This document shows positions 1 through 64,000 of a stretch of DNA of 64,000 nucleotides, piece by piece (the first letter of the stretch is position 1; each line of letters starts with the position of its first letter). The notes under the pieces are model-generated. The model saw only the letters and a list, made by a program, of their open reading frames with translations, was not told where the DNA came from and did not search any database. The position numbers and the translations under genes were made by a program. The stretch covers positions 24,401,320 to 24,465,319 of the forward strand of contig CM067569.1 of assembly GCA_034336665.1 (NCBI GenBank), given 5' to 3'. Origin of the DNA: Luscinia megarhynchos. Taxonomy: Eukaryota > Chordata > Aves > Passeriformes > Turdidae.

Positions 1-1353
1 TAGAATGCAGAGTTTGCAACAGTGTCTGGAAGCAAGTACCTTTTTATTTTAAAGCACAGCAACACGGAAGACAAACTACAGCTGAGGATTTTTCACCCTG
101 CACAAATTTTGGAAAAACAAGCTTATTAAATGATCAGAAGTGCAACTGTTTATGACAACCACACTGTTACATTCAGCTGTCTTCTGTCTTCACAGTGCTC
201 AGCTGGTATCTGTAGAGAGAAGAGCTGATGTAATTATTTTTGCTTATGAGATCAGGGTCAATCTTTTTGGATAAATCTCATTAAAAACATGAACCTTGAT
301 ACTCTACCGTGGGGAATTGTCACTTTAATTCACAAAATCATAGAAGGAACATCCAGTCTGTAATTCTTGAGCAATTTGGCAGTTGTTGCAAGATCCATCT
401 GAGTAATGCTTGCTATAGATTTGCTGCATATGTGCTGATTTCCATTTTAAATTCACTGCAATGCTTTACTGGAATACCCCCTTCCATTGCAGGGGAGTAA
501 CTTAAATTTTAACCTGTTAACTGCCCCTCACAGAAAACTGTAAACTTCAATTGATAACGAAGTTGATGAGGACATTATCAGTCATGGTGACCAGATCCAT
601 ACAGCCAACTGCAAGAACCAAAAACCAGCATAAACTCTGCTGCTGTCTACTTCAAGCCAACTTCCATCATGTGCACTGTATTGTGCCCAGGTGCAGCTGC
701 CTTAAATGAACAAACAGCCCAGCACTGACAAAACTGACTTCATAAATATGTCTGTGAATGCTTATATCTGGCCACAAGTGGTTTATTTTCCACCAAGAGT
801 GTGTCACCTTGTTAAATGCACTATTGATATTTAGGCTGAGGATGAAGAGCTTAGAGCATTATAGGAAAGTGAGTAGAATAGATGGTGTCATCCAACTAAT
901 TTCTGTTGTAGTTTAATTTATTTTAAAAGCGTTTATCCAGGAGCATGTTTTGATGTGAGGGGTTTATATGTCAAAGCTGGATTTAGAATATCAAAGTGGC
1001 AATACCTCCAATTTTTTAAAAATTGTGTTGCCCTCCCTTGTTTTGTCACACATGAAGCTAAAGAATCACAAGATCTTAAATGTGAAAGGAACCTTGAGAT
1101 AACTTTGTCTGTCCCACCTTTCTAAGATGAGTTGCTTCATTTTCTCCCAGCCCTCTCTTTAGTGGTTGTTGAAATCTGATTTTCCAAACTGGACCAAGAA
1201 CTGGGGTCCTGAGGCCTCCAGTTCTGAGGCCTTAGCTACCCTGAGCTGAATGGAGGAATTAGTTCACATCTTGAGTGAGAAAATATGGCATATTTAACAA
1301 TAACATATGTAACCCTTTTTGTTCAGCTTAGGTTATACTGACCAGATACTCAC
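1..1353 (-). other. Downstream flank / possible 3' region of PLAC9
   Basis: No coding exon is visible here that I can defend. If PLAC9 is spliced after its third coding exon, its last exon and 3' UTR should lie in this stretch. A minus-strand AATAAA (plus-strand TTTATT at about 43-48) is a possible polyadenylation signal. Positions 1060-1215 resemble a very old CR1 3' end in minus orientation. The remainder is AT-rich unique-looking DNA. Confidence 0.3.
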
Positions 1354-1474
1354 CATCAAAAATGTCTATAAGGGGAGTTCCTGGAACAGTGGGGATATTC
1401 GATGTTGTCTCACTGATGATGTTGAGCAGCGATTTGACTTCTGATTCTAGGTGCTCCACTGTTTTTATTACCTT
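1354..1474 (-). CDS. PLAC9: PLAC9, coding exon 3 (C-terminal helix)
   Basis: The minus strand reads AAG GTA ATA AAA ACA GTG GAG after an acceptor TTTCCATTAG. It encodes KVIKTVEHLESEVKSLL and continues NIISETTSNIPTVPGTP, then LIDIFDG. This matches the human PLAC9 C-terminal region (VEKTVDHLGTEVKGLLGLLEEL, then an NLPPGP-type tail) with heptad-like spacing, so it is an amphipathic coiled-coil helix followed by a proline-containing tail. The exon begins in phase 0, matching the end of exon 2. A good donor (GATG|GTGAGT) follows at 1353. If it is not used, the frame runs to a TAA at 1328-1330 after the residues EYLVSIT. Human PLAC9 also ends a few residues after this point, so either structure gives a protein of normal length. 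Confidence 0.85.
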
Positions 1475-2379
1475 CTAATGGAAACAAGGAAGACAAATGG
1501 AGAGAGGAGGTAGTCAAAGGGTCAAGTGGAAGGAATTGCACCAGATGTGTTTGTGGAAATGCAAACCTCATGTTCTGTAATGCCAACAGCTAATTTAGTC
1601 TGTATTGCGCATTGCAGGTTTAAACGTTCTTTGTGTTGTGCTGGCCTCTAGTGGCACCAAGTGTTAGCACTTGGTTTAGCAAGAGTTACATTACAGCACC
1701 CCTGTATAAGGAAGAATTTGATTTAGTGGAGCTTTGCATTAGTTTGTTTTTAATTTTCTCATTTATGAGAGGAATGCAATTTATGCAATAAATGAATCTG
1801 CATGGACAATGAGAGGAGCTGATGGGATGGAAAGAAGAGGGCTGGGACTAGAGCAGAAGAGTGGTATGTTGCCCTTTGAGAACCAGAGCATGGAGTTTGG
1901 GAACTACCCAGTTGAGAATAGTTAGCAGGTATCTTGTGAAGTGCTAAAGACAGCAGTGGAAAAAAAATACCAAACTTTGCAGCTTTCCTAGAATGCCAGT
2001 CATAGAGCTCATTAAGCTCTAAAGTTTCAGCAGAGAAGCTCCTCTATCAGTCTTGGAGTCACCTGCAGAACTCACATCTACCAATAAGCCAATGTGAAAC
2101 TTTACTAATACAGATTCTGAGGTTTTTAGATTAAAGTCACATTTAAAACATTCTAGAAAAGGCTGATATATAATAAATTGTTTTAATTCATCAAGATTAT
2201 ATATTTCTGGTGATAATGGCTTTATGGATAGTTACAAACTATGACATCTGAAAAAAGTAGTCCAACCTTGACTAGAATAAAGTCAAGAAGGGGCCCTGTC
2301 TAGAAACATCCTTTTTCTTTGATAAAAAGGATAGAGCAGAGGTTTGGTAAGGTTCAGGAGCCAGCACAATCCCTCTTAC
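1475..2379 (-). other. PLAC9 intron 2
   Basis: This intron of about 0.9 kb between coding exons 2 and 3 has donor GTAAGAGG and acceptor TTTCCATTAG on the minus strand. I see no repeat or other gene in it. Confidence 0.7.
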
Positions 2380-2477
2380 CTCTTCAATGATATCTAAGCG
2401 TTCATGGAGCATATGTTCATTACACCAGCTCCCTCCTTCCAAACTTCCAGCTGCCACACCCACAGGATCTGCAGCAG
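2380..2477 (-). CDS. PLAC9: PLAC9, coding exon 2 (mature N-terminus and start of coiled coil)
   Basis: The minus strand reads from an acceptor TGTATTTCCAG to a donor GAAGAG|GTAAGAGG. It encodes AADPVGVAAGSLEGGS followed by WCNEHMLHERLDIIEE. The second part aligns with human PLAC9 CDRHMAVQRRLDVMEE, including the single cysteine, the RLD core and the terminal EE pair. The exon enters in phase 1 (G from exon 1 plus CT gives Ala) and exits in phase 0, which joins exon 3 in frame. PLAC9 is a small secreted protein of about 97 residues in human with no enzymatic domain; its function is poorly defined. Open frame past the donor is intronic. Confidence 0.88.
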
Positions 2478-4830
2478 CTGGAAATACAGACACAGTTAAT
2501 TAGCAGAGGGTTAATCACAGTCCTTGCCTTTCTTATTTCTGAAGTGGTATTTTGCATGCTACACATCATTGTTTATGAACCAAATGTAGGAATTGAACTC
2601 CTTTTCCAATAACTAAGCTGTGCCCCAGTGCTGTGAACGTCTTGCCTGCACACTTCATGTTGAATAACACATTTTGTCTTGCCTTGGGTGTTTGTTTTGT
2701 TTTGTTTATGTGTGTGCTTGTTTTACATAATTTTTTTTTCCTACCTGTGTAGGGTAAGTTTATAGGCTGTAACTCTGTCTAAGTGTAAAACCTAACTGTT
2801 GGGAAGATCTGCCTTACACAACAGTTCCTTGTAGACTTTCTTCAGAAGCAGCTGGTGTGGTAAAGCTTTGAAGAGTAGCTAAACTTGTCCATTTTCCAAA
2901 TGGATGCTGATGATGGGTGATGATTCCTCTGTGCCAGAGAGTTGTCCCTGACAGTCTGACTTTGCAATGGGAAAGGAAACAATAGAAGTGTGTACATTTG
3001 TTCACTCTGATGTGGTGCTACATACAAAGTCACATATCTCTGTCTGTTATCTGTGTTTACCTCTCAGTACTCACAAGCTCTTGCTCTTTGAACTTTTCAT
3101 TCTGCTGGCTGTGCACCATGAAAGGTCAGTAGCTGCTGGAGTCCATGCTTTAGTGGAGCCTATTTCCTTTTCATAATTTCTGTGCAGCATTCAGTAACAT
3201 TTAGATTATCACATGTGCACAGAGGACTGTAGTGGAATATTTTAAACTGTGCTAAAGTTATAACGTATCTTCCTGCATGTAAAGTTAGGTTTTGCTCTTG
3301 TTTGATGCTTGAAGCAGCTATGATAATGGGGAAGCAGCAGTAACTGATTCTGTCATTGATTGTAACAAAGACAAAACTGAGCTTGTGTTATAATGAACAG
3401 TAAGACAGACAAGAGAAGTAACTAGTTCTGTCTTCAGTACTGCTGTGCCAGAACAGTGGTTTGGAACTGCTGCAGTGCTTCATCTCAAGCCTGTGCCAAG
3501 GTTCTGGAGTGTAGGTGTCAGGTGATGGCAAACACGTGTCAGTAAGGATCATTGCAGGGTGAGGGGAGAGATGTTCTCTGAGCTGGAATGGCATCCTCGG
3601 AATTGGAGGGTGGAGAATGGAGAGGAGGAGGGATTACAATGTGACCTGATTACTGGGCGTTACATAGAAATTGATTTGGCAGATTTTGGTTGGGGTTTTT
3701 TTAGTGCAGTCACCAGAAGGTGGTGCTGTTAGGACAGAATCCCAAAGACTTCCTCTGCCTGTTTACAGAAGAATACTGAAATACAGCAGGTATTTCAACA
3801 CCAGCTGCTTTGCAGTTGTCCTTTTTTTTCCTCTTTGCTGCTAGTGGTGGTGGTTTATGAGTATTGTTACTGTCTTAGTGGTCAAGTGAACCATGGTATT
3901 TCTCAAAATTTTTGCTTCTTCACATGTGGTTTTTTTTCACCATGACTGGAACAATGTGGAGATACTGAACTTGTGCTGGCTCATAGGCAGGTGTTTGAAG
4001 GTGGGGAGGTTGGATATGATGGGTGACTGACATTTGTTCAAAGCATGTGTATGCATACCATGATGGGTATGTACAGCCAATATAAGGTTGTTGCATCTTA
4101 CTGTGAGCTTAGCAAAGCACTGCACAGCTTTGTGTGCATCTAGAGAACGAGGAAAAGGGATTGCTGTGAGGCACAGGACTCAGTAGCTCTTGGTTCCTTG
4201 GGGTGGTGGGTTCCTCTCCTGACGTGGAGGGACACAGCTTTCCACCACTCAAAGTGCATGGCTGTAATGGGCATACTGAAGGAGGGCAATGTGTCTCATC
4301 CTAGTTCGACAGGGCTGTAAGACATCACTCAGAACCACAGAATTAGTGCAGTGCCTAAAGTTGTCAAACAGGCCAAGCCTAAGTGTCTCCGGAAGCACCT
4401 GACAGCTGATGTTAGCAAGGCTAAGGGTTAGTATAAGCAGAAGCTTGTCTGGTTGTAGATCTCACAGTATGGAGCTGTGAGAGGGCTGAGCTAGGAGAAG
4501 CCCTCTCAGGACCTGTGTGTCCATATCTTGTTAGTGACTTTCACACCATAACAGAGCTGCTCAGGCTCTTGTGATGGCCCCTTCACCATCATGCCAGAAC
4601 AGGCTATTTCAGCTGCTGCTGGCTGGGCAGCCAGTGCTTTGTCAGTGTAGATTTCTTCTTTTCTCTGAGTCCTGGCTTGAGGCTTTGGCTGCCCAAAACA
4701 CTCATTGTTATTCTTTAGCTCTTTATGCCACAGATGGGCAGATGGGCTGTTCACAGGACACATCCGGTCCCTTGTAAATGTGGCACATATCTGGGTCACT
4801 GTGGTCAGGCAATTCAGCCAGAGCAGTAAT

Positions 4831-4859
4831 TTCCATGTGCTCAAAGAGAGCACATGGAA
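4831..4859. repeat. Perfect inverted repeat (12-bp arms, 5-nt loop)
   Basis: The arms TTCCATGTGCTC and GAGCACATGGAA are exactly complementary and flank AAAGA. The stem could form a hairpin in RNA from either strand or a small cruciform. It lies in PLAC9 intron 1. The arms are too short for a typical pre-miRNA unless flanking pairing extends them, which I do not see. Confidence 0.8.
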
Positions 4860-7500
4860 TGTTGCTTATGTGCACTGCCCTTCTCTATTGCATCTGGTGA
4901 AAGAAAGGGACACAATCTGCCTTTGGCACTGACCTTACCCAGCAGCATCTCTACTTCATGTGATAATAAGTCACTGTGTAAGGGAAGCGAAGAGTGGAAG
5001 GCTGCAAACCATGTAAGCAAAAGACTAATGACCTTTTAGGATACTTCCAGGTACCTGCTTTCTGAAGTTACTGAAGAAACATTTTTTGCATGTAAATTGA
5101 AATTTTTATTTATCTGTGTTTTGAAGCACATGCATAAATACAGACAACTTTGATAGGAAGTTTTGAAGCTAACCACCTTTAAAAGTGAAGTGTTCTTTGT
5201 ATGTCATATAAATTACATATTTAAAATGTGTGGGTGTTTGCAACTTCTGACAGCTTAGGCAAGTGTGTAGGAGACATATTTCAATGTCATAATTCTCTAA
5301 TTTGAAACTTAACAGATTGTTTCACGAAGATACTTGTAACATTTCACTGTGGCAGAGAGAACATTACCTTTCAGTTACTGTCCCTCTGCAAATTTCCACC
5401 TGATGTTTCTTGCGAGATGTTTAGTTAAATTCTTGAAATCCATTCTTTCTGATCTATAGGGTGGTTATTTTCCATCAAGAACCAGAACTCTCACGTTCAA
5501 GATGACAAAACAACTGATGCCTTTTTTCCTCTGATTAAGTCCTCTGTGCTACATTGCTGATGCCCATAAATCTGAGTAGTTCTAACCACCCTGGGCTGTG
5601 ATGCAGTCAGACACCAGCAGGGAAATGGAGCATCTCTGAACTGGTTGTTAATCAGGATCTGTTTAGTAGAAGAACATGCTTAAAGTTTGAAAGAAGTAGC
5701 ACGATACAGAGTAAGATCGATGTATCATGGTCAGCCTGACTATACAAAACTTGATCTTATAGCAAGGGAGAGAAAGAGCAATGAGTAAAAATCATAATAG
5801 CCTTACCAAAAAGGTTAGGAGCAGAGGCCTTAGATTAAGAATATCCCTCAGTTAAGCTCTTCTGCCTCCTGTACATTTGATACAACCCACATGATGCTGC
5901 TTCTCTGTACTCCCTGTCAAAGTTCACTTCTAGGACTGTCAGAGTTCTTTCTATGCAGGTGCTGTTAAATGGTTCATTTTAATCATCCAAGTAGTTGCTA
6001 ATGGTAGGCATCAGAATAAACCTGAGCCTCTCTGCTGTCATTTTCTGTGGTTACTAGGACTGCCAGAACTGAAGTATGTGACCATACAGATCCAGTAGGT
6101 CAGATCCCTCCTAATGACACATTGCTGGTCCAAATGAAGTTCCAGCCTTGATCTAGAAATTGCTGGGTTGGGTTCTTTGGTCTGCATTACAGAGAAGGTC
6201 AGGTGAGTGATCACGATGTTCCCCATTGGTCTTAAAAATTGTGAAATTCTTTTGCCTCATTCTATGATCCGTGTGGTTTAGAAAGTTGATTGCAAGTTCT
6301 TGTTTGTGCTCAGTAGGGCAGTAGGGGTACAACAAAGCACTCCACAAGCCAAGTGAAAGACATGGGAGATTGAAACAGGGACCAGATGGCAAATGAGGAA
6401 GTCTGAAAACATGTGATAGAGCAAGGGGAATAAAGGAGAACATGTCTAAATCTTCAAGAAAACATGCTGTGCTGTGTGTTTCTGTTTGCACTGCCGTAGG
6501 TTTATGATAGTAGTATCTATCATTTTATGATACTAGTAGTATCATTTTATTCCTGGAGCATATAGCATAGAGTGGCCTGATAGCCTTTGATGAGAAAAGG
6601 AATGGCAGTAGTAATGATTTATGTTCCAACAGGAAAAAGTTCCTGAACTGGAGGATCAAGTTCAAATGATGAATCCACTAACCAGTTTGGGAGGAATGCA
6701 ACAGACTTCTGAATGGATTTACTCATCCTTGCTTAAGTTATTTTTTCTCTAAATGTAAGTGCTGGATTCTACTTGGAAATTTGCATGTAACTTTGAAATG
6801 CTAGCTCAAGAAATCACATGGTTTTCAAAAGTGATTGATGAAGATAACTTGCAGCTGAATTCAGTAAAGATTCAATTGCTTTGAACCTGAACTGATACTA
6901 ATAACTATCAGTACTAGTGTTTTCAGACCATAGACTATATTAAGCTAAAACTTTAAGTCATATTTAATTTTGGGTGCTGTTCTTCAAGGCATCAAAGTTA
7001 GTTTCCAGTAAGGTCAGCTCTTAATAAATTACATTGGCATCCTTGGATATGGAAGTACTGAATTAATTTCTCTGCCACTACCACTTTCATTATCACTAGT
7101 ATGTCCAAATTAATTTTAAGCTGTGATATATCAAGTCATATCAAATTTTATTGTTAGGACATCAAAAATAATTGATTTGGATAGCAAGTGTTGTATTGAA
7201 AATGCTTTTTAGGGCACAGATTCCCTTCAAGTTCTTAGCACTGGATATAGGGCATCTTTCTGGCTGTAATCTATAAAACACTAATGCTTAGTTGTGATTT
7301 AGACACCTCTGAACCTCTTTTTAGAGTTTAGCCTCTATTTTCTTAAAGATAAGGGAACTCCTACCTTTAGTGATTGCAATAAAGACTGCAGGAATTGTAA
7401 TGAATATATCAAATTCCTTAGCAATTTACACACTGCCATATGCTTCCCTCTGGAGGCAATTGCATGGGTTTGCTTATATTTACATGCTAATATCTACATA

Positions 7501-7560
7501 TACATGTAGATATATACAAATACATGTAGATATATACATACACATGTAAATATTTAAATG
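7501..7560. repeat. AT-rich 20-bp tandem repeat, about 3 copies
   Basis: Two near-identical units of tacatgtagatatatacaaa/ta at 7501-7540 are followed by a diverged third unit. A further partial unit may lie just upstream, at about 7493-7500. Confidence 0.75.
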
Positions 7561-9440
7561 TACACACACCTCTACTAGGCTCTAGCACTTATGGCAGAAC
7601 AACAAGGCAAATTTCATACAGGGTAAACATGATCTATCCAAAGTAGAGATGGAAACAAGGCATTGTATATTAAATAGTAAACTGACCATGTGGGAAGGTC
7701 TGGAATTTAGGAGTTGTGGTTTTTGGTTTGGTTTTGTTTGTCTGTTTGTTTTAATTTCAAGAATGAAAGTTTTTTATGTCTGATTAGGGATTAATCTGTA
7801 ATTTATATATTTACTGAATACTTCAACTGCTGCCTAAATGTCAAGTTGTGGAAAGGTTTCAAACATCATACAAAATCCAAGGGATTTCTCTGGAATCCAA
7901 GATTTATGATCCTCTGATAAGGGAAACATCCTGAAGTAAGTTTCTTCCATGAAATTAGTTATCTTTAATATTAATTTTAGAAGCTAAATAACCATATCAG
8001 AAAGTAAAGTTCAGACCTGGTTTATACTCTCTTTATCAAGGTCTAGAATATACTGCCATTAATATTATTATCCTACATCAGTTAAGATTATATTTGTTTT
8101 AATTCTTTTTTACCTGAAAGAGAAGGAGCAAAGGGGGAATCTCATGGGTTGGGGAATGTATTAATGAAGGTGGGTCAGGTACCAGCCTATGAGTTCTCAC
8201 ATCTCTTCCACCTGTGTGTGGGACTTTGTGTCACCTTGTGTTCTGGTGCATATCACTTGTGCTTGTGAAACGTGCTAAACCAGAAATGGGACCTCATAGC
8301 AACTGTTCCTGACTAGATAGGATATATTTCTGTGAAAAACTACCTCATTTACAGGCAGCTTTTGCTATCATCACCCATGTAATGCTCATTTCATGAGTGA
8401 TCCATCTCTCACTTACCCAGCAGTGGAGACTGAGATGGAATGCACAAGACCAGGGATAGCTTGTGCTTCCAGTGGGTGGTTTTTTTAAGGCACAGAAAAG
8501 TCTGGGTCCCTGCCATGGCTATGTACCAGAAGCAAAATTGCTACTTGAAAAACTACTTTCCTTTTTTTGCTATTTGACCATATCTGTGATTGTAAGAAGC
8601 ACTTAGGTTTTGTATATTTTCATTCAAAGGAAGAAGGATAGCAATTAAATGTTTTTGTCAGGGAACTCTTGACTTGGAGCATGTTTTCAGCATGCTGGTC
8701 TTCTGAGCAAGCAGCCAGAGAATATCCTCTCCACCTGCTGCTGCAATGGAAAATGACTACAGGGAATTGGGACTGATAAGAGACAAGAACTACATAATTA
8801 GCAGGTAGTTTACTCTAATTCATGCTGTATCTTACAGTGATGCTTTGGGCTGCAGAAAAGTTTGCCTTTATTATGTATTTATTTTTGTGGGAATATATCT
8901 TTGTTATGGAAATTAAGGTTAAATGTTAGGAGGATTATAGCTAGAAGCTGTATAGGACATACTTGTGTGTAGAGAAGGGGAAGAGCTGTTTAGGAAGAAG
9001 AGGAGCTGTGTCTTAGTACTCATAAAGAATCCAAGTTGTGCAGAATTAGTGAGCTTAAGGCTGCCTTGAAAGTGGAGGATGTGAGATACATAAATAATGG
9101 ACCCCACCAACAATTTGAAGATAACCACTGGTATCAGGGGATAAAGAGTTTCTCAATTTTCTGAGGACATGGGTTTTGGTCTGTGTTTAGTAATACAAAC
9201 TGTGGTCATGGGGAGTGGGTGAGGTGAGTCTGTGACTTATTAGTAGCTCTGTGATTGTGTAGTTTTCGTATGTCTAAGTCATGGTAGTAGCAAGAAGTAA
9301 GTACAATGAAAGAATATAATCTTAGAGTTTTTCTAGTATCTAAGCAAATCTAAGAACTCGCTTGAAGATATATTTTCTCTTGGCAAACAGTTCATGCATT
9401 CTGCAACAGCTCAGGAAGTAGAACAGTGAGAGAAGGGAGG

Positions 9441-9480
9441 GATACACACACACACAAACACATACATACATACATACATA
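9441..9480. repeat. CA / CATA microsatellite
   Basis: A (CA)n tract runs into (CATA)n: about eight CA dinucleotides, an interruption, then five CATA units. Confidence 0.85.
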
Positions 9481-12155
9481 GTAGATTCTGAAATTCAGGC
9501 CCAGGATTTACATCTGCTTCAACCAGAGCAGATCAGCTGCATTTATAAATAGAGCCACATCCTGCAGATGAACAACAGAATCCTATATTTCTAAACTCTT
9601 GATTTTTGTGCAGTTTGATACTTACTTTTGCTTTTTTAACCCCCCTTTTTTTCTGTTTTTTTTTTTAACCCTCTAACTTTTGGGGGTTACAAAGCCCACA
9701 GAACTTAAATTCCTTTTAACTAAACAAAAGAAAACATAGGGCTTTACAGATATATGTCTTTATAAAAGGCTCACTTCTGTACTGGACCCTGATCTCCAGA
9801 TGCTTCACAATCTTAAAAAACACAGTTATTTTGGGGTACACTTTGTCATCACAAACTTTATTTCTTCTTCCTTGTTAGAGCTCAGAGGTGGGTTCTGCAA
9901 AGACTGAAATCCTTGCATTGGAGACAATGACAATAATGCTGGTAGGTGTCTATAAGAACAGAAAATACCTATATCAGGGAGTATAGATTAAACCATTATT
10001 AATTTGTTAGTTGAGAAATATGAGTCCAAGTGTGATCTGAAACAGGACATCTATCATGAATTTTTACTGTGCTTTAATTCTACAATGCAGTGGTTTAATC
10101 TCCTAGAGAAAAAATGCCCCTCAGTGATAATGCAAATGGTCAATTTGAGGCGGAATCTGGCTGTTCTGAAAGGATTTTTTTTTCCAGTTTCTAGATTATA
10201 GTCTAGCTTCTAGATCTTCCCATCTTTGATATTGCATGTGAATATCAGAGGATTCAAAGGATCCTGAGAATTCAAAAAACATTAGGTGAATGAAGGAAAA
10301 ACATGAATACACTTTAACCTGTAGTTAACACTGAATGACGCCTCTGCAGTTTGGAAGCAGGTCAGGGCATAGTGTGGAGCAGCAGTGGAAGCTGTCCCTG
10401 GTGATTGGGGTGCCCCATGAGCCAATGTCCCGTGTCACAGCCTGCCTGCCAGGTACTTGTTTACCCACGAGCTCCGGGTCACCTCTCTGCCACGCCTAAG
10501 CACGCAGCAAAATCTTTGCTGCTGGGCTGCCACACCCCTCGGAACCATCGCCGGGTTGCTTTTGTAAGAACAGCAGCACTTTTAAACGGGGCAGGTATTG
10601 TGCTCCGGGCTACATGGTGAGCTGAGTTTGGGCAGCACCTCACAAATTAACCCAGCACCGGCAGCAAAGCTCTACCAGCTGTGCCAGCCTCTCCTCCTGA
10701 ATGATTTGGAGGCTGAGCTCTTTCAATATGAGATTATTTATATTAATGGTTGAATTAAAACGTAAATTCTAGTTTGGCTGAATAATTTTTTAAGAGGACC
10801 TGTAAGAGTTAGGATAGGGGGATCTGCAAGGGAATCGAAAGTTTTGTTCCCCGACTCAAGGGTAGCAGAGGGAAAGAGGGGGTGGCTTTTTTAAGGCTTC
10901 AGTCAGGCAGGGTGCTCCCCTGGCCATGAGAGACACGAAATTTCTCATTTTGCATGATGCACACTATGGTTTGCTGACTGAGTAGCTGCCACCTGGCATG
11001 ATACTGGGTGCTAGTCTCCACTGCAGTTATTATTGAAGTGCTGTTCTAGTTAACTGGATTTTATCTCAGTTTGTGAATGATTTTAGATTAAAACCATACT
11101 TTTAAGGGATCAGACAAAGCCTTTTAAAATTTTCTTTAATTTTACATTTATTTTGATGAAGCTCACAAAACTCACAAGAAGATAGTGAGTTCTTGTGGAG
11201 TGAAAACAAGTTAGAGTGCTCTTGCTGTTGTATTGATATTTCAGTTCATCACTGAGATAAACATGACAAAGCCAGTTAAGTAGGAGGGAGTCAGGGCAAG
11301 GAAGAGTGACTAGAACTTGGGAGCAAAAGGGACTAACAGTTTTTCAGGAAATGTTTTGAATGTGATAAACCTTACTACCCTGCCATGAAATATACAACTA
11401 TTGTGTTGTCAATAAAGTAGGACCAGTGGGAAAATAAAGCTGAGCCTCAGCCAGCAGAAGAGATGTAGTACAAACAGGCTGGGAAGGTTTGTGGTTTCAC
11501 AGGGACTGTAAACCCTTGAACTAGCCAAACTGAATAGCTTTCAGTCACACTACAATGTGATTATAGGTTATTCTGTGCTAATCTCTTGCTAATGAAAGCA
11601 GAATTCAGATGCAGGTTTATCAGATGTTCTCTGTTTATACTTTGTTCTACCAAAGCTTTTGGAGAAGTCATTATGTACCTGAAAATCTCAGGAACAAGCA
11701 ATCCAAAGCAGAAGAAATAAAATTGTTATGCTGTTACCAGGAAATTTTAAAAGAAGGCTTTGAATAAAGGAGACTCTTTCTCTAATCACCTTGAACTTCA
11801 ATCTCATTTCCAAGTGGATTTGTGTGTTATAAATATGGCTGCCAGAACAGTAATTATGGAAATTCAGAGCAATGTGTGCAGCACCTCAATGTGGTTCTAA
11901 ACTTCTGAAGGTAGAGTGATACTATCTCCTGTAGAAGTGAAAATCTCTACCAAAGCAATATGCCTACAGGAAAGATTTTAATGTCACAAAATGGAGTTTT
12001 ATCCCTTAAAATCAATATGCCTACAGAATTCTGACGCATACCTGTGTCACCTTCACATAAAACCCGTAGAGAAATTAAGCAATTATTTGTCTCCCTCTCC
12101 CGCCCCATGCAAAGGCTTTGACCATAATGAGATTTGCACGTTCAGAGTCACTTAC

Positions 12156-12213
12156 CTAGAGGATCTTGCTGGTGCAGGAGGAGCAGAAATGCCAGTGCCC
12201 AGAGGAAAAGCAT
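12156..12213 (-). CDS. PLAC9: PLAC9, coding exon 1 (signal peptide)
   Basis: On the minus strand an ATG (plus-strand cat at 12211-12213) opens MLFLWALAFLLLLHQQDPL, then a donor CTAG|GTAAGTG. This is a textbook signal peptide: a short N-terminus, a hydrophobic core of about 11 residues and a small-residue region supplied by exon 2 (A-A-A-D). It is consistent with PLAC9 being secreted. The exon exits in phase 1, matching exon 2. With exons 2 and 3 the protein is about 92 residues plus a short tail, against 97 in human. The start is fixed by the hydrophobic core following directly; GACACC before the ATG is an acceptable Kozak context. Confidence 0.85.
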
Positions 12214-12420
12214 GGTGTCAGCCTGCCCGGGCTGTGGGCTGTGCCGTGGTTGTGAGAGAGCCCCGCAGCCTCCCTCCCTCCCTCCCTCCCGGCTTCCTAT
12301 CGACTCCTCGGCCAGCCCCGAGTGCTGAGCTTTAGCCAGAGTTAGGCGGAAATATGCCCAGCCTGAGCCAAGATTCTTAAGCTGTTCTCTTCTGCTTCCC
12401 TCCTTTTAAAAAACACCCTT
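12214..12420 (-). promoter_or_regulatory. PLAC9 5' UTR and promoter-proximal region
   Basis: This GC-rich, CpG-containing DNA lies immediately upstream of the PLAC9 start codon on the minus strand. It contains the G-run tract at 12269-12290 and, further out, GGCATATTTCCGCC, which has a weak TATA-like core. The transcription start cannot be placed from sequence, so the boundaries are approximate. Confidence 0.4.
12269..12290 (-). promoter_or_regulatory. G-quadruplex-capable (GGGA)n tract upstream of PLAC9
   Basis: The plus strand has five CCC runs each separated by one T, so the PLAC9 coding strand has five GGG runs with one-nucleotide loops. This is the most stable class of predicted parallel quadruplex. 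It lies about 56-77 nt upstream of the ATG, so it may be in the 5' UTR RNA or in the promoter DNA. Confidence 0.6.
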
Positions 12421-15400
12421 CCAGCTCCATGCACAGCCCAGCTATCCAGGCAAGCTGGAAGTGGCCTGGGCTCCCCAAAGCTGTGGTTTTTTACACTTAT
12501 ATTTGTTTGAACAGATTACAATGGAATGCAATAAAAAGCTTTGGATCATGTAAATACAGCAAGTGGGGCAAGGAAAGGAAAGGAGGAGTGAGGAGGAAGG
12601 GGTCCTGGATGTTTCTTTCCCTGTAGAATTTCATCTGAGGCAGGCAAAGCAGGAGCATTGGAAAACACAGTATCTTTAGATCTTGTGAGCTCATAGGGCT
12701 TTTATCTTTATATGCTCTTTTTGAAGAGTGCAGGAGCATCTTCCTTGGGCAGTACAATGTCTGGCAGTCCTGTGGGAGGTGACAGCTGTCTGTGGTGCTT
12801 GGACAGTACCATTGGACCTCCTGAGGAGCTATCTGAGCCCCTCTCAGTTTTGGCAGGGCTTTAAAACTGGTTTGGCTCGGTAACACCACATGCAAAAATA
12901 GCACCACTCATGGTAGTCTGGCAATCTGTGTGATTTTTAGCAGGATCTTGGTCCAAATATTTTTTGTCCTGCAGGTTTCCTGAGTGTTGACTGGATAAGC
13001 ATCAGTCTATGACCACTCTTAGGCTGGTGTTAAAATATTTAATGTATCTCCTTCCTGGTATTGTTCCTCATACTCATTTGAGTTATCTTTTTTCAAACTA
13101 TTGCAAGAAAAGATGAGAGGCCAGTAAGGCATCCTGCTTAATCCTAAAGTTCATTGTTCAGGATAGACAGTGTTTTGACCATTGAAAATAAACCCCTGCA
13201 AACTAGAACAGATTTCCTTGGTCTTTACCTGCCCCCTAGCAGTCAAAAAATCAAGTTATTTGAATATCTGAAAATGATCCTATAGAGATGCTGTCTTAGA
13301 GTTCAAAGCATAATCATCCTCAGTGACTTCTATGACCTAACTTCAAGTTAGGTTGTAAGCTCAGTTGCAAAGCAAAACAACCTCAGTAACAGAGATTCTG
13401 TGGCTGGAATTTAGCTGACATTTTTGATGAGGCATAAAACAACCTCAGTGTTTATTAAGCCCTCAGGGTTGGTTTGCATAAGTTAACATTTTTATGAAAT
13501 AAAAAATCAAATTGGCTATGAAAATTGGAGTGGCAGTGTTTTTCTGGGTGTTTTAGCTTGAATCACTATGGAGCATACTGCAATTCTTAAGAATTCTTGT
13601 TTTGAGAATAAATTTGATTATGCCTGCTGAGAACTTACATAAATCCTAATTTTCTTATTAATAGGTCCTGAGAGGGGAACTGCAAAAGGTAACAGTGAGT
13701 GTACCCTCAGTCTTAGCCTGTGTTTCAATATGAGGTGCTGATGTTGTAGGCTGTGATTTTTGAAGTGAGACATTATCTGTGTGTTGTCTGTGCTTTGAAG
13801 AGAGGGGACTGGGGAGCAGAAGAACAATGTTTGTGAATAGTTGGCTGCTGTTTTCTGAATGACTTTGTCCTTTGCCTGTGTCCTTTTTTAAGCAGAATCA
13901 CCCAGTGCATTCTCTGTGTTCAAAGGGAGCCTGTTCATGGAGGATTTCTGCAAGCTCTCTCTGCCATCCTCTATGCCACACACTAAAAAGCAATGAACAG
14001 TCATTGAAACAGTTTTCCCTTCAGCACACTGTAAAAAATATGGCAATTTCCATTCCAGACCACCTTTGCTGAGGCCACTCACCCCCTTTACAGCACATTC
14101 CTTGAGGTTCCTCCTGAGTTGCTCTCAGGCTCCTGGAACAGTTCAGTCTCTCCAAGGCACTTGCTGCATATTTTTGCATATTGTGTTATGTTTGACTATA
14201 GTGAGGTGCTGGTCTGATAGCCATGGAGAACTAAACAAAATAGTGTGGGTTTTCTCTAGCATTATCCTCCTGGGGTTGTTTCTGTAATCAGAGAGTAGTT
14301 TTTTCCACTGCAGGGAAATGAAGCCAGAAGGAATATTTCTGCCTAGTGCTTTTCAGTAGGACTACCTGTCCTGAGATTTTTGGTCATCTTGGTTAATTAC
14401 CTCAGATGGCTTTTAGAATTTATAAATACTCAGAAGGAAGCTGCAGGGTAAGAAAACTGGCAACCAAAGTACAAAAAATCTGGGGATGTGACAATACCCA
14501 TTAAACTGTAAAGCAGATTTTTCAGAAGACAGAAGATGTGAGAGCAGGAAGAAAGAATATGATGCAAACACATTTGTGTTCTGAGAAGTTAGTAACTGAT
14601 TACCATCAGAGAAAGCATTCTTTAGCACATGCATCTTGGAAATGGCCATATATGAGAACACAATGAGATCATATGAATGTAGGTTTGCACAAAATCCAGC
14701 TGTTGAGATGTTCCCAAGATACTGGCAGCCAAAAAAAGCATACCAGTGAACAGGGATGTGAATTTATGCCAGCAGGCAGTTTGGTGAAAGGGAGAGCAAA
14801 CATAAAGATTAAGTCTATTTTAGGAGGTGCTTTTTTGTTTGTTTTTGGTACAGTCTTTCTGTATCTCTTTCTTGGATTAGTTGAATGCTTGGCAAAAGCA
14901 ATAAATAACTGCACAGTGATCCCACAGGGTGCCTAGGGAAAAGTAATGGACTAAATAAAAGGATATATGTTGACAGAAGACATATGTGCCATGTGAAAAA
15001 ATCACATTGTTATTGGGCATGAAATCCTGCAGCATGGGCTGATAAAGGACACAGCTGAGCAAACTCCTGGGAAAAACATTACTTTATGTGAAACACAGAG
15101 AAAATTAAGAGATTACTTCAGGAGACAAAAATATGGTAGGAAACTAATCCTTGTAGGGAGAGGAAAGTGCCTTACCCTGAAGAGAAGGAAATGAAGGAGT
15201 ATAATCACCACGCTGGGTTTAACACTAGTGGATGATGAAATCAAGCCTGCCTACCTGCCCCTGAGAGAAGATTTGTCTCCATTGGAGACTCTGGAGGTAC
15301 CTTAGGCTCTCGTCACAGGCTTAACTTCTGTCAGCTGCTCATGACCAGGAGTTCTTGCTACTTGGAGACTGTTGAGTACCCAGTGGGAATTGAGACTTGT

Positions 15401-18400
15401 TACATGTTCCATTTGGAAGAGGTCACTTACTTTCACTCCCTTAATTCATTTGGTTTCTGACTGCTGGGTTGGAGCAGCTGTTGAACAGATGCAGAGGCAG
15501 ATTTTATTACCTGGAGAAGCTGATTTGGGCAGAGCAGGCATGCAGCTTTTGGGCTGCTTCTCAGGGAAGCAGAAGTTTGGTCTGCCACAGTGCTTCTGTT
15601 TGGTGAGCAGATGAAGGGCCTCTTGCAGTGGTGGTTTCTTAGAATGAAGTAGACATTGGCATTTTAGGCTCTGGACAGTAGTGGTTCTCAGCACCCATCC
15701 CTGGCAGTCTCCATGGTGCCTCTGTTGGAGTTACAGGTGTTGTGGCTGCAGCCTTGAATGAGAGATCACCTTCATGTTCTGTGCCAGTGCAAGCCCCTCT
15801 CTGGGCTGTTGTATATCAACTTGTACCCCTGTTTATTACCTCCATTTGTAGGGGACATCAAAAAGTTCTGCTGTTGTCACAGAGGTATAATCTCTGCTGC
15901 AGTTAAAAACCCGTATCACACAGCTCACAGTGGGAAGTGCTGTGAAGATCAGCTCTGTCTCTGCCCTCCCTGGAGAAGTTAACAAGCTTGTGTGTCATGG
16001 AGCAGACAGCTCTGATCCAGCCTTCTTCAAAACAATACATTTTGTGCTACGCCTAAAGCCAGCAGTGAGTCAGCTGCAGGAATTGACTCTCTGGTGTCAT
16101 CTTGGTGCCAGCACACTAGGCTGGATTCTGTTTGCCAGCATTAGGTAAGCATCCCATGGCTTCAGGCTGTTTTCAGTCCGTGGCCTCAGCTTCCTGAGCA
16201 ATGATCCGCAGGGAAACTGAATCAGAAAGCTGAGGGGAAAGGTGGGTCACATGGAATATTACTGAATTATGTTGTTTGTTTTGTATTTTTAACCAGCTGT
16301 TACGTCCTTTCATTTCAGACATTTTATGAAGCCTTCCATGCCTCAGGAATCCTATGAAATATGATATGCATGTGCACACCCATTTTAGTGAAAGGAAACC
16401 TTTGTCCTTAGAAAGTTGGGTTAACTTTATTCCCAGCAAAATTAGTGATTCAGGTGCAGACTCTTGACTCCCAGTCTTGCACTGCACGCATGGTGATCTG
16501 ATATTTGCTATATTTTCTATTGCAGAAGATTTGCTGTTGTAACTATATGTGCACCATTTGCGTCACATAAAAATGGGAAATAGATCTGTGAGTCTGTGGT
16601 GGGTAATATTGGGGAGAATAATACAGGGGAAGTACTTGATTATCCCCAAATTAGAATTACTCAGCTAATGGCCTTAGCAGATCAGTATTGCAAACCACAC
16701 CAATTAAACGAGATAATTGCTTGAAACTGAAGCCACAGTTTCATTCCATGAAGGACCTGCTAAGCTCTGAGAAGCTGTTCATGTGTTGAGTAGCACCCTG
16801 CTGAACGTGAGTCATGGCAAACAGCAGTACAGCAAAGGTCTGTTACCTAACAGCTCTGGACCTTTCTCCATCAGGGAAGGCATCAGCCACGCATGTGAAG
16901 CCTTTGCATATAGGTGATGTTAGCCATGTGAGTGGATACCTAACAAAACAGAGAAACAGCTGGAAATAAATCCCATTTTTGTTTGCTGCTCAGCGTGGGC
17001 TCCTTTCCTCTTAATTACCACAAGGTCATGGGGAATTGCAAGGGGAAGAATGATGTGCCAGAAAAAGAAGCCAAGCTAATCACTCCACTGCTATTTCTCT
17101 GAAAATTTACAGTATGCGTATAATTTTAAAGCCAACCCAGTAAAAATCCCTGGTTAAAATTCCTTTTAAAATACGTATGTGAGTGAATATACAAGACTGT
17201 AGCAGGATGATAGTAGTTTCTTTGTTATTACAGATCCCTTACGTCTTTAGCAGCAATTTTTCTTCAAACATGCTTCCAATACATGTTTCCAGGCAGAGAC
17301 TGAGCAAGAATGTGTATGAATTTTTTTTTCATCCTGCTGCCTGTGTAGTTAATCACATGATGGATCCTGTCCAACAAGGTTCCCCAACAGTACAGCTAGT
17401 TATTACTGTGTGGTACTGGCTTCTCACCTCTTTAATTCCAGCTGAAAAACTGCATTAAAAGACAACTTAAACACTTTCATAATGCCACTACTTAATAGGA
17501 GAACTTATGGTAGTTGCCATAGGGAAATAGTATAACCATAAGAAGGAAGGGAAGGGCCCACTTTTAGTACAAAAAAAAAATTGTATTAAAAGTTGATCCG
17601 AGGCATGAAAAACCTCGTGAGCATATGAACAAATGAACAGATTAGCACACTCCACAAACTTTAGAAGAGGCAGGGGACATTAACTCCAGTTGTTGGAAAA
17701 CAGATGTGAACTCAACTATTGTCCTCCGCCCCTTTTCTAAAATTTTTTTCTAATGAGTTTGTTAAAGTGCAATTGGTTCCATATGTACTTAGGAGGGAGC
17801 CTGATGGTGCCTGATGATACTTGCTAGTTTGCTGTGCCTGCATGCACAGCTTAGGTAGTGTTAAGGATGAAAGAAGTAGGAGCAAGAATTACCACCTGAA
17901 GCAGCATCCATTAGGAAATCAGGATAGCATGGATGCCATTTCCAATGTCAGATTTTAGGAAACCCTTCCTTGTCTTAAGAGACCAGTTGGCTCAAAGTAA
18001 GTTAAAAGATCTGTTACATTATTCTATCCAAATGCAGTAAAATGCCTTAGATTATCTGTCCCAAATGTCCTTTAGTTCAGACCCACCACTGGAACTCTTT
18101 GTAAGAATAACAGAAATATTATGTCTTAATGCAGATGTTAATCTACGTCATTCTGTAATTTTTATTTCTGTAGGTACTATCTGTTTTTATGTTTTAGAAT
18201 ACCACTTTTTGCCATCTACACAAAAATGAAAGGATTACTTTGTAACGTCTCCTCTCATTAACACTGAGAAAAGAGGAAATACAAGATTAGAGGATAAAAA
18301 AGTCGAAGGGAAATGGAGGGCTCATTGCATGTGTTCAAGGAATAAGAAGCATCAAAGGTGAGGGCAGGAGCCAATTGAATCATCAAGATGCTATAAATAA

Positions 18401-18460
18401 TTCTGAAGTAATCTCTTTATCATTAAAAAAAGTGACTTAGGAGAAGCTGACGGGGCAAAA
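12421..18460. other. Intergenic region without recognisable genes
   Basis: Only short ORFs occur, on both strands, with no conserved motif, splice pairing or codon pattern that I recognise. No clear transposon family is visible. Composition is moderately AT-rich. Confidence 0.5.
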
Positions 18461-18479
18461 GGCTATGGTTTGAATTTAG

Positions 18480-18960
18480 AAGAAATTACAGCAGCGCAGG
18501 GTGCAGGGGGTGTTCTGCTGGGGCCCCGGGGAGGGATGGATGCGCACTTAGACGGGATTGCTGGGAGGAGAGCGTGGGAGCAGCGGAGGCGCGGCAGGGC
18601 GGCGAGCGGGCTGCAAACGCGGGTGGATGGAGCCGGGCGCTGCCCACGGGTGGCACAAAGGTGACCTGCGTGTGGCCACCAGGTCACCGCGGGCCAGTTC
18701 CTCGCCTGCCCCACCTTGGGCCCCTTCTCCTGGCGCCTCGCAGCGCAGCCCAGGTGAGCTGGTGGCAGCACAGCGTGAATGCAACCGAGAGTTCAGCGAT
18801 TTAATTAGCGCAGCGGGAGCGGGGGAAGCGGATTTGGCTCGGGGAGCGTCTCGGAGCGAGGAACAGCCCGGCTGCTCCTGCCTGACCTTGGCGAGCTGCG
18901 GGCAGGAGCGGCGCTGGCCGGGCTGTGCGCGCCCAGACATCCTCCGAGGCGTTCCGAGCC
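18480..18960. promoter_or_regulatory. CpG island, orphan candidate promoter
   Basis: This stretch is sharply GC-rich and dense in CpG against AT-rich surroundings, which is typical of a vertebrate promoter island. No coding exon is identifiable in it. A strong donor-like site, GCCCAG|GTGAGC, sits at 18753/18754 on the plus strand, so a non-coding first exon transcribed rightward toward the dehydratase-like gene (coding start 13.9 kb away) is possible. It abuts the minisatellite at 18936. Open frames here on both strands reflect the low stop-codon density of GC-rich DNA. Confidence 0.5.
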
Positions 18961-19626
18961 CCAGAGCATCCCGGGGTGATTGTGTGTGACATCCTCCGAG
19001 GCGTTCCGAGCCCCAGAGCATCCCGGGGTGACTGTGTGTGACATCCTCCGAGGCGCTCCGAGCCCCAGAGCATCCCGGGGTGACTGTGTGTGACATCCTC
19101 CGAGCCCCAGAGCATCCCGGGGTGATCGTGTGTAACATCCTCCGAGGCGCTCCGAGCCCCAGAGCATCCCGGGGTGATTGTGTGTGACATCCTCCGAGGC
19201 GCTCCGAGCCCCAGAGCATCCCGGGGTGACTGTGTGTAACATCCTCCGAGCCCCAGAGCATCCCGGGGTGATCGTGTGTAACATCCTCCGAGGCGCTCCG
19301 AGCCCCAGAGCATCCCGGGGTGATTGTGTGTGACATCCTCCGAGGCGTTCCGAGCCCCAGAGCATCCCGGGGTGATTGTGTGTGACATCCTCCGAGGCGT
19401 TCCGAGCCCCAGAGCATCCCGGGGTGACTGTGTGTAACATCCTCCGAGGCGCTCCGAGCCCCAGAGCATCCCGGGGTGATCGTGTGTGACATCCTCCGAG
19501 GCGCTCCGAGCCCCAGAGCATCCCGGGGTGATCGTGTGTAACATCCTCCGAGGCGCTCCGAGCCCCAAAGCATCCCGGGGTGATTGTGTGTAACATCCTC
19601 CGAGGCGCTCCGAGCCCCAGAGCATC
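18936..19626. repeat. GC-rich minisatellite, 52-bp unit, 14 copies
   Basis: The unit begins GACATCCTCCGAGGCG and continues YTCCGAGCCCCAGAGCATCC, CGGGGTGAYYGTGTGT. There are 14 copies starting at about 18936, the last partial. Two copies (starting near 19093 and 19230) lack the 10 bp GAGGCGCTCC and are 42 bp long. Variation is confined to a few positions: T/C in GCGYTCC, AT/AC/ATC before GTGTGT, and GAC/AAC at the unit start. This is recent tandem amplification. Each unit carries four CpGs. Because 52 is not a multiple of 3 and the minus strand of the unit has no stops, all three minus frames stay open throughout. Confidence 0.95.
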
Positions 19627-22600
19627 GCCGAGTGTGAGATGTTACACAGTGATTCGTGTCATTGTGAAAATACACCATGGGGGTAAATATAAACAAGAAT
19701 ATTGAATCCGAAGTAAAGCGTGGGCGTGAGACACAGGAATATTTAATGATTTCATTATATTTGATTAAATCGCTTTGTTGTAAATTGTTAATTTTTTTTG
19801 TTTTATTGTTTTTCACTATAATCATGAATTTTATGCACTTCTATGTATAAGGAAAAGGCGAGCTTGTTTGGGCATGAGCAGGCTTGTCCCTGCTGTTACC
19901 TGCTTGCTAGGAGTGACCTGAGGACATGTTCAAGCCTTGTTCAGACCTGGTGGGTGCTTCTAGCCATTGCTGCTCGGGCCCTAGCCAACATGCTTGGGCT
20001 TGCTCAGACGTGTACCCCAGCACAGTGGGCATGTCCCAGCCCTCCAAGAAACTGCCTGTAAAAGGGGCAGTGGCCAGGGGCAGAGCACAGTCCCCCCACG
20101 TCACCAGCGCTGCTTGCCTGTTCCTTGTCAACAAACTAATGAATTGCCTTATTGATTGACCTACCCGATTGTGGTAATTTATCACATGGACTAATTACAT
20201 ATAGGCTGTGGCAAAGCGGAATCCAGGGATCCTGGGAGCCAGGTCTGTTAAAAAACTCCAAAATTAATTGTATTTCAGCCATGTTCACTTGCTGTTTGAG
20301 CACCTGGTGATCTCCGTTAGTGAGATAAAAGTGTTTCAGGAGTCTTTTGAAATTATGTGGTGCCACTGTGATGGTCTGATGTGTCTGCAAAAAGCAGAAG
20401 TGACGTGGCTGATCACAGTTGCTGTTCTCTGCACAATCAAATGTGGATTTTCAGCGATTCCCTGTGTGGGCTTCAGCCAGTGCACTTCCACTCTGTGTGA
20501 ACCCAGCTGCATGGCCAGTGCTTTAGACCCAGATGGACAAAAACCCTGGAGCCAGCGGTAACAGAGGGGTCTCATGTCATCCAGAGATAACTGGATACAG
20601 TCTTGGTTCATTAATATGGTTTTGTGGGGTGGCTTAGAATGGAATACTGGGCATTTTCAAGCATCTGCAATGCTAATCTGCTGCCTCGGCATGTATTGGA
20701 AATGTTATCCTACCACTTGAAACTGAGATAAGCAGGATGTTGCAGTTAAATATCCCAAATGACAGCACAAATTATTTTGCTGGTTCTTATCAGTTATTTA
20801 GTCTCAGTAGAAGAGAATGTACATTTTTTTTGTAAAAGCCAGGCACAAGCTTTGTCCCACCAGTTTTTCCTCATCTGACGCTTTTGCTTCAGCATCTTAC
20901 TATTAAACCTCTTATGGATATAGATACTATTCTGAGGAGATAATTCTTGGACTCTAATGTAAATTTTTGCTCCTTGCCTTGAGAAATATCTCATCCTTTT
21001 TGCAAAACGTTTACATAAAACAGTCTGTCCCACATAAACAGATACAGTCTGTCCCATAACTTTAGATAAAGCACATCCAGGCTTCCCTGTTGCCTCTTGC
21101 TCCAGAAAATATGTTCTTTGAATGGATGCCTGCCCTTTCTTTCAGGCTCTGTGAAATGCAGCTTGGGGAAGCTACTTCTGTTTCCACTGATTTCAACCTA
21201 CCTTGTCAGCCTTTTCTGAGATCCTTAAAGATAGCAAATGGGAATGTGACATTTTACTGCTGTGGGTCAGCTGCCATCTGACAAATACAAAAAAATAAAA
21301 ATATAAACACTGGGGGCTGAAACTCTAGTCTGCTCTATGAATCCTGATTTATGAAGAATCTGAGATGGGAGTTAAATTAGTATCTTTAATTAGAAGGAAG
21401 TTGGAAACTTTTTGGTGCCTATATTCTTTTTTTCTTTTTTTTTCCTTTTTTTTAATTTTTAGTTGGCAATTCTTTATGGGTTGTCTGTATTTCTTTATCC
21501 ATACTGATTATCAGTGGTTTACCACCACATTTGCATCAATATGTTGCATAATCCTCAATTATCATTTTGGTTTTCTGAGTTGCTCTTCTCTGAGAAACTT
21601 TTATTATTTTTCTTGGCTTAACTGCAGACTGTCTCCACCCTCTTTCCTTCTGCAAGTGATCAAATTCTGTAAAGAATTCTCTGCTTTGGATAGACTATCA
21701 CTTCCCACCCATGCTGTTCTCACTGAGGTTGGAAATGTTATTAATTTTATTTAGTGTAGGGAAAAGCTTGGCTAACCCTTCAAAACAATCTTTCAAGTCC
21801 TGTAATTCAATAAAGCCCTTATTTACAATGGCCATAGCTATTTTTCTCAGTGCTGTCCAAGCTGAGTTCTCTCTGGTTACAAGAGAATGAAGCATTGTTT
21901 TCCATTCTGACAGCAAAATGGTTCTACTTTATTTTTTAGTTCAGGAAAAGTGCAGCATAACCTTGTTTAAAATGTTCTTAGAAAAAGAAGCAGCTGTTAC
22001 TCTCCACATTATGCTATTTTTAATGGGTTTTGCTCCAAGGACTGAGGGAGAAAGGCTGGCAGTTATATATGACCTGGTGAGTGTAAAACTGTTATTCTGG
22101 GACTTGGATTTTCCAGTTCTTTCCAGTCCTAATCATTACTTTTTCTTACACACCAGCACACAAGGACCAAATTTCAGTTCTGTCTGTTAGTTAAACTGTG
22201 TGGTTTATTTCTTTCTTTAGACTCAAAATCATCTAAGCACAAGATAATATTTTATTATGATGTGGCTAAAACCACTTCCCAATAACTGCCATTTCAGATG
22301 CTCTCAGTGCCTCTGACCAAGTCAAGTTTTACTGAGGTCTCAGCCTAAAGCTGGGCACATTAGAACGATGATTTCCTTGCACAAACACACAAGGTGTGAG
22401 TGGTGGCAGCATGGAAGTTGTGAATGAAACCTTTGGAAAGCTGTACAGCACTGGGGCATTGGCTTCCTTCCCTTAGGACCCACCAAAGAGCTGCTGGGAG
22501 GGAAGAAACTCTGGATTTGAAAAGAAATGTCAGCTGGGGTGACCTATAACTTTGTGTTGTCCTTGACAGTTTCACAGCAATTGTGTTAAATATCACTTGA

Positions 22601-23170
22601 CTGCACCAGCAATGCAATTATATCTTACTTATCCCTTCCTTCCATCCATATAAAACAAAAAAAATCAAAGCTGAAAGCTAGTTTTTCCTTCCTGTGGTAA
22701 TTGTGGTGTTTTTAAAGCACTGTGAGCAGATTTGGAAGTGGCAAGGATTTTGAAAGAATGTTTGACATGGACTGAAATCTGCAGCAGAAACTCCCAAAGA
22801 TCCTTTTTCTATAGTTGGCTGCTTGGTGAATTTTTTTCCAGCTTCTTGACCACATGGTCCCAGAAGTCCTTTTACCCATGCAGCGTGGCCTACATGGGTC
22901 ACTCACAGATCAGAGCCCTGTTTGTGAGGAACTGAATTCATGTCAAGACCTGAGTGCATCAGTCTGGCCCCCCAGATACCCGAAAGCCAAAGGAATTGCC
23001 ATTTTCACTGCTGTAAAGCTCCATTTCCTGCCCACCATTGCAGTTCAGATGGGCTGGGAGCAAAGTAATAACTCCCCTTGCCCTCCCTCTGACCTTCAAG
23101 GCACCAGTGAAGTTGACCTGAGCATGACTTGGCTGCAGGGCTGCAAGTGCTGGCAGCAGCTGAGTGTGTT

Positions 23171-23193
23171 CTCATCTCATCTCATCTCATCTC
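23171..23193. repeat. (TCTCA)n pentanucleotide microsatellite
   Basis: Four consecutive copies of TCTCA occur within ctcatctcatctcatctc. Confidence 0.85.
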
Positions 23194-23763
23194 TCCTGGC
23201 AGTGCTGCTGAGCTGTGGCCACTTGTAGCACATGGCACCACCACAGCCTGCACATCCACCACCTGGAAAAGGAAGAATAAAAGGGGTTTGTGTGTGAGAA
23301 ACTGGAAAAATGGTGAATCTGGAGCTTCACCAGTAATGATGAAGTCAAGAGAACATGGGACTGCCTACCACAGCCCAGCTCAGACTTTCCAGAGATCCCA
23401 GAAGACTATTTGATCATTTATTCTGACTCTCCCATATAAATCAGATTATAGTATTTCTCATTGTGTCCTTTGGGGAGAATTAGGTCACAGCTTGGGTTAG
23501 ATTTTATGACATATCTGTTCTCTGTCTTGGAGATTAGGATTTTGTGTGCTCTCAGTAGAAAGCAGAGGGTACTGAGGGACCACTCATGGAAATGCATACC
23601 TGGTCCATCTGCAGGCAGTCTGAGACTGCACTCCATCAGGAATGTATTTGAGAGGAGAGGTACCACGAAAGGACCTCTGCCCCATCCCCACTGCACATTC
23701 ATTCTGCATCTGGAAGCACGACTCTGCCTTTGCCAGTGCTCTTTAAGGGCAAAGAAAGGCAGA

Positions 23764-23871
23764 CTTAGGTGAAGTTTATATAGATACACACACATATATT
23801 TCTATATAGATACATAAACCCCTATATATATATGTAAATATAAAAGTAGATATAATAGGTATTTATATAGA
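23764..23871. repeat. AT-rich TATA/GATA simple-sequence tract
   Basis: About 108 bp is dominated by tatagata, cacacata and tatatatata motifs with interruptions. Confidence 0.7.
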
Positions 23872-24243
23872 TATCGCTAGCTGTTGCTACAGTCCTTCCC
23901 CTAGATGGTCTTTTCTCTTTTTTTATGATAGATACCTGTATTTTTCTGCTACAGGGACTTATGCCAAGAGCAGACCTGAACAAACTGAGCTGTCTCCTTG
24001 TTGCCTCAGTCACGAGGACCAGTGTCCCTTGGAGCTTCCCCTAAAGGGTCCCTGCAGAGGCTCAGCCCCCCCAAACCTGGGATCCCCTTGTGCTGCTCAG
24101 TCCTGGCCCTGCAGCCCCTCGGGATCCTGCTCCACAGCTAAGCAGCAACCAAAGCTTCAAGTGTCCTGCTAACAGAGCGTCACCCAGGCATAATCCAGGC
24201 CCTGACTCAAATTGACAAGGACAGGTTGGGCTCTGAAATAATC

Positions 24244-24256
24244 TCTTTAAATAGCA
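24244..24256 (+). promoter_or_regulatory. TATA/MEF2-like box upstream of a micro-ORF
   Basis: The plus strand reads CTTTAAATAG, close to a TATA element and also to the MEF2 consensus YTAWWWWTAR. It is about 165 bp before the ATG at 24416. The distance would suit a start site near 24280 and a short 5' UTR. This is motif recognition only. Confidence 0.3.
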
Positions 24257-24415
24257 GCAGCCATCTCTTTCTAGGGCGCTTCCCCCCAGCAGCCTGAGAG
24301 CTGCTGACAGCACAGTGCCTGCCATTTCCCAGCAGCAGTGCAGGGCTCACACCTCTCACAGGGGAGTGTGTCCCTGCCAGCAGCCTCCCAGCTTTGCTCT
24401 GCACCTGGAGTTACA

Positions 24416-24538
24416 ATGAATTTTGCAGCACAGTTTATCTACTTCAGGGTCTTAAAAAACAGAAGTCCCAGGGAGCGCTACAGGGAAGACGAAGACTACG
24501 ATCCTTTCTGGCAAAGGTTGGAGAATGTTGCTGTCTGA
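24416..24538 (+). CDS. Candidate 40-residue microprotein ORF (unrecognised)
   Basis: The ATG has A at -3 (ttacaATGaa). The ORF encodes MNFAAQFIYFRVLKNRSPRE, then RYREDEDYDPFWQRLENVAV, and stops at TGA. The composition is unlike chance ORFs in this DNA: a short aromatic/hydrophobic N-terminal segment is followed by a dense charged block with paired Arg, Glu and Asp residues and a DPFW motif. I do not recognise the family and assign no function. An alternative is a coding exon starting at the acceptor-like CTACTTCAG|GGTC at about 24445-24446, in the same frame. A TATA/MEF2-like box sits about 165 bp upstream. It could still be a chance ORF, since 40 codons is short. Confidence 0.35.
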   Translation: MNFAAQFIYFRVLKNRSPRERYREDEDYDPFWQRLENVAV

Positions 24539-25806
24539 TTAGAGCTAGAGTGCTCCTTTCTCCCCTCTGGGGTCATGGCCAGCCCTGGGGGGACACCCAG
24601 GGCCAGGCCCACGGACATGGCACCCCCTGGACCCCTCCTGCCTCCTTACGCTGCCCTAGTTGGAGTTTTGCTTCGCCTCGTTGTGTATTTAGTGGCTGTG
24701 CTGTATAGGTAATGCTTTCTTTTTCCTTTCCTTACTTCCTTTAAAAAAAAATCAAACAAAAATTAATCCAGGAAATTGTTTGTAATTTTCCATAATCTCC
24801 CAGACTTCTGTGGGTATGAGTTGCTCTTGGAGTTATCCATTGGAAGTGGTGGGGATTTGAGTATTTTTAGCCTGCAGAGTTCAGTTTTTTATTTCTTTGT
24901 GAGTACAGTATCAGAAATAACCCTAGACAGGCCAATGGACTGGTGAAAATTTATCTTGGGATAGCCCATGTCAGATCCTGTTATTACAGTTCTATGGTTG
25001 TCTTTGTTATGGTGATCTTAAATTCCTGTTTTCAGACTTGGATGGTGCAGATGGAATTTAAGACTCATCCAGTGTCCTTGTGTAGCATGAGCTGAGGCTG
25101 TGCACACAAATGGCATGGTGGTGTTGTGCAACCTCATTCTTAACCTTTTCCATAGTTTGTTTCTCCCTCAGTTTTATAATCTGGTCACCACTATTGAGAT
25201 CACGCTCTGGTTTTGCCAGATGTGGTACAAACAAGGAACAATTCTCATTTCCTGCATCTCATTGTCACAGATGTTGTTAACATTTAAGACATAAATTGTT
25301 TCAGTGGCCCTGATGCTGTTAATAAAGGGGAAAACAAGGTGTTCTGCACTGCAGAGAGGGCTTGCCCAAAGTCACCCATGATATCACCTGCACTGCCAAT
25401 CTCCTTTCAGCACAGGACCTCTCTTTCCTCTATTTTGAGTTATGCTATTCATTCCTAATTGGAAGTGGATTATGGAGATTGTGAGTCATCAGAAAACCTC
25501 TAGACTCAGAATACATTTAACTTAGGAAAATGTTTAATGGCTTGAAGAGTTTTATCTGCCAAAATCTGTGCAGTGCTGGATAGTGATCATTGACATGCAC
25601 AGCTATGAATGTCTTACAAGAACTTTTGAGAGGGATGGGCCTGTTTGAGGGATGGTTGGTTACCTCTGCTTCAACATTTCCATGAAGGGTGGCCTTATGA
25701 ATTCCTCTTGCTTTCAGATTGCTTTTTCTAGTCTTATCTATTTAGCAGCTGACACTCAGATGCCATTGCCATCAGTAATCTGTGCATATATATAAAAAGA
25801 ATAAAT

Positions 25807-25814
25807 TATATGTG

Positions 25815-25847
<33 letters not shown>

Positions 25848-25857
25848 ATATATATGT
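25807..25857. repeat. (TA)n(TG)n microsatellite
   Basis: An alternating TATG/TATATATATA block runs into TGTGTGTGTGTG and back to TATATAT, about 50 bp in all. Confidence 0.9.
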
Positions 25858-27599
25858 GAACAGGTGCACAGTGTGTGCAGAAGACTGGCAATAGATTATG
25901 ACCACAAATGAAGGCATATACAGTGCTAGGCTCAGGCTCTGGTAAATCTGACTTGCTAAAAGTAAGGAGAGATTTTGCCAGAGGTGGTAACACAGCTTGG
26001 CTGTTTCCTGCATGAGCTTGAGCTTTCTTTGTGTGAGTTGCTGGTGCAGCATCCCACGGGTTTGTCAGACTGTGTATGGTGAGTGGAGTCAGAAAGGCCT
26101 GCTCAGTCCAAGGCTGGGTTATCACATACCTGTCTGTGCTGGATGGTCACACTTTTGTCATCCAGGCTGGTTCCTAAGCCCTGATCTCTTCGTCTTTAAG
26201 ACACTGATAAATAGCCCTGCGGAAGTCTTAGGCGAGTCGCTGGATCTGTGTCCCAGTTTCCATCAATAAAGTTGCTGAACTTGTCTTTCTGTTAAGGGGA
26301 AGGTGCTGGTGATTCCTGTGTGACTTAGGAACAATCACTTTGCACAGGGTTTAGGTGTATAAAAGATGTTTATACACCTGTATTATTATATTTCCATCCT
26401 GTATGTGCCACTAGTTGGAGGGATACAGTCTCCTATGGGTGTTTCTAAGCACTAGCATTGCACAAAATACTGATAGTTCAAGACAGTCATATTTAGAGTA
26501 CAGTATTGTCTTTGATCTGTTTTAAATTTATTGTCAAAGAGATCTTGTGTTCCTTCCCTGTGCCTGCAGGAGTTTACTTGTCACCCTGTAGTGGTGGGCA
26601 CGGCACTCACACACTTTAGAGTGTGTAACCCAGGATTCCTGGTGGTGAAGATGACATTTGTTATGATCCTTCTTGACACTTTTATCTCAGCAAGCCTCTA
26701 TTTTTCTACCATTTGTCTTTCATTAAGTCCCACTTACACAAGTTGCTGAGATGCTTTAAAGAATTGCTGCTATTGCAGCATTTGGATGTATTTGAGGATG
26801 GATAAAAAGGTAGAAGAGGAGTTGAGATGAAACAGAAATGTTTAGGAGCTGCTGAGAAAGGGGATTGCAACAAAAGAGGAAAGTATCAGAGGGGTCTGGG
26901 AGGCTCAGGCAGCAAGAAGAGTCAGAGGAGACATCGCTGGGACATGGAATTAGAAGGATTAATGGAGCTGGAGAGGTTCTGGGTAAAGGGGATTTGGGTG
27001 AGGGAAAGGTCTCTCTCTGTCATACCCTGAGACTGTCTGTTTCTCACTCCTGTAGGAGGAGATCCCAGCCCCAGTCACATTGCAGTCATAAGCCAAGCAC
27101 ACTGCTGGCTGCAGCAGGCTGCTCCCCCTGCCTTGCCCCCCGTACATGCCCCATCTCTGCTCAACACTGAGCAAGAAGGCACAAGTGACTTTAAAGGGGT
27201 CACCTTTTGCCTTAATAAGTATTCTGGACTTGCAGGCATAAGACCTGAGCCCAGTTACCTGGAAGCAGATGACAAATATGTCTAAGACTGTATCTTACCA
27301 ATGTTTCTTGGTCAGTGTGCTCCAGGAAAGTCTTCAGGGAGCCTGAAGATGATGGCAGCACATAGATATGAGCCTAAGAAACCCCTACACCCAAAGCGTT
27401 AAAAAAGAACAAAATTAAAAATCCACATGTAGAGAACATGTGCATAGGAGTTTGAAGAGGTATTCAAACTTAACATTTTTTGATTGCTCAGCCCAAGCTG
27501 GGCATTGGAGTTGGAGCTTCTTATCATGGCACAGGCCTATAAGGATGCTAAAGTATTCCAGAGAACAGAATGTGCCATACTGTTGTTGTCCATAAAAAT

Positions 27600-28115
27600 C
27601 AGGTTCCTTACCTGATGTACAACAAGCCAGTAATTACACACTGAGAGAGCCATTCATTATAGTTGAGAGTTGCACAAGCCTGGGTTCTCTGTGGATTCCA
27701 CAAATCAAGCACACCAAATATCAATGCTTTTTATTATCTGTACATTTTAACAAACAAAGGAGTTAGCTTTCATTTACTATGAGTTCTCTTATTAATTAGT
27801 GTTCTATCTTCTATTGGTTAATGATTCTCTTATTTCTCTTAGTCCTCATGCTCAGTCTTTCCCTTCTTTTGGGTCAGTGGTTTCTTGGGCTGGTGGTTGC
27901 AATCTGCCCCTGCCAGAATCACCTTTGAATCAGCTGGAGCTGATTTCAGCAGAGCTGCTGAGTTGGCTTTGTTAGTTTCTCCTTCATCCTGGGAATTCTG
28001 CCCAGTGTCCTTGGGGCCCATAAGTTCTGCATCTTTTGTGTCCACCATCAGTGGTACAGCCTTCTCCCCAAGATTTGCTAACCTCCTATGAGGCCCAAGA
28101 TCATTGAAGTGTGTC
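27600..28115 (-). mobile_element. Probable solo LTR of an endogenous retrovirus, minus orientation
   Basis: Read on the minus strand, the segment has a U3-like GC-balanced part, a CCAAT-type box (ACCAATAGAAG), AT-rich promoter-like sequence, then AATAATAAAAAGC resembling a polyadenylation signal and a U5-like tail. The order and spacing fit an avian retroviral LTR. The ends (near 27600 and 28115) are approximate, and no internal gag/pol region is adjacent. I cannot name the family, and the call rests on architecture. Confidence 0.4.
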
Positions 28116-28594
28116 AAGCCCTAAACATTACTGAGACAATTCTACTAACAACTAATTTGCTTTTCTAGCACATGAACATCACTTAGAGCCTGTTAGCTGC
28201 TGTTTCATGGATCAAATCTTCCTTCTTGTTGATTAGGCTTGAAAATATACAAACATCAAACATCAAAAGCATTCTTGTTTAAGGAAATTTTTACATTTGC
28301 CAGTCAGTTCCTCTTAATAGTGAATGTGTTTCACTGTGAATGCAGATGGCAAAAGCTGCTGTAGAAATGGAGAAGAAAGGCTGACTTTTCAGTGTTACAT
28401 TAAAATTAGTTTCCTTTTATGACAGTTGAACTTCCATCTGTGAACCAGTACATGGGAATGTTCATAATTCCAACTTCATATGTGCCTCAAAACATGTTTC
28501 ATTTTGAAAGGGTAAAAGCTGCCAAATGGGCCAACTGCTGGCATGGGGTATATCTGCAATCAAAATGGCAACACTGGCTCAGGGCAAAGGGCAG

Positions 28595-28635
28595 TCCTCC
28601 TCTGTGTCCTCCTCTGTGTCCTCCTCTGTGTCCTC
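28595..28635. repeat. 12-bp tandem repeat (TCCTCCTCTGTG)n
   Basis: The unit TCCTCCTCTGTG is repeated about 3.5 times without mismatch. Confidence 0.9.
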
Positions 28636-31600
28636 TCTCTAGGGGTGGCCAGTGGGAGAAAAATAAAAGCCACCTGAGACACTTTCTCTCATATGCTGTC
28701 ATGGAGTTTGCCAAGTGCTCAGGGGCTTCCTGAACCACAGATGAATTCTTAAATGATGTGTGTATTGGTCACTACTTCCATTTAGTTGTGCATTTTTTTA
28801 GGAGCCTGTTTACATTGTTCTTCACAGAGTCCTGAGTTCTGTGAGATAATTATTTTCTCCAAGAAGGGAAATTTTAAATTTCCTACCTGATACTATCATA
28901 TCATCTCCCCCTAACATTCATACTGGGCAGAATGGTGACTAGTCTCTCACAATTTGCTGTTCCCTGGACATGCATGATTTTGCAGATTTTGCTCCTTCGG
29001 TTTTAGAAGCTAAGGAGATCCAGTGCATCAGTTTAATCTGTTTAGTCTGATTTGTGGGTCCTGAGGGAGGCAATGTGAACATGCTTCATGATGGGGACAG
29101 GTAACTGTCCATCATTGCACACTTCTTTGTCTAACAAAGGCAACAGTTGAGGTCTTTAGGTATAATATGGATTATTGCCTTTTATATTCCCAATATTATT
29201 TTTGCTTATTATTTTTTATTATTTTTTCTTCATTTGTTAATATAATATTACTTTTTTTTTTTTATTAGTGCTATTTAACTTGATGAATATTATCAATATG
29301 TTCAGAAAACCAAACCGGAAATAGAAAAATTATTCATTCCAAGTTGTTGCTCTTTATTATTGTAGGAGTACATTTTGGTACACACTGTCTTTGCATTGAC
29401 TTTGAGATTTTAAAATATGTAAAGCTATCTACTTAAACAAATTATGTTTTTTTCCTGTGCCTTAATTGTTTATCAAATGTCTGCATATGGATCTTCTCTT
29501 TTTTTTCTAGTTGTGCTGAGCAGCTGTTCTTGAAAAAGTAGGTTTATAAACTGTATTTTTGTGTTTGCTTTTGCTAATCACTTTAAAGGTAAAATGTTGT
29601 AATTTATAACCAAGTAACAACGCTTGCCAGCTGGGTATTTGTTTTATGTCTGGAAATAAACAGACCTTTTACTGAAAACTTTTGACAAACTCCAAAAAAG
29701 GAAAAGCTCCATTTGAAAGGAGCAGTGTTTTATAATGCTGGGGTTTGTATTTATATTGGCTCAGATCTTCATCTGGTGGACATGATTGCTGGAGTAGGGG
29801 CTATATTTTGTTACTGTGCTTGGGAAGTCATGTGCTGTGTTTTTGTGAGCACTTGCATGCTTTGCTGCCTGCTTTGGCTGCTCCTGTAGAAGAAATCCAT
29901 ATAGTTCTCTGCCAAGCATGTGGAATGCTTTTGAGGCAAGAAATAACTTTGACCCAAGAGGGTCATTAATTGCCCATTTGTGATGGGTGATCAAGCCTCA
30001 GTCCACTGTTTGCCTCGAGAGTCTGAGAGCTCTAGGAGGGTCTGTGGCACATCCAGGTGAGTTCAATATGGGAAATTCTCTAATGTGGATGAAATGTGGG
30101 TGTAGAAAAAGAATCAAAGTTATTCTGAAATAAATACATATATATATACACACAATATGTCCCCTTGATAAAGAGGCTGCTGACCTTTCAGATGCAAATG
30201 GATGATAGTTTTCATATTAAATATTGAGATGATAATAATTCAGATCTGCTCTAAACCTAGCTCAAGCCTTTAAAGCCTATACATATTTTACAGCTGTGTG
30301 ATTTCTATTGCTCTTTTCCAATGGTCACAAGGTGTTGTCTCCTTTGGAGTCCTGAGAAGAAACTCACTGGTCATGAGAGTACTGCACATCAAGGACTGAG
30401 AATCTGATTCACTTCTCTCTTTTTTTTTCTGCCACAAAAGGGAAACCTAAGACTAGGGCAGAAAGAATTGATATACCATTTTGGTCTGTTAGTTTGCAGA
30501 TACAAATATTTGATGGTACTACCCATGGTGCTGAGGCACTACCATGTACCTCTTCTTTCTCACAGAACCCTGCTTCATCAATAAACTTCTTGTGATCATC
30601 TTTGTCTGTGTTTTTACAGACTTTTTGATTGCAACAGATGCAATGAAAAATGAGAATTGTTCTTCCATCTCGAATGCCAGCTGGATAAAAAATTTGACCC
30701 ATAAAATCACAAATTTTTGATCTGCCTATTTTTTTTACCCTACATAGACACCTTTAACCCATTTCCTGTATAAGAAACATAATTCATTGATAATACTTGC
30801 TAAAGCATTTTAGACAGTACATTCAGAAATAAGAGGTAGCTGTTCTTCCTTTTGGAGTGGTTATGGGAATATGTGATATAAAAAATCTTTTTTTGGAAGG
30901 GAGAGGTATGGAATGAACTCCAGCAGTGCTGTGGCCTCCTGGATGCTGCTTCTGGTTTTTCTGTGGGGGCTGTGCTGTAACAAGTTCACAGAGATCAATG
31001 TGATCTGGTTCTCAGCTTTGCATGGAGCAGGCTAACGTGCACCCAAACTAACACTGGAAGTTTAACATCTTTGTGAAGTGTTCCAGCTGTCTAACCCAAA
31101 TGGAGCAGAGATGCAGAAAAGTACAGAAGAGAGCTACTTGATAAGTTATTTGATTTGAAAGCATAACACCTGGTGTTAGGCTGTATCAGCTTTGAGATAC
31201 AGTATTGGGAAAATACTTCAGATCACAAGTTTCAACATAAAAAGGTTACAAATGTATATATATATAAGTGTATATACTTTATCTTAGAAAATAAGTGTTC
31301 TCATTAATTTTGGAGAGAGAAGATCTTGCTACAAAATTTTTCTCCTGTGAAGATATGATTGATGCTACTGGTATATTACTTTTTTCTAATAATAAAATAT
31401 TAAGGAAATGGATGATACTGCCCAAAGTGGACAACTGCTCAAAAAACAGATGTTTCTAAATATTTATTAATTCTTTGGGAAGTTGCTGCAAAGCATAGTT
31501 TATGGTGTTGATTGCTGCTGTAAAATGTGCTTTATCCAGCCCTGCTGATGAATAACTGCAAAACTTAGACCCAAATTATTTTAGGAAAAAGGTAAATATT

Positions 31601-32581
31601 TTTTCCTTGGAGATAATGCTGGAATCTCTGACATAATTTAACATGTTTGTTTTTAGAAAACCATTTCTACCAAACAGATTAATAGTGAGTCATGCAGAGG
31701 AGCTTATACCATCTGTCTAACCATGGCCACAAACCAGGGGTGGTATCAGCTCTTTTCTAAATCACTGGTCTTCTGCTTAAATGCTCCTTTTCCCCATAAT
31801 AATCTCCAAATTCCAAGAATTCCTAGAAGTTTTGCATTTATCTGTTAACAGGATTGCAAAATCCTGCATTCCAGTACATTGTTCCTTGTGAACTGAACAC
31901 TATGGACCACAGAGTCAGGCAGTTGAAGGCAGCAAATTTTTTTCTAGCTGTGCTGTCTCATAAGTTTCTTGGGGAAGGAGATTTTTGTGCCACCACACTT
32001 CCACACAATGAGAAGACCTAGTTCTTTAGCTCTGCAGGAGGATATAATTATTATCCCTTATCAGAGTGATTTCCCTCCCATCACGAGGCAGTTGATGGCT
32101 GTCAGGAGTATTCTCTGCAAGTGTCCAAGGGCAGAGAGCAGAACTCTTGTGTGCAGTGCAGGGACATTTGTCACTCTGTTAATAGTGTGTGGGAATGGTC
32201 TGCAGCAGCTGCTTGCCTTTTTTTAAAAAGATAGAATTGCCTACAGAAAATACAGTTCCAGTTACTCCAGAATTTTTGGAAGCACCAAACTGGGATCATT
32301 GAATACTGAGTACTAAGGAAGGTCTGGCTGTCCAGGCAACACAGATTATATATTTCTTTTTTTCTGGGGTAGGACAGTTTCACAGTTTGCCCACGTGTTG
32401 GGTCATTTGTGGCTTTTCTAACAGCTGGAAGGTTTCAGTATCTTTCAGTGCACCTACAGCAAGGTAATACGACAGGAGTAACTCACTCTGCAAAGAGCTA
32501 CTGGGATGTGCATCCTCCTAAAATGCTGAATATCAAGCCTTTAATCATCCAAGCCTTTCTAACAAGTCTATTTGCTTTCAG

Positions 32582-32921
32582 GGATGACAATAAAACAAAG
32601 AAACAAGATATGCCAGCAGTTTGTGATCTCCACTGCTGCAAGGACGTGCCCATAAGAAATGGCCTTATTGGGCAGAAGCCCTCTATCAACCCCGAGAGAC
32701 TGAAGGATTTTGGTGAGGAGGATTACCTGAACGGGGATGTGAAGACCTGGGAGATGAAGATAGTGAGCCGAAATGAGGAGCTGCTTGGGGATGCCCTGCC
32801 CTGCAGCCCTCAGCCAAGCAGTAGGACCAGCCTGGCAAGCTGCAACAAGCTGATTCGGTTTGAAGACATCCGTGCAGCAGCCTTCAAAATCCAGAGTGGG
32901 GTTCAGAAAACCCCCTGCATG
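32582..32921 (+). CDS. Dehydratase-like gene, first coding exon
   Basis: An acceptor TTTGCTTTCAG precedes 32582. The first in-frame ATG after it is at 32610 ([20 protein letters not shown]). An earlier out-of-frame ATG at 32584 opens a short upstream ORF, and if the AG is not used the frame stays open back to about 32409. Coding therefore runs 32610-32921 (104 codons, ending at donor ATG|GTAAGG, phase 0). The first 85 residues have no match I recognise. The last part, [19 protein letters not shown] then KTPCM, is the standard N-terminal helix of the threonine dehydratase fold (family pattern: I..A...I...V..TPL). Confidence 0.82.
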
Positions 32922-35900
32922 GTAAGGAATCTTTATGGTTCTGCATTCTCCCAGTGTTTGTTTTCTTTTTCCTTATGAAAGTTGAATAGAAATGAAGAAA
33001 GGGCATGTGTGAATTGCAGCAGATAGATCTGTGTAAGAAGACTCACGTTCATATTAATTGTATTTAACTGTCAATAATTATTTTCTTCTTATCTGTTTAC
33101 ACTAACCTAAATCCTCAAAGATTGCAGTGACCTGTAAACAAAGGATAAACCACATTAGGCATAGACTTAATGCACTGTAGTATTATGGTCTGAGTGAAAA
33201 ACTCCTCCTGTAAGGAACCTGAGTTGGAGGTGGCAGGCTCCCAGTGTTTGGGTAAGCACTCTGTGGGAGGGCCTGGTTTGGAACCAGCCCTTGCATTTGG
33301 AGGCTTTGAAGGTACAGATTTCCCTTCTCAGTCAGGCCAGCCAGGAAGGGCTGCATGTGTTCTGTAACCAGGTGTTTCTGCCACAGGTGTCTTCAGCAAA
33401 ATAAGGATGTTAGACACACACGTGCACCTGTTGAGCAGGCTTGGTGTAGAAATGACTGAGATACCCCATCAATGTACGAGGTCTGCTAAAGCAGAAGAGA
33501 AGTACAATGGCAAGCTGTACTGTGTTCCTATACTTTTCATTTTTCTACTGTTGGGAGCTCTTCAGGCAGGCTACTCTGGGCTCTCTGGGTAATCCCTTTT
33601 CCTTTTGGTGGGTGAGAAGAATGTCTTTGCCAAATGCCAGTTCCTAGCAGCAGCCCCAAATTGCACTCTCAGTGAATCCTTGTGGATTGTTTTTCTGGCA
33701 TGCACAGGGTAAGAGCCTTGCAGTCTGCCTGGGGTTAGCAGTCCCTGGAGTGAAGTGGATCCTCAAGGTGCAGCAGTTGTTCTTGTTCCCATATGATGCC
33801 TGCTGATCCAGAGACACCATAACTGCTTCCAGGGTGGGTTTTTGAGCCTAGCATTCCCAAAATCTGGATAGCTGTGCTTTTTGTAGCACATTACTGAAGA
33901 AATGTGTCATGTGTCAAAGGACATGATACAAGACAGTTTGGGCTATAAGGTGGCACAAAAGATTTGGCTGGAATGCAGGGAAGTTTTGGCTAGGGTAGAA
34001 TTAATTTTCTTCACAGTAGCTGGTATGGGGCTGTGTTTGGGATTTATGATGAAAATATTGTTGATAGGACAGAGATGTTACTGCTGAGCAGCTCTTGCAC
34101 AGAGTCAGGGTGTTTTCTGTTCCTCACTCCATCCCATCAGTGAGAAGACTGGGGATGTACAAGGAGCTGGAGGGGACACAGCTGGAGCTGCTGGTCCCAG
34201 CTGACCAAAGGGACATCCTATACCATGTGACACTTTGCTCAGCAATAAAATTAAGGGAGAAGTTGGCTGGGGGCTTGTGGCTCAGGGCCTAGCTGGTCAT
34301 CAGATGGTTGGGGGTGAGCAATTGCTTTCAATTGCATAAGCTGTCTTTCTTGAGTCTTATTTATCTCTCTTTGTTATTTTCCTTGTAATTACATTTTTGT
34401 TTGTTTGTTTATTTATGTATGTATGTGTGTATGTATGTATTCTTACTAGCTGTTCTTATCCTAACCCATGAGATTTCTCACTTTTGCTCTTCCAATTCTG
34501 ATCTCTTCCCGAGCACAGTGTCAGGGAAATGAGCAAGTGGTAGGATGGTGTTTAGCTGCCAGCTGAGGTTAAACCATGACAGCCCTTAACACAAATGGCT
34601 CCTTTCTCCTGAGTGTCCCTGGCAGATTTATGCAATCCAGTTGTATTCCCTTTCTGCATTCACTCTTTCAAGCTAAACAGTCTCACTTTCTTTAGTCTTT
34701 TTTTTATGAACTAAGCTTTCAAATTTATCAGAACTGTGGAAAACCTATATCCATTAAAAACCCATCTATTTTAGTGTGAAAATAGCCTGTGACTGTTGTT
34801 ATTCAGTGTAATGCTCCTGCAGAAGTCATTAGTGCATTTCATGAATTGTTTCAAAAGCACAGAGTGGTGTCAAGAAAAACACAGAAAACTTTTATTTTAA
34901 CTCATCATTGAGAGGTAAGAGTCCCTTTCAAGGGCATTTGTTTAGACTAAAAAAGTGAGTGTGGCTCCTATTGAGTTAATTGAAGGGAAAAACACTTTGC
35001 AGGGTGATTCCAGATCTGCAGGTAAAAACATGGATGGAGCATCCTGGCTGCTTAGGCAAGAGTTTGCCTTGGAGCTGAGATACAGCATCATGAGTGAACT
35101 GGAACATGTCAAAGAGATAGTGGGCAAAGGAAAACGAGGAACTGGCATCAAATTGGACACCTGGTTTGGCTGCTGCTGAAGGAGCTGCAAGGGCTGTGGT
35201 GTGTTAGCTTTGTGGGTGCCAGAGGGAGGCTGTGCTGTGTGTTGTACACTAGACATGTATCTGTAGTCCTTAGATAAGATCACAGTGGCTAAAGGGAAAC
35301 CTTACAGCCTGGTTCAATGAGTCTTATGAGGTCACACATCAGGTCAGTTCAGCTGCAAATAGCACTGATGCCTGCTTTCTTGGAAGTGATTGCTGTATTT
35401 AGGCTATGTGAAAAAATCCTCAGTTAGAGGAAGACAAAAAGGATAACTCAAAGAATTAAAATCCTGAGTATCAAAATTAGAGAAAAATATCAATCTAAAG
35501 CACACCACCCCTGTGGTAAAGAGTGATTTAATGACACAGTTTTAGCAGGAGGCTTAGCAACTTGATTATTCACAGGATTAGTCTCCTTAAATCCTTTCTC
35601 TGATTGTTTGCTCTAGAATCCAAGATTCTCTATAAAAACAAGTATGGTATGTAAAGAACTAGTAGCATTGCTTTTATAGTGTTCTTGAGCTGTTTTGTGT
35701 AGGCATTCTCCATAGATTAGCATGTTTGGGATATAAACTATTATCCTATTAGTGTGCTAAGCACTTTCCATTGTATCAGTTTCTGCAGCCAGATTTGCAA
35801 AGGAGCAGCAAGTGGTTGCTCTTGTGTCAGGATTTTCAGAAGCAAAATAGAGAATCTGGCCCCACCTATAGGTGAGGAACTTAATATATGTTTGGAAATC

Positions 35901-38900
35901 CACTAAAAAGCCTTGAAACCTCCACCTGAAACATGCAGTTTAACTGTATACTTTAAAGCAAGGATCTGTTTCAGATACATTAGTTTATATATTGCATTTA
36001 ACTTATATATTAGAATATATAATGTATATTCACTTGGAAAGTCCTGCAGTCTGAAAAACATCAGTACACATCAGTATATCCACTATACATTATATGTATG
36101 GCACAGCCAGATTTGCTTGAGATAAATATTTTGTCATGCTGTTTTTGGATCTGTCTCACTTTATGATTTATCTTAAAAGAGGACTTGTTCCCCTAAATCA
36201 CCAGGGCCTCATTTGCTTTGGCAGCCAATAGAGGAGATGGAGCCAGTTCTGAAATAGAGCTGCAGTAAGCCTGGGGAGCTGGCACCCACAGGTTTGCTGC
36301 AGCTCTGTTTCACAAGTTATCTTGTGTAAAACTCTTGGTTTGGTGAATATGGTAATAGGAAATTAATATGGTGATGCATGCTAGGAGTATTTGCCATTAA
36401 AAATTTTTAAAAATCATGCACTTGGGCACTACATCACAAGTAATGTGTTTGCTAATTCCTCTCAGCTCAGGCATCTTTTCTCTTCCAAACATGTAGCTTT
36501 TCCAAACAGCTGCTGCTTACACTTACAGCCCTGGGAAATTGTTTTTTGTTATTTCCATCTTGCTTTGAGTAAGAAATCTTTACTAATATTCTACTGGCCT
36601 TAGGATGCAAAATAGGCAACACTCAGTAGTGAATTAGTGGCAGAAACCATAGCAGAGCCATAATGGGGCTCAAGGAGGTATTTTCTGATGGCTTTTGTAC
36701 CTATTAGATGATGACCTTATTTTTTGGGTATTCAATATCCAGTTCTGGCAAGTGCTGGAAGCATGGGTTTTGAGATAATTGAAAATATTTATTTTAATGC
36801 CTGTAAGAGCACTGAGCACTAAGATCCAAAGCAAGTGCTGTTTTCAGAGTTCTTAATGGCATGTGGTCCATATTTCACTGCTGTGAGTTTGAAAACCACT
36901 TCCATAAAGCAGAAGGACCTGGTAGATAACAACAACCTGTTGTGTATTTATAAAAACCAGAAGATGAATTTTAGTTTTTAGAGCTCATATATAGCAGTAG
37001 AATTCATGCCTCAACAGGCAGCTGATGGGATGTGGAAGAATTTTTTAATAGTAGGTATATTGACATAATGTTATTTATCTACTCCAGTATTCTAGGCTAT
37101 CCAAGCAGTGTGGAATGGATATCTACCTGAAGAAGGAGTTCCTCCAGTACACGGGGACTGTGAAGGAACGAGGTGTACTTCACCTCCTGATGTCATTGCC
37201 TCAGGTACAGCAAAATGTCAGCATTCAGAAAGAAGGAGGTTAGTTCTGCTTCACAAAAATGGAGCAGAGTTGAAGACAAATTTACCTCTGATCTCCATGG
37301 AATCAGTGTGTCTTGTCTTTAGAATCGCTGTACTGAATACAGCATGTGAAGAGAGAGAGGTCTGAATGTAAAATACTGCTTTATTTACAACTGGCTGATC
37401 TGCTGGTGAAATTCTTAAAAATGTTTGAAACAAAAGCTTGCAAAATGGGAACATTAGCATGTTCCTGTGGCATTAAGATGCAAATGTTTTTATGTGTACT
37501 GTAGTTCTGATATGTTGAAACCACCAAACTCGTGAGCGATGACGAAACTGAATTACAATGAGTGATGACAAGGATCTAGATCACCAATTGATTTTGTAAT
37601 GAATTTCAGTTTTCTTACATGAATAGCTTGTTTATCATTTGTCATGGGAGGTTATTGCCATTGTCGTAGGAGTAATAATTGTTATAATAGGCATGAGACA
37701 GCAGCCCAGAGCTGTGGTTATTCCTGCCTTTCGTGATAATAAAAATTCTTATAGTAATTTTTATTATATCTTCTATTAAAAGGAAGCCTGATATGGAATA
37801 ATTTCATACAGGCAGGGCAGAGGTATCAGCTCTGAGGGACCAGATAGCTCTTCTGCGATCAGCTGGAGTTTTTCAGCTCTTTCCAATGGAACAAGAATTG
37901 AACCCAGAGGAGCGCAGGCACAGGGATTGCTCTTGTGCTGCTCCAGCTTTGTGTGTAAACCCTGAGATCACACCAGACGTGCATGTACTGTACCATAACG
38001 TCCCAATCCAATCAGGGAAAGAAGGAAATGGGATCATCAGAAGGACCCAGGGCCGCGCGGCGCTGTGTGACAACCCCGCTGTTTTCCAGGAGCAGCAGAG
38101 GAAGGGGGTGATCGTGGCGGCGGACAGCGCCTTCTCCGTGGCGGTGTGCCACCAGGGCTCGGCGCTGCGGGTGCCCGTGCTGGCCGTGGCGGCGGCGGGC
38201 GCGGGCCGGGCGCGCCTGTGCCGCGAGTTCGGGGCGGCGCTGGTGCCGCACGGCGCCTCCGCCGGGGATGCTCGGCGGCACGCCCGGCGCCTGGCGCGGG
38301 ACGGCGGACACCTCTACCTGGAAGAGTAAGTGACCGCCAGGGAGCGGCTGCTGCGGGCTCGGCACCCACAGCTCGTTCCGTTAAAGTGTTGGCGCGGCCC
38401 GTCAGGGCGCTCCTCGTAGCTGGGGTATGGACAGTTGCGTGTGCCCAGGACAAATCATGTCTTTCTGGGACATCTCGGGGTGGAGACCAAAATGAAACTC
38501 TTCTCTGCCCCTAAACTAGGCAAACTGTGTGATTAGGGATTTCTATGGGCTGGTATGATTCACAGAAGCACTGAATGACTAGGCTGGAAGAGACCTTCAA
38601 GATGATCGAGTTCAACCCGTGCCCTAACACCTCAACCAAACCATGGCACCCGAGTGCCACACCCAGTCTTCTATTAAACACACCCGGGGACGGTGACTCC
38701 ACCACCTCCATGGGCAGACCATTCCAGTACTTTATCACTCTTTCCGTGAAAAGCTTTTTCCTAATTTCCAACCTAACTTTCCCTTGGCACAGCTTAAGAC
38801 TGTGTTCTCTGGTTCTATCAGAAAAGTGAAAGAGACCAACCCCACCTGACCACAACCACCTTTCAGGGAGCTTTAGAGAGTGATAAATTCACCCCTAAGT

Positions 38901-41900
38901 CTCCTTTTCTCCAGGCTGAACAACCCCAGCTCCCTCAGTTGTTCCTCACAGGGTTTGTGTTCCAAGCCCCTCACCAGGGGGCTGTAGTGATGATAGTGGC
39001 TGTAGGTTAATTCTTTAGGAACTCAGACAGAAAGCATTAAGGCTAGTGTTTCTTTCTGGTCTCTCTCTTTGAAGTTTGGTGGGTGAAATTTAATCTTTAG
39101 TGCAGAAGGTTCAGTGGGGTAATGTGGAGCAAGAGAAGGTTAATGCTCTAAGATTTTCCCTTATCTGGTGTAAGGAACAAAACTGATACTGCCTTGAAAA
39201 AAAGATTATTAAGAAGCTATTTCACACATACAGTTAAAGTAGATAAGGATGAACTATTTGAACTACTTGAGGTCACTAACAAGGCAGATCTTGAAAAAAA
39301 AAGAAACCAAACATAAGACAGGCAAAACCACTTAGAACTGATACCTTTTCCCTTTTTTCTTTTATCTGTAGCCTCTTAACGCATCGCCCCCTCCACACCC
39401 GCCCCCCCCCTTCTTCTTGCTGTTGCCTGGAAAGAAGATCCCAGAATGAGCAGAACATGGGAAGTCCTCACTTCCTTCCCATCTGGTGTATTGCCACAAA
39501 CTGTAGTGTTCAGCTCCTCTCTTAGCTCTGCCAGTGGCACACAGGGCTGGTTCGTGTGCCTGGTCTGCACCATGGGCACAGTCTTGGCCCAGACTGGGAT
39601 TTATGGTGGGGAACGAGGTGCTCTGAATCCCAAAGAATTTAAAACACTTTTAGGCTCTTTTGAAAACCAAAGCTTTTCCTAACCTTGTGATTTCCAAATT
39701 TCTGTCAGCCATTTTTCAATTGATGTGTTGACTTCCAGCTGGCTTAGATCAACTATCACGTTCACACATAAGAACTAAATTACTTTATTGTAATTTGATG
39801 TTTAATCATCCCCTCCTCCCTAAGTAATGATTTAAGTTACACAAGGTGGATATTTTTCAGGTTCATGATGCTCCAGGGGCAATGCATGTGTAGAACTTCA
39901 GCATCCAAAGCTGAAGAGCTCTAAATGTACACACTACCACTAATAATGCTAAAGTACCCTGATTTATTTCAGGTTTTGGGTTGTTCAGTCTGTGACTATG
40001 TTTAATTAAAACCTCACAAATGCAATATTTCACTGGGGAAAAAAAAAAAGGAAGACTCCCCCACTTCGATTGTGAGCCTTTTTGTAATGGGATATCTGAA
40101 AAATATTTTGTTAGGTGTAGAGCTGGAGAGATTTCCCAGTGTAATGTATGCCTTTATGGATAGCCAGTCTTCTCCATCTGGGTCTGACACACATTCTTCT
40201 CACTTGCCAAAGCTGTTTGTAAAATACCAGCTGATCTCCCAAGTGTTAGAATGGAACTTCTGAAATGTCCTTTTATTGCAGTTTGGTTCTAGCTTGGATA
40301 CAATCCCTAGCAATTTGGTCTCTCCCCAGCCAGTAATTCATTCTGAAGCCCTTCCTGAAGTAGACACTACGTGACTGGGTTTGGCTGTACCTGCAGGGGC
40401 GATGCCCTGCAGCTGGGTGTGTCATTGTCAGCTCTTCCCATTGCTTGAAATGGCTTGATTTTAATTGCTTGAATGCAATTAAAATACTGTGTCATGAAAA
40501 TGACCGTGTAAGAATTCAAATAGATGAAGGACACTTTTTACCCAGTTGCAACTTCCTGGGAAATCCCAGGAAGGAAATGTGATTTTTCAAATTGGAATTT
40601 AGTCATTTAGCCTGCCTAATTGCTACCTAGGTGCCATGAAATTTTTGCTAACTATAGGGCCTCAGGACCTCATTATAAATGCAATGTGACTATTGCCAAT
40701 AACGAACTCAGTACCCCTGTGAGGATGTGAGAAAGATTCCTTAGTGAATCAGGGAGGAAAGAGTGCTGCAGGTTGAATTGCACACCTTCCTTCCTTGAGT
40801 GCCCATTTTTTCTTGTGTAACTCCACATCTAAATGCTGTTCAAACCTGATCATTTGTGATCTGTTATTCTATCCAACAGACTCTGAGCCCTTTACTTGGA
40901 ACAGATAGGAGCAGAGCCTTATAGCTGGCACACCAAAACTTCACTGGAAAACTAAAGCCTGAAGCCCATCTTTGATGCATCACACATTTCAGAGGGCAAA
41001 TATCCAAGTTTCTAGCTCTGGCTCAAAAATGCTTGTATCAGACTACAGTCTTTAGATTTATCTGCCCTGTTCCTTCATTTTGCCTCAATGGCACATGATA
41101 CTCAGAGATATGATTGCTTTCAAAAAGCAAAAGTTATCAGTCACAATGCAAAGAAAATCACACATTTTATTATAAAAGCTCATGAATCAGTGAACTGGTG
41201 TTTTAACTGAATGTTAGCAAGGAAAACATGATGATTTGAAGCATTGATCAAATTGCTAACAGCTCTCCATGCCCAGAGCAGTCTCATTTGGACAGCTTTC
41301 AGTGTTAGAGAGGCTTTATTGCTTCACTGAATATCCCAAGCTCTTATTCATTTTTGGAGGTCCCCATGTAATTATGGCAGGGGTAGCTCCACAAACTCAG
41401 ATCTGAATCTGATTTGGAAATAAATCTCCAGAATTGTTCAGGAGGCCAGTGATGTATTTTGTCACATATAAAGAAGGAGGAGAGAGCTCCTTCCATATCT
41501 TGATAAAGATAGTAAATACAAGGATTCAGTTACTCATTCCACTATGATTTCTTGCCTTTGTCTTTGGCTATGCTACAGGACCAGAAGTTTATTAATTCTA
41601 TCCTGTCTTATGTGGTTATATAGACCCTTGCCCTGAGGAGTTTTCTGTGTCTTGATATATATGTGAGTAACTTCTCAAGGGCCTTGGTCTCCTCCTTGCA
41701 GGAATTCTGTGCCTCTATGCTGAGCCTCTCTGTGCCTGTCTCACAGTAATAAAAACAGTTTCCTAGTACCCAAACATCCCCGAGTAAAGTAAATCAAGTA
41801 CAGTCATTGGATCTATAATTCTATTTGCCAGAAAAAGCAGAATGTGCAGAGAGCTCATATTTTTTCTTATATATAGTTCTACATTTACGTCATTGCTAAC

Positions 41901-44900
41901 TTGTAAATAAAATGCAAATCAGCTTTTAGAAATAGATCCAAGTCAGTCATGTGACTGTATAGTGGAGTTTTCTTCAATTTTTAGATGCTCCTTGTCCCTA
42001 TCCTTTATATTACATTTGCCTGAAAGTATTTTACCAGTGAATATTTTGGCATGACTAAATGCTTTGCTTAATGCAAAAGTGTCAGATATTGGCTCTGGAC
42101 TGTGGAAAGACAACTCTAGCAATCTGTTCAGTATTTGTGAGGTTGAACACACTTCTTAAATCTCACAAAAATTTCCATTCATCACAAACACTAAATCCAC
42201 TGATAAGTAAAGAGGGGATTTATTTTTGAGGTTTTCATCATAGTTTGGTCTGGAGCATTCAAAATTTATGAAGCTGAAGGAAGTGACGGCAATGGAAACA
42301 TGAGTTCTCCCTGCCAGTTCTGTGAACACCTGATAACAAAGGGGATTAAATGCTCTTCAGTCTGAAGACTCTTTGAGGGGCTTGTCTACAGCACAAGTTT
42401 TGTGCCAGTGGGCAGAATCATGCTGTGGTCCACCTGATGGCACCGTCCCGTGCATCACCCCATGTGCTGCTGATTTACTCACATTTATCTCTTTCTGCTG
42501 AACAATGCCTTGAAAACAGTAGGCTGAATTATTACTGCACTAGCAACTGTGACCTCTGAGGGCTGACCTGTGTCCTTCCTTCCCCCAGGGAGGACAGTGC
42601 TGTGTACCTGGCAGGCCTGGGCACCGTGGGGCTGGAGATGTACGAGCAGGTGCCCAAGCTGGACGCCGTGGTTCTCCCTGCAGGAGGCCACTGTGGCTTG
42701 CTGGCAGGGGCAGCTGCTGCACTCAAACACCTCAACCCACATATTTCTGTAATTGTAAGTTGCCTTTCACCTATTAAGCACTGCATTTGGGTGGCTTTCA
42801 CCACGGCTGTTTACAAAAGACATTGGTATCTAGTGACACTTGCACAGACTGCCTGTGCTGGGGACAGGAACTATCCCATCCCATGGGCTCTGCCTCAGAG
42901 AAGACCCTGTGAGAACCTGGGAAGTTCCTGTCCCTTGGCTGTTTGGCTGGATTTAAGAGAAAAGTGTGGAAAAACTTTTCCTAAGCAAATCAAATCCAGT
43001 TCCCTGTTTTGAAATAATTTCTTAGTGAAAAAATTTGGTCCTAGTGGTAGCTCGCTTGTTTTGCAACTTGAAATTAGTTGTTAATTTGAAGAGGAACTTT
43101 TTGTAGGTTTTGTTTTCTACTTTGGTGGCAACTTCTGTTACAACTGGTTTCATAAAAAAGTGACAACATTTCTCTTCCTCAGGGAGTTGAATCTGAAAGT
43201 TTCCCAGTATTGCAACAGTCCTTAAAAGCTGGCCACCCTACTGAGGACCAGGCCTGCAATAATCATCATTTCTATGGAGGTGAGAAAATGCAGTATTCTT
43301 TGGGAGGTAAAATAAAGGTTGTAACAGATTTCTCCTTCTGGATTATTTTCTTATTATTTCAATTCAAACATATTTTCAGGGAGTTCTTGAGAGTCAGAAT
43401 TTAGTTCAACCTGTAAGAGCAACTTCTGCCACATTTCCCCCCCACGCTGATAGGGTAAAATGCTATTTCCAGTGCACATGAATACTTAGAAATATGAGAG
43501 CATTTGTCTGAACACTGTGCTCAAAAGCAGCTTCTAAACCATCTAAATCTAAGCAGCATCTAAGTCAATGGGAGAGCTCTAGTGTAAAAGACTAATTTGG
43601 GAACAGGTAGGAAAATGATGCAGTGCTTAAATTTTTAGACACAAAACTGTTCTCAGAACAAAAGTGTTTACAAATGGTACAGTTATTTCCATATCATTTA
43701 CTCAAAAAACCTCAACTGTTGAGCAATTTAAGAACATCCTGTTTGCCTGATATTGAAATTTCTGGAAGTTTTGGATTAAATGGGATTTTAGTAAGAAAAT
43801 TCTAATTTCTCTTGGTTGGCTCTGCCTGTGTTGCACCCTTAGCCAGCTGTCCTGCTGGAGATAACCAGCCCAGTGCTGTGCTTGGGTCTCCTGTCCTTCC
43901 ATCCTCTCTGAGCAGTGAACAGCACTGGGCTGCAGGGTCACTCTCACACTGCAACAGTGCCAGTGAAGTATCAGGAGTTTCTTGAAGGGGTCCAAAATGG
44001 CAAAATCTTCTTGTGAGATTTGATCTTTTGTTACCAAACACATCTCTGTTGCATGAAAAAACCTGAGAAACTTGAGGTCATGTAACAGCAGTGTGCTGCA
44101 CTCATTAAGGGCACAAACCAGCCAGGACTCTAAAAAATGTTGAATATGTCTGAAGCAGCCAACTTCATATTTTTGTCTTTTGAAATCTGCAGATGTGAGT
44201 GGAGTTTGCTTTGGCAGCAATTCCTTGCAGCTGACTGGGAAGCTTGTGGATAAAGTTGTTGCTGTGAGGTAGGTGAAGAAAAACAGTGAAATGAGTAATA
44301 CTGGATGGGTGTTGTTGCACATGAAAAGTGTGCTCTACCAGCAGGGTATGGTGGGCCTGCATGTGCAGTGCAGAGCAGGTTGGCAGGAGTTACCATCATG
44401 CAGAGACTGGGGCAGAGTGGGAATGGGGTGCCTTTCCTTCCAAGAGAGGCACTGAAGACTTTGAACCCAAACCCACATACAACAGAATTACAGAATATCT
44501 CAAACTGGAAGAGATTCATGAAGGATTATCAAGCCCAACTCCCAGCTCCTCACAGGACTGTCTAAAGCTAAGTGATATGACTAAAAGTGTTCTCCAAACT
44601 GACCCTTTGGCCAAAACTTCACCTGCCACCACTACCTGGCCTTGCTCTGGGTGCAAAACTTGTCCTTGTGTTCTACAGCACTTGAAGGCAGCCCTTGACA
44701 AACCTCTTCAAAATCTTCACAAAAAGTCCACATTTGTGGAATATACTTACTACTAGGATTTAGGTAATATTTCTAGTTAAAAAGCCATCCTGTCTTTCAC
44801 TTATCAATGAATCTGAGGTGCATGTTCACCCCCAGCATCACAGCATTCTGTAACACCACTTTGGGGTCATGTCTCTCTGGGTGGATGGCAGGAACCCAGT

Positions 44901-47900
44901 TACACATAAATGTGTTGTCTTCTGCTTTGGGGAGCTCATTTGATTGGTTGTGACCCAGGTCTCTTGCTTTCAGGGAGGAGGACATCCTCATCTCCATGCT
45001 GAGGCTGCTGGAGTACGAGCGAGCCACGGTTGATGCAGAAGGGGCCATTGCCCTTGCAGCACTGCTGGCAGGGAAGCTGCCTGAGCTGAAGGGTAAAAGG
45101 TACACAGCTATTGCAAACAGGGAACTGTGGCAAAAACGTGGGACTGAGCTCCTTGGTCCTAGGAAATGGTGAAAATCTGCTTGTTCTGCGGGTGACAAGG
45201 CAGTTCCTGCCCCTGAACTGGCAAGGGGCTCATCGGTGGCAGAAACTTCAGACTGACTAAACCAGTCACAGGTGGTAAGGTTGTGTTGAACCAGACAAAT
45301 GCCAGCCTGGAGACCTGACAAATCCTGTCCCCTTTCCTTGATTCTCAGATATTTGAGGGAAAGGCAGTTACAGCTCCATGAGGCATCATCACACCTGCCA
45401 GGACAGGGTCCTGCCCTGGTCAGCCCGTTGTCTCCTCTGGCTCCCCTTGTGAATCCAGCCCTGTCTGTGGTGGGACAGGAGCTGCTGCAGTGACCCAGTG
45501 GCTCCTGCCCCCTGAGAACCATCCACACAGAGGGATTATCCTTGTGCTTAGTGCTGAACGTGTGCTAAGTGCTGCCTTGCCTCTCAGCTTGAGGACTCAG
45601 CACTTAAGTGGATTGAGCCTTTGCTCAGGTCATGGTCCAGAATGTATTTAAACATACTTGTCCTCAAGACAAAGTAAAACTTCCAGTGCACAGCATTGTG
45701 CACTAAAATACTGCTGAGGCAATTCTTCAGAAGAGGCTGACAGTGCACACAGAGCAGCAACACATTTCAGAACAGCTAAAATAAAAGGGAAAATGCAAAG
45801 GTTTGGTCTCAAAGAGGTTAGGTTTGACTCTGCAGAGAGATTTTCACAGACTAATCACGTGGCTCTTCACTTGCACTTCAAACATTTCTGCACTCATTTT
45901 TTGGGGTTGTGATGAATTTGATAAATGGTTACAGAAAGCCTTGAAAACACACATTGTCTGATCAGTAAGAGGCTGAAACTTAGAACTTCCAGGGCAGAAT
46001 TATGTCAAATTTTTAAAACTTGAAACCTAGACCTAATTATCTCTAACAAAACTCAAATCTCCAGCAAATGCAAAATGAAAACAACATTTCAGACCAATTA
46101 ATGCAGGCAACTTCTAGGCCTCCCCTACCTGCTCACAAAGGATACTGAGAGGCAGGAGCCCTCTGACATGCAATACTTATTGAGGGGAGACCTTAGGCTG
46201 ATATTGAAACAGTGTTTATGATTTATGGCTCCTTTATACTAATCAAAACTCCTATTTTTCTGTCTGTTTTCAGAGTGGCAGTTGTTGTATGCAGTGGAAA
46301 CCTGGAATTACCTTTGCTGCAGCAGTGCATATCTCGTGCCCTGACCCTGGATAACAGAGTGTGCAGATTTTCCCTTGTGATTTCTGACTGCCCAGGAGAC
46401 ATGTCAAAGCTACTGGAGATTTTGGCTAGGGAAGAAGCAAGGTAAATCAAACTAATAGTTGGGAAAATATAATCACAGACTAGCACAAAGATTATTCAAG
46501 ACTGGGAAATGTTTCCAAACATCTCTGAAGCGAAGTCTGTAAGTAATTAATTCATCAATTTCTTTTTTCTTGTTACAGTGCAGAAAAGTTTTTATTTCCT
46601 TCATTTTTATTCCAATCTGAAAGCACCTTTGTAGCATAGAATTGTGTCTAATTCAGAAAGAAGGAAAGACATTTACTCTCCAAGCACTTACAGAAACTGT
46701 TTTGCAGTGACAGGGGATTGTTGTGATCTCTAATTTGTCCCTTATTTGATGCAGAGTTTTGGATATCAAACAAGAACGCACATTTGTGACATCTGAGCTC
46801 TTCACTGTTGAGGTAAGATGAGGTGCAATTTCAGTTTCTCTGATAGTACTGGCCTCCCCTGGTTTATTCTGTTTTCCTGTCTCTTATGCCTGTGTTGAAG
46901 TCCAACAGAGATTGTCAGAGATTATTTCCTCTGTTATACAGCTTGCCAGACACTTAGCAGGCATATAAATAACACAGGACCAGTCTGACCTGCTGTTGCA
47001 ACAGGCTGGTGCAGTGCCCCAGGTCTGCCTTGCACTGCTGCTGGTGTGAGCCCTCCTGGCTGTGGCAGGGAGCTGGAGGAGGTGAGCAAGCTGCAGCTTC
47101 CATCCAGAACCTGAAGAGCCAGCTGAGTAGGCTGGCTGTAATTGTCTGACCTGCTTGCCTTAAAGCAATGTAGAGAACACCTTTACTCTTAAGGAATCCT
47201 TGTTTTTAACTAGAGACTCAGGATTGTTTCTTATCCACAATGGCACAGAGGAAAGCCATTATTCCTTTGTCAAGTATTGGATGCAGAAACAGCAAGAGGT
47301 GTTAGCAGCTGATGGTGTCTCTCAAAAGGACCATTTGTCTCATGGGGTATCTCTTATTTCCACTGGTTTGGCAAAGGTGTGGTCCTACTGATTTCATGTG
47401 TCCAGGTCCAACCTGACTTAGTTTGAGAAACCTCACGAGGAAGTCAAATTAGAGATCTTTGCTAAACAGGCTCATAATTGGGGTGCAGAAATGTTACTGG
47501 GTAAGCAAGTTCTTTCATTTTGGCCTTTAAATTTAATTTCCCACCTGGATGCAAAAGCCTGTTCTATATTTTTCACTTGCAGATATAAAGAAGAGGTAGA
47601 TTAAAGATCACTATAGTACATGATATCATCAATACTCTCAAGCATCTAGGACTTAACCCACATTGTTCTGCAGTGTGCCATGATGATAGGCCAGCTCACA
47701 GCTCTGGGTGATTTGGAGATAGCACAACACTCACTGCAACAGGTGGATGAATCCCTCTGAGTGACTAACTTAGCTCTGGAAACACTTTTCACTGAAGGCT
47801 AGATTCAAAAAACTTCTAACTCTTACAAAGTTTTCAAAGCCATTTTTATGGAGTTAAGCTTGTAGGTTTTATTGTTAAGTAAATTAAAAAATAAATCTTC

Positions 47901-50900
47901 TGTCTTAGGTGGGGTTTTTTTGGTTTTTGTTTTGGTGGTTTTTGTTTATTTTTAGTTTTTAGTAAAAACAGGCCCTGAATGAAAAACAATGCCATGTGCT
48001 ATTCTCTGCACTTTAAACACAATGTGTTTTCACTGACTGTCCACTTCAAGAATCTGACAGTGTGGTACTACAAAAAGGTTGAAGGAAGGAATTTGCATCC
48101 CTGTGTAATTTAATTGGATATTGGATTTGCATGATGGCTTTCAATCAGTCTGGGAGAGGCTATTGGATAATTAGATGTGAAGTACAAAGTAGTGACCCAG
48201 ACATACAGACCTCTGCAGGCAGCTCTGTCTGGTGACATCTAGTGAATTGTGAAGCTGTCTTTGAAAATTAAAACTCAGGTAACCAAAAAGGGTAAAATGT
48301 AGCGTTTATTTGTAAGCATCAAAATGAATTTGCTCAATCCAGGTGCAAGAAAAAATACATATTTTCATAGTAAAGCTAATATCTGTGAGGGATGTTTTGG
48401 TTTTTTCTTTGTTGTTCCTAAGAGCCAAAGACTTGTGTCACCAAAATATGTTAAGCATTTTTTATGTAAATCACAGCATATAAAATAAGGCATAAATTTA
48501 AACCTAGACTAAGAACCAAAATTACCACTTTGTGTTGTACTGGTGGTAATGACAAGAAAGTCATTCAGACTTTAGTTTTTATTTTTGTCTGTGGATATAG
48601 ATTAGGTGTTTGACAGAACACAGCAGTGAGCACAGATGCTGATTTGAAACACTAAACCTGTCCTTGTCAAGATTATTGCCTCAGTATTTAATCATCCTTT
48701 TAGATTTAGCCTTTTATTTCTAAGGGGAAACTTCTAGTCACTTATCAGGGTGATAGAGCTGCTTTGGTGGTTTTTTCATTCTAGTGAAATGTCTTTCTGG
48801 GTTAGTGTTTGTTCATCTAGTGCACACTTGGAACAAACACTCTGTGGGAAGATCCTTACTGATAGTCCGATTTCATGAATAAGTGAGGACTTTCTAAAAT
48901 GAAATTTTATGTTCAAACTACTTCTGGGGAAAAAAGAAATTTTGGAATATTTTACTGGCAAAAATAAGATTTTTTTTTTTTTACTAAAAAATAAGGAAGG
49001 AATATGTCTATATTAGAGTGAGAATTGCCTTGTGCAGAGGGATCAGCTGCTTGTGTTCATTGGAATATTATGGGAGTTTCTTCAGGATTCTACCTGCTCA
49101 TACCTCCAGTTTAGATTCTCTTCCCTTGTGATTCATTCTGGATCTCTTCCTCACAAAAGGACTACACCCTAATTCACTCTGACCTGGCTGGTTAGGGAAC
49201 TACTTCCAAAGTCCCTATATTGAAATAGAAAACTCTTAGCAAGTCAGGCAAATAACCAGTCTGGTAGGCTTCACATTTTACAGCTATTGAAGGAGGTTAG
49301 ATGGGAATATCTAGACATTGAAAAGATCAGAGCTAATGAAAAAATTCATCTGATATGACCAGTTAACTGGATAGAGAAACCTAAAGGACTACCCAGTTCA
49401 AGGAGGGAAGCTACAACTTGCTTCTGTGAACTCTCTCGTTCTCCATCAGTGATATTCCTCAGATTCTATTGGGACAATTTATCACTTAAATTGCTTCCAT
49501 CTGCAAAACCCCTTTAAAACCATTTAAGTCCCTTCAATTTCATACTACTATTGGCTCAGAGAGAAGTCAATGAGCAAAATCAATAAACAGTTTAATAAAG
49601 GAAGGACATTCTTTGCTATGAAGTAGATTAGCACCTTGCCTGCTTAGTAAGTGTCTAATTTTTGGATTCAGGCAACCTAGTTGAAAAAAAGAATAATTAT
49701 TCAAGCTCATCAATTTTCTAGAAAAGTCTTCTCACCACTGAAACTACAGCACAGTCACACTGGCAGGTCCAGGAGGGCTCTGTAAGCTCTTGAATTGCCC
49801 CAGCAGCTTTTCAGTGGGTGGTTTTGCACTGCAGTGGTGGCAGTGCTCCCTCTGAGCTCACTCCTCTCTGACATTATGGGTTGTGTGGTCTGTTCAGACT
49901 CTGGGGAGCTTCACTGTGCTGTGGTTTTGAAGAGCTTGGAAGAGACCAGCTGTAAAAAGAGCATCGGCCGCACTACTTCTCCCTCTGGTCTGTGCATGAA
50001 AATGCTAAAGCATAAATCAAATATTTCCTTTTCAGTAACATGACACGTTCTCCCAGTGGTGCTGGAATTCCTGGCTTTGTGTGGTAATGCCTTTTTTTCT
50101 CATACAGTTTATTCACCTCAGGCCAGAACTCAATAAATTATTTTAGTCTGCTCTGGTCAATTCGAATAAATTTGTTAGGGCCAACTTGCATTTTGTAAAG
50201 GCTGGAAGGGAATATTTTGGATTAGAGTCTCCAGTTGCCAACATATGCCCTGTTATTGCCCTATGAAGGGAGTACCTAGGAGCAGTCAGGTGTACAGCTA
50301 AGAGGTGCAGGAGGATGCTATCATTCCCAAAGTATTTCCTGCATGACCTGGGCAAGGCTCTGTTTCCATGTTCCACTCCCCAGCTGCAAAGTGGAGACAC
50401 TGGGAGTGGGAGCTTCAACACTCCATTCCTTCTGAGGCCCTCCAGAAGAATGTGGTCGTGTTCTTTAATGGCATTGCACTGAGCCTGGCCCTGGGAGGGT
50501 CTGAGTGTTCTGCTGGATTAGTGTCTGCCTTATGTAATGTGGCTGTAGCTTGTTCCTGCCCGTGCCCACCCACCTGCACCAATTGCCAAAAGATAAGGAA
50601 GGGCTCGGGTTGCACAACCAGCTGACAGCTGCTGCACTCTTCTCAAGCATTCCACTGCTCTGACCTTGGGGACAATCTGGCAGCTGATCCCCAAACCATC
50701 AACTGAGCTGCTGTTACCAAACAAGCTGTAATGTGAAGTAATCTACACACTGGGTGTTTACCAAATAATTTTAAAAATTGCCCAGTTGTTGATTTTTTAA
50801 AAAGAAACCCCGTTTTCTAAATATAGAACTGTAACCAGTGTATAGAAATAAAATTTTCACTCTTAACTCCAGTGACTTTCATGCTAACAAACCTATAATG

Positions 50901-53900
50901 TTGCTAAACTTGTGTATCATGAATACTAAGTTATGCAAATCCACCAGCAGCAGCTTAAGATGATGAATATGGTTTCTAGAATTAAAGAAGCAGGATACAA
51001 AGGTTCAATGGATGATTCACAGACATGAAGAACTGCACTAGTTACTTAGGATGAGCTTTACATGGAGCCTGGAAAAGCACAAAAGACTGAAGTCTCTTCA
51101 TTCAGCAGTACTACTCAATTTCCTCTGCTCTCTGACATTGACTCAGCATTCCACCCACTGTTTTTATTTGCACACGCAGCCTACAGATAGTAGGCATGAA
51201 GGAGCTGAGAGGCATGCCAAACTAATTTTTAAATTCTATGAAAATATGACCTAAAAGGCAAAGTGCCTCCATAATAAGAACTTGCAGTTGAAAGGGAGTA
51301 CAGGTGCCTACCCTATTCTCCACAGAACATTGCAAATTTCTTCTTTTTGTGAAGTTATGGAATTTCCTGTCTTTGAAATCAATGTAATTCCTAAGAGTAT
51401 TTGGATTTATGCATCTGGGTTTTGGTGTTGCACAGCAATAACTTGTAATCAGTTTTTTCCTTTAATTATTATTTTTTAGCCTTTGTTCTGCTTCCTCAAT
51501 TATTTCCAGTCATTAAATAAAACCCACAAGCCATCAATATTCAGTGAAATCTCTTCTGCCTTTAATTATTGTAGGCCTGCTCTGGAAAAAACTTACTGAC
51601 TAAACCCTTTGGCTGAAATGTATCTTTATATTACCTGTCACGGGGAATGGAACTTTAAATGCAGCAAAAGATCCACCTGGCTGGTCATTTTAATGTCTTT
51701 CTGGACCAGACAACTATTTATTTACTAATTAATTAATTTAATCCAGCAAAGATATGATATGTAGGAGAGAAATTAATGAAATGCACTTCTGTTGTTGATG
51801 GGTTTGTGGGGTTTTTGATACACAGAAAAGAAAGGTGTGCTGTGCACAGCTGGCCCTGCAGACAATGAAAGCTCTGCAGGTTCAAAAATCCCATGTACAG
51901 TTCTGAGGGCTTATCAATATGAAATAAGTTTAAAGTAAATTTTTCTCTACTCATCATAAACTACCTTGTCAGGTGTACAAGAAAGATCAGGCAAGAGGTT
52001 CTGTCATTTATTCCTAAATAAGACCATTTTGGGGCACTTGCTCTTAGGTCATGGATAGCTGTAACCTGCTATAGCAAGTGGTACTGGGGTGCTTCTGCAT
52101 CCCACACAAAATATAACCTCATAAACCTCCCCATGAATGTCAGGGCTGCTCTGTTGGACCTGTGTAAATTATGTGTCCCAGGTGGAGCAAGCAAGAGAGC
52201 AGTTTGTGAAAGTAAAACTGCAGTGTAAATTGGCTTAATCAAAGCAAGAAAGTAAATTCTTGCCTTCCCTGCTGCTATCTCGTAACTGCCCTGAAGTGTT
52301 GTGTGATTCTCTCTTCACTCCTGCTGACCAAATGCTCTCTATTCCTCTCTTTGACAACTGTGAAAAATCAGGTGAATTTCTGGAGTTGTTCATTATCACT
52401 GCTATTGCTGCTACTGCTTTTATGATACACTACAGCAGAATATCTCCCATATCAGCTGCTGGCTGTGCTGCATGCTTAGCACAAAATGACAGTGTTTATC
52501 CAAACTGTTCACAAGCTCTCTCCAGTCTAGTGAGGTCTGCCTGGTTTCCATCATGAGCAGAAAGGAAAGGGCAGAGAGGATAATTAGCCATAAATCAAAA
52601 TGCTTCCCTGTGCTTGCTCCCAGGGCAGAGCAGCAGCTTGCTGCCAGACATTCAGGGCTGAATCTGCCACATCCAGACTGGTTCCAGGAGCAGCAATTGA
52701 TTTCTTAAGGACAAAACATGCACAATTACTATGGAAGAGGGAAAAATCTTGCTTTTTTTAATTACAGACTCCATGTGAGATGTGTGTCCCCTTGAAGATA
52801 TGGCTGCAAAGCTTTAGGGATTTTGTATGAACCAGGGAATGGATAATGGGTGTTTGGTACATTGGCACTCTCAGATACTTTTCCCAATCATTGTGTTCTC
52901 TCCCCTTTCCTCATTATTGCTTGCCCTCGATGACTGTCCTTCTCTTGAGATTAAATCCCACTTTTTTGAAGAAGAAAGAAATTAGCATCTAATTTGCATT
53001 CCAAAGAACCAAACAAATAGAACTATGTGCAGCACAAGAGGCAAAGAATTACAAGACCAGATCAGAACTGTGGCTTATTTCATGATGGATATTTGAGAAG
53101 CTGTAGCCAGTTTTCTAACTAAGTGAGCTACAGCTATTTAGATTAACTTGGAGTGTTAGTGTTTTATATTTTCATTCAACAGTTTTGCTAAAGGTTTATT
53201 GTTATTTTAAGACAGTTTCAGAAAACATGAATTGGAAGTTCTTATTTAGAAGTGTCCTTGTAAACAAATTAGAGTATTTTTTGCCTTGTTGCTTTCCAGA
53301 AGGGATGCAGCTCTGGCAGGAACATTTTGACAGGGCATGTCTGGAGCAGCCCACCATCAGGTTATCACAGCTCATTGTTTCTCTGCTTTCTGTAGATTTG
53401 CCTGTTTCAATGAACTCTCTGTAGCTGCACCATGACTCGTCTTGGGCCCTTTCCTTGCTAGATTTCCATGTTTCTGTGAGGTTTTTTTCCATGTGGCACT
53501 TTCAACACCAGTGATAATTCCAGCAGGACTAGCAGAAATGGAAGTTAGTGGTCTCAAATGGTGAAGTATAATTTTCCCTCTGCACCTTTACATTGGTGCC
53601 TCATCCTTGCTAGTGCCCAGGCTTTCAAGTGATGGGGCAGAGATGTGAATATGCAAAAAAGAGAGATTACAGAAAAATTGAAAAGATGCCATTGGAGTTA
53701 TTATCTTTAGTGGCTACATGACAGGATTTCAAAAGTACCTGTGGAGGCAAGTGAAGAATTCAAAAAAACTATCAGGATTAGTTTTGCCAAGTTGTTTTAT
53801 TTAGAAGCAGAACAACCACAAAAGAAAACTAGAAGTGATGCAATAAGCAAACAAAAACCAGAATGAAGTGAGAAGGTGTGTGAGAAGTGAAACCAGCCAA

Positions 53901-54510
53901 TATACTGCAGAGATAACAAAGAGCTGGGGGATAACTCCATGACAGACAAGAGAAGGAGAATATAAAAAGCTCGAAGAATGGAGGTACTGGAACAAACACT
54001 TGCTGGAAATATGGAAATGTGGTGAGGTAGGAGTCAGAGGTGGGTGAGGTGGCAGCAATGCCACGTACATACCCCAGGGAACGGAAAAGAGAAGCTGCTA
54101 ATTTGTCTTCAGGGAGGCCAAGAGCAGGGAAGTTCTTTGCCCAGGAGCCAGCAAAGGATCAGCCTGACTTATTTAAACTTTGAAGGCAATAAAGAAGGTT
54201 TTTGGAAGGTTTTATGGTTATGCAGATGGGCTGGAAGAGCCCCAGATATCTGCAATGTCAGTTTTCTTACCTGCACAGAGAGCGGATGTGAGCGCCAGAG
54301 TTTTTATTTTGAACTGATTGTTTTTATGAGTGTGTTTTAGGTTTAAGTTGGAAATGACTTTGTCTGAGATTGCTGCCATGCCATCAGGAATGGTCCTAAT
54401 TCTTTTCCCAGGTCATCTGCACGGTGGAGACCAGAGACAAGATCCACACAGCCCAGCTGAGGAACGCGCTCTTGGAGCGCTACCCCAGGACGGCGTGGAC
54501 GGAGCGGTGA
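32610..54510 (+). CDS. Threonine/serine dehydratase-like protein with ACT-like domain (10 coding exons, 484 aa)
   Basis: This is the whole-gene entry. Coding segments are 32610-32921, 37088-37204, 38090-38325, 42589-42754, 43183-43279, 44193-44268, 44974-45099, 46274-46441, 46755-46812 and 54412-54510. They total 1455 nt and keep phase at every junction, all GT-AG. The product aligns without large gaps to biodegradative threonine ammonia-lyase (TdcB type). Residues 1-85 are a unique extension, about 86-390 the fold-type II PLP domain and about 395-484 an ACT-like regulatory domain. The Schiff-base lysine is Lys130 (GTVKERG). The asparagine loop, SAGNHAQ in TdcB, is ADSAFSV at 154-160, and the glycine loop is GGHCG at 254-258 instead of GGGG. 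In family members these loops hold the PLP and substrate carboxylate and the cofactor phosphate, so dehydratase activity is doubtful. Cys383-Ser-Gly-Asn fits the SGGN/CGGN motif near the PLP ring nitrogen. The gene is divergent from PLAC9 and convergent with TMEM254. A cytosolic location is likely, since no signal peptide is seen. Confidence 0.88.
33984..34581 (+). mobile_element. Solo LTR, avian ERVL type
   Basis: The segment contains landmarks of a common bird ERVL-class LTR that I recognise: AATTTTCTTCACAGTAGCTG near the 5' end, GACCAAAGGGACATCCTATA and CCATGTGACACTTTGCTCAG before AATAAAATTAAGG in the middle, then ACCCATGAGATTTCTCAC and a terminal GGTTAAACCATGACA. About 600 bp are present with no internal retroviral genes, so it is a solo LTR. 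Divergence from the pattern I know is substantial, so it is old. It lies in the sense direction in intron 1, and its AATAAA could act as a cryptic polyadenylation site. Confidence 0.8.
34395..34441. repeat. (TGTT)n/(TATG)n microsatellite inside the LTR
   Basis: TTTGTTTGTTTG changes to TTTATTTATGTATGTATG and TGTGTATGTATGTATT. It looks like expansion in the U5 part of the ERVL LTR. Confidence 0.8.
37088..37204 (+). CDS. Dehydratase-like gene, coding exon 2 (PLP lysine)
   Basis: From acceptor TACTCCAG to donor CCTCAG|GTACAG, 117 nt, phase 0 at both ends, residues 105-143. It encodes [20 protein letters not shown] then [19 protein letters not shown]. This is the family segment that reads L-[KR]-x-E-x-L-Q-x-x-G-S-F-K-x-R-G-A in active enzymes. 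The lysine that forms the internal aldimine (Lys130) and the following Arg-Gly are conserved. The S-F before it is changed to T-V. Confidence 0.9.
37205..38089 (+). other. Intron 2 of the dehydratase-like gene
   Basis: A 0.9 kb intron. The frame of exon 3 stays open for about 200 nt upstream of the exon 3 acceptor, but a good polypyrimidine-AG (GCTGTTTTCCAG) and the family alignment place the boundary at 38090. No repeats are recognised. Confidence 0.7.
38090..38325 (+). CDS. Dehydratase-like gene, coding exon 3 (degenerate asparagine loop; very GC-rich)
   Basis: From acceptor GTTTTCCAG to donor GAAGA|GTAAGTG, 236 nt, phase 0 in and phase 2 out, residues 144-222. The start, [20 protein letters not shown], aligns gap-free with TdcB [20 protein letters not shown], so the invariant S-x-G-N-H is replaced by A-D-S-A-F. 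The remainder has the expected alternating strands and helices ([36 protein letters not shown]). The exon is extremely GC- and CpG-rich compared with the other exons, with many Ala, Arg and Gly codons ending in G or C. Confidence 0.85.
38326..42588 (+). other. Intron 3 of the dehydratase-like gene (4.3 kb)
   Basis: This begins with the tail of the GC-rich island (to about 38420), then a minus-oriented CR1 3' end (38568-38980), then AT-rich unique-looking sequence with no exon. A C-rich run (CCCGCCCCCCCCC) lies near 39400. Confidence 0.7.
38568..38980 (-). mobile_element. CR1 LINE 3' end, minus orientation
   Basis: Read on the plus strand it shows the reversed CR1 tail pattern: AGGCTGGAAGAGACCTTCAAG-type sequence, CCATTCCAGTACTTTATCAC, GAAAAGCTTTTTCCTAATTT, and TTTTCTCCAGGCTGAACAAC with CCCAGCTCCCTCAG toward the right end. 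This is the most abundant bird LINE. It is a 5'-truncated copy of about 410 bp, moderately diverged, in intron 3. Confidence 0.9.
42589..42754 (+). CDS. Dehydratase-like gene, coding exon 4 (altered glycine loop)
   Basis: From acceptor TTCCCCCAG to donor GTAATT|GTAAGT, 166 nt, phase 2 in, phase 0 out, residues 222-277. It encodes [20 protein letters not shown], then [20 protein letters not shown] and [15 protein letters not shown]. It corresponds to family VIAGQGT-x-[GA]-LEI...DAVIVPxGGGGLIAG. The tetraglycine that binds the PLP phosphate is changed to GGHCG, one residue longer, and the Q of AGQGT is L. Confidence 0.9.
42755..43182 (+). other. Intron 4 of the dehydratase-like gene
   Basis: A 0.43 kb intron with donor GTAAGTTG and acceptor CTCTTCCTCAG. 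Nothing else is recognised in it. Confidence 0.75.
43183..43279 (+). CDS. Dehydratase-like gene, coding exon 5
   Basis: 97 nt, acceptor TTCCTCAG, donor TATGGAG|GTGAGA, phase 0 in and phase 1 out, residues 278-310. It encodes [20 protein letters not shown], then [12 protein letters not shown]. It matches the family segment IIGVEPE...S...AGxP that follows the central strand of the large PLP domain. Confidence 0.88.
43280..44192 (+). other. Intron 5 of the dehydratase-like gene
   Basis: A 0.9 kb intron with donor GTGAGAAA and acceptor GAAATCTGCAG. A long antisense frame crosses it without features of a gene. Confidence 0.7.
44193..44268 (+). CDS. Dehydratase-like gene, coding exon 6
   Basis: 76 nt, acceptor GAAATCTGCAG, donor GCTGTGAG|GTAGGTG, phase 1 in and phase 2 out, residues 310-335. 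It encodes [20 protein letters not shown] then KVVAVR. This corresponds to the family DG(I/C)(D/A)V...G..T......VDD(I/V)V.V segment, with the usual DG start altered. Confidence 0.85.
44269..44973 (+). other. Intron 6 of the dehydratase-like gene
   Basis: A 0.7 kb intron that holds an old, minus-oriented CR1 fragment (44485-44715). Nothing else is recognised. Confidence 0.7.
44485..44715 (-). mobile_element. Old CR1 LINE 3' fragment, minus orientation
   Basis: The plus strand carries ACAGAATTACAGAATATCTC, CTGGAAGAGATTCATGAAGG, ATTATCAAGCCCAACTCC and CTCCTCACAGGACTGTC. This is a diverged version of the antisense CR1 tail (an AGAATCA...GAATC start, then AAGGATCATCGAGTCCAACT, then GCACAGGACA). 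The right boundary is uncertain. Confidence 0.65.
44974..45099 (+). CDS. Dehydratase-like gene, coding exon 7
   Basis: 126 nt, acceptor CTTGCTTTCAG, donor GTAAAAG|GTACAC, phase 2 in and out, residues 335-377. It encodes [20 protein letters not shown], then [20 protein letters not shown]. It matches the family pattern DEI...M..L......VEGAGA..LAALL.GK almost residue for residue. The motif VEGAGA is shifted to VDAEGA, which changes the usual Glu position. Confidence 0.92.
45100..46273 (+). other. Intron 7 of the dehydratase-like gene
   Basis: A 1.2 kb intron with acceptor TCTGTTTTCAG. No repeat or exon is recognised. Confidence 0.7.
46274..46441 (+). CDS. Dehydratase-like gene, coding exon 8 (end of PLP domain, start of ACT-like domain)
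   Basis: 168 nt, donor GCAAG|GTAAAT, phase 2 in and out, residues 377-433. [20 protein letters not shown] closes the PLP domain. CSGN replaces the LSGGN/CGGN motif and keeps a Cys/Ser and Asn around the ring-nitrogen contact. [28 protein letters not shown] then begins the ACT fold. Its loop [12 protein letters not shown] matches the DRPG.L..LL pattern of ACT domains attached to catabolic threonine ammonia-lyases. Confidence 0.9.
46755..46812 (+). CDS. Dehydratase-like gene, coding exon 9
   Basis: 58 nt, acceptor TTTGATGCAG, donor GTTGAG|GTAAGA, phase 2 in and phase 0 out, residues 433-452. It encodes [19 protein letters not shown], matching the ACT segment reading V.DI.H.R.........V. in TdcB-ACT proteins. 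The intron before it (46442-46754) is short and featureless. Confidence 0.85.
46813..54411 (+). other. Intron 9 of the dehydratase-like gene (7.6 kb)
   Basis: This is the longest intron of the gene. I found only short ORFs on either strand, none with recognisable family motifs, and no clear LINE or LTR. The region is AT-rich with poly-T tracts near 47915 and 48970. Confidence 0.65.
54412..54510 (+). CDS. Dehydratase-like gene, last coding exon
   Basis: 99 nt from acceptor TTCTTTTCCCAG to TGA. It encodes [20 protein letters not shown], then [12 protein letters not shown] and stop, residues 453-484. It is the final strand and helix of the ACT-like domain (family pattern V.....ETR...H...L...L...GY). 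Despite 7.6 kb of intron, the phase (0) and the homology fit exactly. Confidence 0.88.
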   Translation, partial: VICTVETRDKIHTAQLRNALLERYPRTAWTER

Positions 54511-55135
54511 CGGGCACGACAGCCTCTGGCCAGGATGCTGCAGAGCCCAGCCCTGAGGCTTCACAACAAATGCTAGCCTTCAAAGATGAACACCTAGCAA
54601 ATAGTTCCAGGATATTTATTTCCTGCTCAAAATGTAGTCTTTGGGGAAAAAAAAAAGTGAAACTCAAAACTTTAGTTTAGCTAAGGGAAGCTCGTAGTCT
54701 CTGCTGGTGTTGGAATTCCTCAATTCATTATCAGCTGGCTGCCTGGATTTTAGCTAGTTTGTGGAATCCCCAAACAGGGAGAAGGCATTTCTCTTTACAT
54801 CTGAATACAGACCTCTCAAAGATCTTTTGATTTTGATGCCCCATGTTAAAAGTAATGCAGCTCCTTCTGCTGGACTTAGCCACAGTACAAGTACAGAAAT
54901 TTTCTGTTTCCAAGCCAGAAGCAGTTTTCTGTTTGCTAAATCTGCTTCAGGAGGTGCACACGTGTGTAGGGTTGAACACACTTCTGTTCTGATCTTTGCT
55001 GCCACGTGAGGAAAAATTATGCTAATAGACAAACACAAACAGAAAACCCTTGGAAGATAAAAGCCATTATAATATTAATTTTTTTCCCAAGGGAAAATGA
55101 TCCTATTTGCAAAATAAAATTCCAAGATATTTCAC
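54511..55135 (+). other. 3' UTR of the dehydratase-like gene
   Basis: Non-coding sequence follows the TGA. The first canonical AATAAA on the plus strand that I would accept is at 55113-55118, followed by ATTCC and A-rich sequence. This suggests a 3' UTR of about 0.6 kb; a farther AATAAA near 56864 is an alternative. Confidence 0.4.
55113..55118 (+). terminator. Candidate polyadenylation signal
   Basis: AATAAA lies about 600 nt after the stop codon of the dehydratase-like gene. It is assigned by position only. Confidence 0.35.
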
Positions 55136-55639
55136 AGAAATTGAAAAAAAGTGTTGAGTATGACTAGAGCTCATTAACAGAGCACAAATGTATTTCTTCC
55201 CTCTGCTTTTGGAGACTCAGCACAAAAAGTAGCAACTGGTTTGTGTTTCTATACAAAAAGGGGTCTCACTACCCAGGTGAATTCTGTAATTAGCATTCCA
55301 CTGATTATCTTAGTCTGTCTAAAACAGACTCTATCCATCTCACCTGACAGATTAAGTACACTGTTAATAGTGACATATATTTAAAGACCACATGTTAATA
55401 GGCAAAGGCAGTGCTGGGAGTAGAGGAAGCCTAAGTCTAAGTAAGCACATGGCTAATGCAATTAACAAAGAACACATTGACCCAAATACCATTTTTATCA
55501 CTACAGGCAGAGACCAACTAATAATATAACAGAGTGGGATGGCAAGAAATGTAAGAGAAGTTCAGGCCCTCTTCTGAATGTGCACACAACACAGTTGTGC
55601 CTTTTTATTTGGGCAGAATTTAATTTAAGCACTGGGAAG

Positions 55640-55960
55640 ACCTTACAGCACTTTCCAGTACCTAAAGGGGCCTACAGGAAAGCTGCATGGGACAAGGGGC
55701 AATGGCTTTAAAAGTGAAAGAGGGTAGATTTATATTAGATATTAGGAAGAAATGCTTTACTGTGAGGGTGATGAGGCACTGACACAGGTTTCCCAGAGAA
55801 GTTATGGATGCCCCATCCCTGGAAGGATTCAAGGCCACGTTGGCTGGGGCTTTGGGCAACCTGGTCTAGTGAACAGAACACAACAGGGAGGTTGGAACTA
55901 AATGGTCTTTGAGGTCCCTTCCAACCCAAACCATTCTGTGGTTCCATGATCCATCTCTCT
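55640..55960 (+). mobile_element. CR1 LINE 3' end, plus orientation
   Basis: The plus strand carries the familiar order: CCAGTACCTAAAGGGGCCTA, AGATATTAGGAAGAAATGCT, TTACTGTGAGGGTGATGAGG, CACAGGTTTCCCAGAGAAGT, GGATGCCCCATCCCTGGAAG, and GGTCCCTTCCAACCCAAACC with an ATTCTGTGGTTCCATGAT tail. It is a 5'-truncated copy of about 320 bp, better preserved than the two in the gene introns, so probably younger. Confidence 0.93.
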
Positions 55961-57660
55961 CTGTAGATTATACAGGCAGGATGGGAAGAGAAGGGCAGCA
56001 TTGTGGCTGTCTCTGCAGTATTATTTTTCTGGGAAATAATCTGTTTGCTCCTTCTTGTTGTGGTTCACAAAGGAGCAGGAGTACAGAGTCTGACAAATGG
56101 TGGACAAAAAAAATAGAAGTTTACAGATTTGGTCTGTTTTTGGAAGGACCATACTGGTTTGCACATGGAACTAAAAATTATTGATGCCCCAATGGTTAGT
56201 TTGTTCCCTTCTTGCCATCCAGAATGATGGGTATAGGCCTTGGTCTGTAAATCACAGCTGTGTCCTGTCAGACCCAACTCCTTTCTCCATTCTCAGAAAA
56301 GTTGAATAAATCTGTATGGAAATAGATGACAGAGTCCATATTACATACTTGCTCCTTCCATTGGAACAAGAAATGCACCACACCATCAAAGAGCAGATCT
56401 GGGGATGAAAACCCACTATCATAAGAGTCTAATTACCCTCCCATGTTTTTTGGCAAAAGTCTCAGGAAATTTTGAGAATGTCTCAGGTACCTACATGAGA
56501 AGAAAATAGAGCCTTATAACCAAGGCTCTTAGTAGTGGCCAACAGGTTCTGCTGTCTGGATATTTGGTTTAAAATTTTGTATTATCCTGGACTTTATTGT
56601 TTTAGAAGCTCAGAGCATTAACAGCTTCTTCCAAATCAGTGGGAACTGCATTTAGCAAGTGTTCACAAGAAGATGTAGCAGATAGAGCAACCAAGAATCA
56701 ATGCACTTGAAATCACTATATGATTTTGGAAATGTGTTTGGGGAGTGGGGAAAGAAGGTGATGTCCAGAAGGTGCTTAAAATGTCAACATCATATTTGCA
56801 GTTTGGTTTTATTTTTATTGTTTTAAGTATAAATATACTTTAAAGTGTTAATCACTCTTCAGAAATAAACACTTTATAGATGAATATAATAATACCAGAG
56901 GTGTTTTTCATTCTATATTGCCTTTATTGAAGTCTCATTGGCTTAAAAGATAAAATTAAGATCTTCCAAGGGAAAAAACAACCTCAAAATGAGACATTTA
57001 AATGAATGTGTATTTGGAAAGAATAATGAAACACCTGTGCTGCTAACCTTTTCCTTTTTGAATTATGAAATATAATAAGATCTATGGCATTTCAAAGACC
57101 TAATAATGTGGTTTTGAAGGTTTTATTTAAAGAAGTATTTTTATATAGAGTGTTCTAAGGTACCTTGAAAAATAACTTTAATGATTATATAAAAATTTCA
57201 CTAATGGTTAAATGCAAAATGTAAATCTAAGCATCATATTTATTTGAAAAATTATTAAAATTCTGCTATGCCACCTCAGCAATGAAGGATTTGTCATTCT
57301 CTTGATAGCAGCCTCACTTTAAAAAATCAGAGTTAATATTTTTCTTTTATCTGTCATTGACATTGGCTCAAAATCTGCACCATTCGTGCACTAAGTTGTC
57401 TCCAGAGGCACAAGATGCCTTGAGCCAGGTAGTGCCACAGGAGCTAAGCCACTCTGGGAGCTGTCCTAGGCACACACTGCTTGTCAGGGGCACAACTTCT
57501 TCCCAGCACTGATGCAAACAAGGGTGCATCTTAAATTGAAACAAAATCTCTTCCCACACTGATTCCTTAATTTTTTCAGCCAGGTCCTGTTAGCTGGGGA
57601 TTAACATCTAAATCTCTGCCAGCACATGTTTTTGCTCCATCAGGAGCAGTTCATCTCCCC

Positions 57661-58392
57661 ATGCAGGTGGTATGTCCTCACAGGCAGCACCTTGCCTTCT
57701 GGCCTCCTGCTTTTGGGAGATCCACAACCTCCCCATCCCACAAAGCAGTAAGTGCATTTGACATGTTATTGCTAAACTTTTGCTGGACCCAAACATGGGC
57801 ACATGGTTTGACTGAATGGAAAAGTAACACTCTGGGGCAGGGCTGTAATTCCTGCCAGTCATTTGTTGGATGGCCTTGGTTCTCCTGTCACTTTCTCTGT
57901 GGTTTGTTGAACTGTGAGCAGCCTACCATGTATAGGGTGTTGAAGTTTGTAGAGTTTTCTTCCATTGCAAATCTTGCTTTCATGTGCTCCCAGGTATGTT
58001 TGGAGTTGCAGGGCAATGTAAGGTCTACTACAGTATGTGGATTGTGCCATATTATTACTGCTCTTCTGACAGCAGGAGTGAAGGGAGGGATTTTGTTCCT
58101 TTGCTTTCCAACATGCTATGGTAATTTCTTGAGCTGTTCATGTAGCTCTTGCATACAGAGACTGTACCAGAATGCCCACAAACTGTGGGACCTCAAGGGT
58201 CTTGCCTACAGTGGTGAAACTCACTGCAGACTCCATGGCAGTGACCATTCCCTCAGCTTCACCAGGGTTCTATTGCTCTGCAGGGGACCAGCTGCCCAGC
58301 CCCAGTGCAAATTAAATATCCTTAATTCACCAGCACTTGGGTATTTCCAAAGTCTGGCTCAGTGGACTCCTGTTGTGTTTAGAAAAATCTAG
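57661..58392 (+). other. Unassigned 243-codon open reading frame
   Basis: This is an ATG-initiated open frame with many Cys, Trp, Leu and Phe residues and no recognised domain. The amino-acid composition resembles translated non-coding DNA, and no polyadenylation or splice context supports it. A frame of this length is somewhat rare by chance in 64 kb, which is why it is listed. Confidence 0.12.
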
Positions 58393-60409
58393 GTCAGCAA
58401 GAAAAAGAGGCAAAGCAAGACAACATACTGAGATTCTGAGAAAAGTTTTTCATCACTCCCTCACAAAAATGTGCTACAGCCCTGAAGGCTTTAGAAGCAG
58501 TTCCTGAAAATGGGTGGGAGACCTCTCACTGCTTCTGTTCAGGCTCAGCACTGTCTCTGAGCTGATGCTGCATGTCCTGATCTACACATCCAGTTGTCCC
58601 CAACAGAGCTTGATTTGAGCAGTGATTTGCCAAGCATGTTGATTTGGATAACTTGCCTTTCAGGAGTAAATTACTCTCATTTCCATATATTATGATTTAA
58701 GGGTGAAAATGGATCTGGTGGTTTCTTTGTTTCCTTCCACAACAAAGCTACCAAGCAATCACGGCATGAAACCACTGTTTTAAGTGACATGACTGTGACT
58801 TGTATGAAATAATCTTTTGATCACCAATGCAAGTCAAATAAATAATGAATGGCAGCAGCTTTCTTATATGTCTAGAAAAAACAGGCAGTGTTGCTTTAAA
58901 TTTTGTTGGCATTTTTGTTAATACAATGGATACCCAATCTTGCACTTAGCTTTCAAAGCAAGGGTTGGATATTTTTCCTTTCCAATTTGAAATGGATGTC
59001 TAAACCGCATTTATTTTTCAGTGCTGTCACCAGCCTAGTTGGCAGAAATATCCATCCTGAAAAACCTTTATTAAAGCCATCTTAGCTTTCTTGGTGATTC
59101 ATCTTATTTAGTGGTAAGTAAAAAAAGTAAAAGCTCTTCTGTATGTTTCATTGGGGTTTCCTTTCAATGGGAAGTGACATTTTGAAATCTTTTGTTGCAG
59201 CGAATTACTTAACTTCCAGGCATTTTCCTTTGGCAAGCAGGGCGGGTTGGGTGTTGATGGGGATGCTTTGACACCCAGCCCAGCCTTTGGGAACACAGGG
59301 TGCACTTCTGTTGCTCTGCCCTTCTGTTGTGCAAAGTGCATTTTGATTGCAGTAGAAAGAGTTGCTCTAAGTGATTAAGGGTAATCCTTTATTGCTGCTA
59401 TTGGACTAGCCTGGAGAAATGCTTATGCCTGGTGTAACCAGCAGTGTTTCCAGACAGCTGTTAAAGCCGGAAATGTGTCTCTGTGAACTGAGGTGCCAAC
59501 CTGGATTCGTGCTCTTGCTGGCTTTTAAAAATAATTTTGCAGCATATTAAGGGTATGATTACCTTACTGTGACGTTAAGGGCACTATAAACACTTATCCA
59601 GAAATGGTATCTCAGTATTATTTTCAGTATTGTCATGCTGTGTATTGATTCCTTTTCCTCAAGGCCAGTCAGCATTGGTTATCCCATCTTCCTCAGGTCT
59701 GCAGCTGGGAGCTTATTGTGAAGCCTCCAAAAGTTTAGCAAACAGGTATCTGTGCTGTTTACAACTCTGGGACAGAGGTTGACAGCAAACATTGGTTGGC
59801 TTTTGTTTGAGTTTTTATTTTTGTGGGTTTGCTGTGGTTTTTTTTAAAAAAGTGTTAGAACTGAACCGATGTGATGTAAAGGCTGGGGAGAGAAAGTGGG
59901 TGAAGGTAGATGAATACCTGGGAGTTGCATTTCTAAAATCTTTGAGAAGCAATACCCAGCAACCTCCACGGAGAAATCTGCTGAAATCTGTCATGCTAAA
60001 CAAAAACCACAGAGAGGCTTCAAAAAATGGTGATGCCAGTGCCCGGCTAAAACTTGTTTTAACTTGGTCATTTTTTTTAAACTAAGGCAGGACATATTTC
60101 TTTCTAGCTTTCTATAGCAGCTTCCTTGGGCTGCACTGAGGAACCTTTGCCATTGCCTGCCTAAAAGGGGGAGTTAACTTCTCAGAGCAGTGATTTACCT
60201 GTAGCCTCTCCAGAGCCCATGGAAGGGCTGATGGTGAGCCTGACTAGTGCTTGGAGCCCCCATGGGAGGGGAAGGCAGCATAGTATCAGTGATGGAACTT
60301 AGGAAAGCTGATCCTGCATGTTCCAAGTGTGAACACTGATACTGGAGTCAAGAAGGGGTCTATACATTTTGTATGGGTATTTTATTTCTAGGATGAATTA
60401 AAAACAATT

Positions 60410-61825
60410 TCTTCACTTTTTAAAAATCTTTATTCCAGGGTCACAGACTAAGACAACAGGTTACACAGTAAAACATAGCTCAGGCTCTTGATTGGATTTC
60501 TAGCCACTAAATGAGTTTCTGCTTCTCCATAAAATGTTTAAGTTAACAGTTTGCCATTAAACAGCAACAAAACCCAAACCACAAACAAATCACCATATGA
60601 AATCCTTCAGCTCTCCATGCTTTTAGTACCCACTGAAAGCAAAAACCTTATGTACCTGTTCTTGAGTAAGGCTTCCTACACCAAAGTGTTGCAGCCTGTA
60701 GGTACTGCATAAGGCACAAAGCCACTCGTTACAGCCTTGTGGAGCTCTTAGAGGTTAGAGAAAGAACAACCTTTTCTTACCCTTGCTTCCAGAACAGGAT
60801 CATGGCAAGTGGCATGGTAAAACCTCTCCCCACACCAGAGTTAGTAAATAGTTACTTATTTTAAAAGTGCTAAAACTACACAGGCTAAGTTTTTGTTCAA
60901 ATATTCAAAAGTAAAAGACAATCTGATGGAAGACTCACTACACATACAGGAAATACTCAAGAGGTGCTTAAGATGGTCTCTCAACCTTAGGTTTCAAAAG
61001 ACCTGGGAAACAGTGGTGTATGTTTATTCACTACATCTAATTTCACTCCCAAATATCAAATTTTTAGCTAGATATTTAAACTATTATTTTTTTTCCTTTG
61101 GATAATAAATTACTTCTCAAAAAAGCTGCCCTCAAAGCTACTTTATACTACAGTAACTCATAACTTAAAATCTTCATTAAAAAGATGAGGTCATGCTGCA
61201 GGAATTTTAAGGCACTTGTATTAAACCAAGTTAAAGTGCTTTATGTATCCAAGCTCACTGCATCTCAGCCTGAGCAGAGACCTGGTCTTTTCAATGTGCC
61301 TGCAGCAGCACAGTGGTGTGTCCTTTGTGGAACAAAATAAGCAGACAAACAAAGAACAAAGAGCAGGCTCTAACAACATCAGTCCCGTAGAGAAAAGATA
61401 GGTAAAAATTTAAATCCTATTGCAAAACAGGTGCAAGCTGCCTTCTGGCTCTCAATAGCCCTCCCTGTTGGAGAAGAACCATTCTCCTCATGGAAAGGTA
61501 ATTTATCAGCCACTGCTACCAGCTGTCACTGACACAGTATACATGTCAAAATCTGCAAAGGATCAACTTTTGGATTCTTGTAAAATAAATAGGATTAAAA
61601 TTTGGCAGTGCCAAGACTGAAGGGCTCATTTTCTACTGAACTATCCACAGGGCCCTGTGAATTTTAATCATGTTACTTAGTAAGAGGAGAGTTGCTTGTG
61701 TAGAAGGGCACTGCATCATGCAGCAGGAATGTAACTTAGCTAATTACAGCACCTAGACATGTATGTGGGGGTCTTTACAGAAAAATGAGATGAAGTATGT
61801 GAGAAGTGACTTCTTTCATTGTCTT
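60410..61825 (-). other. TMEM254 3' UTR (putative)
   Basis: After the minus-strand stop codon at 61826-61828, about 1.4 kb of non-coding AT-rich DNA leads to a minus-strand AATAAA (plus TTTATT, 60429-60434). I take the region between as 3' UTR. Stop codons in all frames and the lack of splice-linked exons agree with this. Confidence 0.5.
60429..60434 (-). terminator. Candidate polyadenylation signal of TMEM254
   Basis: The minus strand reads GGAATAAAGATTTTTAAAAAG, with the canonical hexamer in a suitable AT-rich context about 1.4 kb after the TMEM254 stop codon. Confidence 0.45.
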
Positions 61826-61946
61826 CTAGTACTGCTTCTTGGCTGCAGGCTTGTAAGACACCAGGAGACCAAAGGAAGCATATCCAAATAAAAGGGTCTG
61901 AACAAACCATTGGAACTGAACAGCTGGGTCAGTGATTCCTTTAGCT
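61826..61946 (-). CDS. TMEM254: TMEM254, last coding exon
   Basis: The minus strand reads from acceptor TTAATGTTACAG through 121 nt to a TAG. It encodes AKGITDPAVQFQWFVQTLLF, then GYASFGLLVSYKPAAKKQY. Human TMEM254 ends KGITSGRAQLLWFLQTFFFG, then IASLTILIAYKRKRQKQT, so the KGIT start, the WF.QT core, the hydrophobic transmembrane helix and the basic tail all correspond. TMEM254 is a small multi-pass membrane protein with little known function. The exon enters in phase 2, so the preceding exon must end with two bases of a codon completed by A. Upstream exons are not confidently found and probably lie beyond 64000. Confidence 0.85.
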
Positions 61947-64000
61947 CTGTAACATTAACAAAAACACAAAATGTGTCAACAAATTGGCTGTACTGGTACT
62001 TATAAAGTAAGATTTTCTATCTCTACTCATTCCTGAGACACAGACTGTATTAGAACATTTCAGCTCAGCACATTAGTTTCCATCTCATGTGCTAACTAAA
62101 CATACCAGCTCTTGTGGTTTTAAGATTTTAAGCTATTTATTGAACAAAAGTTCTTTCAGACAATCTATGCATACGATTTCCTCAACAATATATAAATTTC
62201 AAAATCTCGTCTGTCCTATTTGAAATTACTTATCCCAGAAGTTTGTGTGCAAAGAACCAAGAAACTAGACTAGCTTAATACTGATCTTAATACACAAGTC
62301 TGAATATAATTTCTTATTGACTGTATTAGTCAACGGAGACTTCATGCTGGCAGGGCAGACACCTGACAATGACTGTGTGATGAGAGATGGAGAAACCTGG
62401 TAGCTGAATTTGTGGCTAGACAAAGACAGGTAACAGGGCTGAAGGCACTTCACTTGATTTATGAAGAAGAGACCTTCCTATGTTAGCTAGTTTAAATGTA
62501 ACATTTGTGATTTTTTTCTGTATGTTACAGAAAATGTCATTTTCTCCTCCATTGTTCTTGAGAAGTACTCCTACTGAAAGGAACGAGTATAAACACAACA
62601 GAGCAAACCCAAGGGATTTCACATTTCCAGTAAACAATGCCATCAGGCATAGCTGTATTTTTGTGTTTATAATCCCACCTGCCATGTTTTCAAATTAGTG
62701 CAGAAGGTGGAGAACAAGGGCTTAAGAAATATACCTGTTGATACAAAGCAAGCTTAATGAATAAACCATATGCAGCAATGCAGGCCAAAAGCCAATGAAA
62801 ATACTACTGCCAATTAACAAATCTGTGCCTGAGTCCTCAAAGTTTTTCCCTTTTGATGTTGCCAAGTAGACATAACTTTTACATAAGTAAAAATAAATGG
62901 TGTTTGGTGCTCACAGAAGTACAGCTGTTAGGTAATCTAAACAGATGATGAAGAGCAGGCCACCTCTGCTCTTTTTTTTGGTGGGTTTTAACACTACTCT
63001 GTAAAACCTCATTAGTAAAATTAATTACAATACATTCACTTGGTATGTTCACTGGTAGTCAAGTTTCCTCATACTTAAAAGAGCCACCTTAGGCCCAGAT
63101 ACCCATTTATTTGCACACTCAGACTTAAAGTTTTAATTTAAGGCTACATAACTTAAAATGAGAGTCTGATAACCACAGAGTTTTTAGTAACTCTCATTCT
63201 GAAAGTCAAAGTTATTAATCCATATTCTACTGTCTCTTAAAAAAACACCTCCTTATGCAGTGTTCTGTGAAACAAAATCCTGCTGCTTCCAAGAGCTGTT
63301 ATGGGAGAAGCCTGGGACAGACAGCAGTAAGTGACCCAAATGAAGTGGAAACCCATCATTTGTATCATGGCAAACAGACTGGCCACCTACTCTGCAGAGC
63401 ATGAGAACCCAAAGAGCAGCTATATTCTTCTGAATTACAGCAACCATGAGTCATATGAACAGATGGATGATGTGTTTGGACAGTGCTCTCTCCAGGTAAA
63501 TTGTTATCCTAACCTAAGACTTATATGGCCTTGCTTGTACAGTCCCATCAGTACAAGTATTTTATCCCACTGACCTGCAGATGCAAGGAGATCTCAAAGT
63601 CCCCAGATGAAAGTGTCCAATTGTATTCCCACAATACAGACCCAACTGTTTAAGTGTGTGTTAGCAGTATTGCAATCCTGATGAGGTAACATCTGATAAA
63701 ATGGTAACACCTGAAGTTATCAGACTTTTTCTACACTATCTGTGGCTCCCTCTGCCTCCTGAGCAGCAGTGTTACCCAGGGAACAGGGAGCTCAGAGGCT
63801 GCCAGACAAGCTCTGGCAAACATTGCTGCTGCCAGTTCTGCAAGTTGCCAGCCCTTGGTTTTGCTGTCCTGCACAATAGAAACCACTGGGAGAATTGGCA
63901 GCACCAACTGTGGAGGACAGCAAACTATCACTGCAGCAAGAATTTTAGCAGCACCCTCTGAATTCACTGCTGCTGAGAGCCACCACAGTCAGTCTGTAGC
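61947..64000 (-). other. TMEM254 intron / upstream part (partial)
   Basis: Most of this must be intron of TMEM254 if the gene continues past the right edge. A phase-compatible but weakly similar exon candidate at 62735-62806 is discussed under rejected items. A plus-strand open segment at 63370-63495 ending in a donor-like CTCCAG|GTAAAT is unassigned. Confidence 0.45.

Follow-up and report, generated by a model that had tools for sequence, protein, structure and literature searches.

The closest described relatives of the gene analyzed here are TdcB and the ACT-bearing threonine ammonia-lyases (profiles TIGR01127 and NF005600), whose fold-type II PALP fold, Schiff-base Lys, and C-terminal module it shares, together with human serine racemase (SRR), which has the same fold. 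By loose analogy, CYSL-1, a signalling protein of nematodes, also comes from a PLP-enzyme family. According to the available text of one report, the S84D variant of human SRR still eliminates L-serine, preferring L-Ser 50:1 over L-THA, and human serine dehydratase also binds the pyridine N through a Cys (PMC6424897). Our literature search found no characterization of the vertebrate family to which the present gene belongs, and in the accessible portion of a catfish paper the gene is named in a table only (PMC11010891). Databases call its members L-threonine ammonia-lyase-like, putative threonine dehydratase, L-serine deaminase, or serine racemase-like, names that were apparently given by transfer. 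The gene is the nearest vertebrate kin of the invertebrate ACT-bearing threonine ammonia-lyase, from which it departs in its N terminus, in its cofactor pocket, and, in one bird family, across an entire exon.

Gene structure, isoforms, and fold

Splicing the DNA of the window (the whole 64-kb stretch of nightingale sequence, in which no Rfam family reached its gathering threshold) joins the ten coding exons proposed in an earlier note in phase into exactly 484 residues, with GT-AG borders at all nine introns (Table 1). In this 484-residue numbering, the Lys130 that the note had marked lies within GTVKERG, and ADSAFSV (154 to 160), GGHCG (254 to 258), and VDAEGA (354 to 359) likewise stand where it had placed them. 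Nine orthologous proteins align to the locus exon by exon in tblastn, so that neither the gene model nor the unusual loops can be due to chance; an error of sequencing or modeling was also rejected, given intact splice sites and four other listed flycatcher-family proteins with the same GC-shifted exon 3. The ATG at 32610, taken by the note as the start, is present in its exon but is internal: alternative first exons 1a and 1b, a cassette exon, and the extended exon 1 combine to yield proteins of 527, 536, 538, or 547 aa. A counterpart of the cassette (SYAEQLFLKK) is found in proteins of other birds. The hydrophobic stretch of exon 1b, AALVGVLLRLVVYLVAVLY, has a top Kyte-Doolittle window of 2.42 and corresponds to helix 25-45 in the predicted model of the Harpia orthologue; one isoform, that containing exon 1b, is thus predicted to bear a membrane anchor, an N-terminal extension not shared with TdcB or threonine ammonia-lyase.

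Table 1. Positions of exons and composition features of the gene within the window
Feature	Position	Strand	Basis
Exon 1a, alternative first coding exon (MNFAAQFIYF...FWQ), no hydrophobic stretch	24416..24516	+	tblastn P0001, P0013, P0018; donor
Exon 1b, alternative first coding exon, predicted membrane-spanning stretch	24575..24708	+	tblastn, sequence, hydropathy
27-base cassette exon (SCAEQLFLK)	29511..29537	+	weak tblastn (E 1.6-2.2); in-frame splice
Exon 1, holding ATG 32610 of the 484-residue model	32582..32921	+	splicing, tblastn
Exon 2, Lys130 codon 37163-37165	37088..37204	+	splicing; Lys comparison
Local peak of GC surrounding exon 3, reaching 0.86 GC per 100 bases and rich in CpG	~38000..38450	.	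composition scan
Exon 3, overwritten in flycatcher-family birds; ADSAFSV, the changed asparagine loop, 38120-38140	38090..38325	+	splicing, composition, comparison
Exon 4, altered glycine loop GGHCG 42683-42697	42589..42754	+	splicing, comparison
Exon 5	43183..43279	+	splicing
Exon 6	44193..44268	+	splicing
Exon 7, VDAEGA 45029-45046	44974..45099	+	splicing, comparison
Exon 8, last part of PLP fold (VCSGN), first part of ACT-like module	46274..46441	+	splicing, orthologue structure model
Exon 9, ACT-like module	46755..46812	+	splicing, tblastn
Exon 10, end of ACT-like module and stop	54412..54510	+	splicing, tblastn

The protein scores 183.7 bits against PF00291 (fold-type II PLP enzyme; cut-off, 35), and its scores against TIGR01127 (250.9 bits) and NF005600 (257.9 bits) fall below the curated cut-offs of 378.75 and 496, respectively. 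The TIGR01127 alignment reaches residue 474, covering the C-terminal module, and predicted models of orthologues match TdcB, that of P0037 giving a TM-score of 0.94 and an rmsd of 1.7 to chain 2gn1_B. At their cut-offs, Pfam ACT models recognize none of the six vertebrate and neither of the two invertebrate proteins tested; the best vertebrate scores are for ACT_6 (14.2 bits in P0037 and 14.5 bits in P0001, against a cut-off of 23), the other four proteins giving none. The order of elements predicted for P0037 (E463-471 H474-486 E490-498 E507-515 H519-532 E537-539) agrees with the ACT arrangement beta-alpha-beta-beta-alpha-beta.

As the earlier note had held, the open frame is conserved: among the matches listed in protein searches, orthologues extend from sharks to birds, the closest being that of Oenanthe melanoleuca (92%), followed by those of other birds that we take to belong with it in one flycatcher family. 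When the 1.09-Gb genome that contains the window was searched with a dipper orthologue (P0002), all ten matches among the best candidates scored fell at the locus; a single gene copy was found in this search, and the idea of a decaying duplicate beside an intact copy was rejected on the same result. A profile search of the genome returned nine PF00291 matches, two at the locus and seven on three other contigs, and a canonical paralogue may sit among these seven.

A rewritten PLP pocket across vertebrates

Pocket positions were compared over 135 listed vertebrate proteins (isoforms of one species included, the window protein excluded; lamprey, hagfish, and amphioxus lie outside the set), each representing, in searches that list at most 120 rows, a 90% cluster whose further members, thrushes included, are outside the counts. 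The 26 canonical comparators, most of them unnamed, came from a search with 247-residue pieces that admitted only proteins of about 136 to 432 residues; one protein tree was rooted on P0182 by choice, and for the SRR loop the customary numbering is used in part.

The listed invertebrate relatives retain the SAGNHA, GQGT, GGGG-type, and VEGAGA motifs, and the listed vertebrate proteins have instead SDSNFS-like, GLGT, longer GGHCG-like, and VDAEGA-like motifs. The canonical SxGNH and GGGG forms, whose presence in orthologues would have pointed to a local error in the window, occur in the invertebrate relatives, with the listed vertebrate proteins altered, so the change is not a local error; nor is that of the glycine loop private to the nightingale. 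The window protein lacks the S-x-G-N-H asparagine loop of threonine ammonia-lyases (it reads ADSAF, where vertebrates have mostly SDSNF and canonical relatives SAGNH), as well as GQGT, VEGAGA, and the tetraglycine phosphate loop. The replacement of GGGG by GGHCG that the note described is real but is no plain swap, since GGHCG is the longer loop by one residue. Compared with human SRR, the protein differs at the counterparts of Phe55, Gly85, His87, and Gln89 and in the tetraglycine loop, SRR Ser84 aligns with Asp155, and an ACT-like module is present.

Other positions have held. The Schiff-base Lys is present in all 133 listed vertebrate proteins that have that residue (in a teleost protein from a separate search, P0147, the Lys motif is absent, perhaps through a gene-model error), Cys383, the pyridine-N Cys, in 130 of 134, and Asp155, Phe158, and Leu232 in 41 of 41 each. 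The view that both loops are lost merges two events: the glycine loop and the neighbors of the loop Asn are altered across the listed vertebrates, but 123 of 134 still have the Asn, and its loss in the window is separate, apparently part of the GC-driven overwriting that struck exon 3 alone. The two loops thus have different histories: the pocket has been rebuilt rather than simply broken, the Asn loss in the window being mainly lineage specific. By this comparison, the pocket had been rewritten by the time jawed vertebrates diversified (Phe to Val before the Lys, SAGNH to SDSNF, GQGT to GLGT, GGGG to the longer GGHCG type, and VEGAGA to VDAEGA), and several new pocket residues have remained unchanged since then, with the Schiff-base Lys retained. 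Frozen altered positions of this kind look like new function and not decay.

The protein could be an active PLP enzyme with a changed substrate range, in which Asp155 makes a dedicated eliminase of L-serine (or a related substrate) and the longer glycine loop holds the phosphate through backbone amides. The invariant Lys130, the nearly invariant Cys383, and the freezing of several altered pocket residues fit such an enzyme, as do the pyridine-N Cys of human serine dehydratase and the L-Ser preference of S84D SRR, which Asp155 resembles (PMC6424897, as far as its available text goes). However, the Phe that precedes the Lys and that in serine racemase and serine dehydratase stacks on the ring has given way to Val in 129 of 133 listed vertebrate proteins, the glycine loop varies by lineage (GGECN, GGERH, AGQYG, and GIPSG), and Asn157 is gone from several lineages; we consider this enzyme a serious possibility, though we rather doubt it.

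Overwriting of exon 3 in flycatcher-family birds

Among the proteins listed, only those of the flycatcher family show a rewritten exon 3, with 37 changes in 78 residues (the exon is short in the Ficedula database protein, at 57 residues, perhaps an annotation gap). At the changed residues, 37 steps from AT to GC stand against 1, when ancestral codons are taken as those nearest the window codons from the consensus of seven passerines plus Harpia. The present-day composition of exon 3 in the window is 0.79 GC, with 0.95 at third positions (GC3), and the peak, about 450 bases wide, extends into both flanking introns. On the stem branch of the family, exon 3 evolved about 30-fold faster than the remaining protein, which stayed constrained (rates on an assumed bird topology). 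The loss of the loop Asn is common to the window and the four other listed flycatcher-family proteins, with scattered losses elsewhere.

The 37:1 ratio, the sharp GC peak, and the constrained remainder fit GC-biased gene conversion, which best explains the pattern: a local AT-to-GC excess is found at protein sites and also at silent sites, the latter read as present composition. Conversion at a presumed local recombination hotspot would account for an overwrite confined to exon 3, which also cost the loop its Asn and, in the window, its opening Ser. The process is documented in a bird of the same family, the collared flycatcher, where non-crossovers show a bias of 0.18 for G/C alleles and crossovers are concentrated at promoters and CpG islands; this measurement is genome-wide, and the available text does not mention the exon 3 locus (PMC4878770). 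Here, the GC-shifted stretch is one exon of an enzyme-fold gene.

Positive selection could also have remodeled the exon, which changed its amino acids very rapidly with the frame kept, but selection that acts on the protein would not by itself be expected to produce the 37:1 skew toward G/C, the GC3 value, and a peak reaching both introns, and we consider it improbable as the cause. More improbable still is that the gene is turning into a pseudogene in this family through relaxed constraint on exon 3. At least one of the five flycatcher-family proteins is changed at 22 of the 45 otherwise conserved exon 3 sites, and the window branch outside exon 3 is rather long (0.031, versus 0.003 to 0.028 in most other passerines), such that slight relaxation there is possible; against decay, just 9 of 171 conserved sites outside exon 3 are changed, the frame, splice sites, and stop are all intact, and the exon 3 changes are strongly GC biased and nonrandom.

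Function and implications

We lean, by a little, toward a combined account in which this relative of threonine ammonia-lyase, its pocket rewritten in vertebrates and its exon 3 overwritten toward GC in flycatcher-family birds, has given up efficient threonine deamination for a pocket that reports a ligand. Judged from the motifs, efficient threonine deamination has likely been lost, and a role as pseudoenzyme or sensor is possible. The pocket would bind a changed ligand, either PLP in a different hold or, at Lys130, some other carbonyl compound or amino acid, and its state would be reported through the ACT-like module, at the membrane in one isoform; the protein would then serve as a sensor or scaffold. 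The protein may nevertheless be catalytic: it retains Lys130 as well as the pyridine-N Cys, and S84D SRR is active on L-serine. The chief alternative is that chemistry on serine persists. A bolder proposal, which we offer tentatively and would not ourselves bet on, is that in vertebrates an ACT-bearing threonine ammonia-lyase became a membrane-tethered ligand sensor with a pocket frozen in a new form, and that GC-biased conversion in flycatcher-family birds, as a mutagenesis of the pocket exon carried out by nature, reveals the former catalytic Asn and about half of the conserved residues of the exon to be dispensable for the role that is conserved.

If the chemistry of the pocket has been lost, the database names mislead pathway models for birds, reptiles, amphibians, and fish. 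In the flycatcher family, an active-site exon that had long been conserved appears to have been rewritten by a bias in transmission, rather than by selection on the protein, in a gene that is still alive. This clean case lends itself to asking to what extent drive can alter a protein, and whether the gene has any further need of its pocket.

Gene model and copy number

The ten exons proposed in the earlier note for a threonine-deaminase-like gene join in phase across GT-AG introns to encode 484 residues (whose numbering we use here), and every motif quoted there is present. Exon-by-exon matching to orthologous proteins revealed further coding exons upstream: two alternative first exons, 1a and 1b, and a cassette exon, with which the isoforms measure 527, 536, 538, or 547 aa. 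The exon 1b product contains a hydrophobic stretch (Kyte-Doolittle 2.42), the like of which occurs in 56 of 112 vertebrate proteins examined and which is a predicted helix in the Harpia model. Third codon positions of the final coding exon have a high GC content (0.91), with no marked change in the protein (29/32 residues shared by the window and Harpia).

Searching the bird's own 1.09-Gb genome with the dipper orthologue (P0002) placed 10 of 10 matches, the best candidates scored, at the gene locus; a PF00291 search returned nine matches, two at the locus and seven elsewhere. The closest proteins among the matches listed come from flycatcher-family birds (Oenanthe, 92%). Elsewhere in the window, minus-strand open reading frames, the longest 430 aa, run across a minisatellite and look spurious.

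Features of the window
Feature	Position	Strand	Details
Minisatellite	18936-19626		52-base unit, 13.7 copies
Alternative first exon 1a	24416-24516		orthologue protein match
Alternative first exon 1b	24575-24708		orthologue protein match
Cassette exon	29511-29537		27 bases; weak orthologue protein match
Exon 3	38090-38325	+	asparagine loop
Presumed CR1-like repeat	38570-38960		assigned by motif
Last coding exon	54412-54510		

Ancient remodeling of the pocket

Canonical relatives, including the invertebrate proteins of Batillaria (P0162), Anabrus (P0166), and Ridgeia (P0167) and unnamed ones, retain SAGNHA, GQGT, GGG-G (GGG-S in Anabrus), and VEGAGA. A 43-protein tree places the vertebrates in a single clade (support, 98) on a stem of 0.825 substitutions per site and joins them to seven canonical relatives (three named invertebrates, four unnamed) with support of 100. 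A set of 26 canonical proteins has 74 columns conserved at 90% or above. The canonical residue reaches that level among 41 vertebrates in 31 of these columns and falls short of it in 43, several of which have settled on a different residue: Ala155→Asp, His158→Phe, Val176→Ile, Gln232→Leu, and Gly384→Ser (each 41/41), and Ala134→Val, Ala308→Tyr, and Glu355→Asp (each 40/41).

Across vertebrate proteins having the relevant positions, Lys130 is retained in 133/133 and Asn157 in 123/134, and Asp155 is present in 133/134 and Phe158 in 134/134; one teleost protein from a later set (P0147) is without the lysine motif, perhaps through a gene-model error. The asparagine loop most commonly reads SDSNFS, with SDNNFS in sharks, TDSNFA in frogs, and TDCNFS in many teleosts. 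Asn157 is replaced by Ser in ostrich, Varanus, Pleurodeles, and some teleost proteins, by Asp in three rays, and by His in Callorhinchus. The glycine loop, GGHCG in the majority of the first vertebrate set, varies more widely: GGECN and close variants in sharks; GGERH, GGERL, or GGQRH in rays; GAHCG in many lizards; AGQYG in many teleosts and GGQCG, GGECG, or GGHCG in others; and, in three snake proteins (P0101, P0161, and P0173), PAGTPSG or PAGIPSG followed by LLASNS. Monotremes carry the protein (P0098 and P0120), and no therian name appears among the matches listed in three sets of 120 rows, which hints at a possible gene loss in therians.

New pocket residues that were afterwards frozen favor a changed function over plain decay, and the variable glycine loop, with the Phe-to-Val change adjoining the lysine, suggests that PLP, if bound, would be held differently. 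A live rival is that the vertebrate protein may retain chemistry on serine. The counterpart of Asp155 in human serine racemase is Ser84. According to the account in PMC6424897, Ser84 is the proposed re-face base, and the S84D enzyme loses racemization and prefers L-serine for elimination 50:1 over L-THA; this rival is live because S84D, which mimics Asp155, still eliminates L-serine.

Overwriting of exon 3 in flycatcher-family birds

The window shares only 39 of 78 exon 3 residues with Harpia, against 76 of 80 shared between Harpia and the turtle Natator, whereas identity to Harpia in the window's other nine exons is 87 to 96%. Relative to a passerine consensus, 37/78 residues differ in exon 3 and 16/332 in the rest of the core; of sites at least 90% conserved elsewhere, 22/45 in exon 3 and 9/171 in the rest changed in at least one of five family proteins (p 4e-11). 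Minimal base steps at the exon 3 changes comprise 37 AT-to-GC, 1 GC-to-AT, and 11 neutral, a split improbable by chance (p 2.8e-10, or 1.4e-9 against a composition-based share of 0.53); the few changes outside exon 3 lean toward GC too (9.5 to 1 in the core). Exon 3 has a GC content of 0.79 (0.95 at third positions; CpG o/e, 1.06; flanks, 0.44), and the GC peak, about 450 bases wide, spans the exon and adjoining intron ends. Directly downstream lies a repeat that we take to resemble a CR1 retrotransposon end.

The shift is common to the four other family members seen, which carry Thr (Oenanthe and Erithacus), Ser (Cercotrichas), or Ala (Ficedula) in place of Asn157. Branch lengths estimated on a fixed tree for exon 3 versus the rest are 0.432 versus 0.014 on the family's stem, 0.703 versus 0.096 summed within the family, and 1.024 versus 0.973 summed over all remaining branches; outside exon 3, the tip leading to the window (0.031) is rather long for a passerine. 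Warbler-like songbirds (Sylvia, Zosterops, and Cyanoderma; P0034, P0065, and P0010) display a milder GC-ward shift with Asn retained, so the drive on exon 3 may be older or recurrent. In the collared flycatcher, PMC4878770 reports GC-biased gene conversion measured in a pedigree and crossovers that cluster at promoters and CpG islands. As described in PMC6573468, sand rat Pdx1 is a comparable case of a conserved gene rewritten with GC enrichment.

Proposed role

The earlier note took a conserved open frame with both catalytic loops lost to suggest a pseudoenzyme, possibly a sensor, or an enzyme with altered chemistry. Its observation holds, but this reading is half right and must be split into an ancient remodeling of the pocket and a recent GC-driven overwrite. 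The vertebrate family is annotated, and the literature searched yielded no characterization of it. We find one copy of the gene, spliced in frame and constrained outside exon 3, and its fold is predicted to be retained. The protein would no longer be an efficient threonine deaminase; PLP or some other ligand may still form an adduct with Lys130, sensing or transmission may fall to the ACT-like module, and the exon 1b isoform is probably located at a membrane. That exon 3 was overwritten while the rest was held constant suggests that, at least in the flycatcher family, the protein can fill its present role without the ancestral catalytic Asn of the small domain.
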